From Spinacia oleracea (Eukaryota; Streptophyta; Magnoliopsida; Caryophyllales; Amaranthaceae): a stretch of 64,000 nucleotides of DNA. The stretch lies in the NCBI RefSeq assembly GCF_020520425.1, contig NC_079487.1, positions 133,322,385 through 133,386,384 of the forward strand, read 5' to 3'. Position numbers and translations under genes: made by a program. The notes under the pieces are model-generated. The model saw nothing but the letters and a program-made list of their open reading frames with translations, made no database searches and was not told the DNA's origin. Shown here piece by piece: positions 1 through 64,000 of this stretch (the first letter of the stretch is position 1; each line of letters starts with the position of its first letter).

Positions 1-626
1 TTTTCTATAAAATTGGACGCATAGAAAACGTTAGACGATTAGAATGCAAGATGACTAGTAGTTCTGTTTCTTGAACTATGTGGACATGGCAATGTCATAA
101 TCATTTGCATAGATACTTACTTTGGGAAGACTAGTATCGGACAAGACCTATGAAACTTTACTGTAAGAGATGAAAATCTGTCATGAGTAAATTTCATTAA
201 ATTATTAGACACTAAATCCTCAATACCTGAGTGATTTGAGATTACTTGTTTGAGAACTGGTTGCTTTGACGTTGACCAACCGTCGCACCGTAAAAGGAGG
301 CTATAAAGGCAACGCTCGGGTAATCACCTATCAAACGAAGTCTAATCTCAAGATCGCAAGATTGGGATTGTCCTCCCATAAATCGGGATGAGATGCTTAA
401 AAGTTGTACAAGGCCACTCGGAGAGCTAGAAACTGTGAAATGCATGGCCGTGCTCGGATGAATCATAGGCTATGATTATCTGTTTATTTGATCAGTTGAA
501 CTCTGAAACCGAGGAACACCTCTGGACGTAATAAGGATGACAACTCTTACCTTATGTTCAAGAGCAAGCATCGAGCGACAAAGGAATTAGGAAATGCACA
601 CTTGTCCCTAAGGACAAGTGGGAGAC

Positions 627-2040
627 TGAAGGAAATAATGCCCTTGGTCCAAGTATGCATTCTATGTTAAGTCTAATAAATGCGGTTCAGTATTAATTAA
701 CAAGTTAATAATTCAGTGAGATCAAGTGAGCTGAATGCCTAGCTAGAGGCCGCTTCAGTTCAAGTGGAATTAATGATATTAATCCACAGCTTACTTTTGA
801 CTGAACCCGTAGGGTCACACAAATAGTACGTAAACGGATCAAGTATTTAATGGCATTAAATACTCCATCTATGAATATTCGGAACCGACGGATCTTGGTT
901 TCAGTGGGAGCTAAGATCGTCACATGCAAGAAATGAATACTCCGGAAACGATGATATTGCCGGAAACGGAAATATGGATCGTATCGGAAATATAAATATT
1001 ATCCAAGTCGTAGATGTTGCCGGAAACGGAAACATGGTACGTATCGGAAAATATTATCGGAAATGGAAATATTGCCAGAATCGGAAATATTGCCGGAAAC
1101 GGAAATATTGTCAGAATCGGAAATATTACCGGGATCGGAAAATAATTCCGGAAACGGAAATATTAAATATTTGTTCGAAACGGAAATTAATTCCGGAATC
1201 GGAAATATTAAATATTGTTCGTATCGGAAATGAATTCCGGAATCGGAAAATTTAATCGGAAGCGCATCGTACGAATAAGCATCGGACGAGGCCTGCCGGA
1301 CAAAGGCCCAGCACGAAGCCAGGCCATCGCACAGCAAGCCAAGCGCGCCGCACAAACAGCCACGCCAGGCCCAGCGCAAGGCCAGGCCCAGCAGGCTGCG
1401 CAGCGCGCACAGCGCGCAAAGCACGCGCAGCGCGCAGCGCGCGCGGGCGCTGCGTGGGCTGCTGCTCGCGCGCACGCATGGGGCCCATCGTGGCAGCCGT
1501 GCGTGTGTGTGCAAGTGTTTGTGTTCGTGCACGTTTCCTAAAACATGCAGAGTTCGGTTAATGATTAAATTCCTAATTCTATTTGATAAAATTAATTAAA
1601 TTAGAGTTCTTGTAGGATTCTAGGTTTAATTAATTTGTATCTGAATAGGATTTCGATTCCCTTTCCATACCCCTATAAATATGAGGCTAGGGCTCACAAT
1701 TTATAACAAGTTTCAAAGTATTCAAAAAGTGAGTTTTTGAGAGAAAATTAAAACACACATCTTGCTCATAAAAGTGCCGAAATTTTCTAGTACCTTAAGG
1801 GCGATTCTAGTTGGTCAATCTTAAGGCGGATCCGGACGTGCTGTGGACTATCTACGGAGGGACGACACTTGGAGTCCTAAAGACTTGTTCTTGTTCGGTT
1901 CGGGCGCAGCTAGGGAGGGCACGCAACAAAGAGTATGCATCTAAATTATGCTATATGATTATGTGTAAATAATATGTTGTCCTGGGTTAATGGTTGTTTC
2001 CGCATGATCTATGTAATGTCATATGTATCATAACCTAACA
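627..2040 (+). repeat. 3' LTR of the retrotransposon, about 1.4 kb
   Basis: The repeat starts TGAAGGAAATAATG just after the purine tract and ends ATAACCTAACA, giving the expected TG...CA ends. It holds a short-unit repeat array (930-1260), a very GC-rich block (1285-1510) and a TATA-like TATAAATAT near 1674-1682, which would be the LTR promoter. The flank after the end starts GAGTT; its partner target-site copy is out of view. Confidence 0.72.
930..1260. repeat. Tandem array of CGGAAAY-type units inside the LTR
   Basis: Words such as CCGGAAACGGAAATATTG and AGAATCGGAAATATT recur at short, uneven spacing, about 20 times over 330 bp. The reading frames seen across it are a by-product of the repeat and not genes. 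Confidence 0.8.
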
Positions 2041-2305
2041 GAGTTTCCGTAATAGCTTACTACGTATATTATAGAAACAATAATACCAAAAAAATTGTGA
2101 TTTTTTTTCCATTTCTAACATATATGTTCTTCAAGTCAGTATTAATATAAATTTTTATCCTTGTCGTAATACATGAAATCATAATTTATTTTTTCATATA
2201 CATTTTTATTATATTAATAGAGGGAAAGAATAAGGGGAAAAAAAATCGAAGAAAACAGATATTTTTAAAGATTCTTCAATTAAAATAGTTTTTTTAAAAA
2301 GGAAA

Positions 2306-2365
2306 ATATACTAAGGACTCACCAGGACGTGACACGTGTCATTCCTGGTGTGTCTTTTAGTATAT
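2306..2365. repeat. 60-bp imperfect palindrome centred on a G-box
   Basis: The left arm ATATACTAAGGACTCACCAGGA pairs, with a few mismatches, with the right arm ending TTTTAGTATAT. The centre reads GACACGTGTC, a G-box core at 2333-2338. It could be the end of a MITE or a small foldback element; no target-site duplication was recognised. Confidence 0.6.
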
Positions 2366-2370
2366 AGTTA

Positions 2371-2415
2371 TAGATGTATAGATGTATAGATAGATGTATA
2401 GATAGATGTATAGAT
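2371..2415. repeat. TAGATGTA microsatellite
   Basis: TAGATGTA and TAGA words are repeated in tandem about six times directly after the palindrome. Confidence 0.8.
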
Positions 2416-2529
2416 TGGTTTTAGTGTGGAACCTCCATTAGGCTTATAAGTGGACCGAACTCTCATCCTCCTTATTGGGTTACTCAAACCTATTTCATAT
2501 TTGTCTGAAATTTAACATAGTATCAGAGC
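2415..2529 (+). mobile_element. LTR fragment with primer-binding site
   Basis: The stretch ends TTTAACA followed by TAGTATCAGAGC, which resembles the initiator-tRNA-Met primer-binding site (TGGTATCAGAGC) downstream of many plant 5' LTRs. The part from TTTTAGTGTG to TTATTGGGTT matches a stretch in the fragment at 3209-3395, so both come from one family. Only scraps remain. Confidence 0.55.
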
Positions 2530-2944
2530 GCAGGTTTGTTGGACTTTCATAACTGAGCATTTCTAAATTTCATGCTTGTTTGATATCGAAGGTGTCAATA
2601 TCGGTTGTTTCCTCTGCTCACCAACCGGACAACCAGCGCATCAGGCTCGGGAACGTCTCTACCTTATATGGCCTATATGGGCCCTTAATTAGTACTCCGG
2701 AATGCATGTCAGGCCAAATCTTAATTTTTAACGAGCAAAATTAAAATGCTTCTAAATTATATTTATGGTACGAATTGTATATTTGCAAAAAGGTTTGAAT
2801 GCAAGCACGGTATGTTATTAATGTTTAAAACATCATACTTGTATATATAGCTATCTTTAGAAAATAGAACATCTAAGCAAAAAGAATAAGTAGTGTATAG
2901 CCAGCTATTGAAAATAGAATATCTAAGCAAATAAAAAGAAGTTC

Positions 2945-3165
2945 CAGGGGGGCCCAAAGAGAATCGATCTTGTGATCTTCACAAATTAACATTCCTACTT
3001 GAACAACTATGCTATAACTAGTTATAGTGGTACAATATATATTTTTATTACTTAATAATAAAAACTGCCAAATATATTGGAACTGGGGGCCTCTTTCTAT
3101 GCGGGGCCTTGGGCGGTTTCCCATCAAAACAGCCCTCGGGCCGGGCCGGGTCTGAGTGAAGATCA
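2945..3165. repeat. Unclassified repeat scrap with G/C-rich ends
   Basis: The stretch runs from CCAGGGGGGCCCAAAG to GGGGCCTTGGGCGG and CCGGGCCGGG, with an AT-rich middle. It looks like transposon debris. No target-site duplication was seen and the family was not recognised. Confidence 0.3.
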
Positions 3166-3208
3166 TACATGTATATTGAGAAGGTAATAGAGCGGTTGAC
3201 TTGCAAAC

Positions 3209-3395
3209 TGTTGAAACTCAATGTTAGCCAAATGTGAGTTGTCCCACGTTAGAGACTGATGAGAGAAAATTTCACATTATAAGTTTGTGGGGTTATTCAC
3301 ACTATTGTCAATTGATTTTAGTGTGCAATCTTCATTGGGCTTATAAATGATCCGAGCCCCCTTCCTCCTTATTGGGTTGCCCAGATCCATTACAA
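3209..3395 (+). mobile_element. Short LTR fragment, same family as 2415-2529
   Basis: It begins TGTTGAAACTCAATG. The part from about 3318 (TTTTAGTGTGCAATC) to 3385 parallels the fragment at 2415-2529, sharing GGCTTATAA and CCTCCTTATTGGGTT. No internal domain is visible. Confidence 0.5.
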
Positions 3396-3440
3396 AGTGA
3401 CCTAGTAAGGATTGAACCCCAACCTTTTGGTTAGAATGTG
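3396..3440 (-). mobile_element. SINE-like scrap (B box only)
   Basis: On the minus strand the stretch reads GGTTGGGGTTCAATCCTTAC, close to a pol III B box (GGTTCRANNCC). No A box or tail can be matched with certainty. Confidence 0.3.
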
Positions 3441-3669
3441 GAATTTTTAAGTTGTTAAAAATATCCTATACACTTGACGACATCGCCGAAATGTTCAGTA
3501 TTGTATTATAATTGCGTAGTGTATAAGGGGTTGTGTTTTTCACAATATTTAAACCAGGACCCGCCACTTATTTCCAAACTTGACCACTTTCTATTTACCA
3601 ATTGAGTTATATATGCGCCGGATAAAATTGTATCGTAATAAATATTATAGACAATACATGTAACAAATG

Positions 3670-3795
3670 AAGTATTGGCCTACTGGTAAAGAAAGATGGC
3701 ATGTGTACGTACAACAAGTCTCAAATTCAAACCCTCACTCCTTTTGTATTTTAAATTACCCTCGTAACTTATTCACACAAAAAACAACAGAGTAT
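3670..3795 (+). mobile_element. Possible degenerate tRNA-derived SINE
   Basis: TTGGCCTACTGGTAAAG resembles an A box and AAATTCAAACCCTC a decayed B box about 50 bp further on. An A-rich stretch ends the block near 3790. No clear target-site duplication was found. Confidence 0.35.
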
Positions 3796-3826
3796 ATGAT
3801 AGATTCGTATTAATAAACAGAGTGTA

Positions 3827-4048
3827 CTCCTTTCGTCCCTATAAAATTGCCCAAAATCATATTTTTCACTTTATTAAGAAAGAAGGCAAAAGAAAAACAA
3901 GTGAGTTGATATTCTTATCTTTTTGCTAATTCAAATAATAAAGTGTGAAATAAAATATGTGAAGATCACATAATATAAATAATATGGGGTAAACTCAAAT
4001 AGACAAACCGAAAAGAAAATTAGGGCAATTTTTTAGAGATGAAGGAAG
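3827..4048. mobile_element. Stowaway-type MITE (Tc1/mariner)
   Basis: The inverted ends are CTCCTTTCGTCCCTATAAAA and, at the right, GAGATGAAGGAAG, with TA on both outer sides (3825-3826 and 4049-4050). At 222 bp with no coding capacity, it fits Stowaway. Confidence 0.75.
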
Positions 4049-4098
4049 TACGGGTTAGTTTCAGGACAGTTACATTCGTACTAGATTAGTACTCCATA

Positions 4099-4357
4099 CT
4101 TCCTCCGTCTTTTAATACTCGCAACGTTTGTTAGTTTCACGCATGCCAATGCACAACTTTGATCATTTATATCTTAAATTCTCTTTATGCAAAAATTATA
4201 AAAAGTTGATATTTTGAAAATACACATTGAAACGAATCTAACAAGATCCCACATGACTATGTTTTATCTTATATTAAAAACACTACGAATAGTCAAAGTA
4301 GATTATATGAATAGTGGCAAAAGTTCAAACGTTGCGAGTATTAAAAGACGGAGGAAG
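4099..4357. mobile_element. Stowaway-type MITE (Tc1/mariner)
   Basis: The terminal inverted repeats are about 33 bp: the left end starts CTTCCTCCGTCTTTTAATAC and the right end is its near-exact complement, ending GACGGAGGAAG. TA flanks both ends. The element is 259 bp, and the good match between the ends suggests it is fairly young. Confidence 0.85.
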
Positions 4358-4943
4358 TATTATTTATAAGCTGAATTTGATTGTTATGGCTTTGAACAAA
4401 TAGTCCTAAGTTTTCTCAAATTTCCGCACGCTTTGTTTGCCGATTATCATCGTTAAATTACACGTAAGAAACATGCCGCCCCCATGCCCGGAAACCTTAA
4501 TAGCACTTCTAGTCTTCTTGGTGGGGCTTAAAAGTTTGAATTTTGGGCATCAAATTGTTTTCATATCATTATGACGATTTATGAACTAAAAGTTGTTTAA
4601 GGAATGAGTCAATGAGAGTTTCAATCTAATTGAAACTAATAACTTAAATCTTCAAGAACGAGAAAACTTTTTCTTGCTTTTTCTCTTGACATCGAAGAAT
4701 GAGAGAACTTAAGGCCATGAATTATTGTAAAGATTAAATTTGATGAAGAGAAGGACAAAACAAAACATAAAAAAAATTATGTACAAGTTATACAACATTA
4801 CTTAAAAAAATAATAAAAATCATGCATCAGCACGGGCATATATGTATCAATTAGCAACATTACTTTGCTTTGCTTATTTACTACTAGTACGTACCTTATT
4901 TTTGTGTGGTGAAAATCTATCCCTCTCCCTCCCTTCTTCGAGA

Positions 4944-5150
4944 TCGGCGAGGCGGCATGCTGTAATGTGTGAGCATACACATCACAGCGCCATTTCGATA
5001 AAAATATGTACCATTTCTTTAAAAATAGTACCATTTCATTAAAAAAAAAAAAAAGCACCGTTTCGTTAAACAGAGTATTATTTCGATAAAAAACATGTAT
5101 CATTTCGTTAAAAATAGTACCATTTCGATTAAAACATGTACCATTTCATT
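4944..5150 (+). repeat. Unclassified dispersed repeat with about 20-bp tandem units (copy A)
   Basis: A head TCGGCGAGGCGG...GTGTGAGCA.ACACATCACA is followed by repeated units like GTACCATTTCGTTAAAAA. The same head and array occur at 24059-24240 in the same orientation. No terminal repeats or target-site duplications are obvious. It may be the end of a Helitron or an unknown non-autonomous element; the class is unproven. Confidence 0.7.
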
Positions 5151-6476
5151 TGAACTTTACTGTTTTGTTATTGTATTTTTTTTTTGATAAACAAATTAAT
5201 TCATTGATAAAAAGTCATACGACATCTACATAAAGATTTAAATCTAACAAATACATAACAATCGAATCAAATAAAAACTTCCTTTCACCATAGCTACGAT
5301 CATAGTATATCAAACATTCTGTATACCCTCTTTTATATCGTGTAATTTACAGCCTTTATTGACGAGGGAGTCTATAGATCTGTTGTAGCCGTGACGAATA
5401 TGATTTCTGGTCGATTCGGCTGATTGTAGCCGTGACTGTTATGTTATTGTAAAAACATTCAGATCGAGTAACAGACTGGGATTTCTATTTCCTCCCCTTC
5501 TTTGGTTGGTTTGTACTTTTTATGTGCCACTAGGTGCGACATGTCATAAGTCTATTCATATGATCCTTCTAGAGCTAATAATTTATTATTATTATTATTA
5601 TTTTTATCATTTCTATTCATGATTCTATCACTCGCAAAACAAGTAACCTTTCTGTTCTTTTTTTTTTTTTTGAATGTCCAAAAACTTTGTTGTTAATATG
5701 GAGCAGAAATAGAGGGAACAATCCTCGTGTACAATCCCTGTGCATATGCTGCGAATTGAAACGCATCTGTCTACAAATCTAACTATCTTGACGACAACAC
5801 ACTAAGCATAGATGGCGATGATCCAACATAATAAACATGTATTTCTCTGTTTAATTAACTTGCGTATTTCCTAGAGTTTATTATGAAAATGTCACCTGCT
5901 CATCTGTATTGCTTATTTGTTGTCTAAAATTATTATAATGACAAATCATTGAGTTAATTGACTTCATATATAATACTCCTTATATATATAAAGTCGTAAA
6001 GATAATTAGGAAAACCAAAACAATATATATTAAAGATGGTTGACCATCTAAGGAATGAATAAAAGGATTTTGTATCACATGAACTGCACATGCAATATCA
6101 GCTTAGGCTTGATAATTAAAATATGGGCCGGACCGGGCTGGATCGCACTGGGCAATGTAATAAAGGTGAATAATCCATTATGTTAGGTTTTTGGCCGATT
6201 TTTAATGTCCACAACCTGCTATTTCGGACCCAAAATAGTAGGATTTTCTGGCCATGCTCAAACCCGCACAAAAAATTGAAATTCGGGCCCAACTTTCTGC
6301 CCAAACCTGGACTTTTTTTGAAACTGGTTAGGCTAGTGGACTGAGCTGTATATGATAGGGTATTCAATATCCGTCGTTCAACCAGTACATGATTCACTGA
6401 GAACTACGGGGTACGCCAATCCAATGACGTCTTAATCTAGTAGATAAAACTGAAAAAATGTGTACAAAAAGTCAAA
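5151..6476. other. Intergenic stretch with decayed repeats, no gene
   Basis: AT-rich. T-runs at 5176-5185 and 5660-5671 precede sequence resembling minus-strand LINE 3' tails (weak). A (TTA)n run lies near 5580-5602. A GC-rich block at 6120-6360 shares CACAACCTGCTATTT..GACCCAAAATAG with the complement of the element in TAR intron 4 (14519-14780), so it is probably a decayed copy. No reading frame worth calling. Confidence 0.6.
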
Positions 6477-6866
6477 AGTTTAAATTCCCTCTCCCCTGTC
6501 TATACTATCTTTGCTCACCTATTTTCCAAGTGATATCCAATAAAATTGGAATGTCGAGCCAATTAAATCTATCACATACAACGACAAAAAGTGAAACTTT
6601 TCAACTTTAATTTTTTACTTTATTCACGGTTTATATTGCATGATTGGGTAAACGACATAAAACATTCTCAGAGTTCAAATTCCCTCTCCCCTGTCTATAC
6701 TGTCTTTGCTCACCTATTTTCCAAGTGATATCCAATAAAATTGGAATGTCGAGCCAATTAAATCTATCACATACAACGACAAAAAGAGAAACTTTTCAAC
6801 TTTAATTTTTTACTTTATTCACGGTTTATATTGTATGATTGAGTAAACGACATAAAACATTCTCAG
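6477..6866. repeat. Exact head-to-tail tandem duplication, 2 x 195 bp
   Basis: Copy 1 is 6477-6671 and copy 2 is 6672-6866. Both run from AGTTYAAATTCCCTCTCCCC to ACATAAAACATTCTCAG without gaps and differ at only about five positions. The near identity points to a recent duplication. It contains no gene. Confidence 0.92.
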
Positions 6867-7549
6867 GAATCTTAATTAACCGTATAATAATGAGTCGTCT
6901 ATACCTATGTCAGACGTTCTTTTTCGAGAGTTTATGTTCAACTCTAGGCAAAAAATAATACTCCGTAATTCACATATTCATTTTTGACTTTAAGGGGAAA
7001 AAAGTTATTCATTGATACTCCGTTAGATAATAGGTTAAAAATTGTACACAATATTTTCATTATATAAAATACTACGTAAGTTTTTTCATCATTCTAATCA
7101 TGTAAAAGTCAACTTAGCAAGCAGTGTAACTATGTTTAAGGGGAATGAATACGAACACAAATGTTGATATGAAAAATGTAGAAAAGTATTCCATTTTTAT
7201 TCTTGTCTAAATCTAATGATGATAAGTTAAAAACAAAATAATTAACCACCAAAAAATCTATGTTTAATCTTTAAATCTTATGTTCTTTGTAATTGAAACA
7301 TGACAAATATGTAGGCAATAAAACTTATATATTCATACAAGTAAAATAATGGAAGTATTTAAACAAACAAGAAAATATTGTGATATTGGTACGACCGTAC
7401 GACAAACAGAAGTATTTCATTTATTCAGAAAAATTCTCCCCTACGAAAATTCTCCCCTATAAAATAAATTCAGATAAGTTCAAAAATCATCCTCATATGT
7501 TACGTAGTACATTCTTACTCCATTAAGGGTGTACATTTTCTATTCACCT

Positions 7550-7765
7550 GATTTTCACTTATGTTTCCTGAACTTATTTTATCTTAACTTATCTGAACTT
7601 TAAAAAACTTATATATATGAACTTATTAGAACTTATCAAAACCTAAGTTAGTTATAAATTGTACTTTGTCAACCCTCATTTTTCCCGAACTTCTCTTAAC
7701 TGAACTTATCTGAACCTTTTTTTTTCTGAAATAATTGAAAATAAGTTGAACACAACAGAGCTTTA
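7550..7765. mobile_element. Degenerate MITE related to the GAACTTATCTGAA family
   Basis: It repeats the words GAACTTAT and TTATCTGAAC and ends AAATAAGTTGAACACAACAGAGC, like the elements at 30960-31168 and 37661-37882. The left terminus is worn and no clean TTA duplication is left. Confidence 0.5.
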
Positions 7766-7852
7766 AAATAATTTTTTCTTCAAAAAATCGAATCTTGTCT
7801 AAATTATTTGTCCTTTTTACCCTTCTCAAGAACAATAAAAGAAATTCTTATT

Positions 7853-8125
7853 CACTACAAGAAAATGTACCATTAACGACGGAAAATCCAGTTGTTAAAT
7901 GTCAATTAATAATCGTTGATTAACGACGGGATTTCCTGTTGCGAACCCGTCATAAAAGGGGGTCGTCATTAATAGAAAATCCATTCGTTAACCGATCGTA
8001 AAAGACATTTACGATGGTTGTTCCCGTCTTTGTTTGGTTGTTAGCCCCGTCGCAAACGCTTTTTACGACGGGAATTTAGACCCATCATTATTAAGTTGTT
8101 ATTAAAGATACTAATTCTTGTAGGG
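7853..8125 (-). mobile_element. CACTA-type MITE, inverted copy
   Basis: It begins CACTACAAGAAAATGTACC and ends ATTCTTGTAGGG. It carries subterminal ACGACGGG/CCCGTCGT words like the copies at 8941-9219 and 11611-11878, but in the opposite orientation and more diverged. The 3-bp target duplication cannot be confirmed. Confidence 0.75.
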
Positions 8126-8551
8126 ACGGATATTACTTACTCATAATTTGTTTTATCCCTTGACTAGTCTGAAATTTTCCTTGCAAGAAATAGTTTTTAA
8201 TATCAATACTAAATTTCACTTACACTTCGTATTAAAATTTTATTTATTAAAACTGATTTTTTTTTTCACGAGTACGTAGTACTTATTAATTTAACTTATT
8301 TTTTCTGAATTAAACTCATTGTTATCAATGACTATTTATTATTTTTACTAAATAATTCTTATTTTCCCTTAATTGGTAATTTTTGTATACACTAATACTT
8401 GTGGCTCTGATTTTGCCAAATAGCCAAAAATCAGTGACCCTTCTGCTTCTTAACGTATTAACTTAATATATTCAATTCACTATCTAGGTAACAAATCATG
8501 CATTTTAGGTATGAAACTTCATTAATTCCCCACCGATCTTTTACACACTAA

Positions 8552-8895
8552 GGCTCCGTTTGATAGCTAGGGCGTAAAACGTTTTTATTGTAAAATGATT
8601 TTCCATGGAAAACACTTTTCAAGGGAAAACACAATTCTAAACTAGTTTTCCTTTGTTTGGTAACTTAAGGAAAATGGGAGAAGATGGTGAAGATTGAGGG
8701 GAAGAAAGGAGAGGGAGGTAAGGAGGAAAGAAGGAAAAGTGGTTTCCCTCCCTTTCAAGTGGAAAAGGGTTTTCCACCTTTGAGGGAGTCATGAAAAATT
8801 ATTTTACATCCCTTATCCAACCAAACAACGTAAAATGATAGAAAAGGGGAAAATCGTTTTCCATGAAAACGTTTTACGCCCTACCAAACGGAGCC
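8552..8895. mobile_element. PIF/Harbinger-type MITE
   Basis: 344 bp with inverted ends GGCTCCGTTTGATAG..GGCGTAAAACG and CGTTTTACGCCCTACC..GGAGCC, flanked by TAA on both sides (8549-8551 and 8896-8898). A 3-bp TWA target duplication fits PIF/Harbinger. A truncated relative sits at 30623-30745. Confidence 0.85.
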
Positions 8896-8940
8896 TAAAA
8901 GTTTCCTAAGAATAATTTGCCAATTTGGCTCTCATAGCAT

Positions 8941-9219
8941 CACTACAAGAATTTGTATATTTAACGACAATCTAATTACGACGGGTTAAAAATCCCGTCG
9001 CAAAAGCCTTTTGCGACGGGGCTAACAACCAAACAATGACGGGAATAACCGTCGCAAATGTCTTTTACGACGGGTTTACGAAGGATTTACGACGGGATTT
9101 CTATTAACGACGGCCCCCTTTTATGACGGGTTCGTGACAGGAAATTCCGTCGTTAATCAACAATTATTGGCCTTTCGCGACGGGATTTCCCGTCGTTAAT
9201 AGTACAATTTCTTGTAGTG
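8941..9219 (+). mobile_element. CACTA-type MITE in the TAR promoter region
   Basis: 279 bp, starting CACTACAAGAATTTG and ending CAATTTCTTGTAGTG, flanked by CAT on both sides (8938-8940 and 9220-9222), the 3-bp duplication expected of CACTA elements. The inside holds several ACGACGGG words in both orientations, including a perfect inverted pair CCCGTCGCAAAAG/CTTTTGCGACGGG. It ends about 290 bp before the start codon of the TAR gene. Confidence 0.9.
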
Positions 9220-9430
9220 CATGTGAGATTCCAAAAAAATATAAAAAAATAAATGATTAATAAATTATATATAAATAGAGGAAAAAACCTTAACTAAAAT
9301 TAATTAAAATTTGAAAAATAGGAAGAAAAAAAGTGTGTAAAATAGCAAAAATAATGTGAGGAGAAGGAGAAATAATTCAAAATCAGTTGGTGATCATTAA
9401 ATATAGGAAAAAAACTGACACCTTTCTCCC

Positions 9431-9438
9431 TATATATT
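9431..9438 (+). promoter_or_regulatory. Probable TATA box of the TAR gene
   Basis: TATATATT follows a CT-rich stretch (CTTTCTCCC) about 80 bp before the start codon at 9512. Transcription would start near 9460-9470. Inferred from position and sequence only. Confidence 0.5.
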
Positions 9439-9511
9439 GGCTCAAGGTAAGGATCGAAGACTCAACTTAAAAACACTTCTTAATAGAGAGAGAAAATTTT
9501 AGAGAGAGAAA

Positions 9512-12500
9512 ATGTGTCCTGTTGAGGGAAACCAGAAATCTAATCATACTAATGGCAATGGTGTTACAACCAATGGTAATTGCAGTGGCGGCGGCAACAA
9601 CGACGTTTTCATTAGCGTCGACCGGTGAGTCTCGATCTTCTTTGCTTCTATTCCGTTTTTTTTCCCGTTACAGTAACACCACGTACATGCACGAGATAAA
9701 AGTAGAAAAAGAAACAAATCTTTTTTATTTAATTCTCTATTGTCTTGCTATAGCTAGTACCACGTCATCTGTATGTTAGTGTAACAAAAAAAATTGAGTA
9801 ATTTCAGTGTTCGTTATGTTTTAATTTTAGCGATGTGTTATTTTTATTAAATGAGCGAATTTTCCCCTCTAACTTTAAAAGTTTAAAATAAATTAGAACG
9901 GATGAAAATAGTGATCATGCATGCATGCATCAAAGTATATGCTATCGACCACTTTCATTATATTATTCAGAAATAAAAAAATTCCGTTACATGCATAAAA
10001 TATTTTAATTCGGTAAACAAAAAAAAAGTACTTATATACTAAAATTTATCATATGTTCATTGCTTTAATTAATTTTATTACTCCTAATAACACATTCAAT
10101 ATGCTTTATTTTATTTCCCTCAAAAAAAAAATATGCTTTATTTTAATTTAATTTTTATTTCGGACGATGCAGAGGTGATCCAAAGATGTACTACACATTT
10201 TGGAAGAATGTGGACGATAAGTGCACGGTGACAATTAAGGCGTCGGAGCTTATGAGTTACTTTGCCGATCTTGACCAGGGCGGCGTCTTCTACCAGCTGC
10301 CGGAGTTCAGCGCCGCCGTGCACCAGGTGCACCGCGTGGTGGGGAACGCCGTGACTGAAGGACGGTATATCATCGGAGGAACAGGATCATCTCAATTGTT
10401 CACCGTTGCCCTTCGTGCCTTGGCCTCAACCGTGAACAACACTAACACAGATAATAATCTTAAGAAGAAAAGGCAAATACCAGTTGTTTGTGCTGAGCCC
10501 TTTTACTCGGTAACTTTTTTTCCCTTTCATTTTTTTTGCATATTAAAATTAGACAACACTTACCCTTTGTTCTATTCACCTGGTCTAGTCTGAATTTTCT
10601 TAGTTTCTGATCAATTATGTTCTTGTTGGTTTGAATGTTTTCTGTGAGTGCTTAATGCCTTTTTGCTTTAATTTTCCGGTCTAATTTGCTCTTATTTGTA
10701 TGGTCTTATTTTATACTTTTTTCTGGTCCAATTTTTGTGTATTTTACACTATTTACATATTCTATTTTCACTATTTTTGGTGATTTAAATATAAGATAAA
10801 ATATAATCATGTAGGACTGATAGATTCGTCTCAATTTGTATTTTTAAAATATTAACTTTTTATAATTTTTGCTTAAAGAGAATTAAAGATAATAATGATT
10901 AAAGTTGTGCATAGCCATACGTGAAAATGGAAAACGTTGCAAATATTAAAAATCGGAAGAAATATACGATAAGAATAAGGTATTCTAGTCGTGATTTTTC
11001 TGGTGTGGTCTAATATACTTGTACTCCGTAACTCCGTGTGTTACTGAAGATGAAATTGCTACCTACATATTGAACGATCGATAGATAATTATATAGATGA
11101 TGGTACTCCTAATCTCTTGTATGTTGCATGCACACAACATGCAATCGATTGGATTTCACTTCTAAGTAGCGGGGAAGTAAAATAGTTTTGCGGCGATAAT
11201 TGATTTTAGGGGGATTCGAACTTACAATCTGTGTGTTCGGGGTGGGAGTACTTAATTAGCGGTCATCTCTTAATTAATAATATTTTTATTATTTCTCAAT
11301 CAATGCTTTATTAAATTAGCATGATATGTCAAATAATGAAGTGGCTAATAATTAATAAGTTAAATTAATTAAATGGAAGCGAGAATAAAGGCTGTGTGGA
11401 AGGTTAGAAATGAATTGAGTGACTTGTTTTACATGTTACAATCCGTGTCTGTTGCTGGTGTCTTTGCTCACTTTATTCTAAACATTTGCATGTAACATGT
11501 TTCAATTTCTTCCAACTTAATTATTTGTTCCAAATATGGAAAAAGAAAATAAAAAGAAATAAAATATTATATTACTTTTATATAACTTAATTTTGCAATT
11601 ATTCTACTCCCACTACAAAAATTTGTATATTTATGACAACCTAATAACGACGGGTCAAAAATCCCGTCACAAAAGCCTTTTGCGACGGGGCTAACAACCC
11701 AACAAAGACGGGAACAACCGTCGCAAATGTCTTTTATGACGGGTTAACGACGAGATTTTCCATTTACGACAGCCCCCTTTTATGACGGGTCCGCGACAGG
11801 AAATCCTGTCGTTAATCAACGATCATTGGCCTTTAGCGACGGGATTTCCCGTCGTTAATGGTACAATTTCTTGTAGTGTCCATATAGAAATTAGTACGTA
11901 CTTTAGAATTTCATTAATTCTTCTTTTCGAAAAACACTCTTATTTAAAGGTGATTACATCGGATTAAAAGTTAACTCAAAATGAAGTTACCTCGTTATCT
12001 ATTTTCTAGTGATAAAATTTTCATTTTAATAAAAATTACTTAATTATTCAAAATCTCTAATAATGTATAAAGGTAACAATTTAATGCTTTAAAATGTTTA
12101 TCCATCATTTTTTTTGCAAAACATAAAAGTTAATCAAACATATTAATTTACAAAACACTCAGTAAAAATGATTCCGATATATAATAAATTTATTGTATAC
12201 CACATGCGGCGTGCATAAACTTTTGTTCGAAAAATATTCACCATATATGATGCTAACGGATTCATTCACATGAATCACATCCGACTTTATTTTTAATCTC
12301 TTTAACAAAAGACCTAGAATTAAAAATGTGAATGGGGAATAATTTTTTTTGTAACCTTTATTACTAATCACCGTCTTTGCACTTTAATTGCTTGTCCATG
12401 ACCAAGATTTTTTTTAATGAGGAAAAGTTATCAAATTTTAAGAATCTAATTCTAATGTCAAGTGCTTGGCAAAGCAATATAATTTAGTTGGCTACTACTA

Positions 12501-15020
12501 TACATAGTATGACAATGATTATTAAAATTATATACGGAGATGTATATACTAATGAGATGTGGCTTAGTGGTTAAAATTGAACGTTTGTATACAATAGATT
12601 ACAACCTTATAGGTTTGAATCTCTATCCTTGATTTGTACTCCGTAATTGATATTGTCCTTGTGGCTCATTTACAACAGGGAAAAAAAAAACCAATGACAT
12701 ACATGTTTAAGGATGGTTTGTCTATAAGAAAACATTTATGTCTAAAATTATATTGAAGCTTTAATTTGATGAAAGAGTATTAATTATGAAAAGTTTACTT
12801 TTAAAAAAAACACATGCAAATTTGGATGCATGCTCTTCATTTGAACAAACATGAGCACATGATCATGTGTGCAATTAGACGAAGCATTGATGGTCCTCAT
12901 GTTAAACTGCCTGTTCTTCTTTATTTCATATTCCTTTCCAATTTATGTTAACCATTTTGATAAGTTTTCTCTTAATTGAGGTTTTTCTATTTTTTTTCAT
13001 GCATAAAGAACCATAGTAAATTAATAATCAGTCACACGACATCTACTGATCAACTAGGGTATCTTAGCTATATTTTTTTACTGAATTGAGCCTAGTTATT
13101 TTTCTTTTTAATCGAACAACACTAACGTTAGTTAATTTAAAGTTTTTACTATGATTATTAGTATATTGTTGACCTGTTGTACCTTATTTCCGGGTGCATA
13201 TATTGGCAGTGCTACCAAGAAGCATTAGAGGAAGAGAAATCGGAGATATACAAATGGCAAGGGGATGCCAAAACCTTCGACGAGGAAGGCCCTTACGTTG
13301 AGGTGGTGACAACACCGAACAACCCCGACGGTAGCATCCGCGAGCCGGTGGTGAAGAAGGAAGGTGGGTTGGTGATATGTGACCTTGCTTACTATTGGCC
13401 TCAATACACACCCATCACTACCCCTGCTGATTATGATGTTATGTTGTTCACCTTATCTAAGGCTACTGGCCATGCTGGTTCTCGTGTTGGGTAAGCATCT
13501 TCATTTTTTCTCTAATTTTATGAAAAACTCTCAATTTTCATTGTTAGATTATGCATTGCTATTGTTGTTACTTAAGTCCTTGTTTTGGTTACAAGTTGTT
13601 GTTTGTTAGCTGGTTTGAATAGTCGATTATATTAACTGGTTTGACTAGTTAATTGCAATAGTTGATTTGACTAGCTGATGTTATTAGATTATGTATTGCA
13701 ATTGTTGTTACTACAGGTGGGTTTAGTTACAAGCTGTTGGTTGTTAGCTGGTTTGACTAGTTGATTGCATTAGTTGGTTTGACTTTTATTTATTTATTTA
13801 CTGCATTAGCTAGTTTGACTAGCCGATTGCATTACCTGATTTGACTAACTGGTTGTATCATTATATTGCATTACGCATTGGCATTTGTTGTTACTATGTC
13901 GTGTGTGGTTACAAACTATTGGTTGTTAGCTAGTTTTACTAGTTGATCGCATTAGCTGATTTACTAGTTGATTGCATTAGCTGGTTTGACTCGCTGGTTG
14001 TATCATTAAATTATGCATTGCATTGTTTCATATTGAGTACTATTGTACTACAAATGATTTCTACACATTATGTAGTATGGCATGAAACTTTTATGAGGGA
14101 TTATTATATGGGATACAAACTAAAATTTTGATTATTGTGATCATTGTTTTGAAGATGGGCGATTGTGAAGGACAAAGAAATTGCAATGAGGATGATAAAG
14201 CTAATGTCATTAATCACCATAGGAACTTGTCATGAAGGGCAACTTCGAGCAACAAAGATACTCGAGTTTGTTGCTGATAGCTATGCGCCCCTTGAGAATG
14301 GTAAACTCAATTCCAATGGTAATGCTCATGTGGTTGAACAACCCTCAGAGAAGTTCTTCGAATTCAGCCACCGTGTGTTGGCTGATCGATGGAAGAGGCT
14401 AAGAGCTGTCGTCAAGCGTTGTGGTGTCTTCAACCTGCCTGAGTACTCCCCTGAGTATTGCAATTTCATGAACAAGAACATTCATCCCAATCCAGGTATA
14501 TATCTTCATAAACACCGAAAACTCAAAACCAGACCTGATCATCACGAGCCCGACACAAAAACTAGCGGGTTTGGGCAGATTTTTTTAGGCCCGATCCTAC
14601 CCCGTCCGATTTTTAATTTTTTGGGTAGGTTCTGGGCAACTCAAAATTGCAATTTTAATTCTAAATTTGCCCCGTCCAAAATGACCTAAAAGCCCGCTAT
14701 TTTGGCCCAAAATAACGGGTTGTGGGTAGAAAAAGAACAACATGACCCGCAATTCGATCAGGTCTATTCAAAACTGACAATGATATCGAACATTTTTTAT
14801 ATGTTTGATCGTATACTCGCGTCTTTTCTGGATTGCAGCATATGCATGGATGGAGCTTAAGAATGGGGAAGATGCGGAAAAACTGATGAATGAGCTGAAG
14901 ATCCAAACAAGGGGAGGACCGAGATTTGGAGTGTCTTCAAAGTACACTAGGGTTAGCATGATGGAGTGTGATGACACCTTCAACCAGCTCTTGGACAGGC
15001 TCTCTACTCTCGAGTCTTGA
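9512..15020 (+). CDS. TAA1: L-tryptophan--pyruvate aminotransferase, TAA1/TAR type (auxin biosynthesis)
   Basis: Exons: 9512-9624, 10173-10509, 13210-13490, 14155-14495, 14839-15020, giving 417 aa with all junctions in frame. The family converts tryptophan to indole-3-pyruvate, the first step of the main auxin route, in the cytosol or at the ER. Visible marks are [10 protein letters not shown] (39-48), [45 protein letters not shown] and the PLP-lysine block [12 protein letters not shown] (Lys234); RVSM near the end carries the conserved Arg. There is no signal peptide, EGF-like domain or membrane segment, so it is closer to TAA1/TAR1 than to TAR2 or alliinase. The Asn/Gly-rich head (residues 5-30) is not conserved. 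Oddity: where TAA1 has GVSKESQ this protein has GTCHEGQ (267-273). Introns 2, 3 and 4 hold a CACTA MITE, a minisatellite and a GC-rich MITE. Identity is firm; whether it is TAA1 or TAR1 is not. Confidence 0.93.
11190..11280 (-). mobile_element. SINE-like scrap in TAR intron 2
   Basis: On the minus strand AGTTCGAATCCCCCT is close to a pol III B box. The rest is too worn to bound. Confidence 0.3.
11611..11878 (+). mobile_element. CACTA-type MITE in intron 2 of the TAR gene
   Basis: 268 bp, starting CACTACAAAAATTTG and ending CAATTTCTTGTAGTG, with TCC duplicated on both sides (11608-11610 and 11879-11881). Same orientation and same internal order of ACGACGGG words as the copy at 8941-9219. Confidence 0.9.
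12557..12690 (+). mobile_element. Degenerate tRNA-derived SINE in TAR intron 2
   Basis: GTGGCTTAGTGGTTAAAATT resembles an A box, GGTTTGAATCTC a B box about 40 bp on, and an A-run (12680-12690) closes the block. No convincing target-site duplication. Confidence 0.45.
13545..14025. repeat. Minisatellite with higher-order structure in TAR intron 3
   Basis: Units of about 26-27 bp like TAGCTGGTTTGACTAGTTGA + TTGCAT repeat with variation. Larger blocks, each opening GGTTACAARYTRTTG and TTGTTAGCTGG, start near 13588, 13727 and 13909. Uninterrupted runs alternate with AT-rich spacers. Confidence 0.8.
14519..14780. mobile_element. GC-rich MITE-like element in TAR intron 4
   Basis: The ends pair loosely (ACTCAAAACCAGACCTGATC against GATCAGGTCTATTCAAAACT). 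The inside is rich in GCCCG and CGGGTT words, unlike the AT-rich intron around it. A decayed relative lies at 6120-6360. Probably hAT-related; no target duplication found. Confidence 0.5.
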
Positions 15021-16333
15021 GTAGACAAGTAATATTATACCATATATAAATAAAGCGAACTTAAGATTTAAAAAAAGAAAAAAGTATAGGAAATGTTTAC
15101 AATGACTACAGTTTGTTTTGTAGGCATGAGATTAAAAAGATTTGCACTTCTAAAATAAAGGGTGCATTTTTTTTTTTTCATTGGTAAAAGTTTTTGTGAT
15201 TGTAGTCATTGTAAAGTAGTGGTAGAAGTATGATCATCCTGCTATAGCGGTGATGTTTGGTTTTGTCATGGTGGCTTCGTAAGTTCGTATGGTGCTATTT
15301 GTTGTAAGACTTAAAAGTGTTTTTTGTCTAAGTTTTGTTGTGTTTTTCGATCATTTTCTTTAAATAAATAACGCAAGAAAGGCAATTTTGCGAACAATTC
15401 ATGTTGTCCTTGTAAAACGTAAGGACATAATGACTTCAATTGCTTGTTGGTTCAGTAATGATTGAGACTGAACTTGGTAGGGAAAATCCGTGTTCGATCC
15501 CCCGCAACAACAATTGGGAAGCGTCTGGAACCTAACCACACAGAACTCGACCCGAATCTGGATTAGCCCTAAGGGCGTGCTAACACCAAAAAAATAATGA
15601 CTTTCAGATTCTAGTTAAGTTCTTCACCCTCATAGAATTATAGGCTCTTCACCCTCAAAGTTAAGGTTACATTACATCTAGCACTTTACTCTCAAAGGAA
15701 GAGAATGCTTTCAAAAAAGTAGGAGTAATGTTGATGTTGATATAAAAAACCCAATCTCAAGGAAAAAACCCATCATGTAACAGCCAACACTCACTATTAC
15801 TCGTTAACTTAGAATACGAGTGCAATAACATTTGCCAAACACAAATGCAAGAACTATCTCTACAATTTGTGCACAGAACCTTGAATAACTGTTACAGATC
15901 TGACGTTGAAACGGAATCTTTGAATCGGGAGGAATATTTGCTTCACATAATTTCAAAGTATTGATCTACTAAAATCTTAATCAACACAACCAAAAGGTAG
16001 ACAATTAGATAGAATTACAAATTTCATAACACAGTCACAATCTTCACATCAGTGAAGGAAAATTCTGCACAAGAACTAGCAAAAGATCAAAAACATAATG
16101 ATACCTGCGGAGGCTGTTCTTCACAATCATTAACTCTCAAGTGTATGGAATAAAGATAATGAAAAGTCAGATTCATCAACTCGAGAAGGAGATTATGCCC
16201 ACAAGAGACTGTGCTCGGCCAATAATAAGAAAACCAAAGTTGCTTCATGCTTCGTTTGTGTGCAACTCTCCAGATTTTGTCCCAAAATATAACAAATGAA
16301 AAAAACCGTATAGCTTTTGGATCACCGGTTCAG
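15021..16333. other. Space between the TAR and AP-1 mu stop codons (convergent genes)
   Basis: It holds the two 3' UTRs, which face each other, and one SINE (15437-15593). ATAAATAAAG near 15045 could serve as the TAR poly(A) signal. Nothing else is recognisable. Confidence 0.6.
15437..15593 (+). mobile_element. tRNA-derived SINE with 10-bp target-site duplication
   Basis: The block has an A box (TTGGTTCAGTAATG), a B box (TGTTCGATCCC, about 15491-15501), a body running CAACAACAATTGGGAAGCG...GATTAGCCCTAAGGG and a short A-tail. ATAATGACTT is duplicated at 15427-15436 and 15594-15603. It resembles SINEs I recall from Amaranthaceae. The exact duplication suggests a fairly recent insertion. Confidence 0.88.
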
Positions 16334-19300
16334 TCACATTAACCTCAGCTCATATTCGCCAGCCATTGTTATGTACCTCACCCATGGAAGAGCCTGATAT
16401 CCACTCTTTTCAATGATTTTAAGATAACGAACCTGCAGATTGAATATTACAGATTAATAGTCATCACAACTGTTTTGAGCTCAAAGAACAATTAGCAGAG
16501 CTAATAAAGAAATAAAACTGCACACCAAACAAGGAAGTATAACAGACAATAGGACTGAATACAGTAATCAAAACTGACAATAGGACTGAATACAGTAATC
16601 AAAACTGACAGTAGGAAATACAGTAAAAAAACCAGACAAAAAAAACAAAAAAAAAAGAAGGGCCAAATTAGTCAGAAAATGGAAATTAATTCTAACACTG
16701 AAGATATAAACCCTAAAAATTCAAGAGATCAGCCAATTCAGAAATTAACAAACAGCAACATGCAGGGATAGAGTTATAGACCATGGACATCTAGTTCTGG
16801 TTAGTGGTTACTACAAGATAAGGTAACAATATTACTCTTATGAAGACGACCAGATATTAATCATAATATCCACTTACCAGGATTAAGAACACTATTTTTG
16901 ACTGGAACAAATATCTGGTTTCCATCTTATAGTTGGCTATCTACACCCAACCCTTACCAGGATTGTGAAGAACACTATTTTTGACTTTGGCTTCTCGAAT
17001 ATTGAACTAACTTGTCCTCTTACTTTTCTCCGGGATACACCAAAGTTTATACTTTGTACTTGTATTTCATATGGAGATATGGATACTTGAGCACTTGGGA
17101 TGGATTCACAGAGAATACATAGCGGACCTTTTTGGAAAGAGCGCGAAACTATCTATCACAAAGAGCAACTAAACAGTATACATGATCAACAATAAGGTTA
17201 ACCATCAAGTATGAAAATATCTGGTTTCCATCTTATAGTTGGCTGGCTATCTACACCCAACCCTTGATGGGATATGCACTTCTCTATCATTCATTAGTAT
17301 ATTTGCCTAAGCAACAGACATCCATTTATTTATCATAATTACATGTCAGTTCAGTTCCACAAACAAGCTCTTTCATCCCCAGTGGCACCATTACAACTTT
17401 TACAATGCTGCTCATAAAAAATCACTTGGCTTTAACTAGGCATGTAAGAACAAAGACATGACCAGAGACCCAACCCTAAAACTGACATGAAAGAAGGGTT
17501 TGAACAGCATTTCCTTTACTGAAACCCGCGAGTACCCAAACCCTAACTATCTACAAATTCTTGAGTCAGGGTGGATTGCATTGCAGGATGTAGTTGTGTG
17601 GAAGGGCATTTTGATTTTCTAGAGTTAGATGAAGTAACTTATGCTGGTCTAGAGTATTTTGTTTTAAAATGACGTTGATCTTCTCACATAAGTATGTTTT
17701 CTAATGTTGAAATTTGAATTAACTTGGTCAGTATGTGATATTTTGTCTCACGTTTGAATGTTTTACTTGCATTAAAAATGTGTAAAATGGTGTATCTAAG
17801 TCAGTTAAATTTCATTTGACGTTGATGAATGATGTCTTACAAGAAGCCAGCAATCATCTTACGACGTTTATTTTCATTTTTCAATGGTGTAGAATAGAAA
17901 TGGCTTTAATTGAACAAAAATAAGTCTAAGTCTCTAAGCGGTCATTTAACACAAAAATTTAATTTAGTTGAGTCAACCCGAAACCATAAACAAAAAATAT
18001 AACCTTCACCTAAAAGAGACCCAACTTGTAAACTTATCCAATCCCAGAAGTTCAGAACCCCAAAACTCTGAAAAGAACATAAAAGTTGGGACGTGACAGA
18101 GCTTGTTCCTAAAACATTTGCTTCTTCCTTTTCTTGCATATGCACTACAATTGCAATAGGAACTCAGATTCAAATCTAAGAAATTACTTTCGATTGTTCC
18201 TATTTTTCCATGCCACTTGAACAACTTCTTGCTTACCTGGCTGTTAACACTACAATGACAAACTAACTCTTCATCCTCTGTACAACTACAGCATGTACAA
18301 ACAATTTCCTACCAATAGGTGAACACACAACGACAAGAAGCCTTGATAGGAGTATAGGACCATTAGACTTCCAGATGATGTGGGGAACTCATTTTGGAAA
18401 TTGGGAAAGGTACAAACTTGAATGCGGGATCAAACCATAAGCTACATCAATCACTGATAAATCCAAATCCTAAGTCTAATCACTTTCATTGGCTTCTTTC
18501 TACAAAAATACTGATATACCAGTTACTGTTCCCAACTTCAATGCATATCATTGTACCACCAACAATTACCAGACTACTCTCCAGAAAAGAAACGGAACTA
18601 GTGCAAAGTTTTCTGACATTCTAAACATCAAAGTAACCATTACAGATGGCACTATTTTGTATGGGGTGGAGACACAGAAAGATGACCCAACAGAAACATA
18701 ATAGGACAAAAAATAACCAACAGAAGCCAATTCTGCACATTTAATTCTGGTTCCAGACACTGAACCAAATCGTCAAAATGAAACCTTACTATATACTCCC
18801 TCCGTCCCTTTTTATTTGCCCCATATTCCTCTTCTTTAGGGTGTCCCCTTGAGGTTGTTTTCCCGCCATACCCCCTCTCTCTCTCTCTCCCTTGCTCTCC
18901 CTCCCTCTCCCTCTTCCCCTCTCCCTCTCTCCTCAAGGGCCCACTTTATCAACTCGTGTGCACATTTTACACCGAATTCTTAATAAAGTTTTTTTTGGAT
19001 ATGGGGCAATCAAAAAGGGACGGAGGGAGTATGAGCCCAAAAAGAAAACAGAAAGAGAAAAGGTTTTTCAGATTCTAATAATCAGAAATTACTAGCTCAA
19101 TATTAATAGTGTATGGAGGGATTGATAATATTAGATACAGCAGTCCATCACTCTCAGTGATAATGTAATGACAGTTATTGTGGCAATGATACTATCACAA
19201 TAGCTACAGTGCTAGTTCATAAAAATTTAAAATATTGACAAATTGAACATAGACAATCATCCGTGATCAGGACGTAGAGAAGGAAATATAACTTATTACT

Positions 19301-22300
19301 AAGTTTTCTATTTGCCTAAGCATATCACTAGCCTAAACAAAAAAGACAGATATAGCAAAAGAAAATCCTACAGTAATACGTACTCTATTTTTATATTTCC
19401 CGATGTCTCCGTTTTAACCTAAAGACTAAAGATACTAATCACAACTCACAACTCACAAGCCAAGCAAAAGACATAGCAATTAGCAACTAAGAGCCAGACC
19501 ATGATGCAAGGAAAGGAATTACTGCATTTAAAAAGAAGCTCATAAGATTTAAACCTGGATTCCAGAAACTGTAAAATATGGGATTTCAAATTTCACTCGT
19601 ATAGGAGCTTTTCTTTCAGGAGTTGCCTCTTCGCTTGTGATGCTCGGAAGACTAAACTCTGCCCTCAACATGTATTCCTGAAAGTGTTCATTACAAAGAA
19701 TTCAAGGACAATTGACAGCATATTTACATGCAAATCCCTATTGGATTAGAGGTATGGCATAAAAAGGCAGCTTGATATCCCGACTTGTTACCTTGCCACC
19801 AGGGAAAGATTTTATCTTCCAGACTAAAGCATCCTTCTCAGGTGCATAAGCAGCAGACCCCATTGACGTGCGAATATTTGGATTGGTGGCATCGGCAGGC
19901 ACTGGCAGTTCAATCTCAACATTTGTCGCAGTGCTACAGAATTGGACCCGATAAGCAGAAAGCTTAGATAATGTACAGTTTACACTTAAACAGAGGGAAA
20001 AATAATGCAAAAGACATGACTGAGCAATAGATAAAACATTATTAAAGCCATACCTTCGCTCCTTAAACTGGCTTCTTGATTTCACTGTTATCTCAATACG
20101 ACTTCTGGAGTGCCTCTCAATCTGGGCTTCAACCCAAATCAGAGGCTTCACCTGAAGTAAAACAACATCCAAAATTCCAAATCATTATAAAAGAAGAAAG
20201 GATTATTATGTGATGTCTTCAGGGAAAAATGGAAAGTTGGCAGTGAACCTGAGTACTGAGCCTATATGTCATGAGATCAAAGGACCCATCTGGTGGTACA
20301 AATGATATGGTCCTATCATTTTCGAAACGGGCTAAACGTACACACCTATAGCAAAAGGGAAGCATGGTCAATAAATCAAGCAGATCATACCAAATATATT
20401 TCCAACCTACAGACTATCAACATAACAAATCACAAATAGCAGCAAATGTAGCTACTACAACTCAGCCTTAAACATACTGATGAAATTTGATGTCGTCCAG
20501 GTCGATAGCCTTGCCCTTAGTAGTTCGTCCTTGAGCCTCCAGTAATACTCTATCGTTCAGGCCTAGTTTACATTCAGGCATCCCACTGACATAAAGAACA
20601 CCAAATTTTAGTGTGTAACCACCGAGAGCTCAAATGGTAAAAAGAAGTTTTGAAATTCAAGGGTTAATCAATTAAATTCAATATTTTATACATTTTGCAC
20701 CAAAGGAGATGACACTCCTGGGTGTTTGTTACACTAAAAAGCTGGAGAGAAAATACAGAGTATCTTTAATATCATGGATGATAGATAAGCAGTATGGATA
20801 CTAACTTTACAATTAAAAAAGCAACGTTAGAGTTATAGAAAAATAAAAGCGATGCATCAAGAACCACACTTGTTAATAGTATAAATGCATGTGATACTAA
20901 CTGAACAAGAACTACAACCCCCCCCCCCCCCCCCCCTCCCACCATCCAAGAAAAAGAAAAAGGATCAGTTTCACAATCAACCACAAATGCGCACATGACA
21001 CACAGAAAAGAATCATTAATAAGCAGAACCTGTCATTATTTTCTCTTCCCTACATTTCCCCTGTTCTTGAAACCATAGCTTGGGCGCAAAACAGTGCATA
21101 AGCTACTTTTAGACTTTATAACATGAAATTGGATTCTGTCCGACTGCCAAATATTGATCAACCGACTTTCGAAGGGTGCAGTGTACTTCTCTGACTTGGA
21201 TTCTGTTTTGAATGATATTATGTCATTGTGTTCTCATTTTAATTCCATAAATTGGTCTCATGTAAGAAGGGACGGCAACACTTTGGCTCATCACCTTGCT
21301 AAGCTAGTTCCTTTTGGCGTCGAACAAATTTGGGAAAATCATTGTCCCCAAGAGATCGCCTCGTATGTAACATTGAACAATTCGTCCCTTGAATAATACA
21401 CTAGCTTACTTTTCCCCTCAAAAAAAAAGAAGTATTGACAGTTCGACGACTTTGATCTTATTTTAGTTCTGTAAACAAGAATCCCAGATTTTTACCCCAC
21501 CCCATCCTTTCCATCCAAAGAAGGGATGATTTAGTGATGCATTGTTGTAACATAATAAGGGCAATAAATCTGGGCTTATTTTGCTGAAGGAAAATAAGGC
21601 AAACAAAATGAAGGGCATTTAGTGCACCTCAAATATGTTCTCATCTTCAATGCCCCAACAACATCTGATCTAATGATTTGCCCATTGCTGTTTACAAGTA
21701 TATTGACACTCTCCACAACATCCAAGAATACCTGTAAAAAATAGGAGAAGTGCTTTAATGTTTCCGGGTTGACAAAGCTAATAAAAAAATAGAAACCCAA
21801 ACTCACCTCATTCTTCTTGTAAGATATTCCTTCACTACGCCATGAAACTGCATTTGTCACAGCCATAGGAGGCCTCTGTGTGACTTCCATCCTATAAGCA
21901 TCAGTTTTAATAAACTCACTCAGGATCTTTGCTTCTGTGAACTGAGGGTAACCGAAATCCATAATTTCGTCAAGTAACTCGTACTGCAGATGAGGCATAT
22001 TATCAGTGCATCAATCTCAACTTTACCAGTATCGTCTTAAGTAGAGAGAAAATACCTCTTACCACTACAACAAAGTTATCCCTTAGAGATTCCTCTTCTA
22101 GCTCTTCAAAATAATGCTTGAACACCTGCATAGGAAAGTCATTCCCAGATAAAGGATCAATTAAAGAGGGCAGATCTTTGACAAAGGAAAGATGGAAATC
22201 ATACAGGAACAGAAAGATGAACATGGAATATAAACCAATGTACAATGATTACCAATGGAGCTTACATCAACTACACGGTGAAGAAAGAGAATAAGACTAG

Positions 22301-23588
22301 CAGCATTGCAGTTTTGCCTTGTAGCAATAAGTAAATACACATTGTTGTGTTGTATAAACATGTATGTAACCCCATTATCGTGCACAACTGGATCCTGAGA
22401 TTGTGGATCACCCTGAAACATGCACCAATGGCAAAAGTAAAAAGTGAGATCCATCTACCAGGCATGCCAAAAGAAAGACAGAGATACAGGTTATCAAAAT
22501 ACTCATTTACTATGAACTGGTGTGATGTATAACCACTTATATAGAAACCCTTGCCCACTCATACAGATTGGACAAAGAGACCATTCCAAAGGAGGGTAAA
22601 GTAGCCAAAAATGCCTCGTAGTAGTTAGGGAAAATCACCAAAAAGACCCCTCAATTAGTCAAGGAAAACAAAAAGTTCCCCCAAGAGATGATCCTTTGGT
22701 TCACTCGGGGAGATAAACTAATCTATTGTTTTGCGTCAAATAAGTGCAAATTCCTCACATAATTTAGTGTCTTAACTCTTGGACACTTCAAACAAACCTA
22801 CAGACATAATCTAATCCTTGTGTCAAGTTGGAATTTTCGAACAGCCCCAGAAAATCCTTTGTCCAAACTCCGAGTAACATTCATCACTACACAAAACCGC
22901 CCGAAGATCTCAAACACAAAACTTTCTCACAATCCGATAAAACAAAGGAACCAGCTTACCAGCCAATAAGATTAAAAATCATCATTCTGATTATTCAATC
23001 CCAATTCACAATTATTGACACACAATCACAGATGAGCAACAATGTGCATTACCAATCTAACACTGCTAGCAGGAGAAAATGATATCTGCAAGCGATCTTG
23101 AAAGTGCCATCGGATTCCTAATTGGACCAAATTCTCAATTTCATTCAACTATTCAAGCATAAGTTACATTAACCAATTCAAACTACACCGTTCCAATTGG
23201 GATCTAGTTCTCATAAAACAGCGAAAACACAAGCTTTATTGTTGAAAAAAGCTCAACTTAAAACCCCAAATTACGCATAAACGCCAGTAAAACAACTAAA
23301 ATAAACGTAAATTATCCACATCAAACATTCAAAAATGCAAACAATCTCAATTTCAATCAGATCAAACCAAAGCAATACAACTAAAAATCAAAATTAAACT
23401 TCATTCAACTCAAAAACAAATTAACAAAAAGAAAAGCTAAATAGATAGATCAGAAAAACCTCTTTCTCGATGAACTTAGTGAAGAATTTCTCAGCTTGAA
23501 CCGCTGAAACATCACCGCGATAATCCCGCCATATGAGAACTCTACCTTTAATGTCTAAAAGGAACAGCGCTGAGGCCGCTCCCGACAT
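16334..23588 (-). CDS. AP1M2: AP-1 clathrin adaptor complex, medium (mu) subunit
   Basis: Eleven exons on the minus strand: 23460-23588, 22266-22412, 22063-22125, 21807-21983, 21628-21731, 20478-20585, 20249-20345, 20054-20151, 19792-19933, 19555-19677, 16334-16432. They give 428 aa, the length I recall for Arabidopsis HAP13/AP1M2. The protein works at the trans-Golgi network/early endosome, where the mu subunit binds tyrosine (YxxPhi) sorting signals on cargo. The N-terminal longin-like domain (MSGAASALFLLDIKGRVLIW, about 1-140) is followed by the mu-homology domain (about 165-428) with SQFKERSTATNVEIELPVP and the C-terminal YITMAGEYELRLM. Every residue block fits the family and no break is seen. 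Intron 10 is 3.1 kb with a Stowaway MITE and local duplications; intron 6 carries a LINE tail. The nearest upstream gene is PHS1 on the same strand. Confidence 0.96.
16876..17275. repeat. Interlocking local duplications in AP-1 mu intron 10
   Basis: TATCTGGTTTCCATCTTATA plus GTTGGCT..CTACACCCAACCC occurs at about 16909 and 17218. CCAGGATT..GAACACTATTTTTGACT occurs at about 16877 and 16958. The pieces overlap in order A-B-A'-B', which suggests repeated slippage or template switching. Confidence 0.7.
18796..19029. mobile_element. Stowaway-type MITE in AP-1 mu intron 10
   Basis: The ends are CTCCCTCCGTCCCTTTTTAT and AAAAAGGGACGGAGGGAG, flanked by TA (18794-18795 and 19030-19031). 234 bp, with an inner CT microsatellite (CTCTCTCTC, about 18870-18935). 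Confidence 0.88.
20918..20936. repeat. Run of 19 C in AP-1 mu intron 6
   Basis: Uninterrupted poly-C. Its complement is poly-G on the transcribed sense of the minus-strand gene. The exact length may be a sequencing artefact. Confidence 0.85.
21060..21428 (+). mobile_element. 5'-truncated LINE 3' end with RNase H-like tail, in AP-1 mu intron 6
   Basis: Antisense to the host gene. From about 21140 it reads DCQILINRLSKGAVYFSDLD..., then WSHVRRDGNTLAHHLAKLVP and a stop at about 21396: the C-terminal half of the RNase H-like (RVT_3-type) domain found at the end of plant L1 LINEs. An A-run (21418-21428) follows. The 5' part is missing, as usual for LINE copies. Confidence 0.75.
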
Positions 23589-25436
23589 TCTTGCTTCGAT
23601 AGACGAAACTCAGCAGAAACCCTAGTTATTGAAAATTAGGGGAAGCTTCAGATCAGTGAACAAGGAGAAGAGATCTGGGGGAAATTGTTGTTTTACGATG
23701 CTTGGAAAATTGAGGATTGCTTATGGAGGTTGTTTCAATTTATTTTTTTATTTTTTTGTGGTTTTGTTTTACGCCATTGAAGAGCAATTCCGAGCTTGCG
23801 CTTTCAGAATTGTGTTTTGAAGCTTACTTGGTATTTGATCTGCAGTTCTGTACAGTTACAGTGATAATATTTTTTTATTTTTATTTTTTTTGTGGGGACG
23901 ATAAAGAAAACAAAAAAACAGGAACGGGTTGGAGATTAGGCACAAAAATTAGAGATGGTTAGATAGCTAATATTGATCATCTTGTAGAATCGCATAGCCC
24001 CAAAATTAGAGATGGGTTAGATAGCTAATATTAGTTGTAGTAGTAAGAACCACTGAGTTCGGCGAGGCGGTATGTTGTTATGTGTGAGCAAACACATCAC
24101 AATGCCACTTCGATAAAAACATATACCATTTCTTTAAAAAAGAGTACTATTTCGTAAAACAGAGTACCATTTCGTTAAAAAGAGTACCATTTTATTACAA
24201 ACAAAGTACCATTTCGATTAAAACTTGTACCATTTCATTAATTTTTTTGATGTTACTCCTATGTTTTTACAAAAATATAATAGACTGCCATTTTTACTTC
24301 CTCTTCGACCACTCGTGTGGGGAGCATCTAAATATCTAATATATCTTTTCCTTCACACTAAAAGGAAAAATTTGAGAAATTGATGTTAGCGCTTAATTTT
24401 GACTCGTTTCAGGTTACGTTCCTTACGGAGTGTTAATAGTTGTTCCGTCAATTATGTAAAAGTAGATTAGTTGCATACGAAGACAAATTGACCAAATGGT
24501 GTCAATTTACGTGATCGTTTTCATGATGTGTCATGTTACATTTGGATTTCTCTCGGTAACTTTCGGGTCACGTTTTATATCATGTTGTCACATCGTGTCA
24601 AATATTGTCATCTCTAGCAAAAGCTAACATGCATATCGATACGGATGTGAATTAGCCCCAATAAAAAGTTAAAACATGGTTTTCTAAATTAGGAAACTAA
24701 TATATTTAGAAAACTTATATACACAGCCTTAAGGGCTAAATATATAGCAGTTCATAAGAAGATACAAATAGAAAAGCGAAGAGTTAGCATAAATAACATG
24801 CAAGTAGTTACTAGGAGGAATGATTTTTAAGCCACACCATTTGGTGAGAACCTTGAAAAGTTATAGGAAACAGTAAAATCAAAATTACACGTCGGTAAAT
24901 GTTCCCTTTTGAATTCACTCTCCTCCAAATCAAGACTTGTAAGGAGCTATTGTTCCCCTCATTCCAACTTAGAGATTTTCATCCCATCAATTACAAATAA
25001 TCCATACTCTGTACAATGCAAAAATCGAATGTCAAACTAATTGGGAAGGTGTATGAGTTGGTAACCAAAGTTTTGGTTCTGAATCCAACTCCCTACCACC
25101 AGAGAAAAAAGGTTCAAGTAATATGACAACGGTTTCATATAAAGTAAGCATTGAACTTATACATATAAACTACTTTCCCCAAGCAACTGTAAGGTTTCAT
25201 TTGCAGGCAATATGTTAACGACTTTACATTAATGTTTAGATAGACTAACAAATTACTATACTGCTAACCAATCCATGTACCACGACGAGAAGTCGAGAAG
25301 CAACATCATATGAATAAGGCTATACATGTAAGCAAGACCATCTTTTACGTGTGAGTAGAGAGTTCTAGAGCTGCAAGTGTAAGGAGCAGCACTATACATG
25401 AGGTGACTTGAGCACAAAATTATACTCCTAGGGCGT
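23589..25436. other. Gap between AP-1 mu and PHS1
   Basis: The promoter side of AP-1 mu lies just after 23588. It holds a short direct repeat (AAATTAGAGATGG...AGCTAATATT at about 23946 and 24003), the dispersed array at 24059-24240, and a weak tRNA-like stretch near 25040-25110. The BSD-domain gene that I recall lying here in Arabidopsis is not present. Confidence 0.6.
24059..24240 (+). repeat. Unclassified dispersed repeat with about 20-bp tandem units (copy B)
   Basis: TCGGCGAGGCGGTATG...GTGTGAGCAAACACATCACA is followed by about eight variants of AGTACCATTTCGTTAAAA. It matches copy A at 4944-5150 in order and orientation. Confidence 0.75.
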
Positions 25437-28400
25437 CTATATCGTGAAGTCGTCTCCAAGTTCAGTGATGACCTCATTCACTTTGCTCACCATATCTGAA
25501 ATTGAACAATAGCACAACCAATTAGCACAAACAGATGAAAATTGAAACAGAAGTAGATAACTACTCTTTCTTGATAGTGAACTCAAGTCTTAAATCTAGA
25601 ATCACGCGACTGGAGAATTCTTCATTATGGAGTATATGATAACTAAGAGATTAAGCCCTATCAAACACCATACAGGTATAATACAGAGTTTGAAACTTTA
25701 CTAGTGTGTTGGGACTGACATGCATTGAAATCCCAAGAAACTATCAACCATCTTTTACCTACTATCTGAGTTTAAAAAGTACCTAAATCGTCAATGAAAA
25801 ATAAAAAATAAAGAACCTAGAACACGATTAATGTTAACGAACAAGCAATGCAAATCACTATCAGTGCCTCAGTGGTTATATTAAGTTCTGCATCCAAGAA
25901 TTAGGAGACTAATAATAGTTTATGTTAATGAAGCAGGAAAATAACTGCACTAAACAACCAACAGACCCTGCAATTCTCTTACAGAAAGCTTTAACAAACA
26001 GCATGACACACAGTAGGAGCTAATGCTAAGAGATACTTACCGAGGAAAGTTGCATCTTGCATATATTGCTGCAGGGACATACAGAGTATTAGTGAAGAAA
26101 AAAACTGAATTACTAAAGGCCCTAATTTGATAAATTCTAACAAAATGATAACAGGCTCCAATAAGTATTATATTAGTATAGCAAATCAAGTCAAGAACAA
26201 ATACCGAAATCTGAGCTTTCAGATCAAGATCCTGCGATCCAGGTATAAGAGCAAGTGCTGAATTTCCTGCAATACAGGATAAAAGACATTATACACAGTT
26301 GAAGGAGAGTGAAGTTCTTCTTTAAGGACAAAAGGGTGTACCCTACCTTTTTCCTGCTCAGCAGAGCAACTGGAAACAAGTGAGGTGAAGCGGGGAGGAA
26401 ATGTGTCAACATTGCTTTGAGAATCAACAACTGTATCTAGGGGCAGTGGATCCTCCTCATCTTCATTGTACACGTTTTTTGGCGAGGTAGAATCATAAGG
26501 GGTCATGATGCTAGATGTGTCAGGCCTGCAGATTGATATGGTAAATATAACTAATTGCGTAGTCCACTCACAATTAAGGGAATATTCCAAAATGCAGGGC
26601 ATGTAAATCATAACTATTACCTATATGGATGAGCTATCTCGGACTGGGAAGATGTTGCAGATATGACATCAACAGCTGAAGGTTCACCAGGGATTTTATT
26701 TGAAAGGGCATCCTGCAAATAAAATAAGATAATTATCCTACAAAAGCATTTCCTCAACACAAATGCATCACATTAAAAAAAGAATTTGGTTTTAGATTGC
26801 ACCTCCAATGCTATTATAAAATCTTGTACTGCTGAGACTCCTGAAAATTTCATGGCAAACTTTTGCTTCTGCAAATAAATCAATTCATTATAAGTTGAGT
26901 TTTGAGGCAGAAGCAAATTCATGGATAGAAACAAATCATGGTCAGCTACAAGTTAATTGATGTATATTACTCTGTGGAACATATTAGTTCATGAACCTTT
27001 TTTTTTTAGGGATATTAGTTCATGAACTTCATATTAATCAGATTTACAGAATTTGAGGTATATTTTTTCAGTGTGACAAATCTCGACTTACAAAAGTAGA
27101 GATGAAAATGTGCTTCCAAAATGCAGAACCATGTTTCTGAGATCGAAGCAGGCAACCCATGTTTCAACTACTTTAAAGAAATCCCAGATCATTTTTGCAG
27201 TTACAGTTCAAAACATACAAGGATTGCAGTTTCATTTAACTCTGAATCAAACCAGTCACTCACATTGAATGGACACTTAATCTATAAAGGAAAGCCATCT
27301 TAGCATTTGGAGTGCAAACAGATAGCCTACCTCATCTGAACTATCAATGTAGCTCACTAAGACAATTAAGCTGCCTCGAGTAGGATCTCCAGAGAGACAT
27401 GAAATTTGAGGCCAGACAAACTGCAGATTGGAGATGAAGTGCTCTTCCTGCAAAAATGACCTGAACAATTAATTGACATTCAAGGCTCAGCGGCTTGGGA
27501 AATTGAAACTAAATCCTCAATTACTCAGCTATACGGCTTGAGTAACTTTCGATGCTTAACTATGGTCACTAGAACATCATACCAGAAATAACACAACCTA
27601 AGTACTTGTTCAGGAAAAACTCGCCTCAAATGTGAAAAAATAACTGATGTTGGTATATCATGTCTCCTTGCAGCTATCTTAGCTCTCAAGTCTCAAGATA
27701 GCAAGTCAGCAAGCCAAGACAGCAACAAGGAAGCTTACAACTGATCCCTTAAATTCCGAAATCAGTTAGGCATTCAGTTACTACATCATCATGTATGATC
27801 AGCTCATATGCTGCGTTGTACAGCTAGCTTGTTTATGATTGGCTCCCTAGTTTCTAGGAGTGTTCTGATTGGCTGTAACACCTCATCACTGTTGTATATA
27901 AGCTCAAGAATACTGCTGTAATAATTTAGTTCATTCAATACAATAAACACTTAACTTTCAGTTTCAGTTTCTCTCTTAAATTCTCTCTAGAAGTTCATCC
28001 AAGATGATGAACTTTAACAACTGGTCTAACAAGTCTTGTCATGAACTTCAAATGCTCAATCATTAGTTAGCAACAGCAACAGTAATCACAAGCTGCTGAC
28101 AGTTTTTCAAAAACTCGTAACAGATTAAAAAAACTTTGGTTAAAAATGCATCAAATGAGGTGACGAATCGGAGCAAACTTAAAAGAAAAGTAACCACTAT
28201 TATGTAATCAGATCATCCTCTAATTCAACTCCATACCACTAAACTCAATCATCTCATAAACCACGTCTTCTAATTAAAAGTTGAGAGAAAGAAATAAACC
28301 CCCTAATGACTTGCAACAAATTTCAATATTCAAGTCGGATAATCCAAATCCATGCTAGTTGTATATTTTCGGATCATTGTGTAAAGAACAAATATATCTA

Positions 28401-29216
28401 GAAGCTCAAAATAACCTCTCAAAACGGACATTTCACATAAATTCAAAAGAAATCACAAGCATAAAAATCATTGGAAGTCATTTCAGTATTTCACCAAATT
28501 ACAACTAATGGCTAACTTGTTCTTCAACACATCAATTTCGAAGTCATTTCAACAAACAGATCGTCATAAATCAGTAGACAGTAGTCACAACATTTCTCAC
28601 AGAAGAAATCCAGATTATCAGAACATAAATCACTTGCAATTCGCAAGCGCAAATGCAACCTAACAACCAAATTTAACGTGATTATCAAAACAAAAGTATA
28701 TCAAGCAAAATTGAACAAAAAAAAGGCTCGTTATCGCAAAGCAATACTCTAGCAACAAAATTTCAACTGATTTTAAGGTTTCTCTGCTTCAGAAATCAAA
28801 ATTTAAGCTCAAAAATCCACAGAAATCCATCAACCATCGCAGATTACAATTTAACCTAACTGCAATTCTCAATTGCATCGTCATAAAGAGAGAAATAGGA
28901 GAGAGCGAGAGAGAAAACATACGATGATAGTTCCTTGAAGGGAGACAGTGAGGACGGAACCATCGGAGGAGGAGCCGTCGGTGGCTGGGTGGAGAGCGAC
29001 GGTGGACATTCCAGAAGACGTAATCCAAATCGGCTTGAAGTGACATAGCTTGAGAGGAGTGAGACAAGACGAAGGTGAAGTAGCGGTGGTGACGACGGTG
29101 GTTTTCGCGAGGTAAGATGAAGGATAAGTGAAGCATCGAGCGTATTGAACCTTCCAATGCCATGGATTCTGAACTTCACTCGTCGCCATTGACAACTGCT
29201 TAAGAGCTCCCGCCAT
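25437..29216 (-). CDS. PHS1: POOR HOMOLOGOUS SYNAPSIS 1 (meiotic pairing protein)
   Basis: Eight exons on the minus strand: 28923-29216, 27331-27447, 26803-26868, 26621-26712, 26347-26525, 26205-26266, 26041-26068, 25437-25495, giving 298 aa. PHS1 is needed in plants for correct homologue pairing, and maize PHS1 is linked to nuclear entry of RAD50. Family marks: the start MAGALKQLS, then WHWKVQYARCFTYP, LQFVWPQISCLSGDPTRG, KQKFAMKFSGVSAVQDFI (PH-like core, about 20-160), a Ser/Asp-rich linker with PPRFTSLVSSC, and the conserved tail DLKAQISQYMQDATFLDMVS...ELGDDFTI. The tiny seventh exon (28 bp) is easily missed by gene finders. A second ATG nine codons in (MATSEV) is possible; I chose the first because family members start MAG. 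Intron 1 holds a solo LTR. A MITE sits about 70 bp upstream of the start codon. Identification rests on recalled family sequence. Confidence 0.9.
27648..28019 (+). mobile_element. Solo LTR in PHS1 intron 1
   Basis: 372 bp with TG...CA ends (TGTTGGTATATCATG to GAACTTTAACA), flanked by ACTGA (27643-27647) and ACTGG (28020-28024), a 5-bp target duplication with one difference. It has a TATA-like TGTATATAAGC near 27893 and AATAAA downstream. No internal region is present, so it looks like the product of LTR-LTR recombination. It lies antisense to PHS1. Probably Copia. Confidence 0.72.
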
Positions 29217-29285
29217 TTCTCTCTCTTATTTCCTCCTCCTCCTTTTTTTTGAATTTGAATCTGTGAAATAGGAATGTGGGAGTCC

Positions 29286-29471
29286 GGATCCTCTAGAGTT
29301 TTAATAAAATTCTACAAGGTAGAGTTGTATCTAAACCATACATTTTAAAATCAAGGGCTCATATTGATGAGAAAAAATAGGAGGAATTTTGTATGAACCA
29401 TTGATTTTTCAATCAATGGTTGATATGCTCAAACTCTACCTTGTAGAGTTATTTTAGAACTCCAGAGGATT
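29286..29471. mobile_element. MITE with about 40-bp inverted ends, upstream of PHS1
   Basis: The left arm (29286-29326, GGATCCTCTAGAGTTTTAAT...) and right arm (29432-29471, ...AGAACTCCAGAGGATT) are complementary with a few changes; both include CTACAAGGTAGAGTT or its complement. The middle has a smaller palindrome around AACCATTGATTTTTC. It sits in the likely promoter or 5' UTR zone of PHS1. Family not assigned; no target duplication seen. Confidence 0.7.
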
Positions 29472-29763
29472 CAAAACCGGAATATGGTACTCCTGCTGTC
29501 CGTATTTATAGTTGCTGAACCAGTTGAGCATGAATGAATTAAACTCGTCAAATTGAGCGCTATGCAGGCCTATGCTTAGAGTTTTCGCAAAGCAGTGTGA
29601 AAATATAATTTCCCTTAAAAAAGTGACATGTAATTTACGGGTGTAAATTAAATTAAAAAGAGTTTAGTGAACTTCAAAAGTTTTATGTAATAGCATTCGA
29701 TGAGGTTGATTTTATTTTTATTTTTTTAACTAAATTCGATGAGGTTGATATGTCTCTTCAAAT

Positions 29764-30467
29764 TAGGGCTGAGTAAAACTATCTGAAAATATAAATATCC
29801 GATAATCTGATTCGTATTTGATTCGATTTTTTAGATATCCGATCCGAAAATTAAATTCGGATCAGGTATTCGATCCGAAAATTCAAATACCAAATACCTA
29901 TTTGGATATTGATTTTCATTATTTCGGATATCCGAAAAAAATTCGAAATAAAAATAAAATCTAATGCAATTTATTTTTAATTTTTACAATGTGAACAATT
30001 TATGAAGTATATGCTCCGTAACACGTTAAAATTAAGCAACACTAGGAGCTTGTTTAACACTATGGCACAATTAGTTGTTTGTTTGAAATCGTCGATTAAT
30101 ATAAATTTTCGGAGATTTTAGCTCTTGTACTTGTTTTTTATACGAAAGTAAGAATTTATGTATTTTTGAATTACAAATCTCCATTTCATAATTAGGACCT
30201 TTATTTCTTTGTTTTGGATAATGAACGGGGAGATTACAAGTAAAAGTGAGAAATTGATGGAAAACAAAGTTAAAAAATTTTAAAAAATATTAAGAAATTG
30301 GATATCGGATATCCGGGATACCCGATCCAAAAATTTTTGGATATCGGATATTGGATATCCGAAACTTTTCGGATCAGATACAAATATCAAATTTCACAAT
30401 TTTCGGATTCGGATATCCGATCCGAAATCAGATTTCGAATCGGATATTCGATCCGTGTTCACCCCTA
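29764..30467. mobile_element. hAT-type non-autonomous element, 704 bp
   Basis: The ends are TAGGGCTGAGTAAAAC and GTGTTCACCCCTA, flanked by perfect 8-bp copies of CTTCAAAT (29756-29763 and 30468-30475). Both arms are built of GGATATCCGAAA and GGATCGAATATCCGA words in both orientations, so the element could fold on itself. No transposase. Confidence 0.88.
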
Positions 30468-30622
30468 CTTCAAATGACTTTAAAAAATATATATATACGG
30501 AGTATATATTATTATGAATATTTCTAGTATGCAACATTATATTGATTGACATGAACTACAACATCACCCAATAATTAACATGGATTTGCATGCATAATTA
30601 CATCGACATGAACTTATGTATC

Positions 30623-30745
30623 TTAAGCTCTGTTTAGTTTGGTGTAAAACGTTTTCATTTTAAAATGATTTTTCATGGAAAATATTTTTCAAGGTAAAAT
30701 ACAATTTCAAACTAGTTTTCTTTTGTTTGGTTCCTTAAGATTAAG
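30623..30745. mobile_element. Truncated MITE related to 8552-8895
   Basis: AAGCTCTGTTTAGTTTGGTG, then TAAAACGTTTTCATT and CATGGAAAATATTTTTCAAG follow the left half of the element at 8552-8895. The right half is lost. Confidence 0.65.
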
Positions 30746-30959
30746 GGGGAACTTAACTTAATTAGTTTTCTTTTGTTTGTCCGTATTAAAATTGTTATCT
30801 TGGTGTACAATAAATTTATTGTACACCTTATGCGTAAAAGATAATCTAATTTAGAAAGGTAGCTACATTTACTACTTGTATGTCACTAAGTATTTCATTT
30901 GTCTCTCAACGTTTTGTCTAAAATCAATTGATTGTATATAGAGCTATATAAGTGAATTA

Positions 30960-31168
30960 GGCTCCGTTCTATTGGACTTATTTTGACTGAACTTATCTGA
31001 ACTTGACTGAACTTATCTGAACTTAATTTATCTGAAAAAAACTTATTATGTCTGAAATAGACTTATTTGTGTGTGAAAATGTCTGAAAAAAAAATTATTT
31101 TTGCTGAACTTATATTCTGAACTTATTTTATCTGAAATAAGTCAAAATAAGTCGAACAGAACAGGGTC
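30960..31168. mobile_element. PIF/Harbinger-type MITE (GAACTTATCTGAA family)
   Basis: The ends are GGCTCCGTTCTATTGGACTT and AAGTCGAACAGAACAGGGTC, with TTA on both sides (30957-30959 and 31169-31171). 209 bp, with inner repeats of CTGAACTTATCTGAA. Confidence 0.85.
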
Positions 31169-31802
31169 TTATTCATGTTTACATTTTATACAGGGGCAAT
31201 ATACGTAAAACTCACACATGCACTTAGAATAAGAAATCAAATAGTTCGACATATTCAGTTACGTGTTCTTTAAGCCAATTTCGCCCAAGTAACTTCAAAA
31301 ACTATCGACTATTAAGTTGTTTCAAAAACAGACTAATGAGCGTGTTTTATTTGGTGAGGTCAATTTCGATTCGATTCTATTTCGAACCACCCATTCTAAA
31401 TAATTCGGTTTAACTTTGATCCGATATGGAGTACTTACTTTTTTTCTTGATAGCAAATAAGGAGTACTTACTTACCTTGATAAGTTAAAAATAAATCCAA
31501 AAATAACTTCATTGATTAAAATTCGAAATAATCTTACTCCATCAAATTTAATTAAATGGCTAAATGCCATCCTTACAATAACTCACAAATTCACAATCTT
31601 TACCTTTTCGTTATTTTATTTCCCCTCACCTATATTGGGTACGGAGTAGTTGGGTATTATCGTCGTCCTTAATACTTACCCTTTGTTGCCGTTTCTGCAT
31701 TTCGCGACTCCCTATAGTTCTTACAGTAGTGCCCATATCTCCCATTTTTGGACCTTCATCCAAACAAAAACCAGAGGCGAATACCAACAACTACCAAAAA
31801 CA
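31169..31802. other. Upstream region of the TrpD-like gene
   Basis: AT-rich, no gene. A possible TATA (CCTATATTGG, about 31629-31638) lies 170 bp before the start codon, followed by a Cys/Thr-rich-looking leader that opens no ATG in frame before 31803. Confidence 0.45.
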
Positions 31803-34800
31803 ATGAAACTCTTGCTAAATCCCGATCGAATACACCCGTTGACTTCGCCTTCGCCGGTGCCGGCGAAAATACCCACCGCTAAAACCAGCAAACCTCCGTC
31901 CCTTCAATTATTTCCGGTTAAACTTCACCGGCCGATTCTCCGGCGTTGCGGCTTCACTATTAATGCCGTGATAATTGATTCAATGAAAACGGAGGAGTTC
32001 GGAAATTTCGGATTCACCGATGAAGACAGCGTTCGAAACCCGGCGTTATCGACGACGTACCGTCGTCCGGACATTCCTCGGCCAAATCAGACGGTTCTAG
32101 AAGCTCAAGGTAAAGTTTGCACTGGTCCTACCCAGTCGAAGCCCCTCACCGAAGACCAAGCTATGAAGGTGTTAGATACCATCTTAAAATCAGGTCCAAA
32201 TTTCTGCTATTCCTCTCTCATTCTATCTCCAACTTTTGAAAATTTTAGTTTCTTCTATGCTTTCCGTATTGTGAAGTTATTGTGGCATGTTTGGTAGGCA
32301 GTAATTAATGGCGGCAATGAGAATGGATGAATGTGTATGTAAATTTTTGAGGAAAGTATATCCTAATACACTTGGGCGTTCTTAGGATTATCATGCTATG
32401 GAATTGGAAGTTGTTGGAACACCAATCGTTTGTTTTCATGATCATTTTGTATATGTAGTAGTAAATTTAATTGGAAGTTGATTGTTTTCACTTGATTTAC
32501 AATTGATTTTGGCACTGAGAGTTCAAGAGCATATATAGATGATGTGAGGGAAACTAATGCCCAATCTTCGACAGTGGATCAAGTTATTGAATATCCCGTA
32601 AAATTAATACTCCTTCTGATCCGTGTTTGGTTTAGATGTTGTATACATGAGCTAGTTATTGCATTGAGTTTACCACTAAGCCATAGTAATTATACATTGC
32701 TATTTTAAACGGGCAAATAGTTGTGCATTTGTTGATTCAAGTGGGTGCTTATTGTTTGAGTTGCAATAACAAGAACGTGTTTTAGTCAATTACATTGGAA
32801 ACTTATTGGGATTCTGTGAACTGCATAGAAGTAGCTGAATATGTATGAACTATATATGTTCTCCGAATGTCTCCTGTTAGTCTGTTACTAACGTAATCAT
32901 GGTCAGTTAGTATAGTGAAAATTAGAACACATACAAAAGATATGCCTACGGGGAAAGAAGATGGCTGCTTTTGATTGTTGGAGTTTAAAAATGACAAGGG
33001 TAGCGTACGGGGGTTGTGAAGTTAATTTCCAGAACAGTTCTCTCACTTTAATGTCAGACCCATCATATTGTACTATTCCATTTCTCTGAATTCACACTGG
33101 TTTTCTATGGATTATCAGCAAAGGGGGAACTCAAAGATGATGATAAGGTTTCAAACGCACAGCTTGGTGCCTTCTTTGCGGGAATGACTATTCGAGCTAA
33201 CGCCTTTCCTGAAGCTACCCAATGGAGTGAAGGAGAAAGGCGAGCCATGAATGCTTTCTGGCCAGAGCTAGTTCGAACTCTTCCACATGATGTAATATTT
33301 ATAGCTGATCCTGAAGGATCTATAATGAGTATGGGAAGTTGTGTTGGACCACATTATACAGGACAAGATGCTAGGGAAATGAGGCTAGTTGGTGCCTTAC
33401 GAGAAGTTCTTGCTGGAGGTCATCTAGGATACGAGGAGGTTCAAGGCGTTCTTAGAGATGTTCTACCATTGGATTCTGAAGATAAAACAAGAGGGGTGAG
33501 CGAGTCACTACTTTCAGCATTTTTTATAGGTCAGCGCATGAACAGGGAAACAGATCGGGAGCTTAAAGCGTATTGTCTTGCGCTTGATGATGAAGTTGGT
33601 AATGCCCCTCATTTGACAAAAATATGGGGCTGATGCTCCATTGGCATATCATTTAGAAGTGTGTTTTGCCTGTTGCTTTAAAGAGAAGGGTTTTTGGTAA
33701 ATAGTTTATTTGGTTCATCATCTCAAATGCACTAGTTAATTGTTTTATACCTGGATACTTAGGTCCTCCTCCAGTTGCTGATGTGGAATTCTTGACCCAT
33801 TATGGCGAACCTTATGATGGAAACACACGCTTTTTCAGGAGCACGTTATTTGTAGCTGCTGTGAGATCATGTTATGGTCAATCATGCTTGCTTCATGGTG
33901 TGGATTGGATGCCACCAAAGGTAAAGTTGTTTTTCATATGAGATAGAGAGATAGTAGGACTCTGTAGGAGCAATATATAGTGGTGTGGCATTCCACCATT
34001 TAACATCCATGTCTGAAAAAACTTAATTTTTCATCTGACAAGCTAATAGGGGCAATATATAGTGGTGTGGCACTACAGAGTATTTAACATCCACGTCTGA
34101 AAAACTTAAATTTCCATTCTGACAAGCTGTATTTTGATCTCACTTTCTTTGATCTTTGTTCGTTGTGGCTGCATTGCGCTATTTCAAAATGCATTTATTT
34201 TTGATGCTTATGTAAGTGATTCTTTTGCTCAGTTATTCTGCGCTCATATGCTTTTAATATTTTGTTTAGGGTGGAGTAACTGAAGAACAAATGCTGCAAT
34301 TTATGGGGGCAAATACACACTTGACAGCACTGCAGGCAAAACAACTTATTGAGGTTATGTGTTATTCATTGCTATGGTTTTATGACAATGTGAGCTTCCA
34401 AGTTCCAGCTAGGTCGTTGGACTTAGCTTCATGATATTGACTTCTCCTTATTGTTCATCAGGATGAAAACTTGGGCTTTGCATATGTGAGTCTACGAGAA
34501 GTTCGCCCATCTCTGTAAGTAACAAGTTCTATGTATATTTGTCTGCATGGGAAAAACTATAAGTGCCTTTTATGCTGTTGTGACTCTCAATCAGAGTACA
34601 GATTTTAAGGAGTGACAACACTCAAGTATAGTAAACTTTAAAGTGTAGAGTCAGTTGATCTTGCCTCTTGAATTTTATCTCGAAGATACGTACATCTGAC
34701 TATGGACAAAACTTTACTGACCAAAAGCTACTGAAGTGTCCCAAAAAGTGTTTGACCTACCTATGCCCCAGTTAGGAGGCTATTTACCATTTGTCTGTGG

Positions 34801-37237
34801 TAAGTCATTGCTTTTTATTCGGGTGATGTCAAAACTAATGGCCAAAACTTGTATCTTTCTGTAGATACTCGTTGGTGGGATTGAGAGAACACATAAAGAA
34901 ACGTCCACCACTGGCAACATCTGAAAAGATTCAGCAGTTTGTGAGGGTAAGTTTTGAGTTATCTACTTATTGGCATTGCTTGAGATTGGGGTTAAGATTT
35001 ATGTTTACATTCTCGTAAGCATTTTCTGATGTACCTTTGTAAATCCATTGAGAGCTTTTGTTTTCTGAATTACATTTTTTTCATGGAGTGTCATAAGTAA
35101 TATGCCTACATCAAGTCATCAATGGACATAATTGGTAGCATTTTCATTTGTAAATGATTAAACTAGTCTACCCTAAGATTACAAAGATGAAGTTAAATGA
35201 TTTGAACAGGCTCGAGGAAAGGAAGCAATTGTTGCAGGATTTTATCACGAAGGATATGAAGAACCACTTTTAATGCTTATGAGAAGAAGAGGCATCCATG
35301 CTGGTCTAGTTGTCAAGGTGAGAATGATTTGTTATTTTCACTCGAATCGGTATCTTGGCGTTGGTCTGCTCTATTTCCTTTATAGACACCAATTAAGAAT
35401 TGGTCGTCCAAATGGTTCTAGCTGAGTATGCATATTTGTTGGGACATTATCTACTTATGGCATATGGTTGTTCGAGTAAGAATCTCCATCTTTATAATTC
35501 AGCTATCTGTTGCAGGGTGAAGAAGGAGCACTTTCCATGACAACCAGATTACGGCAAGCAAATTCATCAAAAGGACTTCCAGTCAACTATTGTTCAGGAT
35601 TTCGCTCATTGGTCAATGGAGCTGCATTTGAAGCAGATGGTGTGCTATATTTACACCAACTCTTCATTATTTTGTACTTGTTAATGGCTATCCGTGTTTC
35701 ATCTGTAACATTTTAAGCTGAAATGCTTCAGGTGTGTCGCGGGAGGCTTTCCGTATGGAAGTGAACGCAAAAGACTATGGTTTTGAGCCCTCTGATACCC
35801 CAAGAACTGATAGATCGGTAAGGGAACTCATTTTAAATCTTATTTCTGGTATTTTTACTGTCGAAATTTTTTCATGCTTGAAAGCTTGCGATTATAAGAT
35901 ATAAATTGCATGTTCTATTTTTCCTTATCTTGAACAGTTTCAATTCGTTAGAGAAGATATCTGTCTTGAAGTAACTGTTCGATTGTCCACCTGTGTTTTA
36001 TTAACATAGGGCGCAAGGAAACACCTACACGATTCCAAATTGAATCTTCTTGTTCTTTTGGATTTCCTGATAAGCAGCTAGTATATTTGAATTGTGTCGG
36101 CAGTTCAACTTAAATTATACTAATATGAAAATATGTTGGCACTTGGAAAAAGAGTGAAACAGAGCCTTGGAGACAGTACCTTATTATTGATGGTCTGATG
36201 GATTTGAATAACTATGCGTATATTGAGTTGGACTAGTTCAAGGCATCTTATTTGTACCGGAAAGTATGTGCAATGCCCAATGGTGTATTATACTTGGGGA
36301 GTTGGGGAACTGTCGTCTTTTTTTTTCGTTATGCTAAAATTTTGTCGTAAGTTTTGAGTTAAGTAGGTTGGAGTTTTTCATGAATGTGTTTGAAAACTTG
36401 ACACTAAAGCTCTGTTTGGTAACCACTTTCAGTCACCTTAAACGAGTAGGTGCCAGACACGGATATATTCCACGTACGTGTCAGACACGACCATTTTATG
36501 AAAAATCTTGTCAAATTTTAGCTCAAAATGAAGTGCCCAAGTGTTGTTCCATTGTTCAAGTGTCGAGTATTCAACACGGATGCTGTCGGTGAAATGAAGA
36601 GGCGGAGGTCGTAGTACATAGTTTACATGTGTTTATTTCTGTTGGCCTGTTGAAATAGAATGGTAAAAGAATTCACAACAGTCCACACTAACCACCGTTG
36701 AAACAGAAGGGTAAAAGAATTCCAGTTTGTGGTGCTTTATCATATCAGGTCAAAAAATTTCCATCTCTACACCCAAGTTTGAACCATGGACAGATATTGG
36801 TGAAGGAAACAGAGGTGGGGGTTCTCTCCCTTTCCCCCCCACACGTAGCCACTTAACCCCCCCACTCCACCCCCAAAAAAAAGAGGAAGAAAGAGATTTA
36901 CCTTTCTAGCACTCTGAGAAGCTATATTTCTTTACTATTAGAATATTGGAGTTATTTGCAATCGATTCCTCTTCCATGGATATATGACAAACCATGAACT
37001 GTTGGCTAAGTGCAGGTAGCAAAGAACATAGAGATTGGTATAGCAGCACTTCGTGGAGAAAAGGGCCCCGCATATGACCGGATTGTTTTAAACGCTGGAA
37101 TTACGGATCATTTATTAGGTTGTGAAGGTGCAGAAGATATTATGTCAGCTCTGGATAGAGCTAGAGAAGCCATTGACAGTGGTAAAGCCCTGAAGAAGCT
37201 TCTGAATTATATCAAGATTTCTCATAGAGTGAAGTGA
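31803..37237 (+). CDS. TrpD-like glycosyltransferase family 3 protein, plastid type; likely not a true anthranilate phosphoribosyltransferase
   Basis: Ten exons: 31803-32193, 33119-33598, 33763-33920, 34270-34353, 34462-34514, 34865-34946, 35210-35317, 35516-35639, 35732-35817, 37016-37237, giving 595 aa; 31803 is the first ATG in frame. The first ~60 residues are rich in Pro, Ser, Thr and basic residues, fitting a plastid transit peptide. A helical family-3 N-domain (about 110-290) precedes the nucleotide-binding-type domain. It matches the Arabidopsis protein I recall as At1g70570, usually named anthranilate phosphoribosyltransferase. The key motifs of that enzyme are absent: GTGGD is replaced by HYGEPYDGN and KHGNR by LLHGVD. 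The stretch FYHEGYEEPLLMLMRRRG recalls bacterial YbiB (TrpD2), a nucleic-acid-binding paralogue. So the fold is clear, the named activity is doubtful, and a nucleic-acid role is only an inference. The next gene converges from the right. Confidence 0.93.
33967..34127. repeat. Tandem duplication of about 80 bp in an intron of the TrpD-like gene
   Basis: GGAGCAATATATAGTGGTGT...CTGACAAGCTA (about 33967-34046) is repeated as GGGGCAATATATAGTGGTGT...CTGACAAGCTG (about 34049-34127) with roughly 85-90% match by eye. Confidence 0.8.
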
Positions 37238-38167
37238 AAGGCTCTCTGAAATGTTGTTGTTTTGTGTACATTAAAGCCAAATGTGTAGTTTAATTCTTTC
37301 ATTGTTTCCCATTTTGTAATAGTCTGCTAATTTGGTATCCTTGAGATAGTGGTTTAGGCTTCAAGGTTACAATTTCTTTACAAGGCTGAAGACCGACTGT
37401 TATTTTTACTTTTGGCTCATCTTTCAGGAGTATTTTCCTAACTTGGAGAGTCAGAAATTTTGTTACCGTATTGTAAGATTGGAAATTGTATATGCATTTG
37501 ACAGTTGCAATGACACATTTGTTTTGTGATACTTAGGAGCATCAGTTCGGCCAAGGATAAAATGCATGATAGGGGTCATTTATGGAATTCCGGGATCTTA
37601 TATGGAGTATTTTCGGAATCTTACGGGGAGTATTTTCGGAATTTTACAGGGAATATCTTAGGCTCTGTTTTGTTTGACTTATTTAATACAAAACAAGTTC
37701 AGTTAAGTTCATAAAAAATAAGTTTTTTGTTTTTTACATCTCATACACAAATAAGTTTATTTAGACAAATTAAGTTTGTTATCAGATAAAATAAGTTCAA
37801 ATAAATTCAGATAAGTTAAGTTACATTCAGACAAGTTCAGATAATACAAGTTCAGACAAAATAGGTCCAACAGAACGGAGCCTTAAAGTTTATTGGGGGT
37901 TGAAGTTACTCTTGCATTCAGAATCAAGACTGGATTTTGGATAGATTGAAAAAGAATTTGAAGACTATATTTATGTTATCTCATAGAACTTGGCTGTTTA
38001 CACAACTACTAAAATGCTGCCAACAATTTACAATCTATGAAAGACCAAAAAACTCTTATAGATATCAGAAAAATATGCAACAAATCATATTGACAACACA
38101 AAATCGTTCCAGGCGAGTTACAACCCAGTCTATGCTCTATTATTATGTGCTAATTTTAGCAACATGG
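37238..38167. other. Short gap between two convergent genes
   Basis: 3' UTR of the TrpD-like gene, a 27-bp near-duplicate (GGGAGTATTTTCGGAATYTTAC, near 37600-37645), the MITE 37661-37882, then the 3' UTR of the PRS gene on the other strand. No further gene. Confidence 0.6.
37661..37882. mobile_element. PIF/Harbinger-type MITE (GAACTTATCTGAA family)
   Basis: 222 bp, from GGCTCTGTTTTGTTTGACTT to AGGTCCAACAGAACGGAGCC, flanked by perfect TTA (37658-37660 and 37883-37885). The inside repeats CAAGTTCAGATAA-type words. It sits where the two 3' ends meet. Confidence 0.88.
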
Positions 38168-41100
38168 TTAAATCTGAAGAGCAGCAGCTATGGATCCGGC
38201 TAGGCTAATGACTTCAAAAGGAGGCCTGTTCTTCACCATCTTCACTGTCAGGGGACAAGAATCTGTAATCCAGAAGTGTGTCATCCCCTCCTCAGGGCAA
38301 CCTGTGGGAGTCGGATTGTGAAAATGCAAATACACACAATTTAACACCAAAAACACGAAATAGTAAATTGACGTCTACTGTTGCTAAAAAAACGCCACAA
38401 TTGATTAAGAAACAATTATCCTACAAGTACTTATTTCACATCTCCAACCATACCAATTGTATTTCTTTAGAATTATCAATGAAGACTGATATTGGAAAGT
38501 AAATAAAAGTTCGATTTACTACTTCGTATTATTAGAAAGTCATTTTTTTGGGGGATGGCTGGTCGAAAAGCACATACCTGCAGTATCAGGTTTAAAGCGT
38601 TCCCATGATTTGTTCGGAAAGATTCCGTGTGTGACGTATGCACTGACCTTTGCAGCTCCATGAGCAGCCAATACTTTCTGTAGGACATTACAAAAATAAA
38701 AAAAACAAAAAAAAAACAGGACAAAACGAATATTAACACCTCTTATATCCAAAGTGTAGCCTAAAAACAAAAGAAATATAGAAACCATGATACCTTTAAT
38801 CCCATTCATTTACTTAAATAATTAATAGTCTTGTTGATTTTTTTGGATTAATTATCACTGGAGTTGAGATGCTACTGGGATAAGAGTAGTTGCCAGAGAT
38901 GGCATATAACAACAACGCAAGAATGAGATTTAAAGAAGAGAGATACACAGTAACATAGACGGCAGATGAGATCCAATGCATTAGAAAGCAACTAAGGTTC
39001 ACAAGAGAATGTACCTGACATTCTATAAGGGTGCCACCCGATTGTACTAGGTCGTCAACAATGACAACATGACGACCTGTTGGGTCACCTTCCTTCAGAC
39101 GAACAATACGTTGATCACCTTCTCGAACTTTTGCACACACAATCTGGACATACGTTGTACAATGAGTATCAGTCATGCCAAAAACTCAAAACAGCAATAA
39201 ACTTCAACAGGATCATCCAATCCAGTCTTTTGTTTTGCAGATACTAAGAGTAAGAGCTGAATGTGTCACAGAGGGGTCATTCTGAACACTCATTAGCAGT
39301 TGAGGTAGAAACTACATGGTTGCACCTTTTCTACCCTTTCCCACTATAATGTATATGAAGAGTTAAGAGCTCAATCTGCAGCAACTCAGCTACAAAATAG
39401 TCTTGCTTAAATCTTTAAGTCCCATAAAGTGAACGGGTGGTCAGTATTTCCTTCCTCTAGTTCAATAAACAGAATAAAATCCCTCGCTGTAGCCGGATTT
39501 ATGACTACTCTTTCAACTCACTCAGACACGAGTAATGAGATGTAATAATTATCTTGTACTTTTAATGTGTTTCTTACAGGCATCAGCTATCGCTTGACGT
39601 TCAACACGTCAAGAATAATAATTGGAAAGCATTTGAGGAAGAAAAGTATTCTTGAAACATTGAATAGACAAGGCTAGATAAGCATGCGGCAATAAGTTAA
39701 ACTACATACTCGGTATATGTGAATTAAAGTACTTCAACATTATAAGTGGGAAGACATACAAGTTTCAAGAGAAGTCTTAAAAACAAGTAACATATTTACC
39801 ATAGGAAAATGTTGCAGCTGCTTATGAAACCGTTTCCATGCACCATCATCAGGAAAAGCAATAGTTATCTGAAGAAAACAAGGAAAAACACACCATAAAT
39901 ACCATGTCTCCTATTCTCACAAATTAGGTTAGAGGACATAACTATTTTGAGAAGATCATTCAAGAATAAATAACATTGGATAAACAACAAACCCTACGTT
40001 GTCAGAATCAGGAAGTTGTTGCAGCTTCTTTTTTAGCAAAGGAATTCCACTCTCGAAGCATGGCAATATATTATCCCCAAAGTAAAATCTTTCCTAACAC
40101 ATGTAAAAAATAATCAAAAAATATAAGTTACACTATAGTAATGAAAAGGCGTTATGGTGAGGATTGCATAAGAGGGGGCTGCAATGCAAACCTGCAAGGC
40201 ATGTATATCGAATGTCACCAAGCTGGTAGGTCCTTCCCTTGAAATTGGTATATTTGACAAAATCCTAGCAAGAGTGAAGGCAGTTGCAACATCCCCTTCA
40301 TCTTCCATCCGCTCAGAAGTTCCAGTAGGAAAAAAGGGAAGGACAAGTTTGAAGGAGGCAACAAAAAGCTTTGGCAGAGCATATATCACTGACAGTTGCT
40401 CAAATATTACACCAGGGGAACTGAATGATGCCAAGAAAGCGACATGTTTCCCACGTATACCTTGAGCATTAGATATGAACAGGTTCGGGAAGCCATCTTC
40501 AAAAGTCCTAAACACAGAATAGTTATAATACTGTGAGATAACCCACCTAAGAATGTCTACCACTTTGAGAGATGCTAACGCAAAATGGTGATATTTCAAG
40601 TCTACGTAATGAATCAAAGTAGCGCGGAAAATTAGGAATCCTAGGTCAGGGAAGATAGAAACCCGACAAGTATTTCCAGTTTTTAAAAATGATGTGTGAC
40701 TCTCCAGGAAAACTAACTCTTTCCGAACTCAGCTCTAAACCCAACTAAAATTTCTTCATACTTACAAATGTTAAAGGAAGTCATTTCCCTTCTAGTAGAA
40801 TCAAAAATCAAGGTTGCGTACTACAAAAAATTACCAAGGTGGATAGCAAACAACCAAACCAAGCTTTTCGGAGTTGATGAGGTCAGCTATACCGGCAGTT
40901 CGCCACAACGAATCCAGCATCTAAAATCCATTCAAGAAGATTGTAAGAGTTCAAAAGCTGAAATCAACTAGTGTAGCTGAAATCAACTTATCAAGTATTG
41001 CTCTCATATGCTCCCATTCTAAATCTTGAATATTCAACTTTTGAGGATAGCATCATCTTTAACCAAATGTCATAATTTGGAAGTTGCAAACTTGAAATGC

Positions 41101-41928
41101 TCTTTACTCCCCAACTAACGTTTCTCATTATTATTTTAGGATCTCCCAAAAAGTTCCAATTTCTTTTAACAGCAAATCAAACAAGAACTTCATTGGTTGT
41201 TTGAGGAATGCATGCTTCTTGTAGGAGCAAACGTGTGTATATAGTTTTCTCACCAAACTATATACAAGACCTTCAATGTTGAACGTTTTGTACATAGTTT
41301 TCTCACCAAACTACCAAAAAAAAATACTTATTTTTTGGTAGGTAAAAAGTCATATGTAATTGAGCAATCATTATCAGGAAGCAATTTCAATTGAGCAATC
41401 ATTATATCAGGAAGCATTTTCCCACATTCCTTTTCCGAATAAACCTGTCAAAAACTGAACCAACCAATACTAGTATACTACTACATTATAAAATTAACTC
41501 ATTGTTAAACCAGAAATTATACAAAAGTATGAATAAACTCATAGAATGTACCTCCAGGAGATGCTACGAAGTTGAATTGCGTCTGATTGAGCGGCGATTC
41601 TCTCAGCAAGAGCTTTAGTTTCAGGGCAATAGAAAAGGCAAACCTTCTTCGAAAACTCGACGGAATTCTCCTGATTTGAAGACATTTGAAATCTGCGAGA
41701 ATTGGGGACGATTTGAATTGGGTTTAGTTTAGAAATGTGATGATCGACATTCATCCATTTCCGTCGGTTTTGGAAATCGCATCGGAATGTGGGTAATCTT
41801 CTTCTGATCAATGGAATTGATGGGTTTGAGGAAAGAGAAAATGAAGAAGAGGGTTTTAGGGTTTCAGAAGAAGAGATGGCGGGGTTTTTGCAGGGTTGGA
41901 GAAGATGGCGGTGGGGGGTTGCTGCCAT
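38168..41928 (-). CDS. PRS3: Ribose-phosphate pyrophosphokinase (PRPP synthase), class II, with N-terminal extension
   Basis: Seven exons on the minus strand: 41552-41928, 40192-40507, 39998-40093, 39800-39868, 39015-39143, 38578-38677, 38168-38301, giving 406 aa. The enzyme makes PRPP from ribose 5-phosphate and ATP for nucleotide, histidine and tryptophan synthesis. Visible: [48 protein letters not shown] (catalytic-loop region), [12 protein letters not shown], and the PRPP-binding loop [17 protein letters not shown]. This set matches the phosphate-independent plant class II enzymes. Residues 1-81 are Ser/Pro/Arg-rich and nearly free of acidic residues, which suggests plastid or mitochondrial targeting and PRS3 instead of cytosolic PRS4. 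An in-frame Met82 (MSSNQENS) at the domain edge could yield a cytosolic form. The upstream flank is partly inside a tandem duplication (41979-43434). Confidence 0.94.
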
Positions 41929-41978
41929 TTGGCGGGTTGGTGGTTGACTGGTTGCTAAGCGGATGAACCCCGGTGCTT

Positions 41979-42772
41979 CGGAGTTTGTTAGATGGTCTTG
42001 TCTCCTTTGAGGGGAAATTGTAATTTTAATTCTAATTTTATTTTGCTCTCTTCGTTTCTAAATAATTAGAGTTACAATCGGATTTTCTGACTTTCATGTT
42101 TGTAGAATAATAAGTTGTATAATCACATTGATTGTCAAAATTTGCTATATAAACCACTAAGGCCCTGTTCTTTTTGGCTTAATTTCAAATTTCAGTTCAG
42201 TTCAGTTCAGTTCAGTTCAGTTCAGTTCAGGAGCATTCAGTTCAGTTCAGTTCAGTTCAGTTCAGTTCAGCTCTAAAGAACAGGGCCTAATTCAATGAAC
42301 CGTCAATTGAATTCATGATTTGTTAAAGTGATAAAATACTGAGTATAAATATGTTAGTAATTTTGATTCTGAAGGCTTGTTTAATATCACCTTTGGTTTT
42401 CAGTTTTGGGTTATATTAATTTCAAATTCATGTGATTTATGTGAAACCATGAAGTTAAAATTAGTCAAACTTATAAAATCCTGTTGAATTTGGAAACTGA
42501 CAAGAAAAATTGGGAACAATAAAAGGCAACAAACAGGGCCTTAGCGATATAATAGATTTTTGTTTCGCAAAACATTATGGTGTGAACAATGTACATGAAT
42601 CTTTTTTTTTTGTTAAAGTTCTTAATTGTCTCGTTTCCATCAATAATCAATAGAAAACATGCTTTTACAAGTGAAAAAAAAAATACTAAAAGAGATAGGC
42701 TCAAATTCAAAGGGATCTTAAAACACAAGACACGTGACAATCTTTAATATGCTTGTTATCCAAAATACTTGT
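41979..42772. repeat. Tandem segmental duplication, copy 1 (carries a MITE)
   Basis: Runs from CGGAGTTTGTTAGATGGTC to TTAATATGCTTGTTATCC..CTTGT and matches 42773-43434 throughout (e.g. AATAATTAGAGTTA, TTGCTATATAAACCACTAA, GATTTGTTAAAGT, GAGATAGGCTCA). The only large difference is the 127-bp MITE at 42161-42287. It begins about 50 bp upstream of the PRS start codon. Confidence 0.85.
42161..42287. mobile_element. PIF/Harbinger-like MITE filled with TTCAG pentamers
   Basis: The ends are GGCCCTGTTCTTTTTGGCTT and AAAGAACAGGGCC, flanked by TAA on both sides (42158-42160 and 42288-42290). The inside is two runs of direct TTCAG repeats (about 8 and 7 copies) separated by GAGCA. The unoccupied site is preserved in the sister copy (CCACTAATTCAAT, near 42936). 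Confidence 0.9.
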
Positions 42773-43434
42773 CGAAGTTTGTTAGATTGTCTTGTCGTCT
42801 TTTTTTGGGGGGGGGGATTCTAATTCTAATTCTAATTATCCCTTTGTTTCGAAATAATTAGAGTTATAATAGCACTTTCATGTTTGCAAGAAATGGCTGG
42901 ACAATCACATTGATTGGCAGAATTCGCTATATAAACCACTAATTCAATAAACCGGCAATTGGATTCATGATTTGTTAGAGTTATAAAATACACAAATATG
43001 CTTGTTAGCGATCTTATCCTTGGTAAAAGTGTTGATTCTGAAGGCTTGTTTAACGGAGTATCACCTTTAGTTTTCAGTTTTGGATTTTATTAATTTCAAA
43101 TTCACGTGATTTAGATGAAATTATGAAGTTAAAACTAACCAAGCTCATAATATCATGTTAAATTTGAAAACTGTCAACAAAAAAAAGTTGGGAACAAGAA
43201 AAGACAACGAACAAGGCCTTAGCGATATAACGGATTTGTGTTTGACAAAATATTCTGGCGTGAACAATGTATAGGGAATTTTTGTTAAAGTTCTTAATTC
43301 CCTTGTTCCATCAATAATCAATGGAAAACGTGGCTTTACAAGTGAAAAAACATCATAAAAGAGATAGGCTCAGATTCAAAGAGACGTTAAAACATAAGAC
43401 ATATGACAATCTTTAATATGCTTGTTACTCCGTA
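42773..43434. repeat. Tandem segmental duplication, copy 2 (empty site)
   Basis: Runs from CGAAGTTTGTTAGATTGTC to TTAATATGCTTGTTACTCC. Colinear with 41979-42772 at roughly 85% by eye, without the MITE. Confidence 0.85.
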
Positions 43435-43879
43435 TTTAAATCTATAATACTAACAACACAAAATAAACAATTCAAATCAACATAATCAATAGTAAAACTA
43501 ATTAATTACAATGGATTTAGAAGGGAAAAAGTTTATGCAAATTTTCAGATAGGAAAATGATTCAAAATAATGTATACCAAGATTGAGTTTCCAGTAAAAT
43601 TAGACGTTTCTAATTTGGGCCGATTTGTCGCTAATGCATACCTTTAAGGCCTTACGATCAATGGCATCGGCCTATCACCCTGGATTTCCTTGGTTATCAT
43701 GCTTAGGAAAATTTTCTCAGTCCAAAACTCTGGTCCAAATTGCCCTATTTAGCAAGATTTGGCCCAATTAGAGGTGTAATACACTAATGAACTACACGCT
43801 ATTAGCAGTTGAAATAATATTAGACATATTTTCATTTAGGGAGACAATTTACTAATTATCCAGGTCTTGCAAAAACGCA

Positions 43880-44150
43880 TAGGTGGAAAATCCAGTTGTT
43901 TATGGATAACGTCAAATATCTGCTAACGCATTTTGACAGTTAAAGGCACGTCATATCTACAAAGAAGCTAATCGTGCAGCTGACTATGTCGCAGCCCTGA
44001 TCATTACATTCTGACCCAACAAGATATATACCTACATGTATATAGTAAAATTTCTTATTTTATCTCTTTAGATATATTATGATATAATTTTGAGACAAAA
44101 CTGTCCTGCTTTTTGTGTACTTTCCGTTACCAAAAAAAAAATCTCGTGAC
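43880..44150 (+). mobile_element. LINE 3' remnant (RNase H-like tail)
   Basis: CGTCATATCTACAAAGAAGC and on reads HIYKEANRAADYVAALIITF then stop, the conserved end of the RNase H-like domain of plant L1 LINEs. After about 90 bp comes TTTCCGTTACC and an A-run (about 44142-44150). The rest is lost. Confidence 0.68.
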
Positions 44151-45330
44151 ATCCTTGTAACACCTTAATAGATTGCGATATTTTTTTTAAAAAAAATGTA
44201 GTCACGACTAATAACTTATCCCTAAAACCAAATACATTTCTTTAATTTATCCTCATTCGTACTAACATATGAATTTTTGCCAAGAAGACATTCATCACGA
44301 TACTAGTCCACAACTAAGGGTACTTGCCTCTTGCGAAGCCTTGATAAATTCATTGAGAAAAGAAGATACATTTATGCTTAATTAATCGATATTGAAATCC
44401 TATAGCATCAAATAATCAACTATCGTTGAAATGTTTATATCCATACAAAAAATTGTCTAATATTAGTTGATAATTAAATTTTGAACAACGGGTTAGAGGA
44501 TCAATTCTTGGCCCCTCAAAAAGTTCAGCGAAAGATCTTCCATTGTTTATTATTCCTCAATTATATTTTTGTACTTATTTTTATATCCGAGCCACCCCGT
44601 ATAGCAATATGTGGATCAATAGTGATAATGGATACCCAACTCTGTCATAACGAAAGCGGCAAAATAATATTTTCCTAATAAAATCAACAAAATGTAAATT
44701 TCTTTGATGATTTTTCTTTTAATGTAGCAAATGATATAAACGAGATTTGATATCGACTTACGACCTCAGCGAATAATCTAGATAACATTCACATACTCAT
44801 TAAACAACAAAGTTAGAGTTTCCTACGACGATGCCACGTATTAAAGTTTTGTTACATTATTGTATCATTCGTTTGTGGACTTAATATCAAAACTAAAAAT
44901 GTCTTTTGCAAATCACTAAATACCATACAATGTTTTTTTTTGTCTCAAAATGGATAAACCTTGTAGCAAAACAAGTTTCAATACAAGCCAATAAACTTTT
45001 TCTAGCTTCAAACTACACCACACTTCCCCCATTCACCTTTATCTCTTTGTAATTCCTCTCCTTCATTGAAAACCAATTTTGTTTTTTTTTTGAACTAATC
45101 GAAATGAAAATATAAAATATATTTAATTAAATTATCTTTAAAAATTTTGGTGGATGTGGTCTTACTGTGTTGCCACGTAACAGTTTTCTATGCTATGTTC
45201 CAATTTTTATTTGTTTTTTTATGACCGTGAATTGTATTTTTTATTAATTTTGTAACTACTAAATAAAAAAGTTTCTTTTTTTTGAGTATTTTTTTCTCTA
45301 CTTGTAAGATTTCACGAGCCCAAGGTTTTT
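44151..45330. other. Upstream intergenic region of GGAT
   Basis: AT-rich with short homopolymer runs; no gene or bounded element recognised. A CT-rich stretch (CACTTCCCCCATTCACC, about 45021-45037) may belong to the GGAT promoter. Confidence 0.5.
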
Positions 45331-45362
45331 TTGGCCACTTCACTCTAAGCAAGAACTCTCAG

Positions 45363-46473
45363 GTAATCTACTCCTACACTAATTTGAAGGTTTAGTTTTG
45401 TTAAAAGTGGGATCTTTATGATTAATTTAGGAAATTTTCTTTGTGATATTATTGATAATTGATGGTTAATTTGTTATTTTTTTAATATTTGGATTAATAG
45501 CACTAATTTAGGAATTTTGATTAATTTGTTTGTTGAATACGGAAATGCATGATTACCCGGTGGGATTTATGTATTGATTTTCATTAAATTGGTTTTTGAA
45601 AGATTGAATTTAGTGATTAATTACATGATTACACAGTTTTTCGAGGTTTGGTTGGTTGTATCAGTTGATTATGATAAAATGGCTTAATGATTGATTAAAT
45701 TACCAGTGAAATTAGGAAACTCCATTAATTAAACCTGTTGTTGTTTGGTAACGATTGATGAAACTTGGAATTAAGGGTTTGTTATGCACAAGGGGATGAT
45801 TTGTGTTAACCATATCCTAATTTTTAGGGGGTTATTGCTGCAACTTCAGTGATTGATGCCATAATTCCAGTGCTGCTGGTTTTATGGTCCTTAAATTGGT
45901 TTGATTTTGGTATGTTGCTATCAATTTTCTTGGATATTCGAGTTCGTCGAAGAAGATATCTTTGATCATCATGACTGAATGACTGCTTGGTTCTTGTGTT
46001 TTTAGGCTAGAGAAGGGGGGCAGAAATGACCCATCATCTCAGTATTTGGCTGGAAATTCGTTCATTTTGTTTCCCTTTGTTTCCTCGTTTTCCGTTTTGA
46101 TGCTCGTCCTCACAATGAAATGTTCTTTTCCTTTATCGAGATCCGACATCCCCATCTCCTATCTAAAGTGATCTGTTTGATTAGTCCTCATGCCAACATG
46201 CTTAATTTATTTCTGATTATGTATTGCTTCCGATTCCTTTCATTGAATGTGTAGCCAGTAATCCCTGAATGTTCTTGTCTTCTTATGATGATTAAGCATG
46301 TAAAATTGTCCAATGGAGTTCGCGGTTTGTAGGATAATGGCATGCAAAGTGATGTTTCAATATATAGACTTCTAGCCTTTGTTGTTTGTGATCAAATCTG
46401 TCTATTGTTATTGCTCGTGTATTGTCTATCTTTTATTCTGAAATCTAATATGACTTCTACGGTTGAATTTCAG
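45363..46473 (+). other. Probable intron in the 5' UTR of GGAT
   Basis: AAGAACTCTCAG|GTAATC at 45362/45363 is a good donor and TTGAATTTCAG|GTTTATG at 46473/46474 a good acceptor, 83 bp before the start codon. The stretch between is T-rich like the coding-region introns. Inferred from sequence only. Confidence 0.5.
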
Positions 46474-46556
46474 GTTTATGACCTGAGCTCATATAACTGG
46501 CTGCTGTTTAGTCTCTCTTCTTGAGTCGAGGGATATTAGCTTGAGTATTGGCCAAA

Positions 46557-52076
<5,520 letters not shown>

Positions 52077-53262
52077 AGTTTTTGTAAGAGATTTCTTCGA
52101 AATCCCTTACTTTTTATATGTTCATTGTGAATGAATCAATGTATACTTCCCCCCCTTCCTTCCCCAAAAGAACCATGCTTGTAAAATTTTAACTCGAATT
52201 TGATGCAAACCATAATTCCAGACTTTGTATGATTTGTAAACGAATTAGTCGCTTTGTTTTACTCAAGTCCCCATTTTCCCTCCATAAGGACCATAATAAT
52301 GAAGATCATGTAGCAAGTATTATGTACTAGTATAATACATTAGCATGTGAAGTTGTCAATTGGCGTTGTTCAGGTTATCAGGTTCAAAAATTAGCTAGTT
52401 TCCTTTGCAGATCTTCAATCTGCAGTTATTTTGAATTGCTTAAACTGGAGGAAAGGATGAGGTGTTTTGAATGGATGGTAAATGGGGTGACGGATTTAGT
52501 TGGTTAAATTACACTATCAACATGGCTATTAATTTCGTACAGGAATATATAGGATTGAAGTCATTGAGCTAGAATAAGGAAGTACGGTAGTACTGGATTA
52601 CTATTTAGATTATTTTTTTTCCAGAACCCATGGGGAGTAAACTACCATATCCAGAAACCAATTCATCAACTAAGACGATATTTAGTTCACGTTATTTTTA
52701 CTTATTTCGGGAAAAATAATTTCAGGTAGTACAATTTGTTACAACAAAAATAAATTCAGGTGAATAGAATGCAATTCACATAGGACAACAAAATAAATGA
52801 AATGAATATGCATCTTACTACCTTAGGTTGCTTCTTGTAGTTCACAATCTCCAAAGACTTTTTGGTTTTCCAAAGGATAGTGATCAAAGCCATAGAATCG
52901 TTGGGTAGCTTGTTGTATCAACTTCCGTTTGCCTTTGAGTAGAAACTAGAAAAGTAAGGTGTGTAACTTCACTTCTACCCAATCACTAATGTCAAACACC
53001 TCTAATTAAATCATACAATTAATTAAGGACCATTTTGAGTGTTAAATTATACTCTCTTTGATCCCAAATATAGTTATGACTTTGATAATAAGTACTTCAA
53101 CAAATATTGAGATGATTTTAGTCCTTAATTAATACTCGTCTTGTTTTTATCCTATGTTTTAAGGATATTGAGATGATCATTACAGTCGTCGTTAATAGTT
53201 GTCTTACGTACAAGAGTAATTCTTTAAAGTTATATATACTTTGGATTCGAAGTACATACTTT
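52077..53262. other. Downstream of GGAT: 3' UTR and gene-free sequence
   Basis: The GGAT 3' UTR runs to perhaps 52240. Beyond that the sequence is AT-rich. A stretch near 52735-52770 (AATTCAGGTGAATAGAATG) echoes words at 7540-7560 and is probably MITE debris. Confidence 0.45.
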
Positions 53263-53960
53263 TTTTTTTTGTAAAGGTAAGAAGAATAGTACATTAGGAG
53301 ACCCTCCACACGAGGGATACTCCTAAGTAATCACTATCTAAAATGCAAAGTAATTGGGGACTATTACATGAGTCAATACACATAGTGTTGCTAATTGGGT
53401 GACCAATATTTGCTATTCAATCTGCTGCTCGATTAGCTTCTCGGTAGATATGCTTAATTTCCCAATTGTCGAATAATTTGAGAATATCATGTATGTCTTG
53501 AATGATGAAGTGGAGTTTCCACGGGATTTTTCAAGTTCCTTTAATTGCGTTGATGACCATCAGGTTGTCTCCTTCAATGCTTAAGTGCTTGATGTTAAGT
53601 TTTTCCGCTTCTTGAAGTCCTTTGTGAAGAGCACAACCTTCTGCCATGAAAGCTTGCGTAGTGCCTAGATTGTAACTTTGTAAGTATGAATACTGATAGG
53701 GGCACCGTTATTGTCGCGAATAATGTACCCAGCTGTTGCTGATGAAGTTTTGCAGGATCCATCGAAATTGATCGAGTTTGAAAGTACCCTGAGGAGGGGG
53801 TACCAACGAATTAGAATAGGAGGATTATGAGTAACAGTTGTGCGAATGTGTGAAGTGAGAGGGGTACCCTTAAGTTAATACAGGTCGATATTAGTTCGAA
53901 ACTGTCATTCTTTGAAGGCTATATTGGCCTTAAAGAAGACTCGAACGACATTAATTCGAA
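53263..53960 (-). mobile_element. LINE 3' remnant with RNase H-like domain
   Basis: The T-run at 53261-53272 is the A-tail on the minus strand. Reading minus, pieces of an RNase H-like domain appear: AEGCALHKGLQEAEKLN, GDNLMVINAIKG and KHIYREANRAAD, then an in-frame stop where the family has Trp. The frame shifts further upstream. The 5' part is missing. Confidence 0.75.
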
Positions 53961-54346
53961 ATACATACTTGGTATTTGGCAATTTACGATGGAAATAGTG
54001 TACGAAATAGTAGAGCATGCAACATGCACTAAGGTCCATCCAAAGTGGCTCGATCAACATTCAACACGGCCCCCCCGGATATGCGTTGTAGAGACTAGAG
54101 ACACACCACACACTAAACTTGTTTTTTGTTGGAACCTTATTGTATCCTTATGTCTCCTTCATTCTTACTTATTCCATTCCTTTTAAATCCATATTCTTAC
54201 TATTGCCAAACACACCAACAATGTTATTGGATACTCTTATTTTTGTAAGGTTATTATTGGACATAATACAAACGAAGTACTTCCTCCATTTCGTAAAGAT
54301 GTACGTATATACTCATTTGCATATTATGCGGTCTTTAACCCCGGCC

Positions 54347-55029
54347 CGGTCTTGAGTAACATGAGTCATGTGTCAGACTACTGGGTTGCATATGTTACTG
54401 TTAGAGTTGTTCGTCGGTCCAAACCGTGACCGGACCGGACCGGATCGAAGACCAAAATTTTGATTATTCAAGACCCGAAGACTGGACCGATTATGCTTAA
54501 ACCGAAAATATCGGTACAAAACCCGGACCGGACCGGTTTGGACCGGTTGTAGACCTATTTCTATATATTTTTTATTTAAAAAAAAAATTATGGTAAAGAA
54601 GAAAAAATATATTAAAAAAAACTATTTGTTTGAGGCCTTTCTTAATTGGAACCTAAAATATATAAAAAACATCACATTATAGTAATGTTTACAACATATG
54701 AAAGGAGAGAATTAAAATTTTAAAAAGGTTATATTATATTTTACTAAGGAAAAATCGGTCCGGTCCAAAATATGACTAAAGACCGAAAATTGATATTTCT
54801 CGACACGAAGACCGGACCGATTGCCTTTGGTCCGGTCTGGATCGGTCCGGCCCGGTCTATTAATTTTTCGGTCCGGACCAATTTTTGCACACCCCTAGTT
54901 TCCATAGTAAGCTTGGAGACTGGAGGTGAGTTTATGAATAGGCTCGTAAAAACATTTGACCAATATATGTTAGAGTGTCTTTATCCCCGGTCTTGAATAA
55001 CATGAGTCTTGTGTCAGACTACTGGGTTG
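54347..55029. repeat. Direct repeat of about 45 bp on both sides of a hAT-like element
   Basis: CCCGGTCTTGAGTAACATGA..GTGTCAGACTACTGGGTT at about 54347-54390 recurs with three changes at about 54985-55029. The hAT-like element 54402-54897 lies between them. A related motif AATAGGCTCGT appears near 54938 and 55090. Confidence 0.75.
54402..54897. mobile_element. hAT-like non-autonomous element, decayed
   Basis: The ends TAGAGTTGTTCGTCGG and TTGCACACCCCTA pair loosely. Both arms are built of CCGGACCGGACCGG and GGTCCGGTC words, with an AT-rich centre. The flanking 8-mers no longer match. Confidence 0.6.
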
Positions 55030-56616
55030 ATAGACTCGTAAAATTTTCATGAATTGATCGAGCACAACAAAACTCGATATGTAAAGTTCATTAATAGGCT
55101 CGTGATGCATATAGTGTAAAAAAAAAATACAAGCAATGCGATAAAGGTCGCAATTTAAGACAAATTATTTGTGTCACAAATTAAATACGATGTGGCAAGT
55201 GACATGTCGTATAGAAACTTAACCCATACCAATATTACAACTAGGTTCAGGAATGGGGAGGACTAAACTCAGATCCAATAAACTAACATACTCCGTATTA
55301 AATTAATAATAAACTCATGTTGCTGTCGCACTTTTCTAGAATAAATTGTTTGAACTCGATCTATACATAAATAATTATTTTTACATTATATGAACTCTAT
55401 TTGAGGAATTAAATCTTGGTTTCCCCAAAACAATTGGATTCCTAATGGTTCTGAACATGGTACAAAAATGCTGCTATACATGCATGCAACAAATTTTTTC
55501 TTTGGAAATGGTCAAATGGACGAAATTCAGAAGACTTCCACAATGTCTACATATAGCTGAAACACTTATTTCTTCTAATCTTTGACTTATTTATTTATAA
55601 ATTAATAGATAGACAAATTACACCCTCAATTTTTAATGAGAAAAAGATCGAGCACACGCTACTTACAAAGTTATATCATTGATCAATGATCATACAACTA
55701 TTTTGTAATAAGTGAAGTTATTCATAGGTTTATAAGTAACTTTTGTGTGCCCGATTTACAATAATATTATTGTGCAGCGACTTATGAAGCATAAACTAAA
55801 AAACTACTTTTATTATTGACAAAATCACCCTTATTCTCGATAAAAGTTATCCTTATTCTCAATGTAAGTTATACGAAAAAATCATGTAAGTTACCCTTAT
55901 TCTATGCGACTTTGGTGACGTTTGAGCTTCATTTTCCCTGACTCGATCAATCCCAGTCTTACTTCATATATTAGGGTGGAAATGAAGTAGGTGAGAGCTA
56001 AAATATAGAGGAATACTCCGTAAGACAGAAAGACCCGCCATCCAAAGAATTACGGAGTAATTCATACACCCGATTTTTGAAAACTTTGTGATTTATATAA
56101 TCCTCTCTAGTTCTACAAATAAGTTTTTTATAGGATCTTAATACGAAAATAAGGAGAAATTAAAAATAATCACCTTTTTATGATTTTTTAATTATGTCCA
56201 ACTGTAAAACAGAGTAGTACATACTCGATCCATATATATTTAATCACTAACTAGTCACTCTAATCTCCCCTCAAAAAAAAAAAAAAAAAACTAGTCACTC
56301 TACTCCACAGTTAAGTACTGTGTAAAATTTACATAAATGATTATTGGATTGAATTAACTCGTACGGAAAGCTAGAAAATTAAATGAGATTAGACAAACAA
56401 TAGAGCAATTGAAGATCCATAAAACCCTACAAATGCCGCCAAAATTCAACCAAGTCAATTAGGGTAGACTGCCCGTCCCGGTCAGCGGGCACCCTCCCTT
56501 AAATTGGAGGGAAAACTCGTATATTTTCCCATTGCTTAGCTCACGAGTTTCCTCGGGTTCCCTTTCTCTCTCTTCTTTCTCTCTCTTCCCTTAAAAATAA
56601 ACCTTTCTTTTTCCTT
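55030..56616. other. Upstream intergenic region of SMR8
   Basis: AT-rich to about 56450, then GC-richer (GTAGACTGCCCGTCCCGG, GCGGGCACCCTCCC) and CT-rich (CTCTCTCTTCTTTCTCTCTC, 56561-56590). No gene; the CT-rich part is probably core promoter. Confidence 0.5.
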
Positions 56617-56623
56617 TATAAAA
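56617..56623 (+). promoter_or_regulatory. Probable TATA box of SMR8
   Basis: TATAAAA lies 205 bp before the start codon, after a CT-rich stretch and before ACCCCCGAAACATTTC. Placement would give a 5' UTR of about 170 bp, itself rich in CT. Inferred. Confidence 0.6.
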
Positions 56624-56821
56624 CCCCCGAAACATTTCAACCCCCTTTACTCTTCTCCTTCTCCTCAAAAACGCGTTACGTTTACTTTCTCTCTCCAAAT
56701 TCAACCCTTTAATTTTATTTTTCTTTCAATTTCCCATAAGTAAAATCAAAACCTCCTTTCAATTTGATTCTTAAAAAAACACATTAATTATTATTATTAG
56801 TCTTTTTAATAATCTACAATA

Positions 56822-57160
56822 ATGAGGTTTTCGTCGGAAAAGAAGAGTGCGAATTGGGTGACTAATACACCATTAAGAGCTCCTCTCAAACCCATTTACA
56901 CCGGTGGTGGCCGCAGCATTGATGAAGATCAGAGAGAAAATACGACGTCGTCTTCAGTGCCGACGACTCCGACTTCAGAAGGTTCTAGAATCCCCTCGAA
57001 GCTTCCATGTCCGCCGCCGCCTCGAAAGCGGAAACCTTCTTCTTCTAAGCAATTGAGGTGCAAGAATATTAACAAGTTGTGTAGTGGGAAAAGGGAGTTC
57101 TTTATTACTCCTACTGATTTGGAAGCTGTTTTCATACGCCGTCATAATATTGGCTGCTAA
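56822..57160 (+). CDS. SMR8: Cyclin-dependent kinase inhibitor, SIAMESE-related (SMR8/SMR6-like)
   Basis: Single exon, 112 aa, as usual for this family. SMR proteins bind CDK-cyclin complexes in the nucleus, halt mitosis and favour endoreduplication. Visible motifs: LRAPLKPIYT (18-27), typical of the SMR6/SMR8 group; VPTTPTSEGSRIP (46-58); CPPPPRKRK (63-71), the basic proline motif; and the conserved end REFFITPTDLEAVFIRR (91-107), the cyclin-binding-like motif. The first ATG of the frame is used. The N-terminus is shorter than I recall for Arabidopsis SMR6. The choice of SMR8 over SMR6 rests partly on neighbours: PRS3 and PHS1 are next to SMR8 in Arabidopsis. The gene stands alone, 4.7 kb from GGAT and with more than 6 kb of gene-free DNA to its right. 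Confidence 0.88.
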   Translation: MRFSSEKKSANWVTNTPLRAPLKPIYTGGGRSIDEDQRENTTSSSVPTTPTSEGSRIPSKLPCPPPPRKRKPSSSKQLRCKNINKLCSGKREFFITPTDLEAVFIRRHNIGC

Positions 57161-59719
57161 ATTAGAAAATCAAGGGGAAAAGGTTTATTCTTCTTTCTAT
57201 TTTCAGAAAGAATTAGTTTTTATTTTTATTTTGATATATTAGTGTGTAATTTGTGATGACTTGGTTACGTCATCACAAGATGTTAGTATGAATTATCTTA
57301 GATCTTTAATTAAGTTTAGGTAGTGTAACGTAGTACTACTAGTTTGCAAGGAGTTTATATTTTAATTTGTGTAGTGTGTACAGTATGACATCCTAGATTA
57401 ATAATTATTGTTACTAATTAGTACGAAATACAGAGTACTGTATAAGTTTTTAGCCCGTGTGTTACGATTTTTAGTACTCATAACTAAATTCTTTTGGTTT
57501 TAAGAGTAAATTATGTAAACATAATTACATAAACAAACTAAATGTCCAATGGCGATCATTATGACCATATTGTTAAAAACTAACTAAATTAACTTAATTT
57601 TCTTGTTTAATTTGTTACTCCGTATTGTTATATCGATCCATCTATACTTGCTCATACTATATTTGGTGCAACTTTCTTAATTATGCATGTTGATTGTTCA
57701 ACTTTTTAGCATCTTTTGGAGCTGATGGCACGCAATTAATTTGCAGTACTAGCTTAAAGTCCTAAACTACTACGTACGTTCTTAAGAGTGTGATGTTTAA
57801 TTTTACGTGTTTACGTCCATATCAAATTTGGGTGTAGTTTAATTAACACATACTCCTTACTGGATATAGTGCAAAGCCGTAAACATCTGATCTAACAACT
57901 TTCCCTCAATTTTTAGGTTCAAATACTAGTTTGATCTTTTGCATCAAGTTTTGTATAATACTTGTGTGTCACGTCTTTCTATTAATTGGTAGGTATTAAA
58001 TTAGCATGTACAATGACTTTCAAGCATGGTCTTCAATAAGTGAATTAAATGAGGCAAGAAATTACTACAAAGACTCAAATTCCAATTCAAAAGGGAAAAC
58101 CCTCTCCCTCATGTGCCTTAATTGATGAGTACACAACTAACACAAGGTGTTAGTGTTTTTAATTCGTAGGATTGGATAGAACCCCAGACATTCCATATAT
58201 TTTCAAACTTAGCCTCCTTACTCTTTACCGATCGAGTTATGCATTTGGATGATAAAGACTCTAATTCAGTTCCCTACTACCTTTATCATGAAATATATGC
58301 TTCCTTAGCTACGTAGTGCTCTAAATCTCTAATAGTCCAATTACTCATTCAATTCCTAAGACTTAAAAAAATTGACTAAGACACTTCCCACATTCCCACT
58401 CCATGAATGATGCCCACCAACTACCAAAAGTATGACCTCTTTTTTAGTTTTTATCCACTCACCTTATGGTAAAGTTGTAAAGTAACTTAAGTGGTAGTTT
58501 GGTTACATGAAGGAATTATAACTTCCAACGACGAATCTGCACCTTATTCTATGGAAAAATGTTTCTAAAACATGTTAAGATTTGTTTGTAGGTGGAGGGG
58601 GGACTAGGGTAGTGATGGTCCAAAGTTGGGTCACAAAAACTAAACTAGGCCAAACATACCCTAGGTGAGTTAAGTACGTTCTCCATTTTGTGAAAATTGA
58701 TTATAAAATGATAAGTGTATCGAGTAATGAGGGACGGAGGGAGTAGAATTTTCCACTTCACGTGCTATTAGCCAAAAATAAATAAATCCACATGCATCTA
58801 TTTTCTAAAAACTACTCCGTATATGTTTAGTTGCTTGCATGTCAACCAAATAAGTCCACATGCATCTATTTATAGGATTATATAATAAAATATTACGTAC
58901 GTATTTATATGTAAACCAAATTTCCATCAGAATCTACACGTACCGGCTTAATTTTTCGCTTTTGATTATACAAATGAATATGGGTGAAATTGTTGAGGTT
59001 TTAATTAACAATTTGAGAATTTTAATTTTTTGAAGAAAATAAAAACTTAATTACTACAAATTTTAGAATAAAATATTATCACGCATACTCGTTGGTTAAT
59101 TTGAAGCCTCCAAAATGATCTCCTAGTGATACCCCACTACACATGTCTTGTTTCCACACCATCTAATAAGGCCTAGGAATATAATGTTCTCTTTCTCATG
59201 TTTTATTTATTCTCATGCTCTTGTCATAAAGCTTCATATTTTATGTTTTTTTGTTTCTAATAAAAAGAATCCTATGTGCAAATAAAATTAAATGGACACC
59301 TTATCTAGTTATTTATTAGTAGTAGTAAAGTAGATTTTCAAAATTCAAACCTTCAAGTCAATTAGACCAATAAATGGACCGAGTTGCCGCACTCATAAGT
59401 CATGATACGTTCATAACAAAAAGTAACTCTTATTAATGGAGTCGTGATGAGCAGGGGACGATCTTCCACTGGAAATATTGGGGTCTGACTCTAATATGTG
59501 CTATACTTTAAAAAAATATATGTTAGTTATAGAGGTTAAAAGTTCATACAAAATATTAAGTGACATAATGATTGATTATTGTACGTGTATTGAATAAGAG
59601 GTTGAAGTTTCATACCTAGATCCCTTGTAATTTTTTGACCAATATGTACCATTAGTGATGAGAAAGTTGTGATATACTACGTACTACGTACTACATAATA
59701 TATAATCTGTATATGAAGT
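57161..59719. other. 3' UTR of SMR8 and gene-free sequence
   Basis: AT-rich. A direct repeat (AATAARTCCACATGCATCTATTT) occurs near 58783 and 58849. A right half of a Stowaway end (GGGACGGAGGGAG|TA) closes at 58743. No gene recognised. Confidence 0.5.
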
Positions 59720-59896
59720 TAGGGGCGGATCTTTGTTGTGGCTGGGGTGGGCCTGGCCCCCCCGGCCGGAAAATTTTGTAGTGTATTTTTAGTTACGGCC
59801 TCCCCAAAATTTGTGTATAATTGTATAATTACATAGTATATTGCTTAATTTTTTTCTACCGGCCCCCCTCGTAAAACCGTTCAAGGTCCGCCACTG
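59720..59896. mobile_element. hAT-type MITE, copy 1
   Basis: 177 bp; the ends TAGGGGCGGATCTTTG and CAAGGTCCGCCACTG are flanked by perfect 8-bp copies of TATGAAGT (59712-59719 and 59897-59904). Related to 62102-62259. Confidence 0.88.
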
Positions 59897-60038
59897 TATG
59901 AAGTAGCACAATACTACCACTGAACCCCTATGTGTACGTATCATATGCATGTATGAATGGACATAAAGTTTTCCGAGATAACAATGAAAATCAACTAGTT
60001 ACGGCCATAACTTTATTTACCTATACAAAACTATCAAA

Positions 60039-60081
60039 GCATCATGTCATATGTACATGCATGATACATATGACATGATGC
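60039..60081. repeat. Perfect 16-bp-arm hairpin
   Basis: GCATCATGTCATATGT (60039-60054) and ACATATGACATGATGC (60066-60081) are exact complements around an 11-base loop. No T-run follows, so no terminator role is suggested. Confidence 0.9.
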
Positions 60082-60513
60082 ATATACTAATCTCGAACTG
60101 TGTTTGATTAGAGAGACGGGGTATTTTCAATTAGATAAGACAATTTATCTTCCTGTGGATCGAAGCATGAATTGAAGTATCTTTTTTAGACCAATAATGA
60201 ACCTAGCTAGTAGCCGTACGTACTCATCTATAAGTCATAAGTTGATAACATAAAGTAGCTCTTTATTAATTGAGTCGTGATGAGAAAGGTGTGTATCATA
60301 TGCATGTATGCATGGGCATGGACATTAAAATTTTCCAAGATATATAAAAAGATTGGTTATGTGTTCAAAGTTTAATTTCTTTTGCGAAGAAATTAATGAG
60401 AGTTTGAAGATTTAGAAAACACCAACAAAGGATCATGCAATATATGCTTACATGCATGTATTAATCAATGAAGTATAACTGTACTTCGTATAGAGTGTGT
60501 ATTATTATTCTTT

Positions 60514-60970
60514 AGGAAAATTTGCCAAATACAACCTAATAAAGTTCTCTATTTGCCAATTACAATCTCAAATTTCTATTTTTGCCAATTACAACCTTAA
60601 ACTTATACATCCATTTTAAATTACAACCCGAAACTATTTTCCGGCAAAAATCACCAGAAGATGACGTCGTAATGTTATTAAAAAATAGTTACATATTTTC
60701 TATAAAAAAAATTAAATCGATAAATAAGAATTAAAACAAAAAAAAAGTAAAATAATCGAAAAAATGTTTTTTATTACAGATATTTATGTACTTCATAATT
60801 TTTTGTAATAACGTTATGACATCATCTTCCGGTGATTTTTGCCGGCAAATGATTTCGGTTGTAATTTAAAATAGATGTACAAGTTTAAGGTTGTAATTGG
60901 CAAAATTAGAAATTAGAGGTTGTAATTGGCAAATAGAGAACTTTATTAGGTTGTATTTGGCAAATTTGCC
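60514..60970. mobile_element. Foldback MITE with long inverted arms, Mutator-like
   Basis: 457 bp; arms of about 155-165 bp (60514-60670 and 60806-60970) are complementary over most of their length, with words like GCCAATTACAACCT and TTACAACC repeated. The 9-bp flanks TTATTCTTT (60505-60513) and TTATTCTTA (60971-60979) match at 8 of 9. Long arms plus a 9-bp duplication fit a non-autonomous MULE. Confidence 0.8.
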
Positions 60971-61156
60971 TTATTCTTATTACATGAAAACCTCTAAAGT
61001 GTCTAACTAGCTAATTCGAATCGGGTTTGATATAAAATTAGTCGCGATCCGATAGTCCGATAAACCTGTTCATCTTATGATTCTTACCTATTTAAAAAAA
61101 CATACTTATAGTATGTATACAGACTATAAAGACTAAAGTGTGTATCTTATCTGATA

Positions 61157-61489
61157 CTCCCTCCGTCCCTTAATATTCGTTCCGCTTTCCTTATAAAGTC
61201 GTCCCTAGCTTAATACTCGCCATGTTTCTATAAATGACATACTTTTACTAATATTATATCATTTCCCTCACTCTGTCAAGGATCCACTTTGTATGCCTAC
61301 TTTTTAAAAAAAAATAAAAAATCCAACCCCCCACTCATCCCTCAAAAAAGTTTGACACATTTTCCACTACCAATATTAAAAAAACACTCCACTTTCAACT
61401 ACCACCTAATAAATAAATAAATAAGTCAATTAAATTGCCTAAAACTCTGTGCTGGTCAAAACGAGACGAGTATTAAGGGACAAAATGAG
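61157..61489. mobile_element. Stowaway-type MITE
   Basis: The left end is CTCCCTCCGTCCCTTAATAT and the right end ATTAAGGGACAAAATGAG, with TA on both sides. 333 bp, no coding capacity. Confidence 0.8.
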
Positions 61490-62101
61490 TATTTATCTAC
61501 CTAATTAAAAAAAAAAAACTTGACCACCTTTAATCGAAAGTTTGTTATTAAATTATTTCAATGTGTATTTTTCTTTAAAATTGAAGGTGAATAGACAAAC
61601 TAGTGAAATGAGTAGAAAGTAATTAAAAACTGAATTTGACACTAAGTACTCCATATTTTGATACAACTATACAATTACTTTACGGAGTATTCTAGAGTAG
61701 TAGAGCATAGAAATCATGTATAAATGTACAATAGGTGTATCAAAAATTCAGAATCACTTATTTTTCCCGAAAAATGAATAAAGATGTGACCTACGGAAGT
61801 AACATGGGAGAAGCCAAGCTTAATATGGGGATTTCGATTCCTCCAAGTTAAAAACAAAACAATCCTTGGGATTTGAGCCTACTGACTGACTTATTTGATC
61901 AATCACATTTAAACACGTACTAGTAGTACGTGGATTTTCCTACTTTAGCTACAACGTTACATCATTTTCCCAAATATAAATTGCAGACTATACAATAAAA
62001 GCTTAAATAATTGAATCGTACTACATTGGACACCACATTGCATCACACAAATCCTATAAGGCTGCCTATAAGCATTAGTACTCCGTACATATGTATCGTA
62101 T

Positions 62102-62259
62102 TGGTGGCGGATCTTGAACAATTTATATAAAAGGACCTATAAAAATATTAAACAATGTAATATAAGAAATACATACATTTATACTCAAAGTTTAACGGGG
62201 TTGTTGCATTACAAAAAAATTCGGCCAAGGGGCCCAACTACAAGAAAGCTCCGCCACTG
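62102..62259. mobile_element. hAT-type MITE, copy 2
   Basis: 158 bp; the ends TGGTGGCGGATCTTGA and AAGCTCCGCCACTG are flanked by perfect TATCGTAT copies (62094-62101 and 62260-62267). The terminal motif CAGTGGCGGA fits the hAT pattern. Confidence 0.88.
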
Positions 62260-62267
62260 TATCGTAT

Positions 62268-62898
62268 TGAGACTGACATAAACTCTGCTTACATCAGTAT
62301 TTGATTAGAGAGTATCATTAATTAATGATGGTAGAATACAACATAACTACTTGATCACAAAGTTGATCTTATATACATTACATTAGACCGTCATACGAAA
62401 TATATAAGTTTATTTAGCACAATTATATAATTACAAAAATACCCTTAGAGGTGGGTAGAACTTTGATCTTATATTCCTATGACTAATGATTTATTAAAAA
62501 AGAATAAAATATTAATTAATTAAAAAAATAACATTAATTGCAATATGTTGCTAATTATTTGCCTCATGCTAGCTTCCATCAATTAATGGATAAGAACAAT
62601 CAATTGTATACGAGGCTATCAATTTTGTGATGGATGACATGGTTTAAAATCTATCAGTCTCAAATATGAATCAAATTTCATGATTTGAAGATGGTTTAAA
62701 TACTACGGACACAACACGAAGATGATGATACAAGTGATGTTGAAATCTAATACGAGTACTAGCTCTCTTTTATAAAGATTTTAACATTTACTATTAGTGC
62801 AAATATTAAGACAAAAGTAAAAAGTGTAAAGATCGAATTGAAAAAGTGGATAATTACAATAAAATATGAAAAAAGTAAGAGAAAACGCGTATAACATA
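62268..62898. other. AT-rich gene-free stretch
   Basis: No gene, bounded element or RNA recognised. Confidence 0.5.
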
Positions 62899-63153
62899 CT
62901 TCCTCCGTTTCAAAAAGATCTTTACAGTTACTATTTGCACGAACTCAAATGCAATATTTAACTACTAATATATCCTATTTCGTATGTGAAAAAATTATAA
63001 AAATTTGATATTCTGAAAATACAAACCGAGATCAAACTGACAAGATCTTATACGTAACGTTTTGATGTGTATAATAGTCGGAATTTACGGTCAAAGTTTT
63101 TATATCTTGGACACATTTTTCAAAGCGTAAAGAACTTTCTGAAACGGAGGTAG
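62899..63153. mobile_element. Stowaway-type MITE
   Basis: The ends are CTTCCTCCGTTTCAAAAAGA and TTTCTGAAACGGAGGTAG, with TA flanks (62897-62898 and 63154-63155). 255 bp. The body shares AAAAATTATAAAAA.TTGATATT.TGAAAATACA with the element at 4099-4357, so they are distant relatives. Confidence 0.82.
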
Positions 63154-63324
63154 TATATGGTATGGAGACGTGGAGTAAAGGGATAAGAATATAATGTACA
63201 TTATACGGAGTAGTAAATTTCTATGTCCAAAAGTAATAAAAAGTGTAGTACAAAACACAAAGTTGAGAACAATAATTATGAAACATTTTAATTATGAACG
63301 TTAAGATCATTATGTAATGGAGGT

Positions 63325-64000
63325 TGATAACACAATATTATACGCATTTTATACGTCATATTAGTCCATTGTTTGTCATATTTCTTTCATATTTTAATCT
63401 TAAAGTGTTATTATTCGTTATTTTCGATGTTTCTCTCCTCGTGTTTGTTTTATTTTGTTTTGTAGGAAATAGCTCAAGTTGGTAGACCTCGGAGAAGATG
63501 TTGATAGCGTGAGTACGAAAGTACGATGTCTAGGAGCCATCCACGTTTACAAGGTGTTTACGTTGTGATACAAACAAGAGTTCAAGACAAATACAAGATC
63601 ACCGGGCAGCCAATACCACTGCGTGCCCGTGGCCTACTTTGCATCCCACACCCGAGCCGTGGCACTCTTCTTTCGATCCCGTATTAAACTTTAATGAGCT
63701 AATTACTAGAGTTTAATAATTAGTATACTTCTTATTATGTCTAGGTATAAATACAAGTAGTAGGGAATACCTAAAACTACTTCGGTCATACGCGGTATTG
63801 AATAATTGGGACGTCGCGGCTCTCCTTGTTTTGGTCGTCATTGTTGTGGATTGACGAGAGTTTGTCTCTGGCCATTAGAAACAAAGTGGAGTTAATTTAT
63901 TTCTTGATTTTGGAAACTAGAGTATGTATCACTTATAGCTTAATTAATTACGAAGTATCTCTTTGGTTTTTCTCTTTAATTTCAATATAGTTATGATTTC
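63325..64000 (+). mobile_element. Probable LTR of another retrotransposon, cut by the window edge
   Basis: TGATAACACAATATTATACG may be the TG end. Downstream are a TATA box (GTATAAATACAAG, about 63745), a GC-richer block (63600-63680) and no host-like reading frame, a layout common in Ty3/gypsy-type LTRs. The right end and internal region are outside the window. Family uncertain. Confidence 0.45.

Follow-up and report, generated by a model that had tools for sequence, protein, structure and literature searches.

An ancestral gene neighbourhood around the spinach TAA1-like locus, probably kept unsplit and divided among duplicated segments in Arabidopsis

Background

The alpha and beta segments of Arabidopsis have been set against genomes not duplicated since the gamma event, a comparison in which the two further doublings of the Arabidopsis line, the beta and alpha events, give a 4:1 relation. 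A second described system is that of the Class 1 fractionation regions, interleaved single-copy regions recovered by a consolidation algorithm; for poplar, 2,356 fractionation regions were counted in the comparison with grape and 2,297 in that with cacao, with a mean of 2.24-2.42 genes (PMC3436819). For spinach, the part of the genome study cited here names no ancient polyploidy other than the gamma triplication (PMC8668906).

As a single case we consider a stretch of 64,000 nucleotides of the spinach genome (C1:133322385-133386384, hereafter the window, within which positions are counted from the first nucleotide), analysed with its flanks and with searches of the whole genome of 894,210,420 bp in 242 contigs. 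The window carries seven genes whose Arabidopsis counterparts belong to separate runs, interleaved as in the Class 1 regions. By contrast with the poplar regions, it holds seven genes, or about a dozen with its flanks, and it differs from Class 1 in that four Arabidopsis segments are involved and spinach is the less duplicated genome; nor is it purely Class 1, because two gene families are kept in both runs. It is like the alpha and beta segments in its 4:1 relation, each gene of the block being kept once, twice or three times out of four as far as the gene codes considered here show, and differs in being one locus only. Viewed from a genome with fewer duplications, the case is one of ordinary fractionation, and a good example of a well-known process. 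Literature searches with six gene codes of one run, and with six codes of mixed origin, found no paper naming two of the six. The locus offers a worked case of an ancestral neighbourhood divided among duplicated segments.

Results and discussion

Genes of the window

Using Pfam, PDB, tblastn and open-frame evidence, we could bear out the seven genes that a sequence-only reading of the window had proposed, with their coordinates, order and strands. The first, on the plus strand at 9512..15020, encodes a tryptophan aminotransferase of the TAA1/TAR type (PF04864, E 1.5e-117), of which five exons were seen and whose best PDB match is Arabidopsis TAA1 (3bwn, E 3e-99). Tail to tail with it, across an intergenic gap at 15021..16333, lies the gene for the mu subunit of the AP-1 complex, AP1M, on the minus strand at 16334..23588 (PF00928, E 5.8e-80, 11 exon pieces), the best PDB match of which is AP-1 mu-1 (E 1e-175, against 8.5e-94 for AP-2 mu). 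The third gene, also on the minus strand, is PHS1 (POOR HOMOLOGOUS SYNAPSIS 1) at about 25440..29216, with PF25349 at 31.1 bits (cut-off 27) and a tblastn match of one exon (E 7e-12) to the Arabidopsis PHS1 sequence taken from PMC9957857. The identity of the TrpD-like (anthranilate phosphoribosyltransferase-like) gene on the plus strand at 31803..37240 is weak, PF02885 reaching 25.4 bits, slightly below its cut-off of 26, and the PDB anthranilate phosphoribosyltransferase 9ucw matching at E 0.0026; a genome search at E<=1e-3 found no second copy of it.

A ribose-phosphate pyrophosphokinase gene of the PRS3 type occupies 38168..41715 on the minus strand and is recognised by PF00156, by exon matches and by matches to PRPP synthetases in the PDB (E 2.5e-9). 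The glutamate:glyoxylate aminotransferase-type gene, GGAT, on the plus strand at 46566..52076, matches alanine aminotransferase 3tcm (E 2.9e-122), and its frame ends in SRM directly before the stop, which we take to be the type of peroxisomal signal expected at the C-terminus of a GGAT; a relative at C1:131.84 Mb shares 50-57% identity across the exon matches. The last gene, on the plus strand at 56822..57160, is a single open frame of 112 codons of the SMR6/SMR8 CDK-inhibitor type. Because a Pfam scan of this frame matched no family, its name, SMR8-like, rests on motifs of the SMR family; no second copy of it was found in the genome at E<=1e-3. An Rfam scan of the window returned nothing at gathering scores.

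Genes beyond the window

The 200 kb before the window were read upstream, and downstream the first 20 kb past it, up to C1:133406385, and, 66 kb further on, the sequence from C1:133472499. Toward the window the upstream genes follow in the order GWD1, on the plus strand at about C1:133169500-133184042 (PPDK_N and GWD domain); a neprosin gene, on the plus strand at about C1:133272000-133278480 (PF03080, E 2.7e-79); a PPR gene, on the minus strand with its open frame at C1:133288223-133289521 (frame and Pfam evidence); and a lipase-like gene, LDAH, on the plus strand at C1:133300085-133302858 (Lip_C), the sole copy found in the genome. They are not strictly adjacent, some being separated by a tandem family or by F-box, P450 and retroelement-like frames. 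A many-exon copy of GWD1 was found at one locus genome-wide, that at C1:133.17 Mb; a relative with 40% identity lies at C1:10.97 Mb. On the other side, a Ribosomal_L27A gene (RPL27A) lies on the minus strand at C1:133477109, 90.7 kb past the window, and a MATE gene about 4 kb before it. RPL27A is one of four Ribosomal_L27A loci found, and by our own arithmetic the chance that one of four would fall within 91 kb of the block is about 1e-3. An ACLA gene, one of three ACLA loci in the genome, lies 372 kb before the start of the window, at C1:132950042.

Counterparts in Arabidopsis and the ancestral block

For the comparison we take TAA1 to be At1g70560, GWD1/SEX1 to be At1g10760, the MATE gene At1g23300, the PPR gene At1g60770 and At1g10720 a BSD gene, and we assume that Arabidopsis has three ACLA genes and that its segments pair as At1g106xx-107xx with At1g607xx-608xx and as At1g232xx-233xx with At1g705xx-706xx. 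From the literature, SMR8 is At1g10690 (PMC9129000), PRS3 is At1g10700 (PMC10493611), PHS1 is At1g10710 (PMC9957857), AP-1 mu is encoded by At1g10730 and At1g60780 (PMC9301471), TRP2/TrpD by At1g70570 (PMC10142997) and ACLA by At1g10670 and At1g60810 (PMC9479425). At1g70580, At1g23310 and At1g23320 appear in a survey of the TAR family, in the part cited here without the names GGAT or TAR1 (PMC9811149). For the flanking genes, At1g23290 and At1g70600 encode ribosomal proteins with an L18e/L15P domain (PMC7759809), LDAH1 and LDAH2 are At1g10740 and At1g23330 (PMC12712439), and of the four genes most closely homologous to LOTR1, three are the neprosins At1g10750, At1g23340 and At1g70550 (PMC8794472). 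The codes on which the sequence-only reading had relied can be traced to papers for 10690, 10700, 10710, 10730, 70570, 70580, 23310 and 23320; literature searches that included At1g70560 did not find that code. That reading had divided the genes between two Arabidopsis regions; there are rather four segments, the fourth being marked by At1g60780 and At1g60810.

Written in spinach order, one Arabidopsis run reads 23340-23330-23320-(70570)-23310-23300-23290 and the other 10760-10750-10740-10730-10710-10700-10690, so that, comparing spinach order with code order (four of the codes being assumed), the two runs interleave, in order, into one spinach region. By code, neprosin and LDAH adjoin AP1M1 in one run and TAR1 in the other (TAA1 in the case of 70550); on spinach C1 they occur once, between GWD1 and TAA1. 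That each run has both of them, and at the same end as in spinach, is the pattern expected of two duplicated copies of one block. This argument goes beyond the reach of single-copy genes alone, the spinach genes being putative orthologs of these Arabidopsis genes. The same two genes bear on the strands: plus for the genes of the TAA1 run and minus for three of the four of the SMR8 run, as had been noted earlier, holds within the window for both runs, but strand does not mark the run, because LDAH and neprosin, which belong to both, are on the plus strand.

The proposal of one ancestral block, duplicated and then thinned in the Arabidopsis line, is supported by the shared families, the flanking members and the C5 segment described below, and we put at roughly 0.9 the probability that the window is the core of a gene block already present when spinach and Arabidopsis last shared an ancestor, unsplit in spinach and fractionated in Arabidopsis. 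The ancestral block, leaving out the other genes and repeats that intervene, would have run GWD1 - neprosin - PPR - LDAH - TAA1 - AP1M - PHS1 - TrpD-like - PRS3 - GGAT - SMR8 - MATE - RPL27A, and spinach would keep it whole. In the Arabidopsis line it would have been doubled twice more, after which copies would have been lost singly: the At1g106xx-107xx and At1g607xx-608xx pair would have retained GWD1, AP1M, PHS1, PRS3 and SMR8, the At1g232xx-233xx and At1g705xx-706xx pair TAA1/TAR1, TrpD-like, GGAT, MATE and RPL27A, and both pairs neprosin and LDAH. Which duplication event made each split is a matter on which we infer. Most likely, then, the ancestor had the unsplit order, and the separation in Arabidopsis is secondary fractionation after two further duplications.

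Some observations go against this reconstruction. From At1g10670, two codes away from SMR8, ACLA would be predicted downstream, beside SMR8, and it is found upstream; it lies on the other side yet still in the region, so the extended order is imperfect. A general reading of the window brought up no sign of the BSD gene in the interval from AP1M to PHS1. The absence of any order break, claimed from the sequence of the window, stands for the seven genes and fails beyond them, where ACLA has the wrong side and the upstream members are interspersed with further genes and repeats. Positional orthology at this locus, for TAA1/TAR1, TAR2, LDAH1/2 and the LOTR1-like genes, aids the transfer of gene function from Arabidopsis to Caryophyllales crops.

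A partial duplicate of the block on C5

Genome-wide, nine TAA/TAR exon matches were found, all of them either in the window or in a TAR gene on the minus strand at C5:6306750-6310771. Adjoining the latter is an AP-1 mu gene on the plus strand at C5:6301411-6305645, and a neprosin gene, one of 40 neprosin exon matches genome-wide, lies on the minus strand at C5:6488226-6489732. The tail-to-tail pair of TAR and AP-1 mu takes up C5:6301411-6312271, and the neprosin is about 178 kb off. Neprosin, TAR and AP1M, three genes only, are collinear between C1 and C5, their order and relative strands being equal, and the TAR and AP1M genes are convergent at both loci, the gap measuring 1.3 kb at the C1 locus and 1.1 kb at that of C5. 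A conserved element was sought in these two gaps and no significant similarity was found (best E 0.18).

The neprosins of C1 and C5 are identical at 197 of 246 residues, against at most 67% with three other spinach neprosins, the next best-scoring loci, compared over 174-192 shared columns. For AP1M, 343 of 430 residues are identical between C1 and C5, and all 11 matched exon pieces are of equal length; the NG86 estimate of Ks, about 1.87, is close to saturation, and differences occur at 80 of 141 four-fold sites. This divergence at synonymous and four-fold sites indicates that the C1/C5 duplication is old, and since TAR stands beside AP1M on C5 too, one gene of each Arabidopsis run was adjacent to the other before that duplication. 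About six more mu-family loci, of any subtype, are present in the genome besides those of C1 and C5; we calculate a chance of about 1e-4 that one or another of seven mu-family loci outside the window would lie less than 5 kb from the sole other TAR, in 894 Mb.

At4g24550, which we take to be AP-4 mu, suggested AP-4 as a possible identity of the C5 mu gene, and this was rejected (AP-1 mu-1 E 9.4e-174, AP-4 mu 3.7e-49). At4g24550 is described as a medium-subunit gene (PMC8794472), by its code near TAR2. NBR1 (At4g24690; PMC3547818) and TAR2 (At4g24670; PMC8348202) are close by code, which predicts an NBR1-type locus near the C5 TAR; the sole NBR1-type (N_BRCA1_IG) locus found is at C5:5804179, 0.5 Mb from it, and the chance of one such locus falling within 0.5 Mb is, again by our own arithmetic, about 1e-3. 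The C5 segment is a probable TAR2 locus. A genome search for GWD found no copy near C5:6.3 Mb, which counts against the reading, and single-exon copies elsewhere.

A further result against the reconstruction comes from the TAR sequences. The C5 TAR is identical to Arabidopsis TAA1 at 191 of 347 residues (55.0%) and the window gene at 165 of 347 (47.6%), and since the C5 gene is the more similar, the TAA1 label given to the window gene in the sequence-only reading rests on position: it is sustained by position and not by sequence similarity. A tree of four TAR sequences, built without Arabidopsis TAR2, at its best paired AtTAA1 with the window gene at 59-63% support; in the AU test, p was 0.70 for this grouping, 0.39 for the window gene with the C5 gene and 0.11 for the C5 gene with AtTAA1. 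The tree thus weakly favours a C1/C5 split before the divergence of spinach and Arabidopsis; AU rejects no topology, and therefore the tree leaves room for a duplication after it.

The C1/C5 duplication is probably the gamma triplication, a date that we infer, and we give slightly better than even odds to C1 and C5 being gamma homeologs, the TAA1/TAR1 and TAR2 branches having been born together in the eudicot triplication. If so, a second AP-1 mu gene would have arisen alongside and later been lost in Arabidopsis, and spinach would still display the positional origin of TAA1/TAR1 and TAR2.

Alternative explanations

The two runs could have been separate in the ancestor, to be joined when the genome of the spinach lineage was rearranged. 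Spinach is described as having changed its genome arrangement substantially since the Chenopodiaceae ancestor (PMC8668906), and the ACLA gene on its unexpected side would fit, but to interleave two runs gene by gene with both orders intact needs many targeted insertions, the TAR-AP1M adjacency is also found in the old C5 duplicate, and neprosin and LDAH are present in both Arabidopsis runs; we regard such a joining as very improbable. A shade more credible, and still highly unlikely, is that the Arabidopsis runs are gamma homeologs predating the split from spinach, rather than products of beta, which spinach joined or converted. Against it, genes of both runs lie within one spinach segment, and the C5 segment already supplies an older duplicate that has both TAR and AP1M.

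Least probable of all, in our estimate, is that selection through shared regulation, and not inertia, has held together the cluster, or if not all of it then the tail-to-tail pair of TAR and AP1M. That the two old duplicates both have this pair in convergent orientation, with 1.1-1.3 kb between the genes, speaks for it; the intergenic stretches, however, show no significant similarity, there is no evident functional link between the genes, and the pair is separated in Arabidopsis.

Repeats and gene fragments around the block

Several repeats were noticed in and around the window. A 195-bp unit is present at 6477-6866 in two tandem copies, 97% alike. The repeat-rich sequence at 875-1256 resembles, by eye, the flanks of a retroelement-like frame about 89 and 98 kb upstream, and is probably a terminal repeat of an element whose frames stop about 0.2 kb before the window. 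Past SMR8, two long retroelement-like frames seen by eye, at 64839-70250 and 77692-82383 counted from the window start, sit between SMR8 and the MATE and RPL27A genes. The upstream tandem family, about 120 to 67 kb before the window, comprises some seven frames of 135-205 residues with a common core, and 130 residues of one member that were scanned gave no Pfam match. Farther out, about 199 to 157 kb upstream, is an array of some five frames of Kunitz-type inhibitors, the one member scanned being PF00197.

Single exons of GWD1 also recur in the genome. One of them (query residues 345-399 or nearly) is found, at 86-91% identity, at five more places, C5:26590562, C5:41180244, C5:73744347, C5:111787760 and C1:38372159, and another recurs at C3:62912861 with 87% identity; these recurring exons are fragments of genes that were captured or duplicated, and a transposable element may have carried them.
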